From Puccinia triticina (Eukaryota > Basidiomycota > Pucciniomycetes > Pucciniales > Pucciniaceae): 64,000 nucleotides of DNA. A program made the position numbers and the translations under genes. Numbering within the stretch: the stretch's first letter is position 1; every line of letters starts with the position of its first letter. The notes below the pieces were generated by a model. It saw only the letters and a list, made by a program, of their open reading frames with translations, made no database searches and was not told the origin of the DNA. The stretch is taken from NCBI RefSeq assembly GCF_026914185.1, contig NC_070571.1:4526001-4590000 (forward strand), read 5' to 3'. Of this stretch, positions 1-64,000 are shown in pieces.

Positions 1-992
1 GGGTTGGTCTGACCATCCAATGGTCCCAGAGGCAAGGATGTTGGTGAATTTGAGGTCCGGCGCGGTCTCTTTCTTGATTGGGTCATGGTGTATGAGGTTG
101 AGGTCAGTTGTTTTCTCCGTGTTGTCACTCTCCAGGATAGGAGAACTCAGCAGTGGGTGCCTGAACGGGTACCTGTGTTGGACACGGGTGCTTGCTAATT
201 TTAAGCCACATTTCACAGACACGTACCCATACCCGGCACCCGCAGGGAGGTACTGCTGGACAGCAAAGGGTACCTGCCAGACAACCTGCTGGCCATCTCT
301 AGTCCGCGCTGCAGTCTGCTCTGCACCCAGTTTACAGTGCTCTTGGCTGCGCTACCAGAGCTGCAAGCGGGGCTCTATTCTAGAATGGTAGACCGGCTGA
401 CAAGGATTCTGCTGCCTCTCGCAAAGTTGATCCATCAATTATAAATGACAAACTAGTTTTGTTTTCTGAAGACGGGGGAGCAAGAGCGCTTCAAGAAGTA
501 TCTATCTGGAAAAAATATAATCAACACCTCAGCCGCGACCGCTGAGCTTGACCTTTATCTTCAGGAGCCACCGGTTGGGATTGAATCACCCAAATTTGAA
601 ATTCTGAACTGATGGAGCAACAACAAAGCTTGATTTCCAACTCTTGCAACCCTTGCAAAGACAGTTCTAATGATTCCAATGACACCAATTGCATCCAAAT
701 CAGCATTCTCAACCTGGGGCCAAGTACTGAGCAATTATTGATCTAAATTGAATTCAAACACTGTTGAGGCCCTTGTCTGTGGGCAAGACTGGATCAAAAG
801 CAATGAGGGCCTCTACGCCCTCAATGACCCTGAATCCGACAAAAACAAAATACAAATTATTGATTAAGACTTCTTATCCTGACTGGTTCACAACTTGTTC
901 TCTCATAAGTGCAAAAATACTTGCAAATACAGTTCAAGTATGACACATTATCTACATTTATTCAAATGTTAACGTCTGTAGTGTCTCACATT
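1..992. other. No gene recognised
   Basis: Short open frames are present on both strands but none shows a recognisable motif, a consistent splice pattern or a repeat partner elsewhere in the window. I read it as decayed intergenic or transposon-derived sequence. Confidence 0.5.
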
Positions 993-1151
993 GGCCAAAA
1001 ATCTCGGGTCAGCCCGCGCCCAACCCAACCCAACCCAAACCCGACAGCTACTTAGTTGTTTTTGGGTTTGGGCAGCATATTTTTAAATCCGCCCCAACCC
1101 AACCCAACCCAAAATTAACTTTGGGTCGAGTTCAGGCACCACTTTTTGGCC
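993..1151. repeat. Small CAACC-rich inverted-repeat element
   Basis: Two runs of the pentamer CCAAC/CAACC lie near 1018-1050 and 1094-1112. The stretch is bracketed by inverted nonamers GGCCAAAAA (993-1001) and TTTTTGGCC (1143-1151), which suggests a MITE-like element. I see no convincing target-site duplication. The pentamer differs from the common fungal telomere repeat and the runs are short and broken, so this is not telomere. Confidence 0.4.
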
Positions 1152-1184
1152 CAAACCCAACCTGTTTACACCCTGACCTCCTCT

Positions 1185-1573
1185 TGTTGACTGGTATACA
1201 CCGGTCATCCCGAGGAGGTATTATTTCCCTTGATGACCAGTGTGTAATGATCATCAAGGGAAGGTGCTACTTCTACTGATGACCATCCATCACCGGTCAT
1301 TGAGGGGAGTAACATCGCATCTTGATGACTGGTCATCACCAGTCATGGAGGGGAGTAACATCTCCTCTCAATGACCGGTCTGTGCCGGTCATTGAGAGGA
1401 GTAGCACCTCCCCTTGATTACCGGTCTGTACCAGTCATTGAGAGGAGTACCATCTCCCCTTGATGACCAGTCTGTGCCGGTCATTGAGAGGAGTAGCACC
1501 TCCCCTCAATGACTGGTACACACTGGTCATCAAGGGAAATAACACCTACTCTGGATGACCAGTGTATACCGGT
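1185..1573. repeat. ACCGGT-centred minisatellite (left block)
   Basis: Degenerate units of about 60 bp alternate two palindromes: a GACCGGTC-type core (GACCGGT...GCCGGTC) and a GGAG...CTCC core, joined by TCATTGAGAGGAG / CTCCCCTCAATGA. The same unit resumes after element A (51127-51211) and again at 52145-52441, so this was one array before the insertions. The last five bases, CCGGT (1569-1573), are the left target-site duplication of element A. Confidence 0.85.
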
Positions 1574-2540
1574 TGTGAGCCTGAGTCTCTATAGTGACAA
1601 CAGGACACAAGAAATGGAGGGGGCAATAGTTGGATTTCTTGGGATAAAGAAACTACAACTATAAGAGAAAAAGAGGAAGAGAGAGAGAAACCAAGCAGGA
1701 TAAGGAAAAAGAGGAGTACTAGGTTATTCTAGTGGGAATGCACGTCCACTGGCAATGCTACTCTTCTTAAGAGTGCTGCTAATCTGTGCTAGAAGTGCCA
1801 CAGCTTCCTCTCAGGAGGGTATCTGGATTAGATAAGTTTAATCCAGCCACAATTTTTTAGCTTCCTTCTGGATAGTCAAGGTTCTTAAAGGGAAACCTGA
1901 GGGACAGCCCTGAACCTAGATTTTGAGGCAAAGGCCAAATGATAATAAGGGACAGCCCTGTGATCAAGATAGAGGCAAAGGCCTGTGGATTTAGAGGGAC
2001 AGCCCTGTGATCAAGAAGAAGGCAAAACCAGAAGAAAGAGCAAATCAAGAAAGACACAGAGTTGTACCTCTGAGATAAACAAGGTTCAGTGAAAGAGGTT
2101 ACTTACTGTCAATATCCTAGGCGCCTGTGACGGTAGGTATACTGGGAGTATAGTAGGCTCTTTGGTGGTGATCCTGGAGTTATCTGGGTGGTGGTTCTGG
2201 TGTGCTGAAGTCTGTAGATCCGCCTCAGGCAAGGGGGATCCTGACTACAAAGATTTTCACAGTTTGCTTATGTAATTTACATATGTACATGTGGTTTGGC
2301 GCGCCTGGTAGCGCTGACACGTCACAACTGCGCAAGCGCGCCACAACTCAATAACTCAGGGAAGGAGTATAGTTACAATGAATTGATAAGTTGTAACTAG
2401 GGTTAAAATTGCATGAGGAAACAGAATATGAAGTCAAAACAAGGTTATCTCTTAAGATGAAAAAGATATAAAGTAATTTATATGTAACAAAGGTAGAACA
2501 GGCAGCTTTTAGGTCAGCTGTGATGACTCTAAGGCTGACA
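1574..2540 (-). repeat. Element A 3' LTR (left copy)
   Basis: 967 bp, TGTGAGCC...GGCTGACA on the plus strand. It is nearly identical to 50160-51126. It lies next to the polypurine tract, which makes it the 3' LTR of the minus-strand element. Confidence 0.93.
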
Positions 2541-2556
2541 TTCCCTACCACCAAAA
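2541..2556 (-). other. Element A polypurine tract
   Basis: Read on the minus strand this is TTTTGGTGGTAGGGAA directly against the LTR start TGTCAGCC. This is the expected plus-strand primer position, and element B has a very similar tract (47582-47602). Confidence 0.75.
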
Positions 2557-2577
2557 GGGTTGGATTTCTGTAAGAAA

Positions 2578-5500
2578 TTAAACCACAGGGTTAGACCTCT
2601 TCTCACTTCTGAATTTCCTGAGAAGGATAGCAGAGTCTGGGATGTCTTTCTCAAGGAGCCATTCATCATGGTCAGCACTCATACCTTTGTATCTGGCTAA
2701 GTACATCATAACATCTCTGTTTTCCACCCTCAATCTCTTGTCTCTGAGAATCTTTTGTATGACTTTACTCTGAGGGGTCTTATCCATGGGGGGAATGACA
2801 ACTTTGACTTTCTGTCTCAAAGGGAACTTGTCTGGATTGGGGTCTTTGTATGGTTTCACCAAGCTGACAGGAAATGTGGGATGTTTCCTGCTAAACTCTT
2901 CAGTCAGTATCACTTCTACAGCATTCTTCCCATGTAAAGATTTCACAAGGAATGGTCCAGTGAAGGAGTCTCTCATCTTCTTAGGGCCAGACAGGTTGTT
3001 GAAGTTTGCTGTGGATATTAGGACTTTATCACCAACTTTGAAAGATGGTTCTTTGTGACTCTTGTCCCATCTCTCTTTGTTGTAAGATGTAGCTTCTGTT
3101 ATGCATTGCTCAGCATGTTTTCTAGCTTTCTCAAAGATCTTTCCATAGGCAAGAGCAGTAGGATGAATGTCTACAGAGTCTTGCTTCAAGAAATTCCTGG
3201 GAAGGTTTGGGATCCAGCCTTTTTCCAGGATGGCAGGAGGTTTTCCAGTGGTTGAATGTATGCTGGTGCAATATGCTAGCTCAAGGATTGGTAGAAGTGA
3301 AACCCAATCATGAGTATAACCATCATTGTCTTTGAATTCTAGACCATATGCACAAAACCTCCTGATCATATCTTCATGATTCAAACACTTGCAAGTGTTT
3401 GAATCATCCTTTCAGCTAATCCATCAGTCTGAGGGTGGTAAGCAGTGGAGAAGGAGAGTTTGGTTCCTAACATACTATGTAAACCAGTCCAGAATTCAGA
3501 TGTGAACTTAGGGTCTCTATCAGAGATGATGATTCTGGGGATGCCAGTCCTAGGCATTACTCTGTTCCAAAACAGTATCGCGGTGTCCATGGCAGAGTCA
3601 TCCTTGAAGCAGGGTACAAATATAGGGGTCTTAGAGTATCTGTCCACTATTACCAGACAAGCATTGAAACTAGCAGCTCCTCCAGGTGACAAGGAAGTTA
3701 CCCAATCCATGTTAATAACATCCCATGGTTTTGAAGGTTCCTCAATTTTCATGAGCAGTCCAAATCTTTTGCCTGTGGCTTTATTTGCTTTCTGGCATCT
3801 ATCACAGGAAGAGCAGTATTCACCAGTGTCTTGTCTCCAGTTAGCCCACCAAGCAGTATCAGCTACTTTTTCTAAAGTCCTATCTTCAGAAAGGTGACCA
3901 GAGTAGACACTGTCATGGCATTCATGCAAGATGGTGTTGATACTTTCTTTGTCAGCTAGGACTAGGACAGAGTTGTGCTTCTCTCTGAAGTAGATGAGGC
4001 CATCAAATATAGAGAATCTTCCTTCATCATATAGCTTTCTCCAAGGATCTTGTAAAGAATTTTTGAGCTGGGCATCTTTAGCATCTTTCAACAAAAGTTC
4101 AGACAATGTGGTAGTGTTCTTGTCTTGCTTGTAGCCTTCTCTCACTGAGTCAAAGAACTCATTCTTGAAAGTAGAGACATGTATGCCCATGATAGGGAAT
4201 CTATCATCATCCTTGTCTTCTGGGTCATAAGCAGGGTTACTAGGATCATTTGGCAAAGCCCATCTGCTCAGTCCATCAGCATTCTTGTGAATATTCCCAT
4301 CTCTGTGGATTATGGTCATATTGCCTCTGTATTCCTGAATAGCAATCTGCCACCTGAGCATATGTCTGTTGGGAGTCTTCATATTCAGCAGTGATCTCAA
4401 AGCTGTGCAATCTGTTACAACATGAAAGACACTGCCATCTAAGTAGTAATGGAGTTTTTCCAGGGCCCAAACCAGACATAAGCATTCAAGTTGACTAGCA
4501 CCATATCTTGTTTCACCGTCCTTCAGTTGTCTGGATATGAAAACAATGGGTCCTTCTTTTCTCACTCCATCAATGACTTGGACTTGATGTAAAGCAGCAC
4601 CTAGACCAGTCATGCTAGCATCTACATATAGTGTGAAGGGATGGGCCCAGTCAGGAAACAGTAGCAATGGAGCTGTGGTCAGTTTCTCTTTTAACAAGTT
4701 GTAGGCTACTATTCTATGATGGGTCATCTCATATATGACATCAATCCTTGTCAGTTCAGTTAGAGGTTTTGCTATCTCTGCAAACTTCTCAATGTGTTGT
4801 CTGTAGTAGCCAGCAAAACCAAGAAATGATTGCATTTCTTTTCTACTACCAGGCACAGGTTTTTGGAGGACAGCAGCTACTTTATTCTGATCTATTCCTA
4901 TGGCAATGCCAGAGACAAGATGGCCCAGAGCTTTGATCTGATCAAATCCAAAGTTACACTTCTTCAAGGAGATTTTCATGTTCATGTTAATGACAACTTT
5001 CATGATCCTGTCTATCCTATTGAGTTGTTCCTCCCAAGTGTTGGACATAATGATGATATCATCAATGTAGATAATGACCCACTTCTCATCAATTTCCTTT
5101 CTAAACTCAATGTCCATCATTCTCTGGAAATGAGAGGGGGCATTCTTGATCCCAAAGGGCATTCTCAGGTACTCATAGATTCCTTTGTGCAGAGTAGATG
5201 TCTGGAATCTTCTGCAATGACATTCTGGTGAAAACCTTTGAGTACATCCATACTAGTCAGATACTTAGCTTTGGCCAGGTTGTTCAGAGTCTCACTGATC
5301 TTGGGAATGGGATACCTGTCTGAAGCAGTGTAGGAATTTAAAGCCCTGAAGTCTCCTACCATTCTGGATTTTCCATTGTGCCAGGCAATGATTACAGGAG
5401 TAGGGATCTCAACTACTTCATTATGACCAACTTTCCTTAGAACATTCAGGTTTACTATTTCTTCAATGTGTTGCTCAAGAGCTTCTCTGCTTTTGGGGCT

Positions 5501-8422
5501 GGCAGGATAAGGAGGTCTTCTGAGGAGAGGAGGATAGGGTCTCTCAGTTGTCAACTTGATATGAACTTCATGACCCTTAATGGCACCAAGGGGCTGGTTG
5601 GTGTTTGAGAAGGCAAGGTTGTTATTGTAGAGGACTTCAAACAGCTTCTCCTTTTGCTCAATAGTCAAATTATCACTGAACTTGGCTTCACAGAGTTCTT
5701 CTGTAATAAATTTCTGCAGTTGAGGATGGGACTTCTTTACAGCAGAAATTTCATTGGAAGGGCTCATTTTCTCCAGATGATGAGACTTAAAGCTGAATTT
5801 CTTCCTCTTGTTCTCATTTCCAATGGTAAAGAATCTCTCTTTGCTGTTTGTGATGTCAAAGCCATAAAGAGACATGTAATCATTTCCAAGGATAAGATAG
5901 TTAATTCTTGCATTTCTCATGACTACAAATTCTGCTAGAATTCTAATGGAACCTTTAGTTTGAGGAAAAATCAAAGCCATTTTTATTATGCCCATTGGCT
6001 GTAATTGGTCACTACAGCTGTAAAATTTAGCATGGTTAATTGGCATGAGCTTGTTTTCCCATACTGGTAATATAGAATCTAGCAATTTGTTGCTGATGAT
6101 TGAGCAAAAAGCTCCACTATCAAGAAGACATGATTGTTCTTTGGATTCAATGAGGACAGTAGTAAGATTTGCTTTTCCAGTAAGATGAGCTTTTCCTCTA
6201 TCAGGTTTACATTTCATCAGTCTAGCATCCTCTATGTGGGAAGACTGGCAGGATTTGTCCCAGGTCTGGGGTTGATGAGTTTCAGCTTGAATTTCAGCAA
6301 TGGAGAAGTCTTGGTTTATCTCACACTCTACAGCATGTGCTCCAAAATCAAAATCAACTAAGGGGTCATAATTGGCACCATTTCCATTGTCCATGGCAAG
6401 GATCATGTGATTGGTTCTATGATTCTCTTCTTCTTCATCTAGTTCTGATTCAGACTTGTGTGGTTCACCTTGATCTTCTCCATTGTCACTCTTGGGATCA
6501 TCATCATCATCCATTCCTACATTATTAATTCTGCTCTTCTTCTTAGGGCATTCCCTGGAGAAGTGGCCAGTTTGTTTGCAGAAATGACAGATGAGTTTTT
6601 CTTTCTCAGGGGCAGAGACAGGATTCCTTTTAGTGGAGGAGTCAGTTGGCTTATCAGTTTTCTCAGGGGCAGTATTGTTTCTCCATTGGGATCTATTAGG
6701 AGTGTTATAATTGTTTGTCACAGGCTTGTTCCTTTTCATGACTCTGTCTATGACTTCTTCAGCAATTATAACCATATCCTCAAAACTCATTTCAGTAGCA
6801 TCTCTTTTGTATCTGCTTTTAATAGCATGCTCAAGATTTGGAGGGCATTGCTTCAAGATTTTTTCACAAATAAGATACTCACTGAGTTCAGGTTGATAAG
6901 CCTTCAGTCTTTCTCTCTGATTACCAAACCATTTATGGATTTTCCTCCCATCATAGGCAAAGTGATCATTCTCAAACTCTTGTTGCATTTTCCATTTCCA
7001 GTTCTCAGTACCAAACTTGTTTCTGATGGCATTCTTCCACCAAGCCCAAGATTTGTTCCCATACTGGTCTCTGATGCCTAGGTACCAATTCCTTGCAGTG
7101 TCAGTTAACAGGATTGTTAATCTACTGATTATCATGTTATCCAGCATCAAGTAGTCCCTGACCAAGATATCAGTGTTTTTAATCCAAAGTTCATGATTGT
7201 AAGGCAATTCTCCAGAAAATTTCTCCCAGTCTCCATTTTTGGGGATACCTTTCCACAATTATTTCCTCATTTCAAAGTCTATTGCTCCATGATCAATGTA
7301 GGGGAATTCCTCTTGGGTCTTAGCATCAGGAGTATTGCTAGCAGACTTAGGAAAGTTATCTCTTGGAGGTCTCTGGGGTTCAGGAGTAGGAACAGGAGGA
7401 GGTGGTCTGTGTTCCTGTTGTTGCTCATGGTGTATATTCTGGAAGGGATTATTGTATAAGAGATGAGGGGGTTGGTCTCTGTCATCTGGTATTAACACGG
7501 AATCCAGCTTTGAGCTCACAGTGTTTACTACAGAAGATATGTCACTGAATCTTCTCTTAGATTGTTCAAATCTATTGTGCTCATTGGCATGAAGGTCATT
7601 GATCTGATTACCAATGGAAGTAAGATTGTTGCTCACTTTCTCTTCAAAATCTTTCAGAATTTGGCCAATTTTCTCCATGTTAGAATGACATTGTGATTCA
7701 TTTACCAGAATTAAATCTTGAACTGTCTCAAACTTCTCACCTATGTGTCTCTTCAGTTGTTCTAACACATTGTTATTCACTGTGGACTTCTCTCTGGCAC
7801 TTTCACCTATGTTGTTCAGGATTTGATCAAGCAAAAAGGGGATGAATTCATTTTTAAACAGATCAAGAATGGAATGATTCAGGACATCTTTAAAATTGCT
7901 GACACAAGATTCAAGAAGAGTACCAGGAATGGTTTCAACAGTACCAGATAATTCAGAGAGGAATTTAGAGAACAAGACTTGTAATTTTTCTTCTAGAAAC
8001 AAAGGACCATTTCTAGACATTTCAGAGTTAAGATTATTGAGGAAAAATTCTCTATTTGAAGGATCAGAGAGATTGTCAATATCTAAACTGAGGCCTAATG
8101 GGGAATCACCACTTAAAGAGCTTTTAGGTAAAGATTCATCTAATAAGGGCCTCTCCCTCTGGCTCTCCCTTGTCCATAGCCTCTCCTCACTCCTCGTGTG
8201 GCTCTCATCAGGTATTCTCCTATTTCTAGAACTCTCTGAGTGTTGTCCTGAGGGCGTCTCCAGTTCCTCCCTGATCCTCTCCAGTTGTTTTGAGGAGGAG
8301 GGGGGTTGCGGCCTGTGAATTCTTGCGGCATTTGCGGATAAAGGGGTGGATTGTAGCCGCCAGTTTGAAGATGCGGGCTGGGGCGGAATAACTGAACCAC
8401 CTCTCGCGGTATAGAAGCTGGT
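2578..8422 (-). pseudogene. Element A gag-pol polyprotein, main part (broken)
   Basis: Read leftwards from the element B junction. A predicted coiled-coil-rich gag N-terminus is followed by a capsid-like region (from about 7258), an intact CCHC knuckle (CHFCKQTGHFSREC, about 6560), an aspartic protease (LLDSGAF, about 6120), reverse transcriptase with YIDD (about 5065), RNase H with LYVDAS (about 4625), and integrase with an HHCC zinc site and the first two acidic residues (MDW and DRD). A chromodomain-like C-terminus ends at 2578. Lesions seen: in-frame TAA at 7259-7261; a frameshift near 5200 where, compared with element B, about 10 nt are missing between the DSR and EYLRM motifs of RT; and a 17-nt insertion near 3390 that makes a perfect palindrome and shifts the integrase frame just after AERMIQTL. 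The domain order is typical of Ty3 chromodomain elements. The N-terminus continues across element B at 48457-48795. Confidence 0.9.
8140..8422 (-). CDS. Element A ORF1, C-terminal part
   Basis: On the minus strand this frame continues ORF1 from 48457 after element B and one CTGGT copy are removed. It ends at a stop at 8140-8142 after a Gly/Arg-rich tail (RRGYGQGRARGRGPY). It overlaps the gag-pol frame throughout. Basic RG-rich tails often bind nucleic acid, but the function here is unknown. Confidence 0.6.
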
Positions 8423-8707
8423 TGTCAGACACTGAGACACTAAGTCCATGTAACTACAATGTTTAGTACATGTCTTATAACCTAATGGTTAAAGACTTCT
8501 TTAATAATTGACTCTTGTACATGAATTCAAGAGTTCAATTCCCTGTCATTACATTAATTATGTACCTTTTCTTCCTATGTACTATTATTATGTACTTATT
8601 ACATATTTCACATTCTTTTGAATATGTAATTAAACCTTATTTCACACTGATTACATATTTGTACATACAGAGAGAGATAATCTTATCTCTCTGTGTATTT
8701 ATCCTGA
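8423..8707 (+). repeat. Element B 5' LTR, first part
   Basis: Matches 47603-47887 of the intact 3' LTR with about five differences. It ends ...TTTATCCTGA exactly where the Helitron starts. Confidence 0.95.
8478..8541 (+). promoter_or_regulatory. tRNA-like Pol III A/B-box pair in the LTR
   Basis: TAACCTAATGG at 8478-8488 resembles a degenerate A box. GTTCAATTC at 8533-8541 fits the B-box consensus GWTCRANNC. The spacing (about 45 nt) is tRNA-like. The same pair is at 47658-47668 and 47713-47721 in the other LTR. I cannot fold a full cloverleaf, so I call this a possible promoter or tRNA-derived relic. Confidence 0.4.
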
Positions 8708-8719
8708 CTAGACTTTCAA

Positions 8720-8734
8720 GGCGGCTTCGCCGCC
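8720..8734 (-). terminator. Helitron 3'-terminal hairpin
   Basis: GGCGGC (8720-8725) and GCCGCC (8729-8734) form a perfect 6-bp stem with a 3-nt loop. On the minus strand it is followed by TTGAAAGT and the terminal CTAG. This position and composition match the canonical Helitron transposition-termination hairpin. Confidence 0.9.
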
Positions 8735-9184
8735 GCTTGTCGCAGACCGTGGATAAATTTCAAGTTGAATTCAAACTCTAATTGAAGTGTCTGTTGGCTG
8801 CTTTACCCGAGAATTTTGGAAGGAGTAAAGTTGAAGTTTCCAATATAGCAGGTAAGATTAAAAGATGAATTGAAAAAATGATGAAATTGAGGAGGAGGAA
8901 AAAGCAGATTCACATGACATTATTATGTTTATCATCTCAGGGAAACATGAGTGTGTCTTTCAAACAGGCAATTTGAACGCTATGAAGCTAATGGCGCCCG
9001 CAGTATCCTAATCATTAGAGTGAGTCACTATCCTACTGCCAAGCGCTGGAACATTGTATCTCGACCAATTGAGCAGGTCAATTTTGAGTTAAATTCAAAC
9101 ATTTGCGCAAATCCCTAAACAACCGGGAGTCTGTTGAATCCCCCTTGAGAGCTTAACGTTGATGATCCCTACAACCTATTCAAT
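8735..9184. other. Helitron 3'-terminal noncoding region
   Basis: About 450 bp between the terminal hairpin and the stop of the last Helitron gene. No coding signal is seen. Confidence 0.5.
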
Positions 9185-10169
9185 CTATTTCCCGACTTGT
9201 CCGTCGTGAAGATACCAGCTAGTCACCTGAGGAGAAGTCAGGAATGTGTTTTACACTAACATTTAAATCATATTTCTCAGCTCACCTTGACGCTCATCAT
9301 GTCAAGCCTTCGACTCCACCCTCCTAACGTCCCACAGAACAAAACTTGTCTGCCAACCGTAAAAGCCTTGGAAAACGTTTTAGCAGAATTATTCCAAGGG
9401 ACGACGTATTCAACTAAAATGCTTTGATCTTCTTCGTCCTGTTTAGTGGTAATGTCAGTTTCTGGTAAAGCTATGCAAGGGGAAAACTAACATCTTCATT
9501 GACACCGTCATGGCGAACAACAACAGATATGGTGCTTTCATGTTGTTGATTATCAAGATCACTGAGAGGTTTGTCGACACGACCAAGGGACCTAATTTGA
9601 ATGTCTTGTTTTGGATAGTTTTCGGGTACCTCATGTTTTCCATCGATGTCACACATAAAAAAAGGCATTTCGTGTCTTTTTGCGCCGACAAGAAATCCCT
9701 TGAGCGCGTAAAGTTTCCCATACGCTAACTTGTTGGAAAGCTTCGTGTTATAAATCAGAAGAGCACAAGCATGGTCGTCCAGCCCAGTCAAACCACCAGT
9801 AACATTGTATTTAACTTGTGTCATGAGCGTTTGAATCGCAGCAGATTGTTTGTAATTCTCGACCGTCTGATTAAATGAGAAGTTAGATTAGATGAAAATG
9901 ATGAGTAAAGATTGTTATTCAAGGTCAGGAGCTCTTACTGTATGTGATATAGCAAATACTCCACTGAAATCAAACCAGGAGTGATTTGCCAACCGCTTGA
10001 AGCCGATAATGGAACCTTCCATTTTAATTAGAGAACTGGGGAAAGTTCTGCTAAATAATTGTGGCATCGTTTTATTGTGACATGAGATTCGTACGGTATC
10101 TATGTTAACACAAAGAAGGTCGCATTTGCCACGCCCATGTGAACCCTTCCCCCTGCCAAAAGCTTTCAC
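9185..10169 (-). CDS. Helitron-borne paralog OB-2, putative OB-fold-like protein
   Basis: Four exons on the minus strand, all phase 0: 10169-9939, 9866-9492, 9438-9286, 9226-9185 (stop 9185-9187), with donors GTAAGA, GTTAGT and GTGAGC; about 266 aa. I do not recognise a named family. The exon plan, the exact 51-codon third exon, and the pattern of alternating hydrophobic stretches ending in a Gly-containing strand (VGRQVLFCGTLGG) are shared with three neighbours (10897-11813, 12353-13204, 19287-39705). The last exon starts VTS, as in the gene at 10897. Small beta-barrel proteins such as OB-fold ssDNA-binding proteins look like this, and some plant Helitrons carry RPA-like genes. The functional guess is inference only. 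No lesion is seen, so it may be intact. Confidence 0.7.
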
Positions 10170-10896
10170 TCAAGGGTGATGTTCTCCTCCTTGTACCCTG
10201 GCAACCTTCACTGAGGTAACCAATTTGCGGCAGGATCCTGGATGAATCGCCACAGAAGGGATAATGTGAAGCACCCAACAAGGCGATAATTGCTCTATTT
10301 TAAGTCGGGTATGAGGTTGTTACATGGAGACATATTGAAGTCTCTAGGTCTACCCCAACAACATTCCCCAGTTTTGAAATTAAAAAAGAATCTTTGATGA
10401 GATCGGGATGTCTTGTACGATACAATAAATGTTTCCATCATTACCAAACTTGGATGAGTGGCTCTTATGCTAATCACTTATGCATTTGATTTTGCAAACG
10501 GAAGTTTTATATCATAAGACAAGATCCTGAATCTCACCGCTCTTGCTCAGTTCTCACAACCTTTGGCAGGAGTGTAAAGTTTACTCTTGCTTGAACCTGC
10601 CACTTAGGAGAACCTGAGATTTACAAGAATAGCGGGGATAAAGGAAAAGACGGGTCTTTTGTAAACTCGTATTTTTTCGCCTGAGAAACACACATACTAT
10701 TAATGGAGCATTCAGTAAAAGCTGAGTAAAAGCAAGAGACAACATTGCAAAGTGATACGGAAAATGTAAAGTGGCAAAGAAATTCATGAGTGATTATTAT
10801 CAACAACAAGCAATGATTAAGGACCATGATTTTTCACATGAATTGACCAGAAACATTGACAAATCAAACATTGAAGATGAGAAAAATCAAATCTGA
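10170..10896. other. Intergenic, Helitron
   Basis: About 730 bp between two same-strand paralogs. No further exon can be supported. It presumably holds the promoter of the gene at 9185-10169 and the 3' end of the next gene. Confidence 0.4.
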
Positions 10897-11813
10897 TTAC
10901 TCTTCAAGGTTTTTGCAAACTGACAAGAAGTGGCGTTTTGGACCATTCATGTAAGTTGGGCATCCTCCAACGACTCCAGAGGTAACCTAATACTTTTTTT
11001 CGTAAGCGATTTAGTGTGACAGATATGGTATAATTTGGAACTCACATTGATAATTATAATACCACGCCGCGTGTTGTAGCCACAAAACTCTCCAGAGAGT
11101 TGAACCCTAGCCCCAGGATCCAAACGAACGGCATCGTTGATGTGAATGCGGGTGCTGTCAACAAAGTATTTGATATAGAACTCTCCAGATTGCAGTTGCT
11201 GGAGAAATCAAATAAGTAAAGGACATTGTGTGATTCCAGTAAGGTAGAACCTACATCAGATTTATGGCCGACGAGAAGCTCGATGTAATCCCAATCAGTC
11301 CTGCCAGTTTCCTTATTCCTTGAGCTTGGAAGAAGGCGAAGACGCCGTATTGTTCCCACTCCAATTATGGAAACAGTTGAAGGAAGACTGGCAGCCCTTG
11401 TGTAGCGGATATGCTTGATTGCGCCTGATGAATACCTGAATTCATAATTTCCTTGGAAGTCGGTGACAACAACCTCCCCGCAGAGGTTGTAGAATTCCCT
11501 GTTGTTGAGTAATTGAAGCGGAGACCCCTTTGGAGCTAAGGTGACACTAATCTTTGAGCTTTTTGAGGACGGAACATTCTTAACACTGATTGCTGATCGG
11601 ACGGCATTTCTTGTAGGTTCCTCTTCGTTGTCGCGCTCTTGTATGAACTGCAACAAGGAGAATTAATAATGAAACAATTGAGGGCAAAGACGAGTTACTC
11701 ACCAACGCGTTAGCCTTGAATTTCCCCCTGAAGAATATGTTATCCGCCGATCCAATCGCTTCAGACAAAGCTTCGCAAATTGTTTGGCCGTCAGTGTTTT
11801 GTTGGTCATCCAT
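10897..11813 (-). CDS. Helitron-borne paralog OB-1, putative OB-fold-like protein
   Basis: Four phase-0 exons on the minus strand: 11813-11703 (starts MDDQQNTDGQ), 11647-11255, 11198-11046, 10986-10897 (stop 10897-10899), giving about 248 aa with GTGAGT or GTAGGT donors. The N-terminus has the element 'ADNIFFRGKFKA', matched in the gene at 12353 by 'ADSMTFSGRFKV'. The third exon is exactly 51 codons and ends GARVQLSGEFCG...GIIIIN, matching GNRVDLSGRLQG...CCIIVE in the same paralog. Repeated hydrophobic strands around glycines suggest a small beta-barrel, perhaps OB-fold. No catalytic motif or signal peptide is seen. The frame is intact across all exons. A role in binding single-stranded DNA for rolling-circle transposition would fit the context but is not shown. 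Confidence 0.72.
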
Positions 11814-12352
11814 CGTTGGTCTTTTGATTATTGCAAGTGTTCACTCGGTGGGATCTTTGAGAATATAGTTTGGGCGATAAACGGAAAGAATGAGTTATCT
11901 ATGGAATCGCAATGGCATATTAATGGGGATTAAAGTTTTGGTAGGGGCTCTCCTTTGTCATGTGTGAACCCGTGAAATATGATACCTGACAACTGCCAAC
12001 CATACAGCAAAGGGTCTGACTGCATCAGGAACAAGGAGAAACCACGAGCGGTGGCTTTAGGGAGACATCAAGCGATACGAAGGGGCGAAAATCGCGATGC
12101 AAACTCCGTATCCATCTACCTCTGCAGGATGAGGAAATCCTTGTTTGACGCACAAACGCGGAGTAGGAGAAACGGTCGCGAAGACCCTCCCAGTCATTGA
12201 GGGGGGCTTCAACCCAAAATTATGAAGTTTACTATCAAGTTTAATGTTGATAGAGACCGCTTTCTTTTTGTTGGAAGGAATGTTTACAAAAATAGCTTTT
12301 TGAACGTGACAAAACACATGACATTAGAAATTCAATGGCGATGAACATTCAT
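11814..12352. other. Intergenic, Helitron
   Basis: About 540 bp; no supportable gene. Confidence 0.4.
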
Positions 12353-13204
12353 TTATTGTTGTCTCTCGATGCGCCCTAGGTCAACCTGGAAGCTCAAGTC
12401 AGCAAATTTTGAAGTATTTGAAAATGAGAATGCCTTACCTCAACAATTATACAGCAATTTTTGATATCAACACCTTGCAGTCGCCCGGATAAATCAACCC
12501 TGTTCCCGTAGGAGAGGTGGTTGAGAAAGTAGGAATCAAAACTGGTAGGACTGATGATGTAATCAACAAAACATTGATGCCTATCAAATTGCTAAGGATC
12601 AAGTCACAGTGGAAGTTGATGCAGATATGATTAGTCAATATTTTTTGAAAGGTTATAATTGAAATTTCCAGCTGACTGACTTCTCCATTATGGAAAACAG
12701 TCAGCTTGACAGCTTTTTTGGAGCGTCCAAGGATAGGTTTGAAGATTTGATATTTGAGAATCCTGCCAATGCCGTTTATGCGTACTCCCCGCCTCGAGAC
12801 ATACTTGCCTTTAAATGTTGTTTCCTGAATGCTTGAAGGAAGAGTCTCAAGAATAGGGATTTTATCTTCGCCAAGACCGAGAAAATTGCCTTCGCACTTG
12901 TACTTGTTTCCAAAGATGAGTGTTTTATGTGGCGGTTTGGCTGTTGTCAACATTATCCGAGGCCCTGTGCTGAATGAAAGACGCCAGAAGTCCAGGCGAA
13001 ATTTTCCCCAATACTCATATCTTTGAAACACGGGTCTACATAGTCCATCCAAAACTGAATATAGAATTAGTAAGGAAAATACGTCTAACAAATGTTAAAG
13101 CTTACTGCTGATAAAACCTTGAATCTTCCTGAGAAAGTCATGGAATCAGCATCTGCAACAAGGCCTGCTTGATGGGATACAAGGTCTAAAGTGTTCCATT
13201 CCAT
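12353..13204 (-). pseudogene. Helitron-borne paralog OB-3, frameshifted
   Basis: The exon plan matches the other paralogs: 13204-13106 (33 codons, starts MEWNTLDLVS), 13054-12681, 12591-12439 (exactly 51 codons), 12385-12353 (stop 12353-12355). The second exon is 374 nt, not a multiple of three, while the equivalent exon in the gene at 9185 is 375 nt. Reading in frame from the splice acceptor hits TAA just after 'HSAQGLG', while the rest of the exon is open in another frame. This indicates a one-base loss. Alternatively the acceptor is misplaced, but no other choice I tried fits both ends. Family and possible function are as for the neighbouring paralogs. Confidence 0.62.
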
Positions 13205-13676
13205 TGTCCTCAAAAACGTAAAATGCAGAACAGAAAGCTGAATTAGAAGCGCGTTGGTTTTTTTACCAAATATCCTATAAGGGCGGTTTTAAATCAGGAA
13301 TGCGGGATGAAACTTTTCGGAGAAATGAGGTGTCTCTGGCAAAAGGAGACCCTTGTTTAGAACTTGAGTTGTGTGAAATTCAGGGTCTAATTGGTGCTTT
13401 ATTCTGAATTGTTCTTTCCAGTAGGAAATGAGGGTCAATTGATTTTATAGAAGTGGAAATCACAAATTGGTAATAAACGAAATTACATGAAGATGACGAA
13501 AAGTGCTGTTGGAGTAGGATTTATTACAAGGAAACTTGGAAATAATAAGATAGATACGAGTAAAGGGAAAATGTGCGATCAAAGAAGAAAAAAAGATTAA
13601 ACTGAGACAAACAGCCCGTAAGAGAATGCGGGCGGAAGATCAAATAAGTTGAACGGCTTTAAAGTAAATGAAAAAT
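13205..13676. other. Intergenic, Helitron
   Basis: About 470 bp between the Rep-helicase stop and the start of the paralog at 13204. A short 3' exon of the Rep-helicase gene could lie here because its last codons contain a GTGAGT donor-like site (13685-13690), but I cannot place an acceptor. Confidence 0.35.
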
Positions 13677-16600
13677 TTAAGAGGACTCACCAAATATTGA
13701 CTTGTGAACAACGTTTACAAGACCATCTTTTTGGTCAAACTTACAAACCATCAAGTTATCCTTCTGCGTTACCCGGGAGAGGGCGACATAAAGTTGACCA
13801 TGGGCAAAACACAAGTTTTTAAGCATTACTCCTACCCGCTGTAAAGTTTGACCTTGAGACTTGTTGATAGACATCGCATATGCCGGCCTAACAGGGAATT
13901 GGTGTCGAAAAAAACTGAGCCCTGACTTTTGGCTCCCCTGATGGTGAAGCTTTATCTTGGGGAGCATAACTTTGCCCCCCTTGAAAGGCCCCGACATTAA
14001 TATTCCTTCAATTGAACCAGTTCCTATGCGGGTCAAGATCAATCGTGTACCATTGCATATGCCGGAGGAAATATCGAGATTTCGCATCACGAGAACGGGC
14101 ATGCCGACCTTAAGATTGAGAATGTGTTCAGGAAAATTTGGTACACTGATTTTATTAAGCACTTCTTCCGGTAAACTATTGAGACCGTCGGGATTGGGGG
14201 AGTCAATTGACGTAGCTCTCACAAATGGGCCCTTCAACCAAGTTGCGACTTCTTTGTTAAGTTTGCGCACATCGATATTCAACGGGGCTAGGATACAACG
14301 TTCAGCAAGATAGGATACGTTGTCGTTGATGCTTGAGTAAGGCCTTGAAGATATTTCACCATAGACGAAGTCAATGAGTTGTCTATTGCCTTCGCGCTCA
14401 TTGGGAGCAACTGTTATGTTTACTTCCGGTATGTTAACAATGTGAAACTCTTCTGGCTGTCCAAAACCCTCCCCCAGTCGCAAGAGTGAAGAGGCAAATT
14501 GTGCATTTTGGCTAGCTTTTTGCGAACCATTTTCGCCGAGTTGAATCCTCATGTTTTGGGTAAGTTTGAATTTGCGAGTTGGTTTCCATAAAGGTGACGA
14601 TTTTAGAGTTGCTTCCCACGATGGCGGGAACTCATCGAATTTGACGACCGGCAATATCTGCCTAAAGTCCCCAGAGAATATGACAACCTTCCCACCGAAA
14701 GGGAGATCTGATGCGCAACACCTTTGCAATGACCGGTCGACTGCTTCAATTGCGTCCTTATGGATTGTCACGATTTCGTCCCAAACAATCAGATCTACAC
14801 TTGCAAGATGTTTTCCAATTTTTTGGTCAGGTTCGAAGTTGCACTCGATTTCGGGCTTGAGGTCAACTGGAATTTTGAATGCCGAATGGGATGTCTGACC
14901 CCCTTTGAGCAAAAGCGCCGCAACTCCCGAAGACGCCGCGGCCACAGAAATTTTCGACATTGACCTGGATAAATCGAGGAGAGAGTTGAGTAAAAAGGTT
15001 TTTCCCGTTCCTCCGGGACCGTCGAGGTAAAACATTCGAGGAAGCTTCTTCTTTAAAGCGTCTTTGACGTGTCGAAAAAACGCAGCTTGCTCTCCATTAA
15101 AATGGGAGATTGCATTTTCCAATCGAACAACAACAGTTGCCAAGGATTCCAGCTGTCCAGGAACTTCTTGGAATTGGTGCATTCTACGCTTGTTGGATGA
15201 TGAGATGAGAATACCACAACGCTGTAACGTAGTGTTCATCTTTTCCAAGATACATTCGAGCTTGAACAGTCCGAAGACCCGTCGACGGGCGCGGCTCAAG
15301 GGAATACCATTACGATCCCTTCGATTTAAACGTAACAAGTCATTGGTCATTGAGTCCCAGTGTTTATCAAATAGAACGGTTGGGTTTGAAGGGGGCGAAT
15401 TGACAAGCATCAAGCAAAAAAAATGTCGGAGTTGATACCCGGTGCGAAATGATGAAGCTTCTTCGAGGGCTTTATCATAGAGGTAATCGTTAACTAACAG
15501 GCCAAGAATATTGCATGCGTCTTGATATGAAGCACATAATTGGCCATTGACAGTTCTCAAGTCATCATGTGAGGTAGGTCCTTTGCGATGGGAAAGCAAC
15601 GTCCAAAGGTAAAATTTCTCGCCCGCGAGATATGAAACACTAAAAATCCTTCCGACGGAAACGGTCTTATTTTTTCGTGGTGTCCATTTCTTGTCTTTCC
15701 TGCACCAAGTAAAATACTCAGGAATTTCCTCGTAATACAAAGAACGTGCGGGTCTTCCTTGCGCGCCTACTGCGTCTTGAGCATTGAGTTCGAAGAAGGC
15801 CAAAAGATTGGTTTGATCTGGCGCCTGGAATTTGAGTTTCTCGCTGACCTCCCCACTATCCTTGAAGTAGATCAATTGTTCATCTTTATCGTGGATGGAC
15901 AATCAAGTCACGGGGGGCCAGCGCCTTGATAGGGGGAATTTCAAAAGTCTCCAAGCAGCTAAAAGAGGTCAAACATTTAGGACATCAATATGTCGAACAT
16001 TTAAAAAAAGGCCAAACATATAGCACATGAGTATGAAAACCTGTAACAAAACTAAACGACAAACCTTCAGGGGCACTTATGAAGCGTGTATCAAGAAAAG
16101 CCTTCGTTTCGTCCCCGTCTTTAATCTCAATTGAAGAGCGGTCATGACCTTTCGTGATATACTTATAAAGATATTTTACTGCTGTGCTATCAACGGGGAT
16201 TTCCACATTAATATGACAGTCAAATTTGAGAGAAAGGTATTTGTTGTAAGGAACAACATGGGAGCTATCGAAGGTCGTCTTATTCTTGACTACAATGTGA
16301 TTTGAGATCCGCCGGCGATAGACGGGATAAGCACCGCTAATGGTGACCGTCCTAGGAGTGAAGGGTTTGGGATAACCCGCGCTACAGCCGTCCTTAGACC
16401 AGCATGCTCGCCCAGTACAAGGCCCATGGATCATTAGCCGTGAGACAATGTCGTAAAGCTCAGGCTCTTTTTTAGGATTGGGAACTTCTGCGCAGACAAG
16501 AAAGTCTATCTTCTTGGGGGTGTCCGGCCTATTGTCTTCTTCGAGTGTCACCATGAGATGTAAGTGAGGTAGTCCTCGCTTCTGAAACTCAATGACCAAA

Positions 16601-18189
16601 ACATGAGATATGACTTTCCCTAAGCGGCCGAAGTCCACGATCTCTTTGAGCAGAGCGTCAACCTTCAGTTTGAATACTCGATCAACAAATACAGGATGAT
16701 CAGCAGACGATGCAGAGAGACCGATTTCGTCCGTTATATCCTTCCATTTTGGATTAGCAGTCATTGTAATAAAAAGTGAGGGGGGGCCGTGTTTCCTCAC
16801 AATCGCCATTGAATCCTGATAAAGTTGTCCCATCGCTCTAGGACTGCCAATGAATGTTGATGGTAGGATGACTTTTCTGCCAGTTGGAGTCACCGAATTT
16901 TCAATTGATGCCATGAGAGACTTGTACTGACTGGTCTTGAGTGCTAGTTGATGATTCCGAATGAAGTTGAGGCGAGACCCTTCAACACATACATACATAT
17001 CAACCACGAATTCTTGAAATAAAGTTCTTCCGTGCAAAATTATGCAATAACAATCCTTCCTCTTGAAAAGCAAAAACGCGAACCACTTGAGAGATTTGAC
17101 TGCGCGATTGGTTGCTGAAGAAGGTCGATTATCAACGAAAGTCAATTAAAATGAAAAGTCACGGGACTCACATTGTGATTTCGAACACTTATAAACATTA
17201 TCCCACTGCTGGGAACCATAGGGGAAGAAAATGGGATACCGGAGAGGGAAATATGAAGAATGGAGATCCGAGATATGTTCAAGCCTCCCATCCTTTCGCC
17301 TTAGTTGAATGTGACGGGCCTTATTAATTGTGCCACCGCCGTTGACCACGATGCCAACTTCTTCAGGTTTCGGAAGATTATACCGTTTTGGGTCCGCACC
17401 TGGTTTGTGGATAGTTGTTAAAGCAAGGGTCTTTGAGGGGGAATCCTTGAGAGTTGCTCGAGCGTTTTTGTATAATTGTGCATAAGGGTTATGCTTATAC
17501 ATTAACGTCATTAGATCTGAAACAATATCTTCCCACATTTTAAACTTTGATCCAATAGGATCCTGTTTGCCAGACGCTTTTGTAATTCGTAAACGGGTTT
17601 CTTCTTCGCCGCCGTTGCCAACTACATAGATTTGCGCCCATCCGGGGTCGTTCTTGTTCAATGGTTCCACGCTAGGCACTAAATGACTCAATCCTCCTGA
17701 GATACGGAACACGTCGATGCCCTTTTGACCGCGAACTGACAAGTCTATGTTTGCACCAAGGGACGTAAAACTGAGGGAGTTATTGTAAAGGCGAATTAAT
17801 GATTGAAAGTTTACCGCCCCTGAATGAGAGCAAAAAGGAAAATGTTAGTATCAACGTTGAAGAAATTGGATGTTGGAAGACTCACTTTGATCAGAACCAG
17901 AAAACAAATCAAGCAGAAGATCTGGTGGTTCAGGTGCGTCTGGGTCCATCATAGGCAAATAAACTTGATTCTTTTGACAGCACATCGAAAATTCCTTTTC
18001 TTCCTTGAGTCGGTCAAGCTTTGTTGATTCTTTGTTGAAATGGAGGGCGCCGCACCCCGTACAAACAACAATAAATCCCCCGAGACGATGCGGGATAGTA
18101 AAAAGAACTTGGTTTAGTATATCATTCTCGTTGTTGTCACACTCGCGTGTGATTGCCTTGAACTTGAAGGTCATGACTAAGGAGAACAA
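13677..18189 (-). pseudogene. Helitron Rep-helicase (RepHel), one in-frame stop
   Basis: Minus-strand exons: about 18181-17886 (zinc-binding N-terminus, VCTGCGALHF...CCQKNQVYLP), 17819-17172 (ends near SDLHSSYFPLRYPIFFP), 17114-16065 (HUH nickase: RGLPHLHLM with the two metal-binding His, then YLYKYITKGHD with the candidate catalytic Tyr pair), 15958-13677 (Pif1-type helicase: GPGGTGKT Walker A, VWDEI Walker B, C-terminal INKSQGQTLQRVGV). Splice phases join cleanly. The last exon reads AAWRLLKFPLSRRWPPVT, then TGA (15903-15905), then LSIHDKDEQ in the same frame. An Arg codon CGA would fit, so one C-to-T change probably inactivated it. A further 5' exon upstream to about 18379 is possible. The enzyme would nick and unwind DNA for rolling-circle transposition. 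Confidence 0.9.
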
Positions 18190-18379
18190 TAAATAGAGTA
18201 ATGTCGAGATGAATCTGAGTGCAAGGCTTGGGGTAGATGCGAATCAGCTTCTCTGTGTGAAAGTTTTGGTACTGGTTAGCAGGAATACTGACGAAGGAGA
18301 GGGATGAAGACCTTGACAATCTTTTGCGAACTCCCTGAGGTATTTGATATAGACGCCGATGGGAGGATACTGCCGGCAA

Positions 18380-19286
18380 TTGATAGAGCTTTGGGGTTTG
18401 TCCCGTGATTGTTGATTATTTATGAAAGAAAAGGTTGAAATGTTGATATCAAATGATTTGCCAGGTTGAGTAAGTCAATCTGAAGCGTCGCAAGAAGATA
18501 GAGGTAATTATAAGGTGCGATGTTGACTTAGAGGTTTTCTTTTTTTGGCGCTATCTAAATCGACTGTCCTGGGCTTGATGCTCAGTCGTCCTGGTCTTCA
18601 AGAGCTCAAAGCTGGGGTTTAGACTGTGCGGTGTAACGTTGGAAGTAGCCAAATAAATTACCACCGCTTTGACAAAATTACCACCGCTTTGACAAATTGC
18701 CACCGCTTTGACAGTGATATTAGAATTAAACAGTCAATTCAAGGAATCATTTTATGAAGAACTGGTAGGTTGTGTAATAGAATAATACCTCAAGATTAGG
18801 TCCTTTGAACGAAGTGAGATGGATTAATCGGGCAAGAGTTGAATAGTTGAAAGTGAAAGACTTATCACCAAGTCAGATGGGATTGGTCGCGGCAAAATTG
18901 ATGTTGCCTGTGCGTCGACGTTTTATGCCTAACATTCCGCGGAGAATAGAGTAATCTCTTAATTTGGCGGCGCTTATTTAACTTTGAACTCAGCAAAGAA
19001 GTATGGACAATATCCTTTGATCTGTTAGGTGTGGTGTCTTTGGACACAAGTTTTGTCAAACAAACAAACATGACATATTATTTTGGGCATTGCAAAGGTC
19101 AACAAAAGAAGAAAGGACAAAGATTTTTTATTGTTGGAACTGAGGCTTAGTTGAAAGAAAAACAAAGGTTGAATGAAATTGTGAAGGTTTTTTTTTGGTT
19201 TTTTTGGATTTGATAGAAGGAAGTGGTTCGGAAAAGAAATACCAATTAAACTTGGAAGAATAAGATGACTGACAACCGGAATAACT
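18380..19286. other. Region between paralog OB-4 and RepHel
   Basis: No supportable coding exon apart from a possible N-terminal RepHel exon just below 18380. It contains the three-copy direct repeat at 18655-18712. Confidence 0.45.
18655..18712. repeat. Three direct repeats AAATTACCACCGCTTTGAC (iteron-like)
   Basis: Copies at 18655-18673, 18675-18693 and 18694-18712 (the third has G for A at position 6). They lie about 280 bp upstream of the RepHel start region on the minus strand. They are spaced 19-20 bp, about two helical turns, as protein-binding iterons often are. The binding role is inference. Confidence 0.6.
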
Positions 19287-19860
19287 TCAAAAGCGCTTTA
19301 ACCTCTTGGAAGCATCGCTCAAAATTTGCCTCCGTGGACGGCCTGGACTCTTGCGTTTCTGCGAAGATTCTGCTTCTGCATCATCGTCGTCTTTGTCGTC
19401 TTCGACTTCAGGCTCTTTGGCCCAACTGATCTCATCTTCTATCTCAACCTCTTTTTCTTTGCCCTTTCGTGTTGGGGTAGAGTTGAGGCTGTTCCCGGAG
19501 CCCGATGGAGTTGGTGTCGGGGTCGGAGGCAAGCCTTCACCTTTCTTGAAGGTGAACCTTAAAGAAATGTGTGTGTTAATCACGTGTGAAGTTATGGAGA
19601 GGTGTGAAAAGTTAAAGAAAACTTACAATTTTCGTTTTTGACCAGATGGGGTCAAAGATGTGGGACCAGTCTTTGCCCCAGACCGAGGATTTTTGTGACC
19701 ACTAGTCACACTCACGCCGCCAACCTATGAAGATAAAATAATGAGTATAATGATGAGTCAAATATAGAAGATAGACTGACTAAGATTACGGGCATTTTGG
19801 CACTGATGTCCCAGTCAACGAGGTGACCAACAATTTCCATTTCCCTTCCCAGGACATAGA
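19287..19860 (-). pseudogene. Helitron-borne paralog OB-4, 3' part (split by the CACTA element)
   Basis: Continues from 39047 after the CACTA element and one AGA copy are removed. The rest of exon 3 (19860-19781) reads YVLGREMEIVGHL...PVILV. Then exon 4 (19724-19627) and exon 5 (19557-19287) follow. The last exon encodes a Pro-rich stretch, an acidic run (VEDDKDDDDAEAE) and a basic tail with an AT-hook-like core (KSPGRPRRQ). The exon 3 pattern matches the other three paralogs, whereas the long acidic/basic tail is unique to this copy. The complete product would be about 339 aa. The AT-hook-like tail suggests DNA contact, but this is inferred. Confidence 0.72.
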
Positions 19861-19910
19861 CACCACCCCAAAAAGGGAGGCAACATGTGCATGTTGCCAT
19901 GCTTGAAACA
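19861..19910 (+). repeat. CACTA left terminal inverted repeat
   Basis: Pairs with 38995-39043 over about 50 bp with one gap and a few mismatches. It contains an internal hairpin GGCAACATG/CATGTTGCC (19878-19897). Confidence 0.9.
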
Positions 19911-20942
19911 TTGATATTATACAGAAATTACTCATATAATAGCCTTGAGTTACAATTGTATTACTCACTTTCAATCCTGGTGTTATATTTAGTGTAATTC
20001 AAACGTACCATCCACAGATGTGTTTTACTCAAATCCAGTAGTTTTATTTTATGCTTATTTAGTAGACAGTACTCATTTTTAAAGTCACCTTTTTTCCCTG
20101 TTGTTATTCTGTTGACTGTAGAATCATTAAATTTGTAAGGAAGGCTGACAGCTTAGGATGAAACACCCCATTAAGATGTGTTTGCAAATTGTATCTGAAA
20201 TATAAGAAATATAAGAATACTAAAAGAAATAATTTTGCCATTCAAAGAGACAATATGTCAAGGTGACAAAGCATGATGCCTAGAATGCCGCCTGACTTTT
20301 GATCTTCAAGAAATTTTTCACAGTATGTTGTATTTTGATCAAGATGAATTGCATGCCAGGATTGCTGAGCTGGTCCTGTTTTTCTGTGTGCTAACAAGTG
20401 CAGGCAGTTCTGTGTTCCAGTTCAAAGTTCTAAGATGGTGTAGCAAGCAACATATTATATATGTTACCTCTCAAAGAAGCAAAATGTATCACTTAAAAAG
20501 TTTATAACTTAATCCAAATTTCAAAGTTATTGGGAGATTACAATGAGCACCTAGATTGGGTGATCATTCCTTATGAGTGTGTACTGGTTTTGAAGCCATG
20601 TGTATTTATCACAACCGCGACATTCATAGTCTTACAATTTGATTTTTGCTATGGGACGTTAGTTGCATGGTTGCCGAGTTTACTGTCAGCTTACACATTG
20701 GGTTTGATATCAACTTCAATCAACAAAATCTGAGCAGCAAATTTTGGGACCTATTGACAAGCTTTTGACCAAAAGTTTGTGTAGGCACTCAGTCAACCCC
20801 ACACTTGACCAAAGCTTACCACATAGGTCACCCGCAATGACCGGGATCACTAGATATGTATTTCATCTGTTATTCCCCTCTCCTACTATCTATCTATCAA
20901 CTATTATTGCTAAACTGCCTGTTCAATTTCTTCTAAATAAAA
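19911..20942. other. CACTA left subterminal region
   Basis: About 1 kb of A+T-rich sequence with no supportable gene. The 5' end of the SNF2 gene or its promoter may lie in the last few hundred bases. Confidence 0.4.
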
Positions 20943-21686
20943 ATGAACCCACCCCCAGAGAAAAGTACCCAAAGCGAAAACCGAAAGAACCTCGAATGCC
21001 TTGGAACAGTCTCCGCTAACTGTGTAATGGTTGCCGGCCTTCGAGGATCAATCAAATACCCAAGCCAAACGCGGGCGCTCCTTCAAAAAGGACCTGAGAG
21101 CATCAATGTCTTTACCTGGCCAGGGGCGCAAGCCGGGCATGTCTCCGAGCCCCTCTCTGGTGTTTTGCAAAAGTTGCTTGTGGGGCCCATTGGCACGGTG
21201 TCAACGGAGCTCAATACATTTTTGAATCGCGAGCCACATGATCGAAGCTCGCCCAAGACGTCATTCCCAACCGTTATTATGGATGCCACCCTTGTCGCTT
21301 CCCCCACACCAACACCTACTCTCACGGTAGTCTTAATGCTGTTTGTCGCTTCTTCACACTCTGCCGAGGTAATTCAAATATTTCGCGAAAGCGGTCTGCA
21401 AGTCGAGAGGATCGAACGCTACCATCCGGAAAACTGCTGGGGGATTCCCCATTCGTTGCATCTCGAGGTCGGGCAACGGTTGCCAGCTGCAAGACCAATT
21501 CATGGCTGCAAAACGAAGATCTTGACGCACCAGCAACAAGCCTTGGACTTCATTTTGAACTTAGAATCCCCAGAATCAAGCACACTTTCCGCCTTTTGGA
21601 ATTCATCGAGCTGCGCGTGGCTGAAGCAATTCTTTGAACACTCAGCGAGTACTGGCAGAACCAAGGAGCATATTAATCATAATAAT
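20943..21686 (+). pseudogene. SNF2-family ATPase (Rad5/HLTF-like), 5' part
   Basis: The open frame starts MNPPPEKSTQ and runs to the fold-back element. Its last part, ILTHQQQALDFILNLESPES, matches the segment that precedes the ATPase core in Rad5/Rad16/HLTF-like proteins. The frame would read ...INHNN directly into QGSILADDMGLGKT at 22907 if the insert with one AAT is removed. A real upstream exon or internal introns are possible, because the middle of this part (PTPTPTLTVV) looks unlike conserved protein. As it stands the frame stops inside the insert. Confidence 0.7.
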
Positions 21687-22903
21687 CACTTCAAGGATAA
21701 TTAAATTTCCCAAAAAAAATACTCAAAGTTTGAGGTTGGGAAAATCATTGAAAAAAATCACTCCTTACTGAAAAAAATGCAAACTGAGCGTGCTCAGCCA
21801 AAAAAATAAAAATGTGTCAGACTGAGTAAAAAAAAATGGGGAACATTTTTAGGGTGATTTGTTGGACGGGCCTGCACAAGGCCCACATGGGCCCCTAACA
21901 GGCCCGTTGGGCCCATTGAAAAAGTAGTATTTGTTTGGAATTCCTATGCTCTGCTAAAATGTGAAATGGGTCAAACTGAATAAAAAACATGGGGGTACAT
22001 TTTTGGGGAGATTTTTTGGACGGGCCTGAATGAGGCCCACATGGCCCCTACAAAGCCCACTGGGCCCATTGAAAGGGTAGCCTTGGTTAAGAAAGCATAT
22101 GCTCAGCTAAGAAATAAAAAACTTGTCAGACTGAGAAAAAACCCTAGGGGCACATTGTTGGGGAGGCTTTTTGGACGGGCCTGCATCAGGCCCGTACGGG
22201 CCAACAGGTTTCCAAGGGGAAGGAAAGGGCCTGGAAATACATTCTGTGAGTGCACAAATGTCATGCAGATGTCAGAAGCCCTTCAATATCTTCTGTTGAT
22301 TAGTGGTCAATTGGTGCTGTTCTGAAACATCATGTGGGCATTCTTAACCAAGACTACTTCTGGGTTGGCCAAACCAGCCTTGGGTGGGCCCTGACGGGCC
22401 TGATGCAGGTCTGTCAATAAGCCCTCCCCAAAAGTGTGGCCCCATGTTTTTTACTCAGGTTGACACATTTTTGTTTCTTAGCTGAGCATAGGCATTCTTG
22501 ACCAAGGCTACTCTTTCAATGGGCCCAATGGGCTTTGTGGGGGCCAGGTGGGCCTCATTCAGGCCCGTCCAAAACATCTCCCTGAAAATGTAGCCCCTCA
22601 TTTTTCATTCAGTTCAACCCATTTCACATTTTAGCAGAGCATGGGAATTCCAAACAAATACTACTTTTTCAATGGGCCCAACGGGCCTGTTAGGGGCCCA
22701 TGTGGGCCTTGTGCAGGCCCGTCCAACAAATCAACCCAAAAATGTGCCCCATTGTTTTTTACTCAGTCTGACACATTTTTATTTTTTTGGCTGAGCATGC
22801 TCAGTTTGCATTTTTTTTCAGTACGGAGTGATTTTTTTTCAATGATTTTCCCAACCTCAAACTTTGAGTATTTTTTTTGGGAAATTTAATTATCCTTGAA
22901 GTG
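21687..22903. mobile_element. Fold-back (long inverted repeat) element inserted in the SNF2 gene
   Basis: The ends are mirror images: it starts CACTTCAAGGATAATTAAAT at 21687 and ends with the complement at 22903. It is flanked by AAT (21684-21686 and 22904-22906). The arms extend several hundred bases inward with high similarity and hold repeated modules of about 185 bp marked by GGACGGGCCTG...AGGCCC. No coding capacity. The 3-bp duplication and CACT start suggest a non-autonomous CACTA-type element, possibly mobilised by a related transposase. The transcript would form a long hairpin. Confidence 0.88.
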
Positions 22904-24677
22904 AATCAAGGGTCAATCTTGGCCGACGATATGGGTCTTGGAAAGACTTTAACGTCCCTAGCGCTAATTGTCAGTTCAAAGGATGCGGCTGAATTGTTTG
23001 CCAACACAAACAAGCGAAACACAAAGGCAACATTAGTGATATGCCCATTATCAACGTTGGCCAATTGGGAGGCGGAAATCCATAAGCACCTCAACCAGAG
23101 CCTTACCAAGTACGCTGTGTATCACAGAGAAGAACGCAAACAGTGGACAGCACAAATGCTTTGGGACAATGATATCGTTCTTGTCACTTATGATACGGTA
23201 GCGAATCTTTATGAGTCCAGATGTGATGCTTTATTTGAAGCAACCTGGTTTCGTACCATATTGGATGAAGGCCAGTGAGTTCATTCTGGCCTGTATAATG
23301 TGCTTAAAGGATGCACTGCTGACTGTTATTTTTTTCACTAGCTTGATTCGTGACTCAGCGACAAAGCGAAGCCGGGCAATTCTAGCGTTGGAGACCCAAC
23401 GGAAACTATGCTTGACAGGAACCCCGTTGCAGAATAACTTAAGCGACCTTTACACGTTGATCAGATTTATAAAGGTGGACCCGTGGATGAGAGAAGAGGT
23501 TTGGCAGACGTTCATCAAACCAAACATACGACAAAAATCCGAGAAAGCAATTGAATTGCTTCAACAACTTCTGGCAACTGTTTCGATAAGGAGACTGAAA
23601 ACAGATGTGCTCCGTTTACCACCGAAAGTAGAACAAAAAGTAGGCTTACAGATGCCAGAACCTTGGGCGGAAGACTACCGCCAGCGATATCACATTTTTG
23701 CCGACAAGTATGGACTCGACCGAGAAAATGAAAGCTGGGATTCAGCAGAATTTTTTCAACAATTGACTATGCTCCGACTTTATTGCAATCACCCACGATT
23801 GGCTGGTGGGAGCCACTATGATCTACCACGGCAGGAAACTACATGGCACAATAGTCCAAAAATTGCGCATTTGGTAGAAGATCTGAAGACGCACTTAACT
23901 TTGGAGCAAGGTGGTAATATTCCCAAGGCGGTGGTTTTTTCTCAGTGGACCTCCTTCCTGGAAATGTGAGCTCCGACTTAGATTTTTTTACCTGGAATCT
24001 ATAATCCGCTGATGAAATTGTGATCCAGTGTGGGTGTAGCACTTCTCGAAAATCAGATAGCCTTTGAAACACTAGACGGCTCCTGCTCACTACAGCAGAG
24101 GGAAAAAAGTTTGGCTAGGATTAGACAGGAACCTAATGTCCAAGTCCTTTTGGCAACAATTGGAGCAGGTGGCGTGGGGATTGACCTTACCTGTACACAA
24201 AAGGTCTACTTGATGGTGAGTTCAGTGTGTATTAACACTATCGCGCCTTGGACTGACAAAAAATGCTTCAAGGAACCTTGTTGGAATCCAAGTGTAGAAA
24301 GCCAGGCAACAGATCGCGCCTATCGGCTGGGCCAGAGCTGCACCACTCGCATCATTCGTTACTTCATAGAAGGGAGCATTGAGGTGAATATGATAGAGGT
24401 AAGCTCTACCTGATAATGTAGCTCTAAAAGAGGCTAATGAAAATCCGTATATAATAAATTTTAGATACAAAACAGGAAGAAGGAATTGGCACAGTAAGCA
24501 ATTTTTATTTACATATTTCAAAGAAGAATTCACGCCAAACAATAGTGATTGCACAGTTTAGCATTGGATCAGCCAGGCGATAACATGAAGGAAGTGGTAC
24601 GGATGATGATCGAATCAATTAATCTCAAACGCCAGCAAGAGGATCAGATGGAAGGAAATTCAAAGGGTTCATCCTGA
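22904..24677 (+). pseudogene. SNF2-family ATPase (Rad5/HLTF-like), 3' part
   Basis: Exons 22904-23274, 23342-23965, 24029-24215, 24273-24398, 24465-24493 and 24557-24677 (stop 24675-24677), joined by introns of 57-67 nt. Helicase motifs in order: ADDMGLGKT (Walker A), CPLSTLANW (Ia), DEGH across the first splice junction, LTGTPLQNN (III), then KAVVFSQWTSFLE (IV), LLATIGAGGVGIDLT (V) and ESQATDRAYRLGQ (VI). No RING domain interrupts the core, unlike full Rad5/HLTF. The family remodels chromatin or stalled forks using ATP. The core frame is intact and only the fold-back insertion breaks it. It lies inside a CACTA element, so it is captured cargo or an element gene. Its 3' end overlaps the convergent gene at 24644 by about 34 bp. 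Confidence 0.85.
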
Positions 24678-25943
24678 ATATTCAAGACTTCCTGGGCTAC
24701 TTTTGGTCTGGATTGGAGAAATGCGGGATCGTAGCAGCTGCAAGGCAAGCCGATGGGGACCGCCGAATCTGGAGATGTGTTGATAGGGTTGCGACGTCGT
24801 AATTCAAGTAATTTAGTTCTCTGTACAACCCTAGGACCTTTTTCTTTGCGCAAGCGTTCAACCGTGGCTTTGTCCAATTTGTGAGCAAACTCAGTGAGTT
24901 CATGGGAGCGCCAAGGTAAGTGAATTCGAGAGAGGTCCCCTGCTCCGTCTTCTTCTGTGTCAGAGGTGCAAGCGGGATCCATGAAAATGTGAATTACACT
25001 CATAGGGAGAGACAAGGCCACACAGGTATCCACACAACGATTGCTCAACTGCAGATATGCATGATTCAAAGCAAATCAGAGGGTGAAAGTCAGAGACATT
25101 TTAGCTTCTGTGAGCAACAAGAAAACACACCTGTTTTTGCCTTTTGCTTCGAGTTTCACGGGCAGACTTTGACTGACGCCAAGTGGGGTTGCGAGAAGAT
25201 TGTTGGAGATCGGCATGGCGCCCATGTACCCAACGAAATAGGACCTTTTGACCGTTAGAAAATGTATTGTCGGTGGGTGAGATGGCGAATTTGTGCAAAA
25301 GACCGTTATTTTTGGCAAAAGTCCAATGCTTCCAGATCATACTTGCAAACCACTCGTTGTAAGGAGATCCTGGGGATTCATACCATGCAAAACTAATATG
25401 CTGGATATTCACGGCGGCAAGATCTTCAATGAAAAATTGTCGGCAGATGATTGGAATACATTTGATTCTCCCCGCAACCTCAAGGTCTGAAAGATTGTGT
25501 TTGGTGAGGTACAAGCGGAAGCGGGCAAGAATTGCATCGTTAGTGTATGCCTTGTTTGCCTTCTGCTTGAACGTGGAAAGCTGTGATTGGGGTGGCGAAG
25601 GCGGGAGGTCGCTCTTGGCAGCGTCGATTCCAAGCAAAACCCTTGTGAAGTCGTAGAGGGATCAAGGGAATGCAGAGTTAGCAGATGGAATACCACTCGC
25701 AACAAGCTGTGAGTGGAGGTTAGTGACAGTGGTTTGCATAAGTCCGTTCTTGAGGCTGGGATGATGGGTCTTCATCTTGGTTATTGGAAGAGGTTGATCT
25801 GATAGTGTGATGATCAAAGGAGTGAGGGAGAAAGTGGAAATGGTGGTGTGGTTGGCAAAAAAATCAACACCCGGTGGCCAAGCACCCAGACATTGGGGAT
25901 CTGTTGTACATGGTTGATTTGGCCGCAGAAAATCCCCTTTCAT
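24644..25943 (-). pseudogene. Unknown protein gene in CACTA element, one in-frame stop
   Basis: A likely start at 25943 (MKGDFLRPNQ) runs in one frame to TGA (25662-25664) and continues in the same frame as SLYDFTRVLLGIDAAKSD. Then an intron at 25049-25130 (donor GTGTGT, acceptor CTGCAG) leads to a last exon 25048-24644. I do not recognise the family. The segment RFRLYLTKHNLSDLEV...IPIICRQFF and a C-terminus rich in Lys/Arg/Glu look like conserved protein. If TGA was once CGA, a single transition broke it. It is convergent with the SNF2 gene. Confidence 0.5.
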
Positions 25944-26044
25944 TGATGTAGCCGCCCAAGATGAACCGGTCCCTTGTGGCGGAGGGATGAAGGGCTCATG
26001 GGTGGAAATTTCAAGCCCATGGTGTCCAATGAACGATTGGACAT

Positions 26045-26338
26045 TTGGACAATCGTCCAAGTTGTCCTGAGGGGGTGAAATTTTGAGAGGCAAAGATGGT
26101 CATGAGTTTTTGCAAAAAAAATGCATTGCAGAGTATGTATTTAGATTCTGAAGCGAGGTGGTTTATGTTTTGGAAATGACTTGGACGATCGTCCAAGTTG
26201 TTAAAGACCTTGGACCATTGTTCATGTCAAACTCTGGCAATAAAATTGACTGCCATGGCTATCATTCTCTTAGACAATGTGCCTAAGAAGAAGCCGGTGC
26301 GGTAATTTGAAAAAGGAACAACTTGGACGATTTTCCAA
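26045..26338. repeat. Palindrome cluster 1 (TTGGACGATCGTCCAA type)
   Basis: Copies at 26045-26060 (TTGGACAATCGTCCAA), 26181-26196 (perfect TTGGACGATCGTCCAA) and 26323-26338 (imperfect). They lie in the divergent interval between the gene starting at 25943 and the transposase starting near 26772, so they could be binding sites near both promoters. Confidence 0.75.
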
Positions 26339-26771
26339 AGCGTCCGGAAATGCTAGCAATAATAATCCCTTGGTTGGATGTTTAACCCCCAGCATATGTA
26401 GTACATGGCGAGTGGATCATGGCCCGTTGAGCTCCTTGAATTCACAGGGATTCAAGGATATCAGCCAGACGCTTGTGCCATTGCGCCAGCGGGATGGCAA
26501 ACATGTACAAACATGTGTGTGTGTACATATGTAAATTTTGGGCGCCCAGGAGCTGTTGCACATACGTAGAAAATGCATCCAAACCTTGCATTCATGCCAG
26601 TGCTGGTGTTTGCCGACAACCAGGAATTCATTCAACCTTCCAAACATCCCTCTTGTCGGTCAGCATAATCACACTCAACCACATACTCCAACACCATCTG
26701 TGAGTACCTCTTTGTCCTTTCCTCGCCTCAACAGCATGTAGCAATGATGGTAACGGTATGCATCTCAGGTT

Positions 26772-29700
26772 ATGCGCGTTTGTAGCTGCGGGGAATTTGG
26801 TTGTGGGCAAAAGGTTTACCGTGACAGCAATGGAATTGAGCAGATGGGTGTTCCGTTGTCAGATGTGAGTTTTCGAAGACACAAAAGGTTGGCTAATTTG
26901 ACCGGTATACTGGGAAGTAGACGGCTCAATAATCAAGAAACTACCCCCCATCCGCGGCCCCTCTCCACGGCCTCCGGAATACAAGCCGCTGAATCTCAAA
27001 TCCCAATCCCGGACGCCGTCAACCAGGACAACCGCCCAGAAGGCCCAAGCAGCAACTCGGCCGTATTCGTTGCGAGATCCCAATCAGACACTGAAAATCC
27101 CAGGCGCGATCCCAACAACACACATAGCGTTCCACAGACGCAGGAAAACCACCATCTAGACCCAGGGCTGCGATTCATAGATCCACATTCCCTTCATGTG
27201 TTACTTCAAGCCGCTCGCTTCCACTTTGAGGATTATATGAGTGAAGAGGCGTGTGAGCGGTTCCTGGCTGACAAGAAACAAAAGTTATCTCGCTTGGGTA
27301 CCAGATTTGGCTTCGAAACATCGATCATGTTGAAAAACATCCCAGCTTTGATGAGTACTGTAACATTGCATCTTGGGTTGGACTGTTTTTTTCAGGAGCA
27401 GGCGACTTGTCCAAAATGTTGGGCGCTCTACGAAACCATTCCAGATTCTGCTAGTTGGGCGAAGCAAAGACTTCACGCTACATTGACGACTCGCTGTACG
27501 GCCAAATTCTTCACATCCGCCAGGAGCCTCTCTGCGTCAAATGAACAAGAGCCTCGGAAGTGCGAAGAGCCAGTTTTCAAGGAATTCGTAGCCTCCGGGA
27601 AACCAGCCTGGCGACCAATTAAAAGTTTCTGCTATCAGAGGCTGAGAGACTGGCTGAAGAGGAAGCTTCTCCTTCAGGACTTTGAGGACCTGATCGAAGC
27701 ACCTTTGAAGTATACGAGTCAAGACGGTGTCATGCGGGATATATGGGACGGTACCGTATGGAAGACTTTCAAACATCCCAGCACAGCCTCGGAGCCTTAC
27801 ACACGCACTTCTGGAAACCTGGTATTTAGCCTCTACGTCGACTGGTTCAATCCTCATGGGAATAAGATAGGTGGAAAGTGTTTGGAGGCTGGCGCTGTAA
27901 CCTTAGTCTGTCTTAACTTGCCTCCAGGAGACCGCTATCTAGAGCAAAATATTTTCCTGTTTGGAATCACTCCGGGCCAGCCCTCAGCCGATCACATACA
28001 CAATGTCCTTCAACCGCTGGTGACGGAGTTCTTGGAATTTGCTGATGGAGTTGCATTCAAACAAAAGTCACGCTTTCCCGGTGGAAGAACGATCCGCGCA
28101 GTTCTACTCCCATTGATAGCCGATCTCCCAGCACTGAGAAAGGTGGCCGGATTTGCGTCTCATTCAGCCACTCTGTTCTGTTCTTTGTGTAAGCTTACTC
28201 GCCCGCAGATCAATGTTTATGATCCGTCAAAATTTCCTCCCCGGAATCATGAAGATCACATTGAGTGGGCTAGAAAATGGCTCAATAGCCCTGATAGTAC
28301 GCGCAGGAATACCATCGTCAAAGACAAAGGTGTCCGCTATAGCCCGTTGAACGAATTACCATACTGGAGGCCCCTGGAATACTCTAGTATTGATGTTATG
28401 CATGCTTTTCTTGTTCTTCTGTTTCCACTCCAGTCATCTTTGAACTCTTTTGATCCCGCCAGACCGATTGTAACTCATGTACTTGTAGTACATATCAGCC
28501 AAGATATGTTACGTTCAAAGACCATTCTCTCTCGTACTTTGGGTTGGCAGCTACTGGGAAGAAGCTCGAGGCCGATCTGAAGAAGATGCAAAAAATTCAA
28601 CCGAGCAAACAAGAGGCCGTGTTTGAGGTGTTACTTGAAAGGAGAACTCAGAGCAAAAAACGTCCCGCCGAAGATGACAAACATCCAGCAAAACGCCGCT
28701 TAACAACAGAAAATGTTCTAGCTTTGGCCGCAACAAGTGCAGACAACCTTCCAGCAACACGCCCACAAGGAAATTCTTCCCGAGGAACACAAGCTTCCGG
28801 CGCCACAGTTCATCAGTACAGCCTACTAGCGCGCCTCACCAGCCAAAAAGGAAGTGTTTCAAGCCAAGCAACCATAAATCCGCGCAAGGAATCTGCCCCA
28901 GCATCACGTCATTCTCTTGGGGGAAGCTTGGCGAGCGAAGCGGACACTCACGACGAGGAGGAAAGCACGCCGGAGAGGCAGTTAGACGATCAGATGCCGC
29001 GCTTGCTCCCTGAAGAACTCGAGTGTGTTCCGCGGGCTATTGAGCAAACTTGCCTACCGTCGTGGGTTGACCGCCTGCCTCTCAAATTAGGCGCCGCAAG
29101 TGCAGGTTCACTGAAAGCAGCCGAATGGGGAATCTTGTACACTGTGTTTTACCCTCTCGTCTTATTGCCTCTATGGGACCTTTGTGAGGAAAACAATCAT
29201 CGTAAAGTGTTAGCCAAAAGCTTGGTGAAAATCGTTCACATCATCCATCTGTTGAACCATTGGATGATCACCAGTGCACAGTTAAACTCCATCCGCAAGG
29301 CAATCGAGCAGTACAGGAAGCACACACTTGAGAGCTGGCCAACAGTTAAATCAAAGCCAAACATCCATATTCTCCAACATTTCCCGGAAGTAATCGAACG
29401 CTTTGGGCCACCAGCTTCGTATGCCGCATGGGCCCAGGAGCGCTTGAACGGACTCCTTGGGAAAGCCAAAACCAATAATCATTCCGGTCAGCAATTCACT
29501 TGGTTCTGATTCTGGATGTGTGGCAATTGACTAACATATTGTGATCCGGATCCAGGTGTTTTGAGCAAGACATTGTTTTGCCGATGGATGCAGCGGAGTA
29601 CATTTAAACGCTTGAGTGAGCTTACTGATAGGAACGTTTGTGGCGTCAGTGCGGGGACAAGGCCAACGGTTTCTCAAACAGTGCTCCCAGGTGAAATATA

Positions 29701-30294
29701 TGCCAACTGGCGAGATCATCTGAACGAATACCCTCCATACTCATCGTCCCAATGGATTCGCGAAGCATCGGAAAGGAATTCGAACACGTCTACAATTTTA
29801 AATCCTTTGGTGACCTTGCAGCCAAGCTTTAAGGATGCACAAAAGAAGAATTACACTGTTGAAAAGGACCATAAAGGCAACTCCTACATTCACTTTAGGT
29901 TGGGAGGAAAGAATCAGTTTGGAAGTATCCAAACAATCTTCACCTCTGAGCAGTTTCCTAACGCCACATGGGTACATGTGGCCCTCTTTGCGGAACTGGA
30001 CGAGAAGGACGCGCATATCAATCCGTACCGAGAGGTTTTGAGGCTCCACTACCAACTTCTTGTCCAATCTAACACTCCTCAAACACTTGTGTTACCCACC
30101 AAGGATATCATAGGACATGTGGCAGTAATGACGAATCCTTCAGGGGTCTTTGGCGTGAACATTGAAACCATTTCAGTGGCCTTAGTCCATCATTGGGTGA
30201 GTGAACCCCTGGTATCATGCCGTTGTATCCCCCTCATTCTCATTGGTGTCCACTGATGCATAAGCTTTAACCTCAGGGCGTGACAAGGGATTGA
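26772..30294 (+). CDS. Tnp2-like CACTA transposase
   Basis: Exons: 26772 to about 28410; about 28500-29486; 29556-30196; 30277-30294 (stop 30292-30294). The intron between the first two is placed only roughly. A Cys-rich N-terminus (CSCGEFGCG) is followed by the transposase core: SLYVDWFNP (about residue 353), LPLIADLPALRKVAGFASH with CSLCKL (about 449) and SSIDVMHA (about 539). These supply the three acidic residues expected of the Tnp2 fold. The second exon has LPSWVDRLPLKLG and NIHILQHFPEVIERFGPP...ERLNGLLGKAKTNNHSG, the DUF4218-like region of such transposases. The third exon is the C-terminal domain. No stop interrupts the exons, so it may be functional. An upstream noncoding or short coding exon is possible because CTCAG precedes the first ATG. 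Confidence 0.85.
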
Positions 30295-30361
30295 CAACAT
30301 CCAACGGTTTCTTCGCTGGACGTATTGCGGAACTTGACACACAACCCTTGGCCCCTGGGAC

Positions 30362-30480
30362 TTGGACAATCGTCCAAACCACCATTCCTCCCCAGTTGGA
30401 CGATCGTCCAAGTTTCCAAACCTTCCCACTTGGACGATCGTCCAAGTTTCTGGCCAATGGCCATTTGGATGCTTGTCCAA
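30362..30480. repeat. Palindrome cluster 2
   Basis: Copies at 30362-30377 (TTGGACAATCGTCCAA), 30396-30411 and 30430-30445 (both perfect TTGGACGATCGTCCAA) and 30465-30480 (diverged). They lie just after the transposase stop, spaced 34-35 bp between starts. Confidence 0.8.
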
Positions 30481-30961
30481 ATCTCCCTCAGCCTCCCTCT
30501 TTTGCCGTACGTGTCGCCGTCAACTTGTTCCACAGCCTCCAACCCTTTCAAAACCCCCCTACATGTTTATTTCTCTCAGCTTCTCCGCCCCACTCCCCCT
30601 CTGACGCAGTCCCTCTCTACAACCAATCTGTAGAAATGCTACCTACCACAAGATGTACGCCCATTTCTATTCCTCCCCCGTTTTGTTCCATTTCTACATC
30701 TTCCGCGGCGTGGTTCTCAAACTACAGCAATGTTGTAATTTCAATATATCTACCACCCCCTCCGATCCTCCCTAAGACTTTGGATATAGATTTACCTTTT
30801 GACAATCTCACTGCATGATAAGATGTGTCCGGCACAGCCCATCCTCTACTCTGAAGAGCATCTCCACATGTTTCAGTAGACCCTGTGCGGTGTTTGGTCT
30901 TCAGACTGCCATCTGCCAGCCAGCAGGCTTTTGAAAATAAATAAGAGCTCCCCCAGCCTTA

Positions 30962-31491
30962 ATGGATATCTCTTGTGCCTGCCCCCATTCAAGCCTCCCG
31001 CAAGATTTCCCAACTGATACCCCTGCGAGCTTCTCAATGTGTTCCCACCCGGAGTCTTCCAAAAAAAGAGATTTGGATGGTTCTTGGTCCAATGACCTGA
31101 CTCAATCCCAAAAGCAATGGATTTACGGCGTAATTGATTCCATGAAATCCTTGGTCAATACCAAGTTTGAACCAGACAACGACCCCAGGACCCCCCTCCA
31201 AAAGGCACTGGACGACGATCATGTGCTGAGGCACATTAACATTTACTACAATGGTGCAAGACAGGAAGCCGTATCCATGCGGTTGAGTGATCAATTCCCT
31301 GACCTTTACTCTCTCTGGGTAGCTCGCCGGGCCAAGCTCGGCAGAGGTTAGTCATTCTCCTGCAAAAACCCCCGGGACACACTTCTGACTATTCTTTCCG
31401 AGCAGGAATCCCCGTCAAGAAGGAATTCAACATAGTATATTGTTTGGCTGTTCAGAGAGGTGAAATCCCACTGGCCAAACATGACAATTGA
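30962..31491 (+). CDS. Small unknown protein gene in CACTA element
   Basis: Two exons, 30962-31346 and 31406-31491 (stop 31489-31491), with a 59-nt GTTAGT-GCAG intron at phase 1; about 156 aa. It starts MDISCACPHSS. The middle (WIYGVIDSMKSLVNTKFEP...ALDDDHVLRHINIYYNGARQEAVSMRL, read as separate motifs) looks like a folded alpha-helical protein, and the second exon ends PLAKHDN. No recognisable domain, signal peptide or zinc site. It has the same strand as the transposase and lies between palindrome clusters 2 and 3. Confidence 0.55.
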
Positions 31492-31936
31492 TACAAATAG
31501 ATGAAGCTTTCTCCGGAACATCTATTTACAAACCCTACCCCTCTGGCGCCTCACTCCTCTTCATTGATAAACACGTATATATACACACAAATGAAATCAA
31601 ATGAAAAACTACTATGTAAATCTATAGCGGGGAAAACTCTGACCACGATTTACCACATCCTTAAGTTATGTTGAGCTTTTATTGGCCCACATTTCCATAC
31701 AAATACATCAAGTCATGTTATAAGTCGTACTTTTCCCCATCTCCTACGCCGTTGTGAATGATAAGCAAAACCAGATCGCCCATCATTATTCCCCCGGCTG
31801 TCCTATGAAAATCCAGACTCCTCTATCTCTATCCACCTCATCCCTGCCCGTCACATGATTCCCAATCAAGCCCAAATATCCAAATGTCTCAGTGGCAATC
31901 ATAAAATTTTAGGTTTAACTGACTGGACACATACCT
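31492..31936. other. Intergenic, CACTA element
   Basis: About 440 bp between convergent genes. A+T-rich with no supportable gene. Confidence 0.45.
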
Positions 31937-33473
31937 TCATCCAGACATTTGAACTTCTGGACCTGAGGAGCCTGCCTGTTTGCTGGCCGCCGGCGCCGCC
32001 TGTTGCGGCCCGGTTGAACGACTGCTTCCCTGGACCGGGGGGCGGTGATTTGATGCGCCAGATGATTTTTCCAACATCTCATTTGCCAGCTTATCAAGGT
32101 CCATGCGTTCGCTCGCGATATGTTCTGCGTGGAATTCGCCAACTTCTTGTAAATAGTTATCCCCATATGCGTCGCGGGGGTAGCGATTGGGTACAGTTTG
32201 CTCGGTCCGTTCTTCAGCGGTAGGGCTTCGGGTGTCTTTGCGGTCCAACAGGCCTTTTACCAACATCTTCTTTTGAGGGGTTTTGGCACGCTGCAATGCA
32301 GCACGGTCAATACAGCGAATTATGTTTTCCATTTGCGCGCTCCGCCAGTATGCTGTGATTCGTCGGGGCAAGGAGTTCACATCGTCTTCTTCAAAGTCCA
32401 AGACTGCATCTGGATCACGAAGTAAATGCCCCAGAATCTTCTTTGTGGGGTAGAGGGATAGGAAGGTGTCCGCGAGGAGGTTGGCAATCTGATATAATTA
32501 AAGCCACATTCTTTCAATTAATCATGTTGTTCCAAGCGGGTCATGAGGACAAACGGAATGCACCTATCTTACCTTTCTCTTTGTAGATCGAACATACTGG
32601 GTGCGCTTCCTCTGTGCGACCACGACAGCTGGGGTGACCTGAGCCTTCAACCTAGTCAACCCTTGGTTGCTGACCCATTCGAAAAATCGTGTTTTGATTC
32701 CGGGAATTGCTGACTCGAGAACTTCAACATTGATGCGTTTTGCCCATGGCAGCCAGTGCCGAACCGTAATGTCTGCCATAACTGTGTTCCATAAGCAATC
32801 CCGTACAAACGGTGCATTCCAGTCAAAGGTGAAGCGGGGAAACCCATGCTTGGCTAGATCGGCTTCCATCTCCCTCTTCACATGGATCAAGACAGCCGAG
32901 GTCGTGTTAACGGGAGAAGCTCGGAAAGTCACAGGTACAAGGCAAGTTTTAAGTAATTCCATCTCAGTCTTCCGGATGAGTTTGATCTCCTGTTCATTTG
33001 CTTGCGGGTGCTTCTTCGTTGCTTCTTCCAATCGCTGACTAAAGGCTTCCTTTTGGCGCTCTCTCCAGGTGTCCCAATTCGCGAGTTCCTCTACAGTTAC
33101 AGAAGTCGGAAGATCTTGTGGCTTTGCGTTGGGTGGTAGCCCCATCATGGCCCGAGTGAATGTTTGAAGACTCCGTAGAACTTTGTCCCGATGATGAGGC
33201 TTCTCATCAGCTGCCCGCGTAATGATCCTAGACAAGTCCTGATCGGTTTGTCGGTCCTGAGTGCGGGCCTTGGTGGCCCTTCGGCGACGGCTGCTGCCTT
33301 CAGCTAGGGTTTCCAGCGGGACATCTGTAAACATAATTAAAAGCAAAACTCATTAGTCATCAGATTTAGCACACATCGGTACTTAGAGAGAAACAGCGAT
33401 TACCTCCAACCGCTCTTTCAGTCAAACCGGGATCCACAGCTGCCTCCGTAAAGAAGATGTCATCGATATCCAT
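31937..33473 (-). CDS. Unknown protein gene in CACTA element
   Basis: Three exons on the minus strand: 33473-33404 (MDIDDIFFTEAAVDPGLTE), 33324-32573 and 32488-31937, with clean splice phases; about 457 aa. It is rich in charged residues. The middle holds a long helical stretch (EELANWDTWRERQKEAFSQR) and a conserved-looking segment (FPRFTFDWNAPFVRDCLWN). The C-terminus is Pro/Ser/Gln-rich and probably disordered. I do not recognise the family. No stop or shift breaks it. Its placement within a transposon suggests an accessory or captured gene. Confidence 0.6.
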
Positions 33474-35646
33474 GACAAAAAACCGCGACGCTTGCAATCC
33501 GGGGGCGGCGATCCAACTACTAAAGGCTAGACAGGTAACGGGTGAGAAGTTGAGATGGTGTTGAGACTACCGGCAAGTGTACTTAGTGTACTTGATGGAT
33601 ACACTACAGCTAATCAAGTACCAGGTCAACACGGGCACATGCTCATTTTTGCGGCTTGACCCGGCAATTGAAATACTCCAAATCATCACTGAAAGGGGGA
33701 CGCAAAGCCCGCACAACTTCCAATTAACTTCTTGAATTCAATTGGCTGCATGGAAGTTACATTTGACCAGGGCAAACTGCCTGTCTACCATCGTTTGTGT
33801 TATCTTATGTATCTGCATTTGTTCGTGTAAGGTATTTCCCACCCCAATGGATCACACTGCCTTAGTATGTACTCAAAATCACAGGGCATCCCATGTTGGT
33901 GGCGGTGGTCGGCTCCAGGAGATATGATTCTCAACGTATAACCAGAAAGCCAACCCCAAGCACCAGGAGCTCCTTGACTGATCACCTGTTACCTTGCGAA
34001 GCCAGATATTTATTTGGCTTTTGTGTGGCTCGGATCAGCCACTTAAGACTTAGGCACATTTGTTTTGTTCGTTGAGAGGGAGCAAGAGCGGTCCCAAGTA
34101 GCTTTAAGTGCTGACCTCAGGGAAAAGCATCAATAAAGGTGTGCAGAATAAGGTATCGGCCTTCACAATCATCACCAGCTGCATCAATCAGGCGATCCCC
34201 ACAACTGTCTTGATGCAATTCATATATAGCCTGCGCCCTATTGTCTTCAGTAAGGTGTGCCCGGCCGCTTGGACTTTGGCCAATCGTCCAACACAAGCAC
34301 AATCAAGAAACGATGATGGGTGCTTGGACATGCATGTTCCCATACCCTCACAAATTGATTGTTGAATGATAAGGCCTTCCACCTCTCAAAGCAAATTGAA
34401 GTAGTAGGTAAAGGTTTCCATCGATTTGGCCCTTGCCCAATGCAAAACCCTCCAAACTGCCATCCCAATTCCCAGACAAGGTCAGACTTGGACAATTGTC
34501 CATCTTGAATCACGATCTCGATTGATCCAGATCGTGATCTGACCTGGATGACTATCCTGCACCTGAAGAATTGTTCAAGTTGGACGATTGTCCAAGCTGG
34601 CCAATTGTCCAATCATCCAAGCGGCGTAGCTGGGATGGATATCATCATGGACATTTGTCTACAACTCCATTTTCCACCAGAATGATAGAGTCTCTCTATG
34701 GCGGAATTTCAGACAATGTGCGGACATCCCGCACACATACATATCTACTCCTGTTATTCACTTAGGTCGTAGCAGTTAGGTGCCCTCTACACCATTGCGG
34801 CCTATTATGTACATACATTTGCACAAGTCCAAACAATTTTGACATGGCGCAAAGTTATATGTATGCGCCTGCGTAGGCATGTATGATCATCAAACATTAC
34901 ATAGTGAGCCTGAAACGTGACAATGAAAATGTACATGAATCCGGACGTACATATAGCTGCAACCAATCACCCCACAAGTGAGCGCCCAACTTCTTTCACC
35001 TCCCCTTCACTTTCCACGCTATGTACATTCTAAGAAACATCTTATCTTGCTCTTTTGGAAAGGTTCACCCACTTACAGTTTGGGAACATCAACATCAACG
35101 CTCTGGCCCTTGTTGTTCCTCTATCCCTTCTGCTGACGTCCCATGAGCTCATCAATTTTCAGCGCTTTTCTAGCTTCAGAATTCTATGTAAGCCTCATCT
35201 CCCTTCAAGCTTTCGCGTATGTTTGAGCTCAACGCCTTCCTTTGCTCACGGCCCTATCTCTTTGCAGACTTGAAGATTAGATCATAAACTTAATCCCTTT
35301 CGTATTTTCATAGCAGCTGCCTTCCTTTGAGCTTTCCGTCAACAATCCAAACAATCATGAATGGCTCAGGTAGTCCGTCATCATCTGTCCGTAGGTCAGC
35401 TTTTCTACAATTTTCAAGCTTTCTTCCCACTACCTTCAACGATCGGTCCCTCCCCCAAAATAGTCTGCCATGTAAGGGTCTCAGTCTCGTCTTTGTTCCT
35501 TGGTGTTGTCTTTCCCCCCCTCTATCAATCTTCACTCGTCAAGCCGGCCAGTTTCATCCTTGTTAACTCTCAAAAAAATCTATCTATTCATTCCGTCACA
35601 CTAGTGCACTCCCCTCCCACTTTTACTCTCCCCAGGCCTTATCTCT
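33474..35646. other. Intergenic, CACTA element, with palindrome cluster 3
   Basis: About 2.2 kb with no supportable gene. The best palindrome copies are 34489-34503 (TTGGACAATTGTCCA) and 34580-34595 (TTGGACGATTGTCCAA), with diverged copies near 34265 and 34600-34620. The last few hundred bases are CT-rich, as in fungal promoters. Confidence 0.5.
34262..34621. repeat. Palindrome cluster 3
   Basis: At least two good and several diverged copies of the TTGGAC(G/A)ATNGTCCAA motif. They lie upstream of the plus-strand pseudogene beginning at 35647 and of the minus-strand gene starting at 33473. Confidence 0.65.
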
Positions 35647-38105
35647 ATGGATCCTGCTTCCGATGCCTCCCTGCTCCCAAATCCAGCCCTCCTACCAAAC
35701 GCGCCCGCTCCGGATGTCCACAGTGATGCAGAAAATGTGGTCTCGTCTTCTGGTATGTACATCTAACACTTTCCTATCTCCTCCAAGAATTTACCAACTT
35801 CAAATTATGCTTTTGTAGCTTTAGATACGCTCAGGGGGCCGGCCCCTTCGCTCGAAGCCTACGCGAATTACAAGGCAATCTCACAACCTACTCTCCTTCG
35901 TAGTGAGAGAAGGCAAGCTGGAAAAAAGGATTATGTGACGAGTTGTTCCAGGCTCGAGGAAATATTGGAGCAGGCTTTGGGTCTTTCAGAGTCTCTTCCT
36001 GTCCCTCCGGCTCAAATCATTTCCGGGATCAGAGACATCCAAGAGGAGTGCCGAAAGAGAAAGCGAGGTGAGTCATGTCTACGTGACTACTGGCTGCATG
36101 GTACAACACTAACTCCCCAACTTCTTTCAGACGTGAACAAAGGGAAGCCAATCCCTCCGGAGGATTTGATAGACCTTACGAATGAGAGCGACAATGAAGA
36201 TTTTGATAAATCCACGCAAGTAACCTCAGCGTCCAAATCACTCCCCAAACGTAAGCGCTTAGAGGACAACAAATTACCGTGCAAAAAAACGAGTCCCCAG
36301 CAGTCCCTTCGCCCAGAATCCCCCCATTCTTCCCCATTGGTCGGCCAACACAAGCCAGATCATCTTGGTCCCGCCGAGGATGCTCATGATGCCCCGTTAC
36401 ATGGAAAAATAGGTAAGTTTTTATTCGACTTCCCCTTCATTGTTCAAAGTCTAAATGTGGCTTTTTTGTAAGATCATCCAGACGCTGCATCTCGGACCGC
36501 CTCACATACCACCGGTACCCTTCCTGAAATTGCTGCCCCTGCGGCCACCACCACACTCAACTCAACTCGGCCAGATCTTGCTAAGACTCAGACACCAGCC
36601 AACTCGACTGACGAGCAGGTGCGAGTGAATCTTTCCTCAGCAACATCGACTGGTCCGACTTCTACCAACAATCCGGCCTTACCACCCGCTACTGGGCCAC
36701 AAGTCAACCCCAATTTGCCTCATGATAGCTTCCCAACTCCTTCGCCGGCCAATCCCACCAATGCTCCTCTCCTTAAAGCACCACCTGCCCCCATGATCAC
36801 TCTTCTCTCATTGGCCGCAAACACAGGCTCAGCACATCCTGCTCCTTCAGATCAAACACACGCTCCTTCTACATCTACCAGCCAGCCGAGTCCTATCAGT
36901 TTCATCAAAGACAAATCTATCAGAAGCAAGGTGCATGTCATCCTGAAGAATTTCCAGGGAAACCTCAACCGTCAAAAGTTCACGGCTGTGCACAATTCTA
37001 TCCATTCCTTCCTTGACTGTTGAGCAAAATCTATGCACAAGAGGACCCCGCCACCGGATTTACCTCAGTTCAGCTTGGTTCAGTCGGAATCTACCCATAA
37101 ATCTTGGTTGAAAGAGATTCAAAAGCATTGTAAGTCTGACCGTTTGCCGGAATATTATTTTTCATAATAAATTGCTTTATCTCCTTCTTAATTCACCCTC
37201 TTCTTTTGTTTCAATTCAGTGGGAACGATTTTATTACCCGCAAACGATGAGCCTTGGTTCGCGCCTACATTGATTGATATCTCACAAATCCAGTCGGCAA
37301 ACCTCGAAGACTTGAAGGCAAGTAGCCATGTCGAATTCAGCTTTGCCCTGTTGCTTCGGGAAATCCAAAAACCGTCAAAGCTCCAGTTGTCTTGATGGTC
37401 CAACTGCATCGCCACCTCGATCCAGTTGACTGCACAGGGATTCTCCGTTAAGCCGCCGCCATTAGCCAACTTGGAAAGCAACAACCTTGGGTTGCATTTG
37501 CGCATTCTTGACTATCTGACTAACTGCAAGACTTCTACATTGAACTCAAATGCAGACGACGGAACCGTGCGCAACGACATGGCACTTAAACCCTTGAATC
37601 AGTTGCATGACTTGATAATTAATGTTTTCATCACCTACGGAATCATCCGAGGTTCTGCTGCCGCCGATGTGGAACCCAAGGCAAATTCTGCAGATAGTCA
37701 GGAACTCGTGCTGCAAAAGAAGGACCTCGAAAAATATCGCTCAAGACATAATTATATTCCTTTCTGCCTTTACCTTGTCGCCGGTGTTTGTGGTCTTATG
37801 TTGGCTCCTAACAACCGGCAGTTTGCCTCCGGTGCATCGACTTTGGGTTTCCTGAGCGCTGTGGAACTCCTCTTCAAAAAAAACGTTCCTCAGCGCGAGG
37901 CTTTGGAACCTGTTTGGAGAGGCTTGGCTCCTATATTGACGGTCTTTTCATCAAATCTTTCCTCACCCCCAACTGCCTATTCAATTTCCGCCGTCCACAA
38001 ATCCTTCAACTTGCCAAAGCAATTACCGCCGACTTCCTAGTTTGCCTTCAAAACCAATTCCCGGTGACTAAATTTGAACTCCCTTGCAGCATTACTGCCA
38101 AATGA
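35647..38105 (+). pseudogene. Unknown protein gene in CACTA element, with two in-frame stops and a frameshift
   Basis: Starts MDPASDASLLPNPALLPN at 35647. Spliced exons (introns near 35753, 36066, 36411 and 37130, GTATGT, GTGAGT, GTAAGT and GTAAGT donors) encode a basic segment (RKRKR), then EDLIDLTNESDNED, which looks like a SUMO-interacting motif, then a long Pro/Ser/Thr-rich linker and a C-terminal folded region with two hydrophobic stretches (FCLYLVAGVCGLMLAP). The frame is broken by TGA after FLDC (37021-37023), by TGA after SKLQLS (near 37393) and by a shift near 37910 between QREALEPV and RLGSYIDGLF. The end in the shifted frame is about 38105. I do not recognise the family. Confidence 0.6.
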
Positions 38106-38813
38106 TTTGTTTTTTCTTGCTCACCAATATGCTCTTCCAGTATAAAATTATTTTCCTTTTTAAATTATGTTACTTTCCAAAATATAAAAATACAAAAACA
38201 CCAAATGTCAAATTTATTTTTTGTCTTTTATGCTCATGTCTACAGGGTGGTTTGAAATGTGGATTTTCACTATCTAGAAATGTCATGGATGCCTCTTCAT
38301 GCTTCTGAATTGAAACATAATTTCCTGACAAAGTACTTGTGCCTGTCAAAAATGCTTGGTTAATCAATATTAATGAATTCCTGCTGTTGCTTGTGCCAAT
38401 TTTACTCATTTTTGTTGAAACATTCTCAAGTAGTATTACAATCTTTAGCAAATCACATAGCATGTTTAAGACAACATGAGCTCTGGGGCCAGAATATAAC
38501 AAAATGGACATTATGAGGCCCATGCATCTTTGTGGAGATGGACAGCCCAAACTGAATCCAGTGACATCTGATGCCCTGCCTGCATAGTTTTCATTGAGGA
38601 ACCAGGTGAGGTGATGGAGGAGGGTAAATTGAAAAAAAAAATCACGCAACATATCTACTTCCTCAAATAAAAAAAGAAGGCATTTTGACATAAATTGCAC
38701 ACTTTTGATGTGGTTTTTTTGTGCTACACTAGAAGTATCCATGCCACATTTCTTGGGGGGAAAGATTAGGAATACATAAGTAAAATGTAAGGATAATATA
38801 AAAATTGCATGAG
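38106..38813. other. CACTA right subterminal region
   Basis: A+T-rich, no supportable gene. Confidence 0.45.
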
Positions 38814-38943
38814 AAACATGTAAGAAACATATAGGAAACATGTAAGAAACATATAGGAAACATGTAAGAAACATATAGGAAACATGTAAGAAACATATAG
38901 GAAACATGTAAGAAACATATAGGAAACATGTAAGAAACATATA
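38814..38943. repeat. 22-bp tandem repeat near the CACTA right end
   Basis: About six near-perfect copies of GAAACATGTAAGAAACATATAG, ending about 50 bp before the terminal inverted repeat. Subterminal repeats in CACTA elements often bind the transposase, but no binding is shown here. Confidence 0.85.
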
Positions 38944-38994
38944 CAAGGCATGTTTCAGTTTTATTTGATGAATTTACAACTATTTTTATATAAA

Positions 38995-39043
38995 TGTTTC
39001 AGCATGGCAATGTGCACATGTTGCCTCCCTTTTTGGGGTGGTG
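38995..39043 (-). repeat. CACTA right terminal inverted repeat
   Basis: Reverse complement of 19861-19910 with one gap and a few mismatches; ends GGGGTGGTG at 39043. Confidence 0.9.
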
Positions 39044-39046
39044 AGA

Positions 39047-39705
39047 GAACATGAGTCTTCACAAGATTCTTAGAAGCAGGGATGATGTACTTTGCGAGGA
39101 AAGGTCGGTGCATTCTTGCCTGATAAAAAAAGAATCTCACGTCAGTTCGATAGATCTGAGAAGAGGGTATCAGAAAATCCGTACAACAGGGTCCCAGTCA
39201 TTATGTGAGACAATAACCTTGAGTTGGTTATCTTCTCCCGCGTGCGGACTTGGTATCTCCGCCTTTTCGACAATAACACCAAGTCCAACGACCCCAGTAC
39301 AGTTTGTAAAGTCGAGAGCAAGATCAACTGCTTTTCCGATGCGCATTATGGAGTCCTGGGTATATGTGATCGTTGGCGTACTTCCATCGTTGAGGGCAAT
39401 CATTCGAGCTCCAGTCAAAGAGTACAAGACACCCTCCTCGAGAGCATTTGTGATTGCAGTATTCGCCATCAATTTGACTTCAAAATCTATCTCCTTTTCG
39501 CCTGCAACACCAGAACATTGAAAAAAAGTCCCAGTGGTCACCAGCCCGTATTGGTTGCCACGAACTACATCAAGTTTGGACTACAAAACAAACAAGTGAG
39601 TTGTTGAAAGCAAAAATAACGTGTAAGAAAAATGCTCACATCACCTGTAGCTTTGAAGTGTCCAGAAATAATATTTGGGTGGTTCGAGGGTCTTGCGGTA
39701 GACAT
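39047..39705 (-). pseudogene. Helitron-borne paralog OB-4, 5' part (split by the CACTA element)
   Basis: Minus-strand exons: 39705-39640 (22 codons, MSTARPSNHPNIISGHFKAT), 39580-39185 (132 codons, GVIVEKAEIPSPHAGED followed by LKVIVSHNDWDP) and the start of exon 3 at 39155-39047 (RPFLAKYIIP...KTHVL). It is completed at 19860-19287. The FLAKYIIP segment aligns with ILVEYVVP in the paralog at 9185, and the join YVLGREMEIVG aligns with VGRQVLFCG. This is the first of the four paralogs from the Helitron 5' end. Its only lesion seen is the CACTA insertion. Confidence 0.72.
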
Positions 39706-40314
39706 CGTTGGGGATGAGTTACGGTCGGGATGAAAGACGTGAATGGATGTTGTCTCGGAAATGTCAGGTTGAAATGTGAATCGGCCGTGTCTGAATCACA
39801 GGAATGGAATGGGGAAACTGTGGCGGATGGGAGGGAGAAAAGCAGGAATGGTCGTTATTTATAATGAGGGGAACACAAAGTAAAGCATGAGGCCCTTTTG
39901 GAAGGGATGGCTTGGTGCGCGGCCAAAATATCAGGCGTGCCCTTGAAAAGTAACATACAGTTAGGGCCGCTAGGGTACTACTCATTGCTAGGGTAGCAGG
40001 ATGAAAATTTGACGTACCCTTCCTGCAATGTGAGTCCTGCTGGCGCGTGATGGACGAGGTTCCATGGAAATCGCTGAGAAAAAACTGGAATACTGCGCGG
40101 GAAGAGTGACCGTAAACAGTTGTCGCGCGCAAGTTCCTTCAAGGAGTAATTGAGTTTCAGGTGAATGCAAAGGAGAGAGACGCAAGGCTTACCAGCGGAT
40201 GTGTTACGCGAGAAGGGGTCCACGAGGAACGGGTATTTGGTAATTGGGTGAAATTGTATTGAAAAAAAAAAAGCCGAAGGGCAACGAAGTGGGGATGCGG
40301 GCTACGCTGAAACA
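39706..40314. other. Upstream region of paralog OB-4
   Basis: About 600 bp, presumably the promoter of the minus-strand gene. No other exon is supported. Confidence 0.4.
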
Positions 40315-41060
40315 TCACCCCTTGTATTGGGTCTGAGGTTGTGAAGAATTTCGGGGTCGAGACATGTGATATTCCTGAGGGTTCCTGACGAGTTTGGTGT
40401 CGAATTCGGTTTCAGATACGAAACTGTATGAAAGAAACAGGCGAAGTCAAAATGTCAGCGGAAAAGATGACGGCAACAATTTTGGCATGTGAGCTGCGAG
40501 AAGACATTAACCCTTGTATTGGGTCCGGGGCTCTCGACGAGTTGAAGGTCGAAATATCTGATCTTCTTGAGGGTTCCGGACGAGTTCGGGGCCGAAACAA
40601 CTCGTAAGATGAGGACCTTTCTGGGTATTCTGCCGAATGTAAGGCGAAGCATCCCAAAGGGGCCGATGTAGTGATCAGAAGGAGGTGGCGTAGTTTAGGG
40701 GAAATTTGAAGACGGTGGAATATACAGGAGTGTCTGTCTTTCCTGGCGTAGTTTAGGGGAAATTTGAAGACGGTGGAATATACAGGAGCGTCTGTCTTTC
40801 CTCGTAACCGGTGAAATAAAAAGGGTGTCTTGACAAGTCTGGGGTCGAAATATGTGATCTTCTTGAGGGTTCCAGACGAGTTCGGGGCCGAAACAACTCG
40901 TAATATGAGAACCTTTCTGGCTATTATGCCGAGTGTGAGGCGAAGCATCCCAAAGGGGCCGATGTAGTGATCAAAAAGGGGTTGGCGTAGTTTAGGGGAA
41001 ATTTGAAGACCGTGGAGTATACAGGAGCGTCTCTCATTTCCTCGTAACCGGTTGAAAAAA
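40315..41060. repeat. Degenerate direct repeats near the Helitron 5' end
   Basis: Three related blocks (about 40315-40440, 40510-40810, 40838-41060) share GGGTTCCGGACGAGTTCGG and GGCGTAGTTTAGGGGAAATT. The second block contains an internal duplication of about 60 bp. The long open frame across them on the minus strand follows the repeats and is not treated as a gene. Confidence 0.75.
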
Positions 41061-41114
41061 ATAGCACCTTCTAAGAATATAAAGCCTCGACCCGTCATGG
41101 TAGATGTTTCCCTT

Positions 41115-41152
41115 GCGGCTCCGGATTTTGGCTTTTTTGCTGCCGGAGCCGC
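41115..41152. other. Hairpin near the Helitron 5' end (1)
   Basis: GCGGCTCCGG (41115-41124) pairs perfectly with CCGGAGCCGC (41143-41152) around an 18-nt loop. Confidence 0.75.
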
Positions 41153-41185
41153 CTGTTACAATGGGGGCTTATTGGAAAGGGGGTT

Positions 41186-41218
41186 TTAGACTGGTTAGCG
41201 GGACTCGCGCCAGTCTAA
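41186..41218. other. Hairpin near the Helitron 5' end (2)
   Basis: TTAGACTGG (41186-41194) pairs with CCAGTCTAA (41210-41218), with an inner GCG/CGC pairing. Confidence 0.7.
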
Positions 41219-41235
41219 TTGCTACGCATTGTGGG

Positions 41236-41425
41236 CGCAATGACTGGGTTATCCAAAGTCATAAAACAAAAAGAATCAGGGCAAACCCATGACAAAAATT
41301 TCTGTCAATCACTGTTTTATTGAAACTTAGCGCAATGACTGGGTTATCCAAAGTCATAAAACAAAAAGAATCAGGGCAAACCCATGACAAAAATTTCTGT
41401 CAATCACTGTTTTATTGAAACTTAG
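41236..41425. repeat. Tandem 2 x 95 bp duplication of the Helitron 5' terminus
   Basis: 41236-41330 and 41331-41425 appear identical, each starting CGCAATGACTGGG and ending TTGAAACTTAG. The second copy ends at the true terminus, so the Helitron has two 5' ends in tandem. Confidence 0.9.
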
Positions 41426-41426
41426 A

Positions 41427-41990
41427 TTAAGCTCAAAGTATGTACAAATGGGGAGATTACATACCCATTTATGTAAATCCCCTTCTGAATTCCGTGATCA
41501 CTCCTCCTTGGAGTTAAGGATCTCTCAGGACCTTGACTCAAAGGAGGGAGCTGATCCCTGCAATATAAAAAGGGAGGTCTCTCACCTGTAGAGATTCTCC
41601 CACCAAGATTATTGCCATACAAACCCGTGTACCTTACTGAAAATACAGTGAGTGGGGTTTTTACATAGTCTACTAACCATCTTCTTCCTTTACAGCCCTT
41701 TCTCTCTCTTCGTGTATCTCTACCCTAGGTACAGGTGTTATTATCACACCTGTAACCTAGAAGATAAGTGAGTTCCTCCTTATACCGCAACGGCGCTTGG
41801 CTTGATTTTCGCCGCGTCCCCTTACACACGTAAGGGTGCCAGTCCCTCCGCCTCTCGGCGTTGAGTTGGACTTTATTCCACTGGCTTTCCAGCTATAGTG
41901 TGACCATTCTCCGCTTGCCGCTACTTCTCCGCCGCGGCCCGCGAGCTAAAACCCATCAGAGTTACATCACATAAGAGACAAACCCTGACA
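41427..41990 (+). repeat. Element B 5' LTR, second part
   Basis: Matches 47888-48451 with about three differences. It resumes exactly at TTAAGCTC after the Helitron. Confidence 0.95.
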
Positions 41991-42470
41991 ACTGGGGGTC
42001 TGGCCGGGAAATCTTTTCCTGTGTACCCAGCAAACCATATAATTCTTACATATAAAGAATCTCTTTACATTAAAAGTCCGCTCCGACTCCGGTCGCAGTT
42101 TCTAAGACAACCCTCCTCTCTTAGAAGCTTTTATAGCTCTTTCCCCGATCACGGTCGGCTCATACTTAACACCTTGGCTGATAAAGAGTTCTTCTCGCTA
42201 TCCTCACAGACTTGAGCCTTGCTTCCGGTCATCGCACGATAACCAGTACTCTTGACTGAAACGACTGAGCTCTCCGAACTCTTCACCTGATCCTGTATCA
42301 TAAACAGTAAGAGATCATCTAAAATTTTAGTGTTTTTTTCTTTGGTACCATCTGACGATAATCCTTCTATTGCGTTTCAATAGTGTCTACTTCTAAGCTT
42401 ACGTACGCTGGAGCCGTCCGTTCAACCACTCCTACCTCCAATCCGGTCCCTGCGATCGTTTGTCAATAAG
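41991..42470 (+). other. Element B leader with primer-binding site
   Basis: After a 2-nt gap from the LTR, TGGGGGTCTGGCCGGG (41993-42008) fits a tRNA 3'-end primer-binding site and resembles that of element A (TGGGGGCCTCATCGGG). The rest of the leader holds no supportable gene. The gag-pol frame is already open from 42384. Confidence 0.7.
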
Positions 42471-45400
42471 TTGAAACCCTTGAGTGAACAAACTCCTTTA
42501 AAAAATTCTCACAATAATTCTCTTGACTTTCTTCCTCCTTCAAACCTGACTGCTCAATCCAGCAGGGATAAAGGGAAAAATGTTGAGAAATGTCATTCTG
42601 TTGAATTGCCACCTGCTGTAGGAACTTCCAACAGTCATAAAAATCCAGAGCAAATTTGTTCTTGCCATAAAAGAATCTCTGAACTTAAGTTTGAGCATGA
42701 GCTCCTTAAAGAAGTCAATGACAAACTTGATTTCCTTGTAGAAATAGGAGAACAACCTATTAAGGACATTAATGAGAGAATTTTTTCAATGGAGAAAAAG
42801 AATGAGGAACGCTTTTCTACTTTGCTTGATAAATTGGAAGAGTTGAAGACTCTAAGCACTACTTTAGCTAATAAGCCAAGTGCTCCATCAAGTAATGTAA
42901 ATGTTAATCCAAGCACCTTTTTTCCTGGCCTAACTCCACAAGCAATGCCTAGACAACAAGAAAAAGAGAATTTTTTCAATGTTAACCAGACCAAAACAGA
43001 AATGGATCCTGGTAGACTAAATGAATTATTTGAAATTCCTGCAACGACTCCTCACCCTCAAATGACAGCCAGACAAGATATTTCTCAAGAGTCCAGTAAA
43101 GTTATATTACAAGGCCTGTCTAAGATGGAAGCTTGGCCTACCTTCTCAGGAGAAGGAGAGTACAATCACGTAGACTTTATTGAATGGATTGATACAATTC
43201 AACAAGACTCTAGAATTGAGGACATTGTTATTACTTCTAAATTGAAAAACATGTTCCCTGGTGTAGCCCATGCATGGTTTTCCAGTGTTAGATCTATGGT
43301 AGGAGATAAACCTTGGTCCTTCTGGAAAGATGCCATAAATCAGAAGTATGGGACTCCAGCATGGAGACGCAGACTTCTTATTATTTACCAGAAAGACAAA
43401 TTTGTTCCTGGTACTACACCAGCAGCAACCTGGGTCACAAGACAGTATAAGAGGATCATGGCTTGTGAACCTCAAACAAATCATGAAAGTCTTATGTTTA
43501 AGCTTTTAACCCAAATGGAAGGAGATGTTAGTTTTGCTGCTCAAAATGCAATGAAAGACAATCAGACTTTAACTTCTCTTATTAATGCTTTGGAAGATAT
43601 TGCAGAATATACTAACATAGGCAAGAGAAAACCTGGTTATATGCAAAATGGCAAAACTTACTCTCATCCTAATGGATCAGACAAGAATAAGGATAATTCA
43701 ACTAAGTCCAATGCTGAAGTCAAATTTTATTCTTGTGATAAGACAGGGCATACTTCAAGGAATTGCCCTAAAAATTCCAAGAAAGTAGCTGCTATAGGTG
43801 ATGAGGATGACACAGAAAATCCTGAAGCAGATTCAGAAAGTGATTCTGGAAACCAGAAGGCTGATCCGAATGTCCTCTGTGTAATTCCTAATACTTTGGA
43901 TTATTTCATCACACCTATCAGTGGTAGCAATAAGATTGTTTCCATGACATGTCGTGGAAAGACATGCAAAGTCCTGTTAGACTCTGGAGCTTTCAAGTCA
44001 GTTGTAGGACAGAATTATTTATCTAAATTCTGCCCTGATTGGGAAAAATTTGTCATATCAAAATCTTATGACAAATTCCACAGTTGCTCAGACAAGCTTA
44101 ACACTTTGGGAATAGTTAAAGTTCATCTTAAGTTTGGCAACTATGTTTTCCCCACTGATTTTATTGTTATTGAGAATGCAGTTGTAAACTACTTTATCAT
44201 AGGAAATGACTACTTAAGTCACTTTAAGATTTCTATTATGAATGACTCAGGCAGCTATTTCAAAATTGGTACAGATAACTTTAAACATCAATTTGTAAAA
44301 GATAAAAACAGTGTAGTAGCTATAACTCAATCATCACAGGAAGCTTTCACCCAAGAAGTAATTGAGAGTTCTAAAATAAATGTGAAACTCTCTGAAATTC
44401 AGAGAAAACAATTATTGCAATTACTTTTTGACAATAAATCAGCCTTTGCCACTATAGAAGAGCCATTCGGCGCAATTAAAGGGCATGAGGTTAAGACTTT
44501 AAGTATTGATAGACCTTATCCTCCAGTACTTCGTAAAGCACCATATCCTGCTAGTCCTAGAAGCAGAGAAGCTTTAGAAGAACATATACAGGCTCTACTT
44601 AAACTCAAAGTAATTAGAAAAGTGGGAGCAAATGAATTAGTTGATATAACTACACCAGTTATTATTGCCTGGCATAACAACAAGTCAAGACTAGTAGGAG
44701 ACTTTAGAGCACTTAACACCTATACTAATCCTGACAGGTATCCTATGCCTAAAATTATGGAATCCTTGAGTAAACTTCACAACTCTAAATACATCACTTG
44801 TATGGATGTACTTAAAGGATTCCATCAAAATGTTATTCACCCAGACAGCAGACAATTTTTGAGAATTGTCTGCCACCTAGGTGTATTTGAATATTTGCGT
44901 ATGACTTTTGGTATTAAAAATGCACCATCTCATTTTCAGAGAATGATGGATAATGAATTTGCTAATGAATTGAATCAGCTTTGGCTCATCATCTACATAG
45001 ATGATATTATTGTTTTCTCTGATAATTGGAATGATCATTTGTGCAGATTGAAAATATTCCTAAACAAAGTCACTAGAATGAATATGAAAATTTCACTTTC
45101 CAAGTGTCAATTTGGTTTTTCTGTGTTCAAAGCCTTGGCACACATTGTTAGTGGACTTTCTCTAGGAATTGACAAGTACAGAGTGGCTGCAGTTCTTTTG
45201 AAACCTATACCACAAAACTTAAAAGAAATGCAAATGTTTTTAGGTTTTGCAGGATATTACAGGTTACACAATCAGAATTTTGGCGCTATGGCGTCCAGCC
45301 TTTATAAACTATGTAGTCCTAGTGTAGTTTTTGAAATGACAGCAGAACGCGTAGCCGCTTATGAAGCAATTAAATTTGCTTTAACAAATGCTCCTTTGCT

Positions 45401-47576
45401 CTTTCATCCAGATCCTAAGTTACGCTTCATATTGTACGTCAAAGCGTGCATGGAAGGAATAGGAGCAGCATTGCACCAAATCCAAATAATTGATGATAAA
45501 CCTATTGAAGGGGCCATTTGCTTTATTTCCAGACAACTCAAAGACTCAGAAAAAAAGTATGGAGCTTCTCAACTAGAGTGTCTTTGTTTAGTCTGGGCCC
45601 TTGATAAGCTTTATTATTACTTAGATGGTTGTGAATTTGACGTCATCACAGATTGTATTGCACTAAGGTCTTTAGTCAATATGAAAACACCAAATAGACA
45701 CATGCTAAGATGGCAAATTTCCCTCCAAGAATGGCGTGGTTCTATGACTATAATTCACAGGGATGGTATTATCCATAAAAATGCTGATGGACTCTCTAGA
45801 TGGGCTCTTCCAAATAATTCAGATAATCCAGCCTATGATGCAGAAGATGAAGAAACAGCTGTTCCAGTTACATCTATCCTGCCTTTTCCCATGAGAATGT
45901 CTGAGTGTCTTGCTAATTGGGCCTTACCCAATGATGAAAATAATCCTGCCTTTGAAGAAGAGATTATTGATGACACTCAACCAATAATGGCAGTTTCTGT
46001 ATCAGGTTTAGCAAGCTCCTTCTGGGATTTGATTGAGAAAAGCTATGAGTCCAACAAAAACACAGCTATTCTTCTCCAGTTGCTTAAATCCAAACATTCA
46101 GATCAAGGTCTTGTAGAAAAACTTGAGGGAGTCTGGAAGAAGCATTTTTTAGAAGAAAGATTTGTACTCTTAGATGGTTTATTGTACCACAGAAGAGAAC
46201 ACAATTCTTCAGTAGTACTCATCTCAGATGATCACAAGAGTATTATTTTGAATGAATGTCATGACAGCATTACTGCTGGACACTTTTCCAAAGAAAGAAC
46301 CATCAACAGAGTACAAGGTTTGGCTTGGTGGCCTGAATGGCGAAACCAAGGTTCTCAGTACTGTGACTCCTGTGACAGATGTCAGAAAGCAAATAGGTCT
46401 ACAGGTAAAAAACTTGGTCTTTTACAAACTATTGAGGAGCCTAAAGGAAGATGGGAAGTCATTAACATGGACTTTGTTACGGCACTTCCCCCTGCAGGAT
46501 CAGAAAGCTATAATGCTGTCCTAGTAGTTTGTGACAGATTCTCCAAGAGAGCCAGATTCTTACCATGTTATAAGGATAGTAGTGCTATGGACATAGCTTT
46601 GGTTTTCTGGAACAACATTGTTAGTGATGTTGGTTGTCCTAGAGTAATTATTAGTGACAGAGATCCAAAATTTACGTCAGACTTCTGGCAAAATTTGTTT
46701 GAAATCCTTGGAACCAAATTGGCATTTTCAACTGCTTACCACCCTCAAACAGATGGTTTGGCTGAAAGGATGATCCAAACTTTAGAGGATATGATTAGGA
46801 GATATTGTGCCTATGGAGTAGATTTCAAGACCAGTGATGGATATACACATGACTGGGTATCTCTTTTGCCTGCTCTAAAATTTGCTTATAATTCAAGCAA
46901 ACATTCCACAACAGGAATCACTCCTTTTGAGCTTGAAAGAGGTTGGATCCCAAATATGCCTAAGGATTTCTTGCTCTCTAAAACCATTGCTTTACACCCT
47001 AGCTCTGAGTGTTTCCAGAAAATGATGTTTCAAGCAGGAGAACAAGCAGCTACATGTGTTAAAGAAGCAACTGAATACAACAAAGAACGCTGGGATAAGA
47101 CCCATAAAGACCATAACCTAGAAATAGGAGACAGAGTTCTTATCTCAACTGTAAACTTTAGCAACCTGGGAGGACCAAGAAAGTTAAAAGATGCTTTTAT
47201 TGGCCCTTTTGTTATTAAAGGCTTTCATGGGAGAAATGCTGTAGAAGTTATTTTGTCTGAAGAATTTAATCAGAGACACCCTACTTTTCCAATTAGCTTG
47301 TGTAAAAAGTACATTGACCCTGATAAAAACTCTGTGAGAACTTCTACAGTACCAGTTGTTCCACCAATTGAAGTGGACCAAAGTTCAAAATTGCCCCTCA
47401 AAATTTTAAAAGAAAAGACTGTAAGAAAGCAAGGAAAAGATTGCAAGTTGTTTTTAGTGAGGTTCAAGAATAGCCAACCAGATGAAGATCTATGGCTAAA
47501 ACCTGAAAATATCAACAACAGCCAAGTCTTGCTTAGACAATTTAGAGCTTCCAAAAGGTCTAAAAATTCCTCTTGA
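42471..47576 (+). CDS. Element B gag-pol polyprotein, uninterrupted frame
   Basis: One frame of about 1701 codons. In order: coiled-coil N-terminus, capsid-like region (about 205-400), zinc knuckle (about 419-433), protease LLDSGAF (about 502), RT with MDVLKGFHQ and YIDD (about 841), RNase H (about 985-1110), integrase HHCC (about 1262) and DDE (MDF about 1334, DRD about 1394, AERMIQ about 1431), then a chromodomain-like C-terminus. Oddities: the knuckle reads [14 protein letters not shown], so its first Cys is Phe (TTT for TGT). RNase H reads LYVKACMEG where element A has LYVDASMTG, so the first catalytic Asp is Lys (residue 991, 45441-45443). The frame begins at TTG, is open upstream to 42384, and has no ATG before about residue 107 (42789), so the start is uncertain. 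Although unbroken, the copy is probably defective. Confidence 0.92.
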
Positions 47577-47581
47577 AGAGT

Positions 47582-47602
47582 AATTTTTTTGGTGGGGGCG
47601 AA
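47582..47602 (+). other. Element B polypurine tract
   Basis: A T-run and GGTGGGGGCGAA lie directly before the 3' LTR start TGTCAGAC. Confidence 0.8.
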
Positions 47603-48451
47603 TGTCAGACACTGAGACACTAAGTCCATGTGTCTACAATGTTTAGGACATGTCTTATAACCTAATGGTTAAAGACTTCTTTAATAATTGACTCTTGTAC
47701 ATGAAGTCAAGAGTTCAATTCCCTGTCATTACATTAATTATGTCCCTTTTCTTCCTATGTACTATTATTATGTACTTATTACATATTTCACATTCTTTTG
47801 AATATGTAATTAAACCTTATTTCACACTGATTACATATTTGTACATACAGAGAGAGATAATCTTATCTCTCTGTGTATTTATCCTGATTAAGCTCAAAGT
47901 ATGTACAAATGGGGAGATTACATACCCATTTATGTAAATCCCCTTCTGAATTCCGTGATCACTCCTCCTTGGAGTTAAGGATCTCTCAGGACCTTGACTC
48001 AAAGGAGGGAGCTGATCCCTGCAATATAAAAAGGGAGGTCTCTCACCTGTAGAGATTCTCCCACCAAGATTATTGCCATACAAACCCGTGTACCTTACTG
48101 AAAATACAGTGAGTGGGGTTTTTACATAGTCTACTAACCATCTTCTTCCTTTACAGCCCTTTCTCTCTCTTCGTGTATCTCTACCCTAGGTACAGGTGTT
48201 ATTATCACACCTGTAACCTAGAAGATAAGTGAGTTCCTCCTTATACCGCAACGGCGCTTGGCTTGATTTTCGCCGCGTCCCCTTACACACGTAAGGGTGC
48301 CAGTCCCTCCGCCTCTCGGCGTTGAGTTGGACTTTATTCCACTGGCTTTCCAGCTATAGTGTGACCATTCTCCGCTTGCCGCTACTTCTCCGCCGCGGCC
48401 CACGAGCTAAAACCCATCAGAGTTACGTCACATAAGAGACGAACCCTGACA
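47603..48451 (+). repeat. Element B 3' LTR (intact)
   Basis: 849 bp, TGTCAGAC...CCCTGACA. It serves as the reference that shows where the Helitron cut the other LTR (47887|47888). It holds the Pol III-like box pair at 47658-47668 and 47713-47721. Confidence 0.95.
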
Positions 48452-48456
48452 CTGGT

Positions 48457-48795
48457 GGCGGCCTCACTTGGAGCGTCTGCGTCTGTGGCTGCGGCTGCAA
48501 AGGAGTTCCTTGGTAATGTTGGCTCTCTAGGCGCGGCTGGGATTGATGTTGAGGTTGAAACTGAGCCTGTTTGGAGGGGATAGGACCCTGGAACTCCTGC
48601 GCTACAGCTCGTAGTTGAGAACCCGTGGGTTCCGGCGTTGGCGTCGCTAGAATGGGTTGCTGACTGGCGTGCAGCACTGTGGCTAGCTGCGAATGAGGCC
48701 GGGATACTTGCGCCGTGGAGTTCTGCGGACCTAGGCCGTTGTTCTGGTTCATTAGAGAGGCTTCCAGGTTGTGTAGCTCGTCTCTGGGTATCCAT
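48457..48795 (-). CDS. Element A gag-pol N-terminus (overlapping frame)
   Basis: Begins ATG (MDTQRRATQP) at 48795 on the minus strand. It continues across the removed element B (ADAPSEAATSFYTARGG) into the gag-pol frame at 8422. The region is also read in another frame by ORF1, so about 620 nt are open in two frames. Whether this ATG is used, or gag-pol is reached by frameshifting from ORF1, cannot be told from sequence. Confidence 0.55.
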
Positions 48796-49970
48796 TCTTG
48801 ACAGAGACGGATACCATCGTTCCTCCCAACTAGTTCTATTATCATCTCCTGCGTCATAGAGGCTTGGGAGAGGAGGCGCCTCATGGTTAACGTGTTCTGC
48901 GCCTCCCTGGCGCGAACAAATAGGTCGAATTGTTCGTTGAACATGCTGATGAGGCTGGAAAGCTCTTCCTCTTCCGGGATAAGGTCCATGGGACCGGAGG
49001 ACGCCTCCCGTCGAGGGCTCTGAGTGTACGGAATGAGGGCTAGATTGGGCGGCGCCGTTGATCTCATGCCCTCTGGGTTGGTAGGCTGGGAGGGCGGTTG
49101 ACTCGTCGGAGGAAGGTTCACCGTCAAGTCTATCTGTTCCCTGTCAATAGGCCGCGGAACTGGCGTGGATCTGCTCGACGCTAGGGCTATGGATGTTTCC
49201 CTCGGCTGGTATAGGGCTGGAGGGATCCCGGTATCTGGGGGGAGCAGCTCCTCTTCCGGGAGCTTGAGGAAATCCTCCTGTAGTTCCAGCAAGACTGCTT
49301 CTAGCCCTTTGAAGCCGTTCTTTGGCGGCTGGGCTAAGGCGGTACCGGTGGCGGAGCTCTTCGGAGAGGTCTCGGCCATTTCTAAGGTGAGGAGGCATGA
49401 TGATTATGTGTAAGAAGGGAGGGTAATTAAGCAATAAAAATGAGGATTAAGAGTTGTTCAAGGTTAAATACCTGAAGATTTGGATTTAGCGGAAATCCTT
49501 TTGCTTTTCCTAGTAGTAGAGGACGCTTTCTTCTTGTTTTCTCTTGCGCTTGACTTTGCTGAGGGATTAGAAGTCCACTCGGCTATGTTGACGGGAGCTA
49601 CGGTCTTCTTTCGGCGAGTTTTTGGAGCACTGGCAGTAGCTATGGGCGTCCAAGAGGTACTACTGATCAAGTTACTGTTGCGGGGATGTGCTACTACTTT
49701 GTCGTCGTAGTTTTCTTTGTCTGCGCTAGTCTGCGCCGTCAAGAATTTTTTTGCGGTCAACTGCGGTAATTGTAGATAAGAAGCAGGAGAATCTTTTGAG
49801 CGCACTCCTTTTTTCGCTATCTCTTCTTGATCCGAAGATATAGAGGGTTCTGGGGAGGATAAGTCCGATGAAGGGATAAATAGCGGCGCGGAGGAGTCGC
49901 AATTCTGCACTTTCACGAGTACACAGTGCGTAAAAAAAAATTTCAAGGGTTCAGTTAGGAAATTTATCAA
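48457..49970 (-). CDS. Element A ORF1, N-terminal part (probably spliced)
   Basis: Exon 1 (49970-49465) is rich in Ser/Lys/Arg and ends with a basic tail (KSKRISAKSKSS). A GTATTT-TTAG intron of about 81 nt at phase 1 joins it in frame to ...EMAETSPKSSA (exon 2 from about 49383). Exon 2 has a helical segment (LSSLISMFNEQFDLFVRAREAQN) and a Pro/Gln-rich C-terminal part. The frame crosses the element B insertion point (VRPPPASIPRE) and ends at 8140. Total about 585 codons. It has no zinc knuckle and no similarity I recognise. The gag knuckle is in the other frame, so this looks like an extra ORF upstream of gag-pol. Confidence 0.6.
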
Positions 49971-50141
49971 TATAAAAGTAATTTTGGATAATTTTAGAAG
50001 AATTTTAGCGTTAGTAGGATATGTAGAAAATTTTTTAAAGTGAATTTTTCGAATTTTTTAAGAGTTTTTTGTTTGATTTGGTCAGGATGATCAGTCCTTT
50101 GGCTTTATAGCAGTCTAGAATTATGAAAGGTGAGTAATTTT

Positions 50142-50157
50142 CCCGATGAGGCCCCCA
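50142..50157 (-). other. Element A primer-binding site
   Basis: On the minus strand TGGGGGCCTCATCGGG begins 2 nt inside the 5' LTR end. It would pair with a tRNA ending CCCGATGAGGCCCCCA. Confidence 0.75.
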
Positions 50158-50159
50158 AT

Positions 50160-51126
50160 TGTGAGCCTGAGTCTCTATAGTGACAACAGGACACAAGAAA
50201 TGGAGGGGGCAATAGTTGGATTTCTTGGGATAAAGAAACTACAACTATAAGAGAAAAAGAGGAAGAGAGAGAGAAACCAAGCAGGATAAGGAAAAAGAGG
50301 AGTACTAGGTTATTCTAGTGGGAATGCACGTCCACTGGCAATGCTACTCTTCTTAAGAGTGCTGCTAATCTGTGCTAGAAGTGCCACAGCTTCCTCTCAG
50401 GAGGGTATCTGGATTAGATAAGTTTAATCCAGCCACAATTTTTTAGCTTCCTTCTGGATAGTCAAGGTTCTTAAAGGGAAACCTGAGGGACAGCCCTGAA
50501 CCTAGATTTTGAGGCAAAGGCCAAATGATAATAAGGGACAGCCCTGTGATCAAGATAGAGGCAAAGGCCTGTGGATTTAGAGGGACAGCCCTGTGATCAA
50601 GAAGAAGGCAAAACCAGAAGAAAGAGCAAATCAAGAAAGACACAGAGTTGTACCTCTGAGATAAACAAGGTTCAGTGAAAGAGGTTACTTACTGTCAATA
50701 TCCTAGGCGCCTGTGACGGTAGGTATACTGGGAGTATAGTAGGCTCTTTGGTGGTGATCCTGGAGTTATCTGGGTGGTGGTTCTGGTGTGCTGAAGTCTG
50801 TAGATCCGCCTCAGGCAAGGGGGATCCTGACTACAAAGATTTTCACAGTTTGCTTATGTAATTTACATATGTACATGTGGTTTGGCGCGCCTGGTAGCGC
50901 TGACACGTCACAACTGCGCAAGCGCGCCACAACTCAATAACTCAGGGAAGGAGTATGGTTACAATGAATTGATAAGTTGTAACTAGGATTAAAATTGCAT
51001 GAGAAAACAGAATATGAAGTCAAAACAAGTTTATCTCTTAAGATGAAAAAGATATAAAGTAATTTATATGTAACAAAGGTAGAACAGGCAGCTTTTAGGT
51101 CAGCTGTGATGACTCTAAGGCTGACA
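50160..51126 (-). repeat. Element A 5' LTR (right copy)
   Basis: 967 bp, paired with 1574-2540. It is followed immediately by the target duplication CCGGT (51127-51131). Confidence 0.93.
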
Positions 51127-51211
51127 CCGGTCAACAAGAGGAGGTGTGAGTCCCTGAATGGCCGGTAAAGACTGGTCATCAAGAGGAGTAGCACCTCCCC
51201 TCAATGACCGG
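51127..51211. repeat. ACCGGT minisatellite (middle block)
   Basis: Continues the array interrupted by element A and ends at the left edge of the putative solo LTR. Confidence 0.8.
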
Positions 51212-52144
51212 TGTAAGACTCAAAAGTGTTCCTGAGAACCTTTTGCTGAATGGAGAAGGGGATGATGGAGGTGCAAACTCTGCCCTTCCATGCTATCAGT
51301 CAACAAGACCCACCAAGCTAAGCTTGGCAAGTTTTAATCAAATGATAGGTCTGGTCTAGTTCCAGATGAAGTTGTTCAATGACAGGTATGTGAGAGTTGA
51401 GAGTGAGTTCAGTAGTTATTTGCAAATATGAGGGTTGTGGTGAGGTATAGATGTGATGGTAAGTGTGAAGGTGGTATGTAAATAACTGGGGAGTACTGAG
51501 CTGAGGAGCTGACAACTGGGGAGGAGAGAGCTCCTTATATAGACAGAAGTGGAGCCCCAGAGGGCTTGTGGGTTAGGGTTTCAGCTGATCTGGACAACAG
51601 GGTGAGGGATTTTAGCTGGTGGGAGTAGATACAAATGATGTCATACTGTGTCAGGGGTACATAAATGATGTCATAAGAATGCAGTAGGGCCGCATGAAGG
51701 CTGCGTAAAGTGACCGTAGACTGCATGATTTGACAGGTGGATGCAGGGGGTGCATAAATGAAGTCTGAGGCTGCAGAGTCAGTGTGTGATGACATCATAA
51801 TATGGAAATAGAAGAGTACTTGATAATATGTAATGACTATAGTCTGATGGGGAGATGTATGCTTGTATCCTGTGATGTTTATAAGCATAATACTGTGATC
51901 CTTGACTTGAGGCTTGTGACAGGCTGGTGACTGGGTATGCTGAACGTGTGATGGGTGTCCATTGTCCAAGGGCCTGTAGGTTCCAATCCAGAGGGGCTCC
52001 AGTGACGCTTCCAGTGGTGACTAGGGGTAAAATTGGCTGTAGAATCCATTTCTGGGGTCCATTTGATGGTATCTTGAGGCCTAGTATGAGTAATTATGTG
52101 GCATAGAAAAAACTTTTTATTTTTCCACTTTTCCGTCTACCACA
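51212..52144. mobile_element. Probable solo LTR of another element
   Basis: 933 bp starting TGTAAGACTC and ending CTACCACA, with CCGG on both sides (51208-51211 and 52145-52148) and minisatellite on both flanks. Open-frame traces are short. A TATA-like string (CTTATATAGA) lies near 51534. No second copy occurs in the window, so the LTR identity rests on its ends and the interrupted array. Confidence 0.55.
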
Positions 52145-52441
52145 CCGGTACAAACTGGTCATCCAGAGAAGTTGTTAGCACCTCCTCTCAATGACAAGTC
52201 AGACCAGTCATCAAGAGGAGATGTTATTCCCCTTGATGTCTGGCACAGACCGGTCATCAAGAGGAGATGTCACTCCCCTCAATGACCGGTGATGGCCGGT
52301 CATCAAGAGGAGGTTATATTACACTTGATGACCAGTCTGTGCCGGTCATTGGGAGGTGTGACTGATGACCGGTCCATGCCGGTCATTGAGAGGTGTGAGT
52401 CCCCTCAATAACCAGTCCGACCAATCATTGAGAGGTGTGAT
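52145..52441. repeat. ACCGGT minisatellite (right block)
   Basis: Same units as 1185-1573, with GACCGGTC and AAGAGGAG/TTGAGAGG segments. Confidence 0.85.
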
Positions 52442-52790
52442 TGCTGTGGGCACTCCAAAAAAAAGGAGATTTGGAGTGCACCCCAATGCACTCCCTTTGG
52501 TATTTGGCAGCTGGAGTGCAAAGCCAAATTCCTTCACTGAAAAGGTGAAGTGCTTGGGCTTGCACTCCATTTTTTTTGGAGTGCATCTAGCTGCACTCCC
52601 CTGTATTGGTCAATCTTGGAGTACCTAGTTGTGTACTCCAATAAACATGGAGTGCCCATCTGGGGACTCCATGTTTTGGGAGTACAAAATCAAGGCACTC
52701 CAACTTTTTTGGAGTGCTGGCTCCCCAAAGCCAAAAATGGGGAGTGCACAAAGTAAAAGTTTGGAGTGCATTTAGGCTGACACCTTTCTT
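52442..52790. repeat. GGAGTGCA/TGCACTCC-rich repeat
   Basis: About a dozen GGAGTGC or GCACTCC octamers alternate in both orientations with T-rich linkers (CCATTTTTTTTGGAG). It resembles a fold-back MITE. The ends are not defined well enough to give a target duplication. Confidence 0.55.
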
Positions 52791-52887
52791 TTTGAGGGGC
52801 TGGGTACCCAAACGCTGAAGTCTCAGCAGGTGAAAAGTCCCCGGGGTGGGCTATGGGGGTAGCAGGTGCCTTTTTTTGGATCAATAT

Positions 52888-53862
52888 TAGAGATTGCCCG
52901 TGGGTACCCGTGGGGGGTACCCGGTATCCGTGGGCGGGTACCCGCCAGCCCTTGGCGGGTACCCACCCGCGGGTGTGCGGGTCCGGGTATGTAAATTTTG
53001 GATGGCGGGTACCCGTCCAGGTACCCGCTCCAAAAGGTCTGGAGACAAGCAGTCGCGGACAACCTTTTGCAGCGTGATCATGGCCCCCGTAACCTAACCC
53101 TCTCGGTGTCCAGCACATGCTGGACACCAAGAGGGCATACACTCTTGATGTCCGGCACAGACCGGACATCGAGAGGGTGTATGTATGCCCTCTCAATGTC
53201 CGGTATTTGCTGGACACCGAGGGGGCATACACTCTCGATGTCCGGCACAGAGGGGACATCGGGAGGGTGTATGTACATATGCCCTCTCGATGTCCGGTCT
53301 GTGCTGGACACCGAGAGGGCATACACTCTTGATGTCCGGCCCAGACCGGACATCGAGAATTCACACGCAGACATCCCTCTCGATATCCGGCCCAGACCGC
53401 GCACCGAGAGGGTATATACACCCTCGATGACGGTCTATGCCGGCTTCGAGGGTGGTGTAAACTCTTGGTCCGGCACAGACCGGACATTGGGAGGGTAAAC
53501 ACACACCCTCTTGATGTCCGTCTGTGCCATCGAGACTGTATGCCCTCTCGGTGTCCAGCACAGACCGGACATCGAGAGGGCATATGTACATACACCCTCC
53601 CGATGTCCGCTCTGTGCCGGACATCGAGAGGGTATATGCACCCTTGATGACCGGCCTGTGTCGGTCATCAAGAGGTTACACCACCCTCGAAGCTGGCATA
53701 GACCGGCTAGAGGGTTGAATCGTAGGTGGTACCCGTGATACCCGCCACGGGTACCGCCGGTACCCGCCCTACGGGTTCCGGGTCCGGGTATCTAAATATG
53801 CCCAAAATGACCGCAGGTACCCGTACCCGCCACGGGTACCCGGGTCCACTCGGTGATCTCTA
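52888..53862. mobile_element. hAT-like non-autonomous element carrying a minisatellite
   Basis: Ends TAGAGAT (52888) and ATCTCTA (53862) are inverted repeats and fit the hAT YARNG start. They are flanked by 8-bp duplications ATCAATAT (52880-52887) and ATTAATAT (53863-53870), 7 of 8 matching. Just inside both ends are GGGTACCCG-rich blocks. The interior (53100-53700) is a minisatellite. No transposase. Confidence 0.8.
53100..53700. repeat. CCGGACATCGAGAGGG minisatellite inside the hAT-like element
   Basis: Units of about 60 bp alternate TGTCCGGTCTGTGCCGGACA and CGAGAGGG...CCCTCTCG palindromes. This is the same two-palindrome design as the ACCGGT arrays outside, with a different core. Open frames across it on both strands are by-products of the repeat. 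Confidence 0.85.
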
Positions 53863-53870
53863 ATTAATAT

Positions 53871-54381
53871 TATGATTTTTTCTACATGATAAGGACACCT
53901 CCGAAAAATCCAAATTTTTTTGGAGAGGGCAGTTAAGACCCCCTCTTTTGATCCATCAAAAAGAAATTGGGGAAAATCCTCTCCTTCTTTTGTGGGAATT
54001 TGCTGTGCGCGAAGTATTTCTCCGCTTGCGAGCACAGCGGGCTCAACGTTGGGGGACGGTCAATTCTGTGCGCAAAGAGTTTTTTGCTGCTGCACAAAGT
54101 AGGTCCGTACATATATATTTCCCGGATTATATTGGTGCCAAACAGGGCCTTACTATTCAATATTCACCAGAGGATTATAATCCCAAAAATATAACTTGTT
54201 ATTTCTACCTTCTTCTTCTTGTTTTTGAAGTTAGGTTGACTATGTTGGCTAGAATAAACATCCTTGAAAAAGGTGCTGAAGACAAGAAGTTGTGGATGTT
54301 TGGCTGGATGTTCAAGGTTGCTGTTAGAAATGAAGATATCAGAATGCAAAATGTTTTCACATTGATGATCTAAAATATTTG
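53871..54381. other. No gene recognised
   Basis: About 500 bp between the hAT-like element and the end of the RING gene. A possible 3' UTR lies at its right edge. Confidence 0.45.
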
Positions 54382-55446
54382 TCAAAGTCTTATGCTGTAG
54401 CCCACGCTTCTACTTGAGCTCCCTGAAGTCTGCCTGGTGACCTGCTGGAAATCCCTCCGGTTTTGGTAATCATGTTCCCTTGCTGCAAAGAACCGCCCCA
54501 GATGACTCAAATCAGCCAGTTCATCTTCCAGACTCATATAATTACCCCATTCATGTGCCTATTTATCAAATCAAATCACATTTTTCAGACATCAAAGCCA
54601 ATACAAAATACCAGTTGATCTAGAACAGTATGCAGCTTACGCCTGTAGGGCTTGTGCCCAGCAGCGACTGGCCTAAAGATGCTTCCCTAAGAGGCATGAG
54701 AATGGTGGCGTAAATCACTCGCTCCTCCTCAGATCCACGCCCTGCAGCCAACTCTGGATCTTCTGCTCGGCAGGTAGGACATGTCACCTGATTTTTGCGC
54801 CATGTTTCTAGACAACTTCGATGAAAGATGTGAGTACAACTTGGCCATTTGAGGCGGCCATCCTGATCACCTAATTCTTCAAGACATATTACACATATAT
54901 CGTCTTGCTCCTAGAATCAGCACCCACATGATAGGAAACAGATGATTATTGTTTTACCTTCTTGTACGACCTTAGCATATTCTATTGTGAGATCAAATCC
55001 TTTGCTCACAGAATCTGCGCTTTGATTGACAGTACAAGTAGGACATAAAGATGCTTGATTGTATGAGGTATCCACCCAACCTTCATGGCCACATAATCTG
55101 GCTTCCAGCTGTTAGACACATCACTCCCATCATGAAAAAAAAAAACTATGAAATCTGGCAAATTTTTGCGGAATGCTCATGAAGAAAGACGGATATAACT
55201 GACAGGACTAGTAGTAGTAGCAGTCGACCCGAAAGGATTCAGCCATTTGACGCCCGACGTCCGATTTGAGCTGCGGGTAAATTTCTGCTTGAGTGATTGG
55301 AGTGATTGGCCGAATTTTCTAAGAGTATTTGACGAGCCTCCTTGCTCAAACGGAAGCCCATAAACGAGTCTTGCTATTAGTTGAAAAAGCTTTGGTGAGA
55401 AAGGAGAATAATCCAAATCAACAAAAAACGACATTTTTCCAATCAT
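54382..55446 (-). CDS. RING-H2 zinc-finger protein (putative E3 ubiquitin ligase)
   Basis: Four minus-strand exons, all phase 0: 55446-55204 (81 codons, MIGKMSFFVDLDYSPFS; donor GTCAGT is weak), 55108-55010 (LCGHEGWVD...LCPTC), 54910-54641 and 54558-54382 (stop 54382-54384); about 262 aa. Exon 3 holds the RING-H2 finger ICVICLEELG...CTHIFHRSCLETW...VTCPTCR, with all eight zinc ligands in the order C-C-C-H-H-C-C-C. The exon 2 motif CGHE...CPTC is a possible second, partial zinc site. RING-H2 proteins usually recruit E2 enzymes for ubiquitin transfer. No membrane segment or signal peptide is seen. The last exon is charged and Gln/Ser-rich. It is divergent from the gene at 56246. Confidence 0.8.
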
Positions 55447-56245
55447 GAGGATGATTATTTTACCACAAACAGCCTCAAGCCGTAAATCATAAGTGGTAGG
55501 ATTTATGTGGCAAAACCGCGCGAAAACTGTGTACGATCAAATCGGTTGATGAGAGCGATGCGGAGAGAAGAGATAGGGATCCATCCATCCTTAGCTTAAC
55601 AATGCCCCTCGAACGGAGGGTCCGTGGTAAGGGCGGCTTCCCCGCTAGTGCCAATGCTACACAGCGAGATATGGAATGCATCCGAACGTGACCTTTTTGT
55701 GTCAAGAGACCAGAATTGAGGCAAGTTTGCATTTGCGGCGTCTGCACGTCAGAAGGAGTTGTTCATGGGATTATCAAGCCTTGCACCCCTTTTGTGCAAC
55801 TTGTGTTACGATGTTTACTGCGTAGCTGGCGGAGAACTGGCCCCATTTTAAAGCCTGACTCTTGATCAAGTGATCAGAGTTGCTACTCAAAATGTGTTTC
55901 CAACCCAAATGGTATTCTTTGTTTACGTGTAGTGTCAGGCGGGGATTTCCCCAGTGCCACCGCCAGCCACCACCGCGACCCGAGTCACAAAGCCCCGGCT
56001 GGCTTCCCGAATCCCGACCCGGTTGTGATCACAGCCGGCTTCTGCTTTGAACGGGAACCATGAACGTGAAGAACGGGAGCCGTGAACAAAAGGGCGGGAA
56101 CCGTGAACATGAAGACCGTGAACCTCGGGCCGTGTGCAGGGTGGTGCTGTGACAGGGATGTGACATGTTCCGCCAGCCCATCACACCACTTGAGCGGAAA
56201 CTCACCAGCCACGAAAAACCCACCAGAAGCCAAGAACCGCCCACG
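55447..56245. promoter_or_regulatory. Shared divergent promoter region
   Basis: About 800 bp between two head-to-head host genes; it presumably holds both promoters. No clear TATA or operator motif is seen. Confidence 0.45.
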
Positions 56246-57893
56246 ATGACCCCGTCGAGCCTGCTTGTCCTGGCCGGACTGCTACTATCCACCAGCCTCG
56301 CCAACGGACAACTGGCCGCAACCCTGTTTCTGGACGAACCAGGCCGAGGAGCAGCTGACCAGCCCCAGCCGAGCGCCCAGCTGTCGACTTCTGAACTCAA
56401 TGCGATCCTCTCTCACAAGCTAAACATCTCCCAATTCGAAAACCTCCCTGCCTCCCTCCATCCAACCACCCAAAAATCTCAGCTTGTTCTCGGTAACCCC
56501 CACTCCGACCTGCCCCTCTCTGGAGATCATCCCTCGGCCTCTGCAACACCCAAGCTGTTTATCGCGCTCTATGGCAACGATGGTCAGAGTTGAGTACTCC
56601 GAGATACAAGCTGTCTACTTGTATTCTCTTGGCTGACTGAGCTGGGTGATAACCATGATCGATTTGCAGCCATCCTGCCGGCCGAATTTCTCGCGCGATC
56701 GCTGAGGTTCAGCGTGCCCAACCCACCAGAAACACTGAGTTTTGATGCACTGATCTCGGTCTACATCGGCCGGATAATCGACAGTCTGCATTTACCGATC
56801 GACTCGATTCCCGGTGTCAAAGACTTCATCCAGGCTTACCACGATGGGATGGGCCTCCCACTCGCTCAAAACCTGCTCGATTGGGCCGCCGATTGGCCGG
56901 ATTCAATCCCCAGTTGGACCCGCTGGGCTGCTGATCTTTCTCAATCTTCTAAAAATTTTCCTGAGTCTATCGAACCCGAAACTAAGTTCAGTCAGGCCAT
57001 CAAGGAATATGGTACCCTAGATGGCGTCAGTCCCCACTACCCCTCGATCACTCACAAGAGTTTACCCTAACATTCGTTCTTTCCATCGACAGCCGGCGTA
57101 TCAAATAATGGATGACCTCAAAACGCTTGATAAATATTTACAAAACGGTACTCCGGGGCCGATCACATTTATGCGTTTAGCAGGACTCCAAGAAGTGCGT
57201 CGACGATATGGGGAGAGTTCGATCCAGTACCGGACAAGTATCACCGCGATCCAGGGATTATTGAGAGCGGTGATAGAGGCAGGGGGTGTGTCGGGGAAGG
57301 AGACGATAGTGATCGGGATACCAGGCCAACTGGTGCATGCTCGCCTGGGCAAACGGACCGAGCTGTCGATTCTGTCTCCATTCAAGACCTCCGAGCAGAG
57401 CTTTGTCCGCCGCGAACTCATCGACCGTCGCCGATCTATCTTCGGATCCCAGTCCATCCCCATCATCCCTAGCAGTCGTAAATGCTTCCCCACTAAGACC
57501 GAGTGCCAATCCGCCTCTGATGCTTGTAACGGACACGGGCAATGCGTCCAGGGCCAGAAAACCTCCGGCGGGAAATGCTTCGTTTGCGCCTGTGAGAAAT
57601 CTAGAGACGTTAAGACTGGTAAGGTCACTTATTGGTCCGGCGATACCTGCCAGAAACAAGATATCTCCAGGTCTGTCGTCCCCCCTTTCTCTCTCTTCTC
57701 CACTAAAAATGGACTACTTTTGCTGACCCCTGGACACGTGGCTTTCTGTAGTGGGTTTGTCTTGTTGGTTGGATCTGCTTTCCTCCTTATCGTCTTATTC
57801 GCCCTCGCAATTCGTCTATTAGCCTCCGTTGGCTCCGAAAACTTGCCCCAGCAGTTAGCGTCTATTAACGGCCATAGCAAAAAAATCGACTGA
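56246..57893 (+). CDS. Vps3844 (DUF3844)-domain membrane protein
   Basis: Three exons: 56246-56582, 56670-57025 and 57093-57893, with introns of 87 and 67 nt and matching phases. The ATG at 56246 gives a clear signal peptide (MTPSSLLVLAGLLLSTSLANG); an in-frame ATG at 56165 would bury it. A luminal domain follows, then a Cys-rich EGF-like module (CFPTKTECQSASDACNGHGQC...CFVCAC...YWSGDTCQKQDIS, as separate motifs), then a C-terminal membrane span (FVLLVGSAFLLIVLFALAI) and a short cytoplasmic tail. This Cys pattern followed by one membrane span is the hallmark of the fungal Vps3844/DUF3844 family, linked to vacuolar sorting or ER lumen function. About 497 aa, frame intact. Confidence 0.88.
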
Positions 57894-60800
57894 TCTCTCT
57901 TCTCTGCTGTCTCCTTTTTTTCTCTCTTCTTTTTCTTAGTTCGACAATCAAAACTTTTTAGATTATTTCTTTTGTCTTTCCTCTGCTTTCCTTTGTGGTT
58001 TTTTGTTTTCGCGAGTTACTGAAAATTGTACTAAGAAACTTTCCGTTCTTTTGATAATAAATAACATTTGCAACAGACAACAACAATGTGAATTCTGGTG
58101 CATAGGTCATGTCACACGTAGAAATGAAATACTAGTTTTTTTTAACCAAGCATCTAGAAGAAAGGGAAGTAGAGGGACTTTGTTATTCATACCTAGAGAA
58201 CCATATTATTAGACGACCTTGTCCATGTTTTGAAATGTTCTGGCGGGCTAGACATCTCTCAGTCTCCGTTACCATCCTCCATCTTGGCTCTTCACTCTCA
58301 TCCGACCTCTCGAATCAATTCAAAACAGGGCTGCAAAACGACCTTCACTTGCTTTGCTTAAAAAAAAAGGTAGGGTACATAAACATTATCTTGAGGGCTG
58401 GATACACACATGACTGGGAAAACTCATGCAGCTGGATGATGGTTCGTCAGCCTCGTCTAAGAAAAACAGATGGATGGCACCACCAGAAACCAGATGGCTG
58501 GATACGATTATAGTGTGTCTGATGCTGACGCCTAAATATCTGCAGGGAGTGGGTGGGACTTGATGAGGATGACATAAAATACGTGTGCATTTTTTGAAGC
58601 ACTGGCTCGCTCGCTCAGCTAAATAGTCGTGGCTCGACGAGACCGATGTCCAGGACTTGAGAGGACGCTGAATATAGTGTTTCCCTTGAGATTGACTTAT
58701 AGGGGCTCATGTTCCGGCTTTGCCATCATAACCAAATCTATTCTTTGACGTAGGGAGAAGCACATTAATCAATATTTATGTGCACAAGTAGCGCTATGCA
58801 TCAGTTACGGGACAATTCAGATGTTCTCCCCGTTTTACATGATCACGGACGACCATCTCTTTGGAATCTCTCCCCCTTCATCCCTGATTTCCCTCTTGTC
58901 AACTTCAACTTTTCCGGTAAAGATGGCTCCTGTCACAGTCGAGGGGGGCATTTTAGATTGTTATGTATGAGCCTCCACTTGGACATATAATTGCAGACGA
59001 GTGCAGCCCATACATAAATACACGACGCAAATAAATTTAAGACTCATAATCATTTGCTTTTAGATTGCATAGAGGTGATTGGCCAGCTAGCTTGCCGCGG
59101 CTTCTTTCCGGCCGGCATGCATAGCAGTCTTGCGGAAAAGCTAATCAGCTCACTTGACGATGATCGGTGGCTCAAGCCACAGGATGGATGGTATATGTTG
59201 TTGAATCGAGACAAACCAACGCCCAAGCAGGCTGCTGCAACGTTGGGGTGGCGCGGCGGGTTGCGGGAGAAGATGGTTTAAAGGGTGGAGGCTCTGCATG
59301 GCTTTGCCCAGTTGGAACTGGTGCGCCGGCCGTTGGCGGCAAGAGATAATTGTACTAGTAGATGTTGTTGAAGTCTTCATGGATCGAGCTCGACCCTGAA
59401 CTCTGAATAATTTGGCCGACGGCTGCTCGATGACTGCTGACACAACCGGCGTAGCATTGCACTTGCCGATATACTTTAAGTTGTCCTAGATCTAAATCCT
59501 GAATCCTGAATGGTCGGCGTAGGAAAACCCAGCCAGAGGATTCTTTCCCACCGGCCCAAGCTATAACAGTTGACCTCCTGCTTCTAACATCAAATGCTGT
59601 ACGGAACTTTAAATGCTTGAGGCCGAAGAGAGGATGTTGGAGGTAGACCGTGAGTGAAAAGTATGAAATGGAGAGTCCTAATAAATGATTAACTTGCCTC
59701 CACCTCTTGTCCGCAGAGGATCACAAAATAGCCTGGGTTGATAGATCCAACTCCTCTGAGTTCCTGTACCCCTTTCACAATTTTGAATGAGAAGAAGAAT
59801 ATTTGCAATCGAGTCTCACTGCGAGCAGCTGCGAGCTCCAATATCTAGAGCCAACTGAATCATGAAGATCATTCATGCATCCCCCAACAACAACCCCTTG
59901 ACTGATTGACTGGGAAACTTCCTTGGCGGCGTCCCGGCACCCAATTCTTGTTGTACAATCCATATTCCCTTTTTTTGCCGTCGTTGATCGGCTGAAGTAC
60001 ATTAAGACGACATCCTCTCTCCCCCCCCAAAAGAAAAAAAATAGGCCGAAGGAAATTATGCTGACTTCTCCTTTCGGAAATCCGATTGTCTTTCTTTCTT
60101 TTTAAGGCACAAGGATATGTAGTAGTACTGGCTATCGTATCGTGTCGTATGTATACCAAGAGTATCGAAGGCTGCCGAGATTGTTCTACCAAACTCTTGC
60201 TCAGCCGATTGATGATGTTTGAATCTGAGCTTCAACTGGGGGATAGCTTTAGCCTGGAGAACCCATAGAGTTTTCACCCGTGCGCCCCCTTCGCGTTCTC
60301 GGATAGCCTCACCATCTTTAGCACGCCCAGGAAATTTCAAGTGCATCAACCTACTTAACTCCCTCCCCCTCTTTCGCTTTAGTATTAAAGTACTGTTGAC
60401 AAGCCTTGCCTTTGCTTCCATCATCATCATCAGAAGCATCATCCGGAGCCCAATGTCACACTAAAACTTATGTTCCTGCTTGAACTTTCCTCCCCGACCC
60501 ACGTCGTTCGTCTAGTGCATCTTTTGTAGCACAACTTTCGGTACATAATCCTTTAATTCAAGGGCCAATCTTGGGCGTGCAGAATAGCCAAGACACCATG
60601 TATTAACGTTTACGTCACCATCATACAGGCTCTCCTTAACCTCTTGTGACCTCTTGAGACCTCTTGTGCTGAGATTATATAAAGGCAGGCGCAACTCCCT
60701 CCAGTCTGCAAAACTTTTGTCCCCTCTTGATTGCCAAGGCCATTGCTATATCCACTCGACAAGTTCACCCACAACTTTCAGGAAATCTGGATTACAAATT

Positions 60801-61470
60801 ACCATTCCGATCCCAGACAACTTTCCGCACGTTTTGTGGCTGAAATTGTGATACGCAGATAAATAAAACTTGGTGGGTATCATCCTTCCATCTGGTCCTC
60901 TCCACCTCCTTCTTGTCTATACCCAGCAAGATACGATTTTCGCCCTATTGGCTTTCATCAATGCCCCCCCTCTCACCTCGCCCCAACCTGGCCGGGGCCT
61001 TGGTGAATATGAATACCGCTCTTGGAATTCCGCTATCATCAGCTATCTTAATTGCCCCTGTCCCCCCCCCCCCCTAAGAAATTCCATAGGTCGTTGGATT
61101 GACATTCTCTCTAGTTTATCTTGTAACTGCAGATACTTTGGAGGAATTTAAACCAAGATTTTCTCAAAATCATCGAATCCAATAATCCTCTCGATTTGTC
61201 CGGTTGGAATTCCAACAAAAAGAAAAGAAAAAACTGCAGGTTAGCCGCTGCCCCGTTGATCCACTCATGAAGAAATTTATCTTCCTTCTCTGGCTGTTGC
61301 ATAAAAGACCAGAAGCTCTAAGATAATCATTCTTTTTCTCCTACTTCACAATCCAATTCAACAATCAATCCAAGCCAAAATCCTTCGGACTGCTGCCGCT
61401 GGTGTCATACCTCTCTCCCTCTTGTCAAGCCACAGTTGTTCCGATTTGAGGACTCGTTCCGGAATTATCA
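57894..61470. other. No gene recognised (3.6 kb)
   Basis: Short open frames only. There is a TATA-like TATATAAA at 60676-60683 and CT-rich stretches near 60880-61070 and 61320-61440, which look like promoter or 5' leader sequence. No conserved protein, RNA gene or repeat can be supported. Confidence 0.4.
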
Positions 61471-62040
61471 ATGATGGAATGTGCCAGTTTTCAATACAAT
61501 CTCTCGATGTCGAACAAACCTTCTTTCGCCTCTAGTGAGCCGGTTTCTCCGGGACGCGACTTACTGGTATTGAGCGTTGGCGGAGGTGGAACAGGGAAGG
61601 GGACAGAGGGGAAATATGCGAAACTGCGCAAGTCGACGAGCCAGTCGAAGTTGATGGTCGTCGCCTTTTCGCTTGGCGAGCGCTGCCGGCGGGTACTAAC
61701 GAAGCGAAAGTCTTCACCACAGTTCGAGATTGACGACCCGGTGGATCATGAGGTTGATCAGATGGCCGAGACGGACGCTGAAAGAGTGCACTCGGATCCT
61801 GCTCATGTCTCTCAGCTCAGCCGGCCGCCGTCCCCCTGCCTCTCTCCAAGACCCTCCTCCATCAGCTCCGCTCGTGTTTCCTACGACTCTTCCTTCATCA
61901 CCCTCAGCTACACCGAATCCGCCCGCAGTAGTCTCAGCTCCGATCTCAGCTTTTGGTGCCGTGGTCTCGACCCCGCTTGGGAATGCGACTTCGGTGCTGC
62001 TAACGATCGTCCAAAAAACCTCGTTTCATCCGCCTCATGA
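61471..62040 (+). CDS. Small Ser-rich protein, unknown function
   Basis: A single open frame of 189 codons starting MMECASFQYN, preceded by a CT-rich leader typical of fungal promoters. It has a Gly-rich patch (VLSVGGGGTGKGTEGKY), a basic segment (LGERCRRVLTKRK), an acidic middle and a Ser/Pro-rich C-terminal half with RVSYDSSF. No domain is recognised; it is probably largely disordered. Third-position G/C preference is stronger than in surrounding sequence, which favours a real gene. No intron is needed. Confidence 0.5.
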   Translation: MMECASFQYNLSMSNKPSFASSEPVSPGRDLLVLSVGGGGTGKGTEGKYAKLRKSTSQSKLMVVAFSLGERCRRVLTKRKSSPQFEIDDPVDHEVDQMAETDAERVHSDPAHVSQLSRPPSPCLSPRPSSISSARVSYDSSFITLSYTESARSSLSSDLSFWCRGLDPAWECDFGAANDRPKNLVSSAS

Positions 62041-64000
62041 CTCTCTGTAAGTCGCAATCTAAATTGTTTTTTCTATCGTATCTTGCCGGTAGACTAAGAA
62101 AGAATCTCCCTCCTGCGGCTAAAACCGGACATTTTGTAGCTACATCAACCCACTGAAAATGAAGAATTCGGAGGAACATAAAAACAACTGGAAAATCAAT
62201 TCGTCCGATTCGAGAATCCGACTCCAAAAAACGCATCCATCGACAATCTTATTAAAACTTCACCGCCGATCTCCTGCCCGTGATAAACACTTCACCAATA
62301 AACCTCAGTTGAGGAGAACGCAACCGCATACTAATCCGAGCTATCAGCCTTCTATCTCGGGCCAGATTCTTCTTCTCTGAAGAACCGTATACCTGTGACA
62401 TTTTTTACTCTACTCATTGCCTGATTCGGCACCGCCGTGCTGATCCATATCTTAGCCCCGACCTTAATTCCTTTTTCGCTCTTTTTTGACCTTCTGCCTG
62501 CTGCAGCTTCTTTCTTTTTATTTGCTCGTTTGTTCGTTTGTAACCTCTTATCCTTTAGCATTCAACTTGGTGGCGTGGAGTTTTCATTTTCCAGAAGACC
62601 TTGCAGGTTTTATTCCTCTTCCGTTTGCTTCTTTCAAGTACTCCTGTAATTTTCCTTAAAGTCACCTAAAACTCGGTTGAAGAGAAACCAAAACGTAAAA
62701 AAAAAGTCTTGATTGGTTGAATTGTTTTCAGCTATAATTAACTTTCCATCTCTTATTTGAATATACTAAAAAATAGGACTCCTTCCATCTCCTTGCTTTC
62801 TGCATTTCAAGTTTAGATTAATTATTGTTGTTCTTGGTTTTGTTTTTGAACAAAAAAAATCCCCACTCAGTCCAGTTTTATTTTCATGTATTGTTAAACC
62901 AAAAGAAATCGTATATTGAGCAGAGATAGTTTCTTCACTACTGCAGTGCAATTCATCCCACTTCATGAGGGGGTGTCTACCCTTTATAGTTGTCTTCACG
63001 AAAAAAATCAGTGATGGGCCAACTCAACAACGCCTCTCTGACGGAAGGTCCGAGGGACCCCACGCGGAGCGCTCTCCTAATTACGGGCGGCGCGGCGTCG
63101 CCGCCAGCCACAGCTGCCACCCACCATGGGGACTCATGAGATAGAGTAAAGCTTTGAAATTGCAAGTTTTTCTTTTCTTTCCCCTATCCAAAACTCGATC
63201 TAACTATGGCTTTTATCTTGAGCCAAATAATAGGTTCATTCTGATTCAGATACCAGAGTATTCAGACTGACCCTTACGATGTCTACCAAGATCATCCCAA
63301 AAGTAAGTTTGATGACTTCAAAAGTAACTTTTGTCAGCCTCGAGCGTGTTGATAAGTTAATGAGAACTATCTCAACACGTCTGCATAAGGCTACAGACTC
63401 CCGGTAATAATGGTTACCTGTGGCAGTGCGTTATGGGGAAATAAGTGTCCCAATTAAGTCTTCTAGCCGCGCGCGGACCTTGCTCCGCTTCCGCTAGGAT
63501 TATCTAGGTAAAGGCCCTCTCTTCTCGAGGATCCCTCAGCTCATTCCGGATTATATTTCATGCACATTGGACCACCAAGCCCAAGCTATTACGACAAAGC
63601 GTTGTGATAGGGGCTTATTCATCATCTCTTCCTGTCTCCCTTTATCCCTTCTCATCTGTTTCTCCAGCTATCTTCACCAATCTCTTTTTCATTGTTTCAT
63701 TTTCCCTTCTCATCTGTTCTAGTATCTTATACTCGCCGTCTGTTATCATTTTCTTATTTGGTGGTGAGTTACATACTTTAGAGACCACCGCTGAAAACTG
63801 CGATGAATTGACCTTGTTTGATCTTGTACTTTAATTTTGGTCCATCATGAGGAGCAATAGGAAAGGTCAATTAAAACGCTTGGTGTGTATTTTAGTCTTG
63901 ACCCAGGCGACCTTCTTGGTGCTCCATGTTCGTTCTTGTTTGTTTCTTTTCTTCTTGCCTCCCTATTGATATTGCTTCACTTATGCTCTTTCCTCGTTTT
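62041..64000. other. No gene recognised (2 kb)
   Basis: Probably the 3' region of the preceding gene and intergenic DNA. An ORF at 63604-63834 is hydrophobic and low in complexity and I do not accept it as a gene. Confidence 0.4.

Follow-up and report, generated by a model that had tools for sequence, protein, structure and literature searches.

Five nested transposon insertions in a minisatellite of Puccinia triticina, with an SNF2 gene upstream of tnp2 in the CACTA element

In the window, a stretch of 64,000 nucleotides from Puccinia triticina, a minisatellite is interrupted by mobile elements that lie one inside another. Which insertions make up this arrangement, how much of its history can be read from containment, and what does the CACTA element carry? 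Nested transposon clusters are known from maize and wheat. As in these clusters and in those of rust fungi, several classes of mobile elements are found here inside one another, and the nest differs only by its exact combination and by the empty-site support of its joins; for rust fungi the accessible part of PMC12210899 describes nested elements as still partly unresolved. The nest as such is ordinary, and the unexpected part is the SNF2 gene in the CACTA element. We consider it very probable that the locus arose by five transpositions, one after another, the CACTA element coming from a lineage which usually has SNF2 upstream of tnp2.

Copies for comparison were taken from a genome of 122,823,596 bases in 18 contigs, representing one haplotype; the paper of the probable source assembly calls it gapless in the text available to us (PMC9927501). 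A protein match of 96% identity to P. triticina agrees with the host. The features are collected in Table 1.

Table 1. Coordinates of the nested elements and their parts in the window
Feature	Position	Strand	Remarks
Minisatellite, left remainder	1181..1573	.	46-bp unit, imperfectly palindromic; final 5 bp CCGGT, TSD of A
Ty3 A 3' LTR	1574..2540	-	967 bp
Ty3 A internal part, left	2541..8422	-	several ORFs; final 5 bp CTGGT, TSD of B
Ty3 B left LTR, first part	8423..8707	+	285 bp
Helitron	8708..41426	-	32,719 bp with insert; 13,533 bp minus CACTA and one TSD copy
Helitron Rep/helicase ORFs	13677..17145	-	Helitron_like_N, PIF1
CACTA/EnSpm element	19861..39043	+	19,183 bp; termini CACCACCCC...GGGGTGGTG; TSD AGA
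SNF2 gene in CACTA	20937..24410	+	several exons, split by snap-back element
Snap-back element	21687..22903	.	non-autonomous, probably CACTA-like; 1217 bp; CACTTCAAGG...CCTTGAAGTG; TSD AAT
CACTA tnp2 transposase	26754..28577	+	Transposase_21
Two ORFs downstream of tnp2	28454..30253	+	28454-29506 and 29531-30253; conserved in 4/4 fetched relatives
Helitron 5' terminus tandem duplication	41235..41424	-	exact 2 x 95 bp
Ty3 B left LTR, rest	41427..41990	+	564 bp
Ty3 B internal part	41991..47602	+	1701-aa open frame 42471-47576: RT, RNase H, integrase
Ty3 B right LTR	47603..48451	+	849 bp, unbroken
Ty3 A internal part, right of B	48452..50159	-	48452-48456 is CTGGT
Ty3 A 5' LTR	50160..51126	-	967 bp
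Minisatellite, right remainder	51127..51213	.	begins with 5-bp CCGGT

Boundaries and empty sites of the nest

From the outside inwards the order of containment is minisatellite, Ty3 A, Ty3 B, Helitron, CACTA/EnSpm and snap-back element. The first-pass annotation had described five nested insertions with base-exact boundaries; all of these boundaries are borne out in the sequence, with target-site duplications (TSDs) and empty-site copies in agreement, and the containment order as well as the identities of both Ty3 elements, the Helitron and the CACTA element are upheld. The nest of five insertions is real, and chance is no reasonable alternative because copies from the same genome show empty sites which overlap by the exact TSD length. 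Boundaries, TSDs and insert-free sites in other copies are direct observations.

When the two remainders of the minisatellite are joined, its register is restored, and TRF reports a single array with a 46-bp unit and 7.9 copies that spans the junction. Element A is flanked by CCGGT (1569-1573 and 51127-51131), has a TG...CA LTR pair and shows the RT-RNaseH-integrase order of Ty3 elements, its domains (zinc knuckle, RT, RNase H, integrase, SH3_Tf2-1 and a weak chromo match) being spread over several ORFs. A Ty3 integrase would have inserted it into the dispersed palindromic minisatellite with a 5-bp TSD. Element B likewise has a TG...CA LTR pair and a 5-bp TSD, CTGGT (8418-8422 and 48452-48456), with the same domain order in one ORF. 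All three A copies fetched are without B; their sequences at the site overlap by exactly 5 bp, and the site lies within frames of 329, 366 and 367 codons. A 318-aa ORF (48423-49379) mostly belongs to the right internal part of A and extends into the LTR of B. This second Ty3 element would have entered the coding region of A in opposite orientation, again with a 5-bp TSD.

The Helitron sits between A and T of the left LTR of B, with no TSD. The claim that removing it restores an 849-bp LTR is correct: both parts together (285+564) equal the right LTR in length, and 28 of the 29 other fetched LTRs of the B family match positions 1-849 in one piece. Besides the Rep/PIF1-helicase protein we find a 5'-TC (41426-41425) and a 3' hairpin (15-bp sequence at 8720-8734) with a CTRR-type end, CTAG-3' (8708-8711). 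The 5' junction reads A|TC in 5/5 relatives, and at 16/16 distinct matched hairpin ends, which have only 6 distinct flanks, CTAG is followed by T. The Helitron would have entered the LTR by rolling-circle transfer. Its 95-bp 5' terminal unit, duplicated here, is single in all three relatives with a long enough fetched stretch. Helitrons of Fusarium oxysporum, presented in the accessible part of PMC5148889 as non-canonical and with several 5' termini, are alike in that the 5' terminus is repeated in short tandem, whereas the window's Helitron is canonical, with TC/CTAG ends and an exact duplication.

The CACTA element has CAC...GTG inverted termini, a tnp2 gene (Transposase_21, E 2e-13) and the TSD AGA (19858-19860 and 39044-39046), and a 3-bp TSD was found in all four copies with both ends fetched. 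The one CACTA-empty Helitron, a single diverged copy of 73-78% identity, shows a 3-bp overlap at the site, which is located there within a 114-codon frame. Concerning a Helitron gene interrupted by the CACTA element, Pfam gave for the flanking minus-strand ORFs weak matches only, below the curated cut-offs. The CACTA element would have entered the Helitron by cut-and-paste transposition, either here or in the Helitron's donor.

Inside its SNF2 gene lies the snap-back element, flanked by AAT (21684-21686 and 22904-22906). Four of the five close CACTA copies are empty at this site with a 3-bp overlap, the fifth having a deletion there, and in the three uninserted copies examined the frame is open across the fetched stretch. 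The proposal that the joins restore open reading frames agrees with the uninserted copies, which are open across the sites of B, CACTA and the snap-back element.

The first-pass annotation had labelled this innermost insertion a fold-back element. Foldback elements have long inverted arms and duplications of about 9 bp. The arms are indeed present, long and nearly complementary (about 520 bp at 91%, with a 350-bp part at 93%) around a short middle, but the termini are CACTT...AAGTG in 11/11 copies and the TSD is 3 bp long in 10/11, the exception reading 4 bp, TATC (sampled were the window copy and 10 out of 39 further copies that had been scored). We therefore rejected the Foldback superfamily, membership of which we consider unlikely. 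Judged by ends and TSDs the element is best placed as CACTA-like, its termini differing from those of its carrier, CACCACCCC, so that the nest holds three superfamilies and not the four initially counted. It would have entered the SNF2 gene as a non-autonomous CACTA-like element with a 3-bp TSD. Major target-site types include TA, 8-bp and 9-bp duplications; these do not occur in the nest, and the statement that it uses all major types has to be withdrawn.

Order of containment and order of arrival

The nest had also been taken to give a relative time order at one locus. This holds for containment, not for arrival at the locus, since parts of the stack may have been assembled at a donor site. 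Helitrons generally copy everything between their ends, and CACTA elements generally move as a unit. Judged from containment alone, the CACTA element may have come with the Helitron, or the snap-back element with the CACTA element, from a donor site. We consider such partial pre-assembly improbable, though still to be reckoned with. Against it stands that the snap-back element is missing from four of the five close CACTA copies (with the deletion in the fifth) and that the five close copies other than the window's have different left flanks, which favours insertion of the snap-back element in the window's own CACTA copy, although a donor may have been lost or may lie on the other haplotype. 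Moreover, the matches listed include no other Helitron copy that comes close to full identity; the best of them reach 82% over 524 bases on the 3' side and 93% over 587 bases on the 5' side. The enzymes and the occurrence of every step at the locus itself are what we infer from these data.

LTR divergence was tried as a test of the order. The LTR pair of A differs at 4/967 positions (0.41%), all inside 74 bp, and that of B at 8/849 (0.94%); the two values do not differ significantly (P = 0.14 if both elements are equally old). The greater age of A is thus not given by LTR divergence, and these values neither support nor significantly contradict A before B. Within each pair the differing sites lie close together (P = 0.0016 for A and 0.00004 for B under uniform placement, in tests picked after the data had been seen), and this clustering suggests LTR-LTR conversion.

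The larger divergence of the B pair despite its position inside A, and the clustering, would also fit LTRs that derive, in A or in B, from different copies, or an assembly join within the nest. We compared the differing sites with other family members. Against the five nearest family copies (L010-L014), five of the eight sites of B are changed in the left LTR and three in the right. For three of these sites (104, 142, 839) the departing state also occurs in some more distant copy. For A, the departing state at one of the four sites was found in a sixth copy, 89% identical. However, matching TSDs flank each element, and the LTR start-to-start distance of A, corrected for the B insert and TSD, is 8,552, in agreement with other copies (e.g., 8,551 at C11:2414979 / 2423530). 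Moreover, at nine positions (103, 141, 194, 195, 226, 446, 470, 477, 679) both LTRs of A have in common states absent from all six other A-family copies compared. These shared states contradict a mixed origin of the LTRs, which the first-pass annotation had named as a possible flaw, and we regard a mixed origin or a misjoin as very improbable.

To sum up, the nest illustrates cleanly how a relative order is read from containment. It also shows two limits, namely that the time of arrival at the locus does not follow from containment and that LTR divergence can oppose a known order.

The SNF2 gene and its pairing with tnp2

The match of the window's tnp2 to other copies ends at codon 550, and the five closest rows lie there in 887-aa frames, four having no stop within the match and one a TGA. 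For the two conserved ORFs downstream of tnp2 there was no Pfam match. The palindrome TTGGACNATNGTCCAA occurs six times in the window, always within the CACTA element; since all occurrences are internal and away from the ends, we claim no role in transposase binding.

Genome-wide, an SNF2 match was found upstream of the transposase, on the same strand and within 12 kb, in 65 of the 75 tnp2 rows listed, compared with a mean of 0.58 and a maximum of 3 in the shifted control; the remaining 10 lacked one within this distance. The pairing is present in 20/27 rows of the near transposase group (58% or more) and in 45/47 of the deep group (41-44%).

The product contains SNF2-rel_dom and Helicase_C. 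In SNF2 ATPases of the Rad5/HLTF group a RING finger is inserted among the SNF2 motifs, and a HIRAN domain is present as well. Among solved structures the N-terminal piece matches Rad5 best; RING and HIRAN gave no match in the four window exon pieces scanned, whose exon limits are provisional, nor in a 578-aa ORF taken from a different copy.

A captured host gene that rides in CACTA elements with no role in transposition is a possible reading, if a doubtful one. It would fit the relatives of one SNF2 copy outside Puccinia, which are SNF2-family, HLTF and Rad5-type proteins of about 28-36% identity. This reading is at odds with the position upstream of tnp2 in both transposase groups, with the fact that no listed row has SNF2 downstream or on the opposite strand within 12 kb, and with the dN/dS of 0.12-0.18 in the SNF2 exons. 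On balance we lean towards an SNF2 ATPase whose relatives are Rad5/HLTF-like being a standing, selected partner of tnp2 in a large Puccinia CACTA lineage, their joint travel predating the split of transposase groups now about 42% identical. On this view the elements would bring along an enzyme for chromatin remodelling or for work at replication forks, much as TET/JBP demethylases are found in other transposons. The ATPase would most likely aid transposition of the CACTA element or its continued expression in chromatin.

EnSpm/CACTA elements, some with a TET/JBP gene, are described from Puccinia in the accessible text of PMC12730594. They share with ours the CAC...GTG termini, the 3-bp TSD, a chromatin-related accessory gene and the host genus, but the accessory gene of the window's element is an SNF2 ATPase. 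The term 'SNF2' is absent from the main text of that paper, and among the 15 distinct ORF pieces of our element scanned with Pfam there was no TET/JBP match. AcademH and KolobokH, presented in the accessible part of PMC10799480 as helicase-encoding DNA transposons, belong to other superfamilies and resemble the window's CACTA element in being DNA transposons with a helicase gene.

If the SNF2-tnp2 pairing holds beyond the genome examined, CACTA elements of rusts would maintain their own ATPase that acts on chromatin, and the pairing, if general, would bear on the spread of transposons in repeat-rich, DNA-methylating fungal genomes.

Nest boundaries and sites without the insert

Self-comparison of the window together with a reading of the junctions bore out all of the boundaries set in the first-pass annotation, and the five-insertion nest is present in the sequence as described. 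Pfam gave matches to RT, RNase H and integrase for each of the Ty3 retrotransposons A and B; the Helitron matched Helitron_like_N and PIF1, and the CACTA matched Transposase_21 and SNF2. A nest as such is ordinary for a repeat-rich rust genome.

Features of the nest in the window
Feature	Coordinates	Strand	TSD or ends	Basis
46-bp minisatellite pieces	1181-1573, 51127-51213, 52144-52446
Ty3 A	LTRs 1574-2540 and 50160-51126		CCGGT	self-comparison, junctions read
Ty3 B	left LTR split, 8423-8707 and 41427-41990; right LTR 47603-48451; 849 bp each		CTGGT
Helitron	8708-41426	minus	A|TC...CTAG|T
CACTA	19861-39043		AGA
Snap-back element	21687-22903		AAT

The genome searched comprises 122,823,596 bases in 18 contigs and represents one haplotype. 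Set side by side, the minisatellite remainders form a single 46-bp array with 7.9 copies across the A junction (TRF). In all three A copies fetched, which had been picked by LTR spacing, the flanks of B join and share exactly 5 bp. At the Helitron site B's own right LTR is uninterrupted, and positions 1-849 are matched unbroken in 28 of the 29 other LTRs of the B family fetched; the 29th (locus L011) is split, but at a different place. The one Helitron relative available for the CACTA site (C11:2694500-2694900, 73-78% identity) spans it with a 3-bp overlap. The snap-back site is empty, with a 3-bp overlap, in four of five close CACTA copies, the fifth having a deletion across the site, and in a more distant CACTA copy (L098) it is seen without the insert, approximately. 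The earlier proposal that three of the joins restore open frames is supported by insert-free copies in which nothing had to be joined: the frames around the B site run to 329, 366 and 367 codons, the CACTA site is within a 114-codon frame (1/1), and at the snap-back site the frames are open across the fetched stretch in all three copies examined.

The 46 bp of the repeat unit are imperfectly palindromic, and a single unit folds at -18.5 kcal/mol. A first look gave 1,639 candidates for the array genome-wide, of which 40 were scored. The layout of the array pieces is common to several loci, which may mean that the array belongs to a dispersed element. Another palindromic minisatellite, built of a different unit of about 94 bp, lies at 53098-53675.

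LTR divergence and the order of insertion

The LTRs of A differ at 4 of 967 sites, all inside 74 bp (2371-2444), and at all four it is the right LTR that departs when six other copies are compared; five of these agree with the left LTR throughout, whereas one, 89% identical, has the right LTR's state at one of the four sites. The LTRs of B differ at 8 of 849 sites, none of them from 143 to 799 (clusters 8452-8564 and 41941-41980). Relative to the five nearest copies of the family, the left LTR carries five of the changes and the right LTR three, and since the departing state is also found in some more distant copy at three of the eight sites, the changes are not all strictly private. Under uniform placement such clustering has P = 0.0016 for A and P = 0.00004 for B, the tests having been picked after the data were seen, and the figure for B is weakened because LTRs of this family are more variable toward the 3' end. 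The clustered differences in both pairs suggest LTR-LTR conversion as a plausible explanation.

B is more diverged than A, which argues against A having inserted before B, but the difference is not significant (P = 0.14). With LTR divergence lending no support to A before B, the order rests on containment. The first-pass interpretation was partly right. Containment proves the order within the sequence lineage, but not an arrival of CACTA and snap-back element at this locus itself.

Element ends in other copies

Of 313 first-look candidates for the snap-back family, 40 were scored, and among 11 copies (the window copy and 10 of the 39 others) the TSD is exactly 3 bp in ten and reads as 4 bp in one. 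The CACTA TSD is 3 bp long in all four copies for which both ends were fetched (AGA, ACA, ATA, ATT); two further copies, fetched at the left end alone, stand outside this count. The six TTGGACNATNGTCCAA palindromes of the window (26045, 26181, 30362, 30396, 30430, 34580) all lie within the CACTA.

At the 5' end of the Helitron, TC is preceded by A in 5/5 relatives. The hairpin-CTAG pattern of the 3' end was matched at 18 of 30 fetched loci, which with two overlapping pairs amount to 16 distinct ends; T directly follows CTAG in all 16, with just six distinct flanks. Eleven of these ends (among loci L046-L060) share the flanking word TATCTTG and are therefore probably inside one repeated larger element. 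The 5' terminus of the window Helitron (41235-41424) consists of a 95-bp unit exactly doubled in tandem; the match to five relatives begins at the second unit, and the unit is single in the three long enough to read (L099, L101, L102). In its doubled 5' terminus the element resembles Fusarium Helitrons, for which such termini are on record (PMC5148889).

The SNF2 gene and its pairing with tnp2

An SNF2 gene lies upstream of the CACTA transposase gene tnp2 in the window (20937-28577). We searched the genome with tnp2 (75 matches listed, 73 of 250 candidates scored) and with one SNF2 exon (150 listed, 150 of 179 scored). SNF2 is found upstream on the same strand within 12 kb for 65 of the 75 listed tnp2 matches, which are not independent copies and include pieces of single elements, e.g., three matches on contig C7 near 4.86 Mb. 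Among those listed with at least 58% identity the figure is 20/27 (23/27 within 30 kb), and among those at 41-44% it is 45/47; for a 52% fragment outside both groups (C7:4790598) the nearest listed SNF2 match is about 16 kb upstream by coordinates. In neither identity group was SNF2 found downstream or on the opposite strand within 12 kb among the matches listed. With the SNF2 positions shifted at random, 300 trials averaged 0.58 pairings and never exceeded 3 (length of C17 assumed). The order SNF2, then tnp2 and two further ORFs, recurs in all four relatives fetched, in which the fourth, antisense ORF of the window CACTA was not found.

Six close CACTA copies, including that of the window, are 99-100% identical across the left end, and all six contain the SNF2 sequence. 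Stretches of the translated exons carry what we take to be SNF2 motifs I to VI. The nearest solved structure is Rad5 for the N-terminal piece and a SWI/SNF-related SMARCA chain, with Rad5 next, for the middle exon. Comparison of the window gene with three relatives gave dN/dS values of 0.12, 0.15 and 0.18 (323-325 codons, with a stop in one block of one relative). The window CACTA copy is not intact, because its tnp2 match to other copies ends at codon 550 and the snap-back element splits SNF2. At that codon the five closest tnp2 matches lie in 887-aa frames; a TGA interrupts one of them, and the other four are free of stops within the matched stretch. Another CACTA's SNF2 gene, 73-78% related (G000, C7:4851420-4854098, in part L098), holds its own snap-back-family copy about 120 bp away from the window's insertion point.

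The protein database was queried with the 578-aa ORF of an SNF2 copy on contig C15, which is 40% identical to the window exon and has no tnp2 nearby among the tnp2 matches listed. One SNF2-type ORF of the genome shares 96% identity with a P. triticina protein. Within the best 37 of 5,685 matching proteins the named ones are all from P. triticina or P. graminis; from match 38 onward (best 120 of 5,685) identity falls to about 28-36%, with names of the SNF2-family, HLTF and Rad5 type.

Among the papers listed from the openly readable literature, a scope that leaves aside subscription papers and Repbase, none describes SNF2 in CACTA/EnSpm elements, as judged by title, opening of the abstract or text passages. 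PMC11152077 names SNF2 helicase-like proteins in inserted segments of Fusarium graminearum and, in a separate place, CACTA elements. The closest paper among those listed treats TET/JBP genes in fungal transposons, Puccinia EnSpm included (PMC12730594), and SNF2 is absent from its main text. The pairing of SNF2 with tnp2 is the part of this locus worth following.
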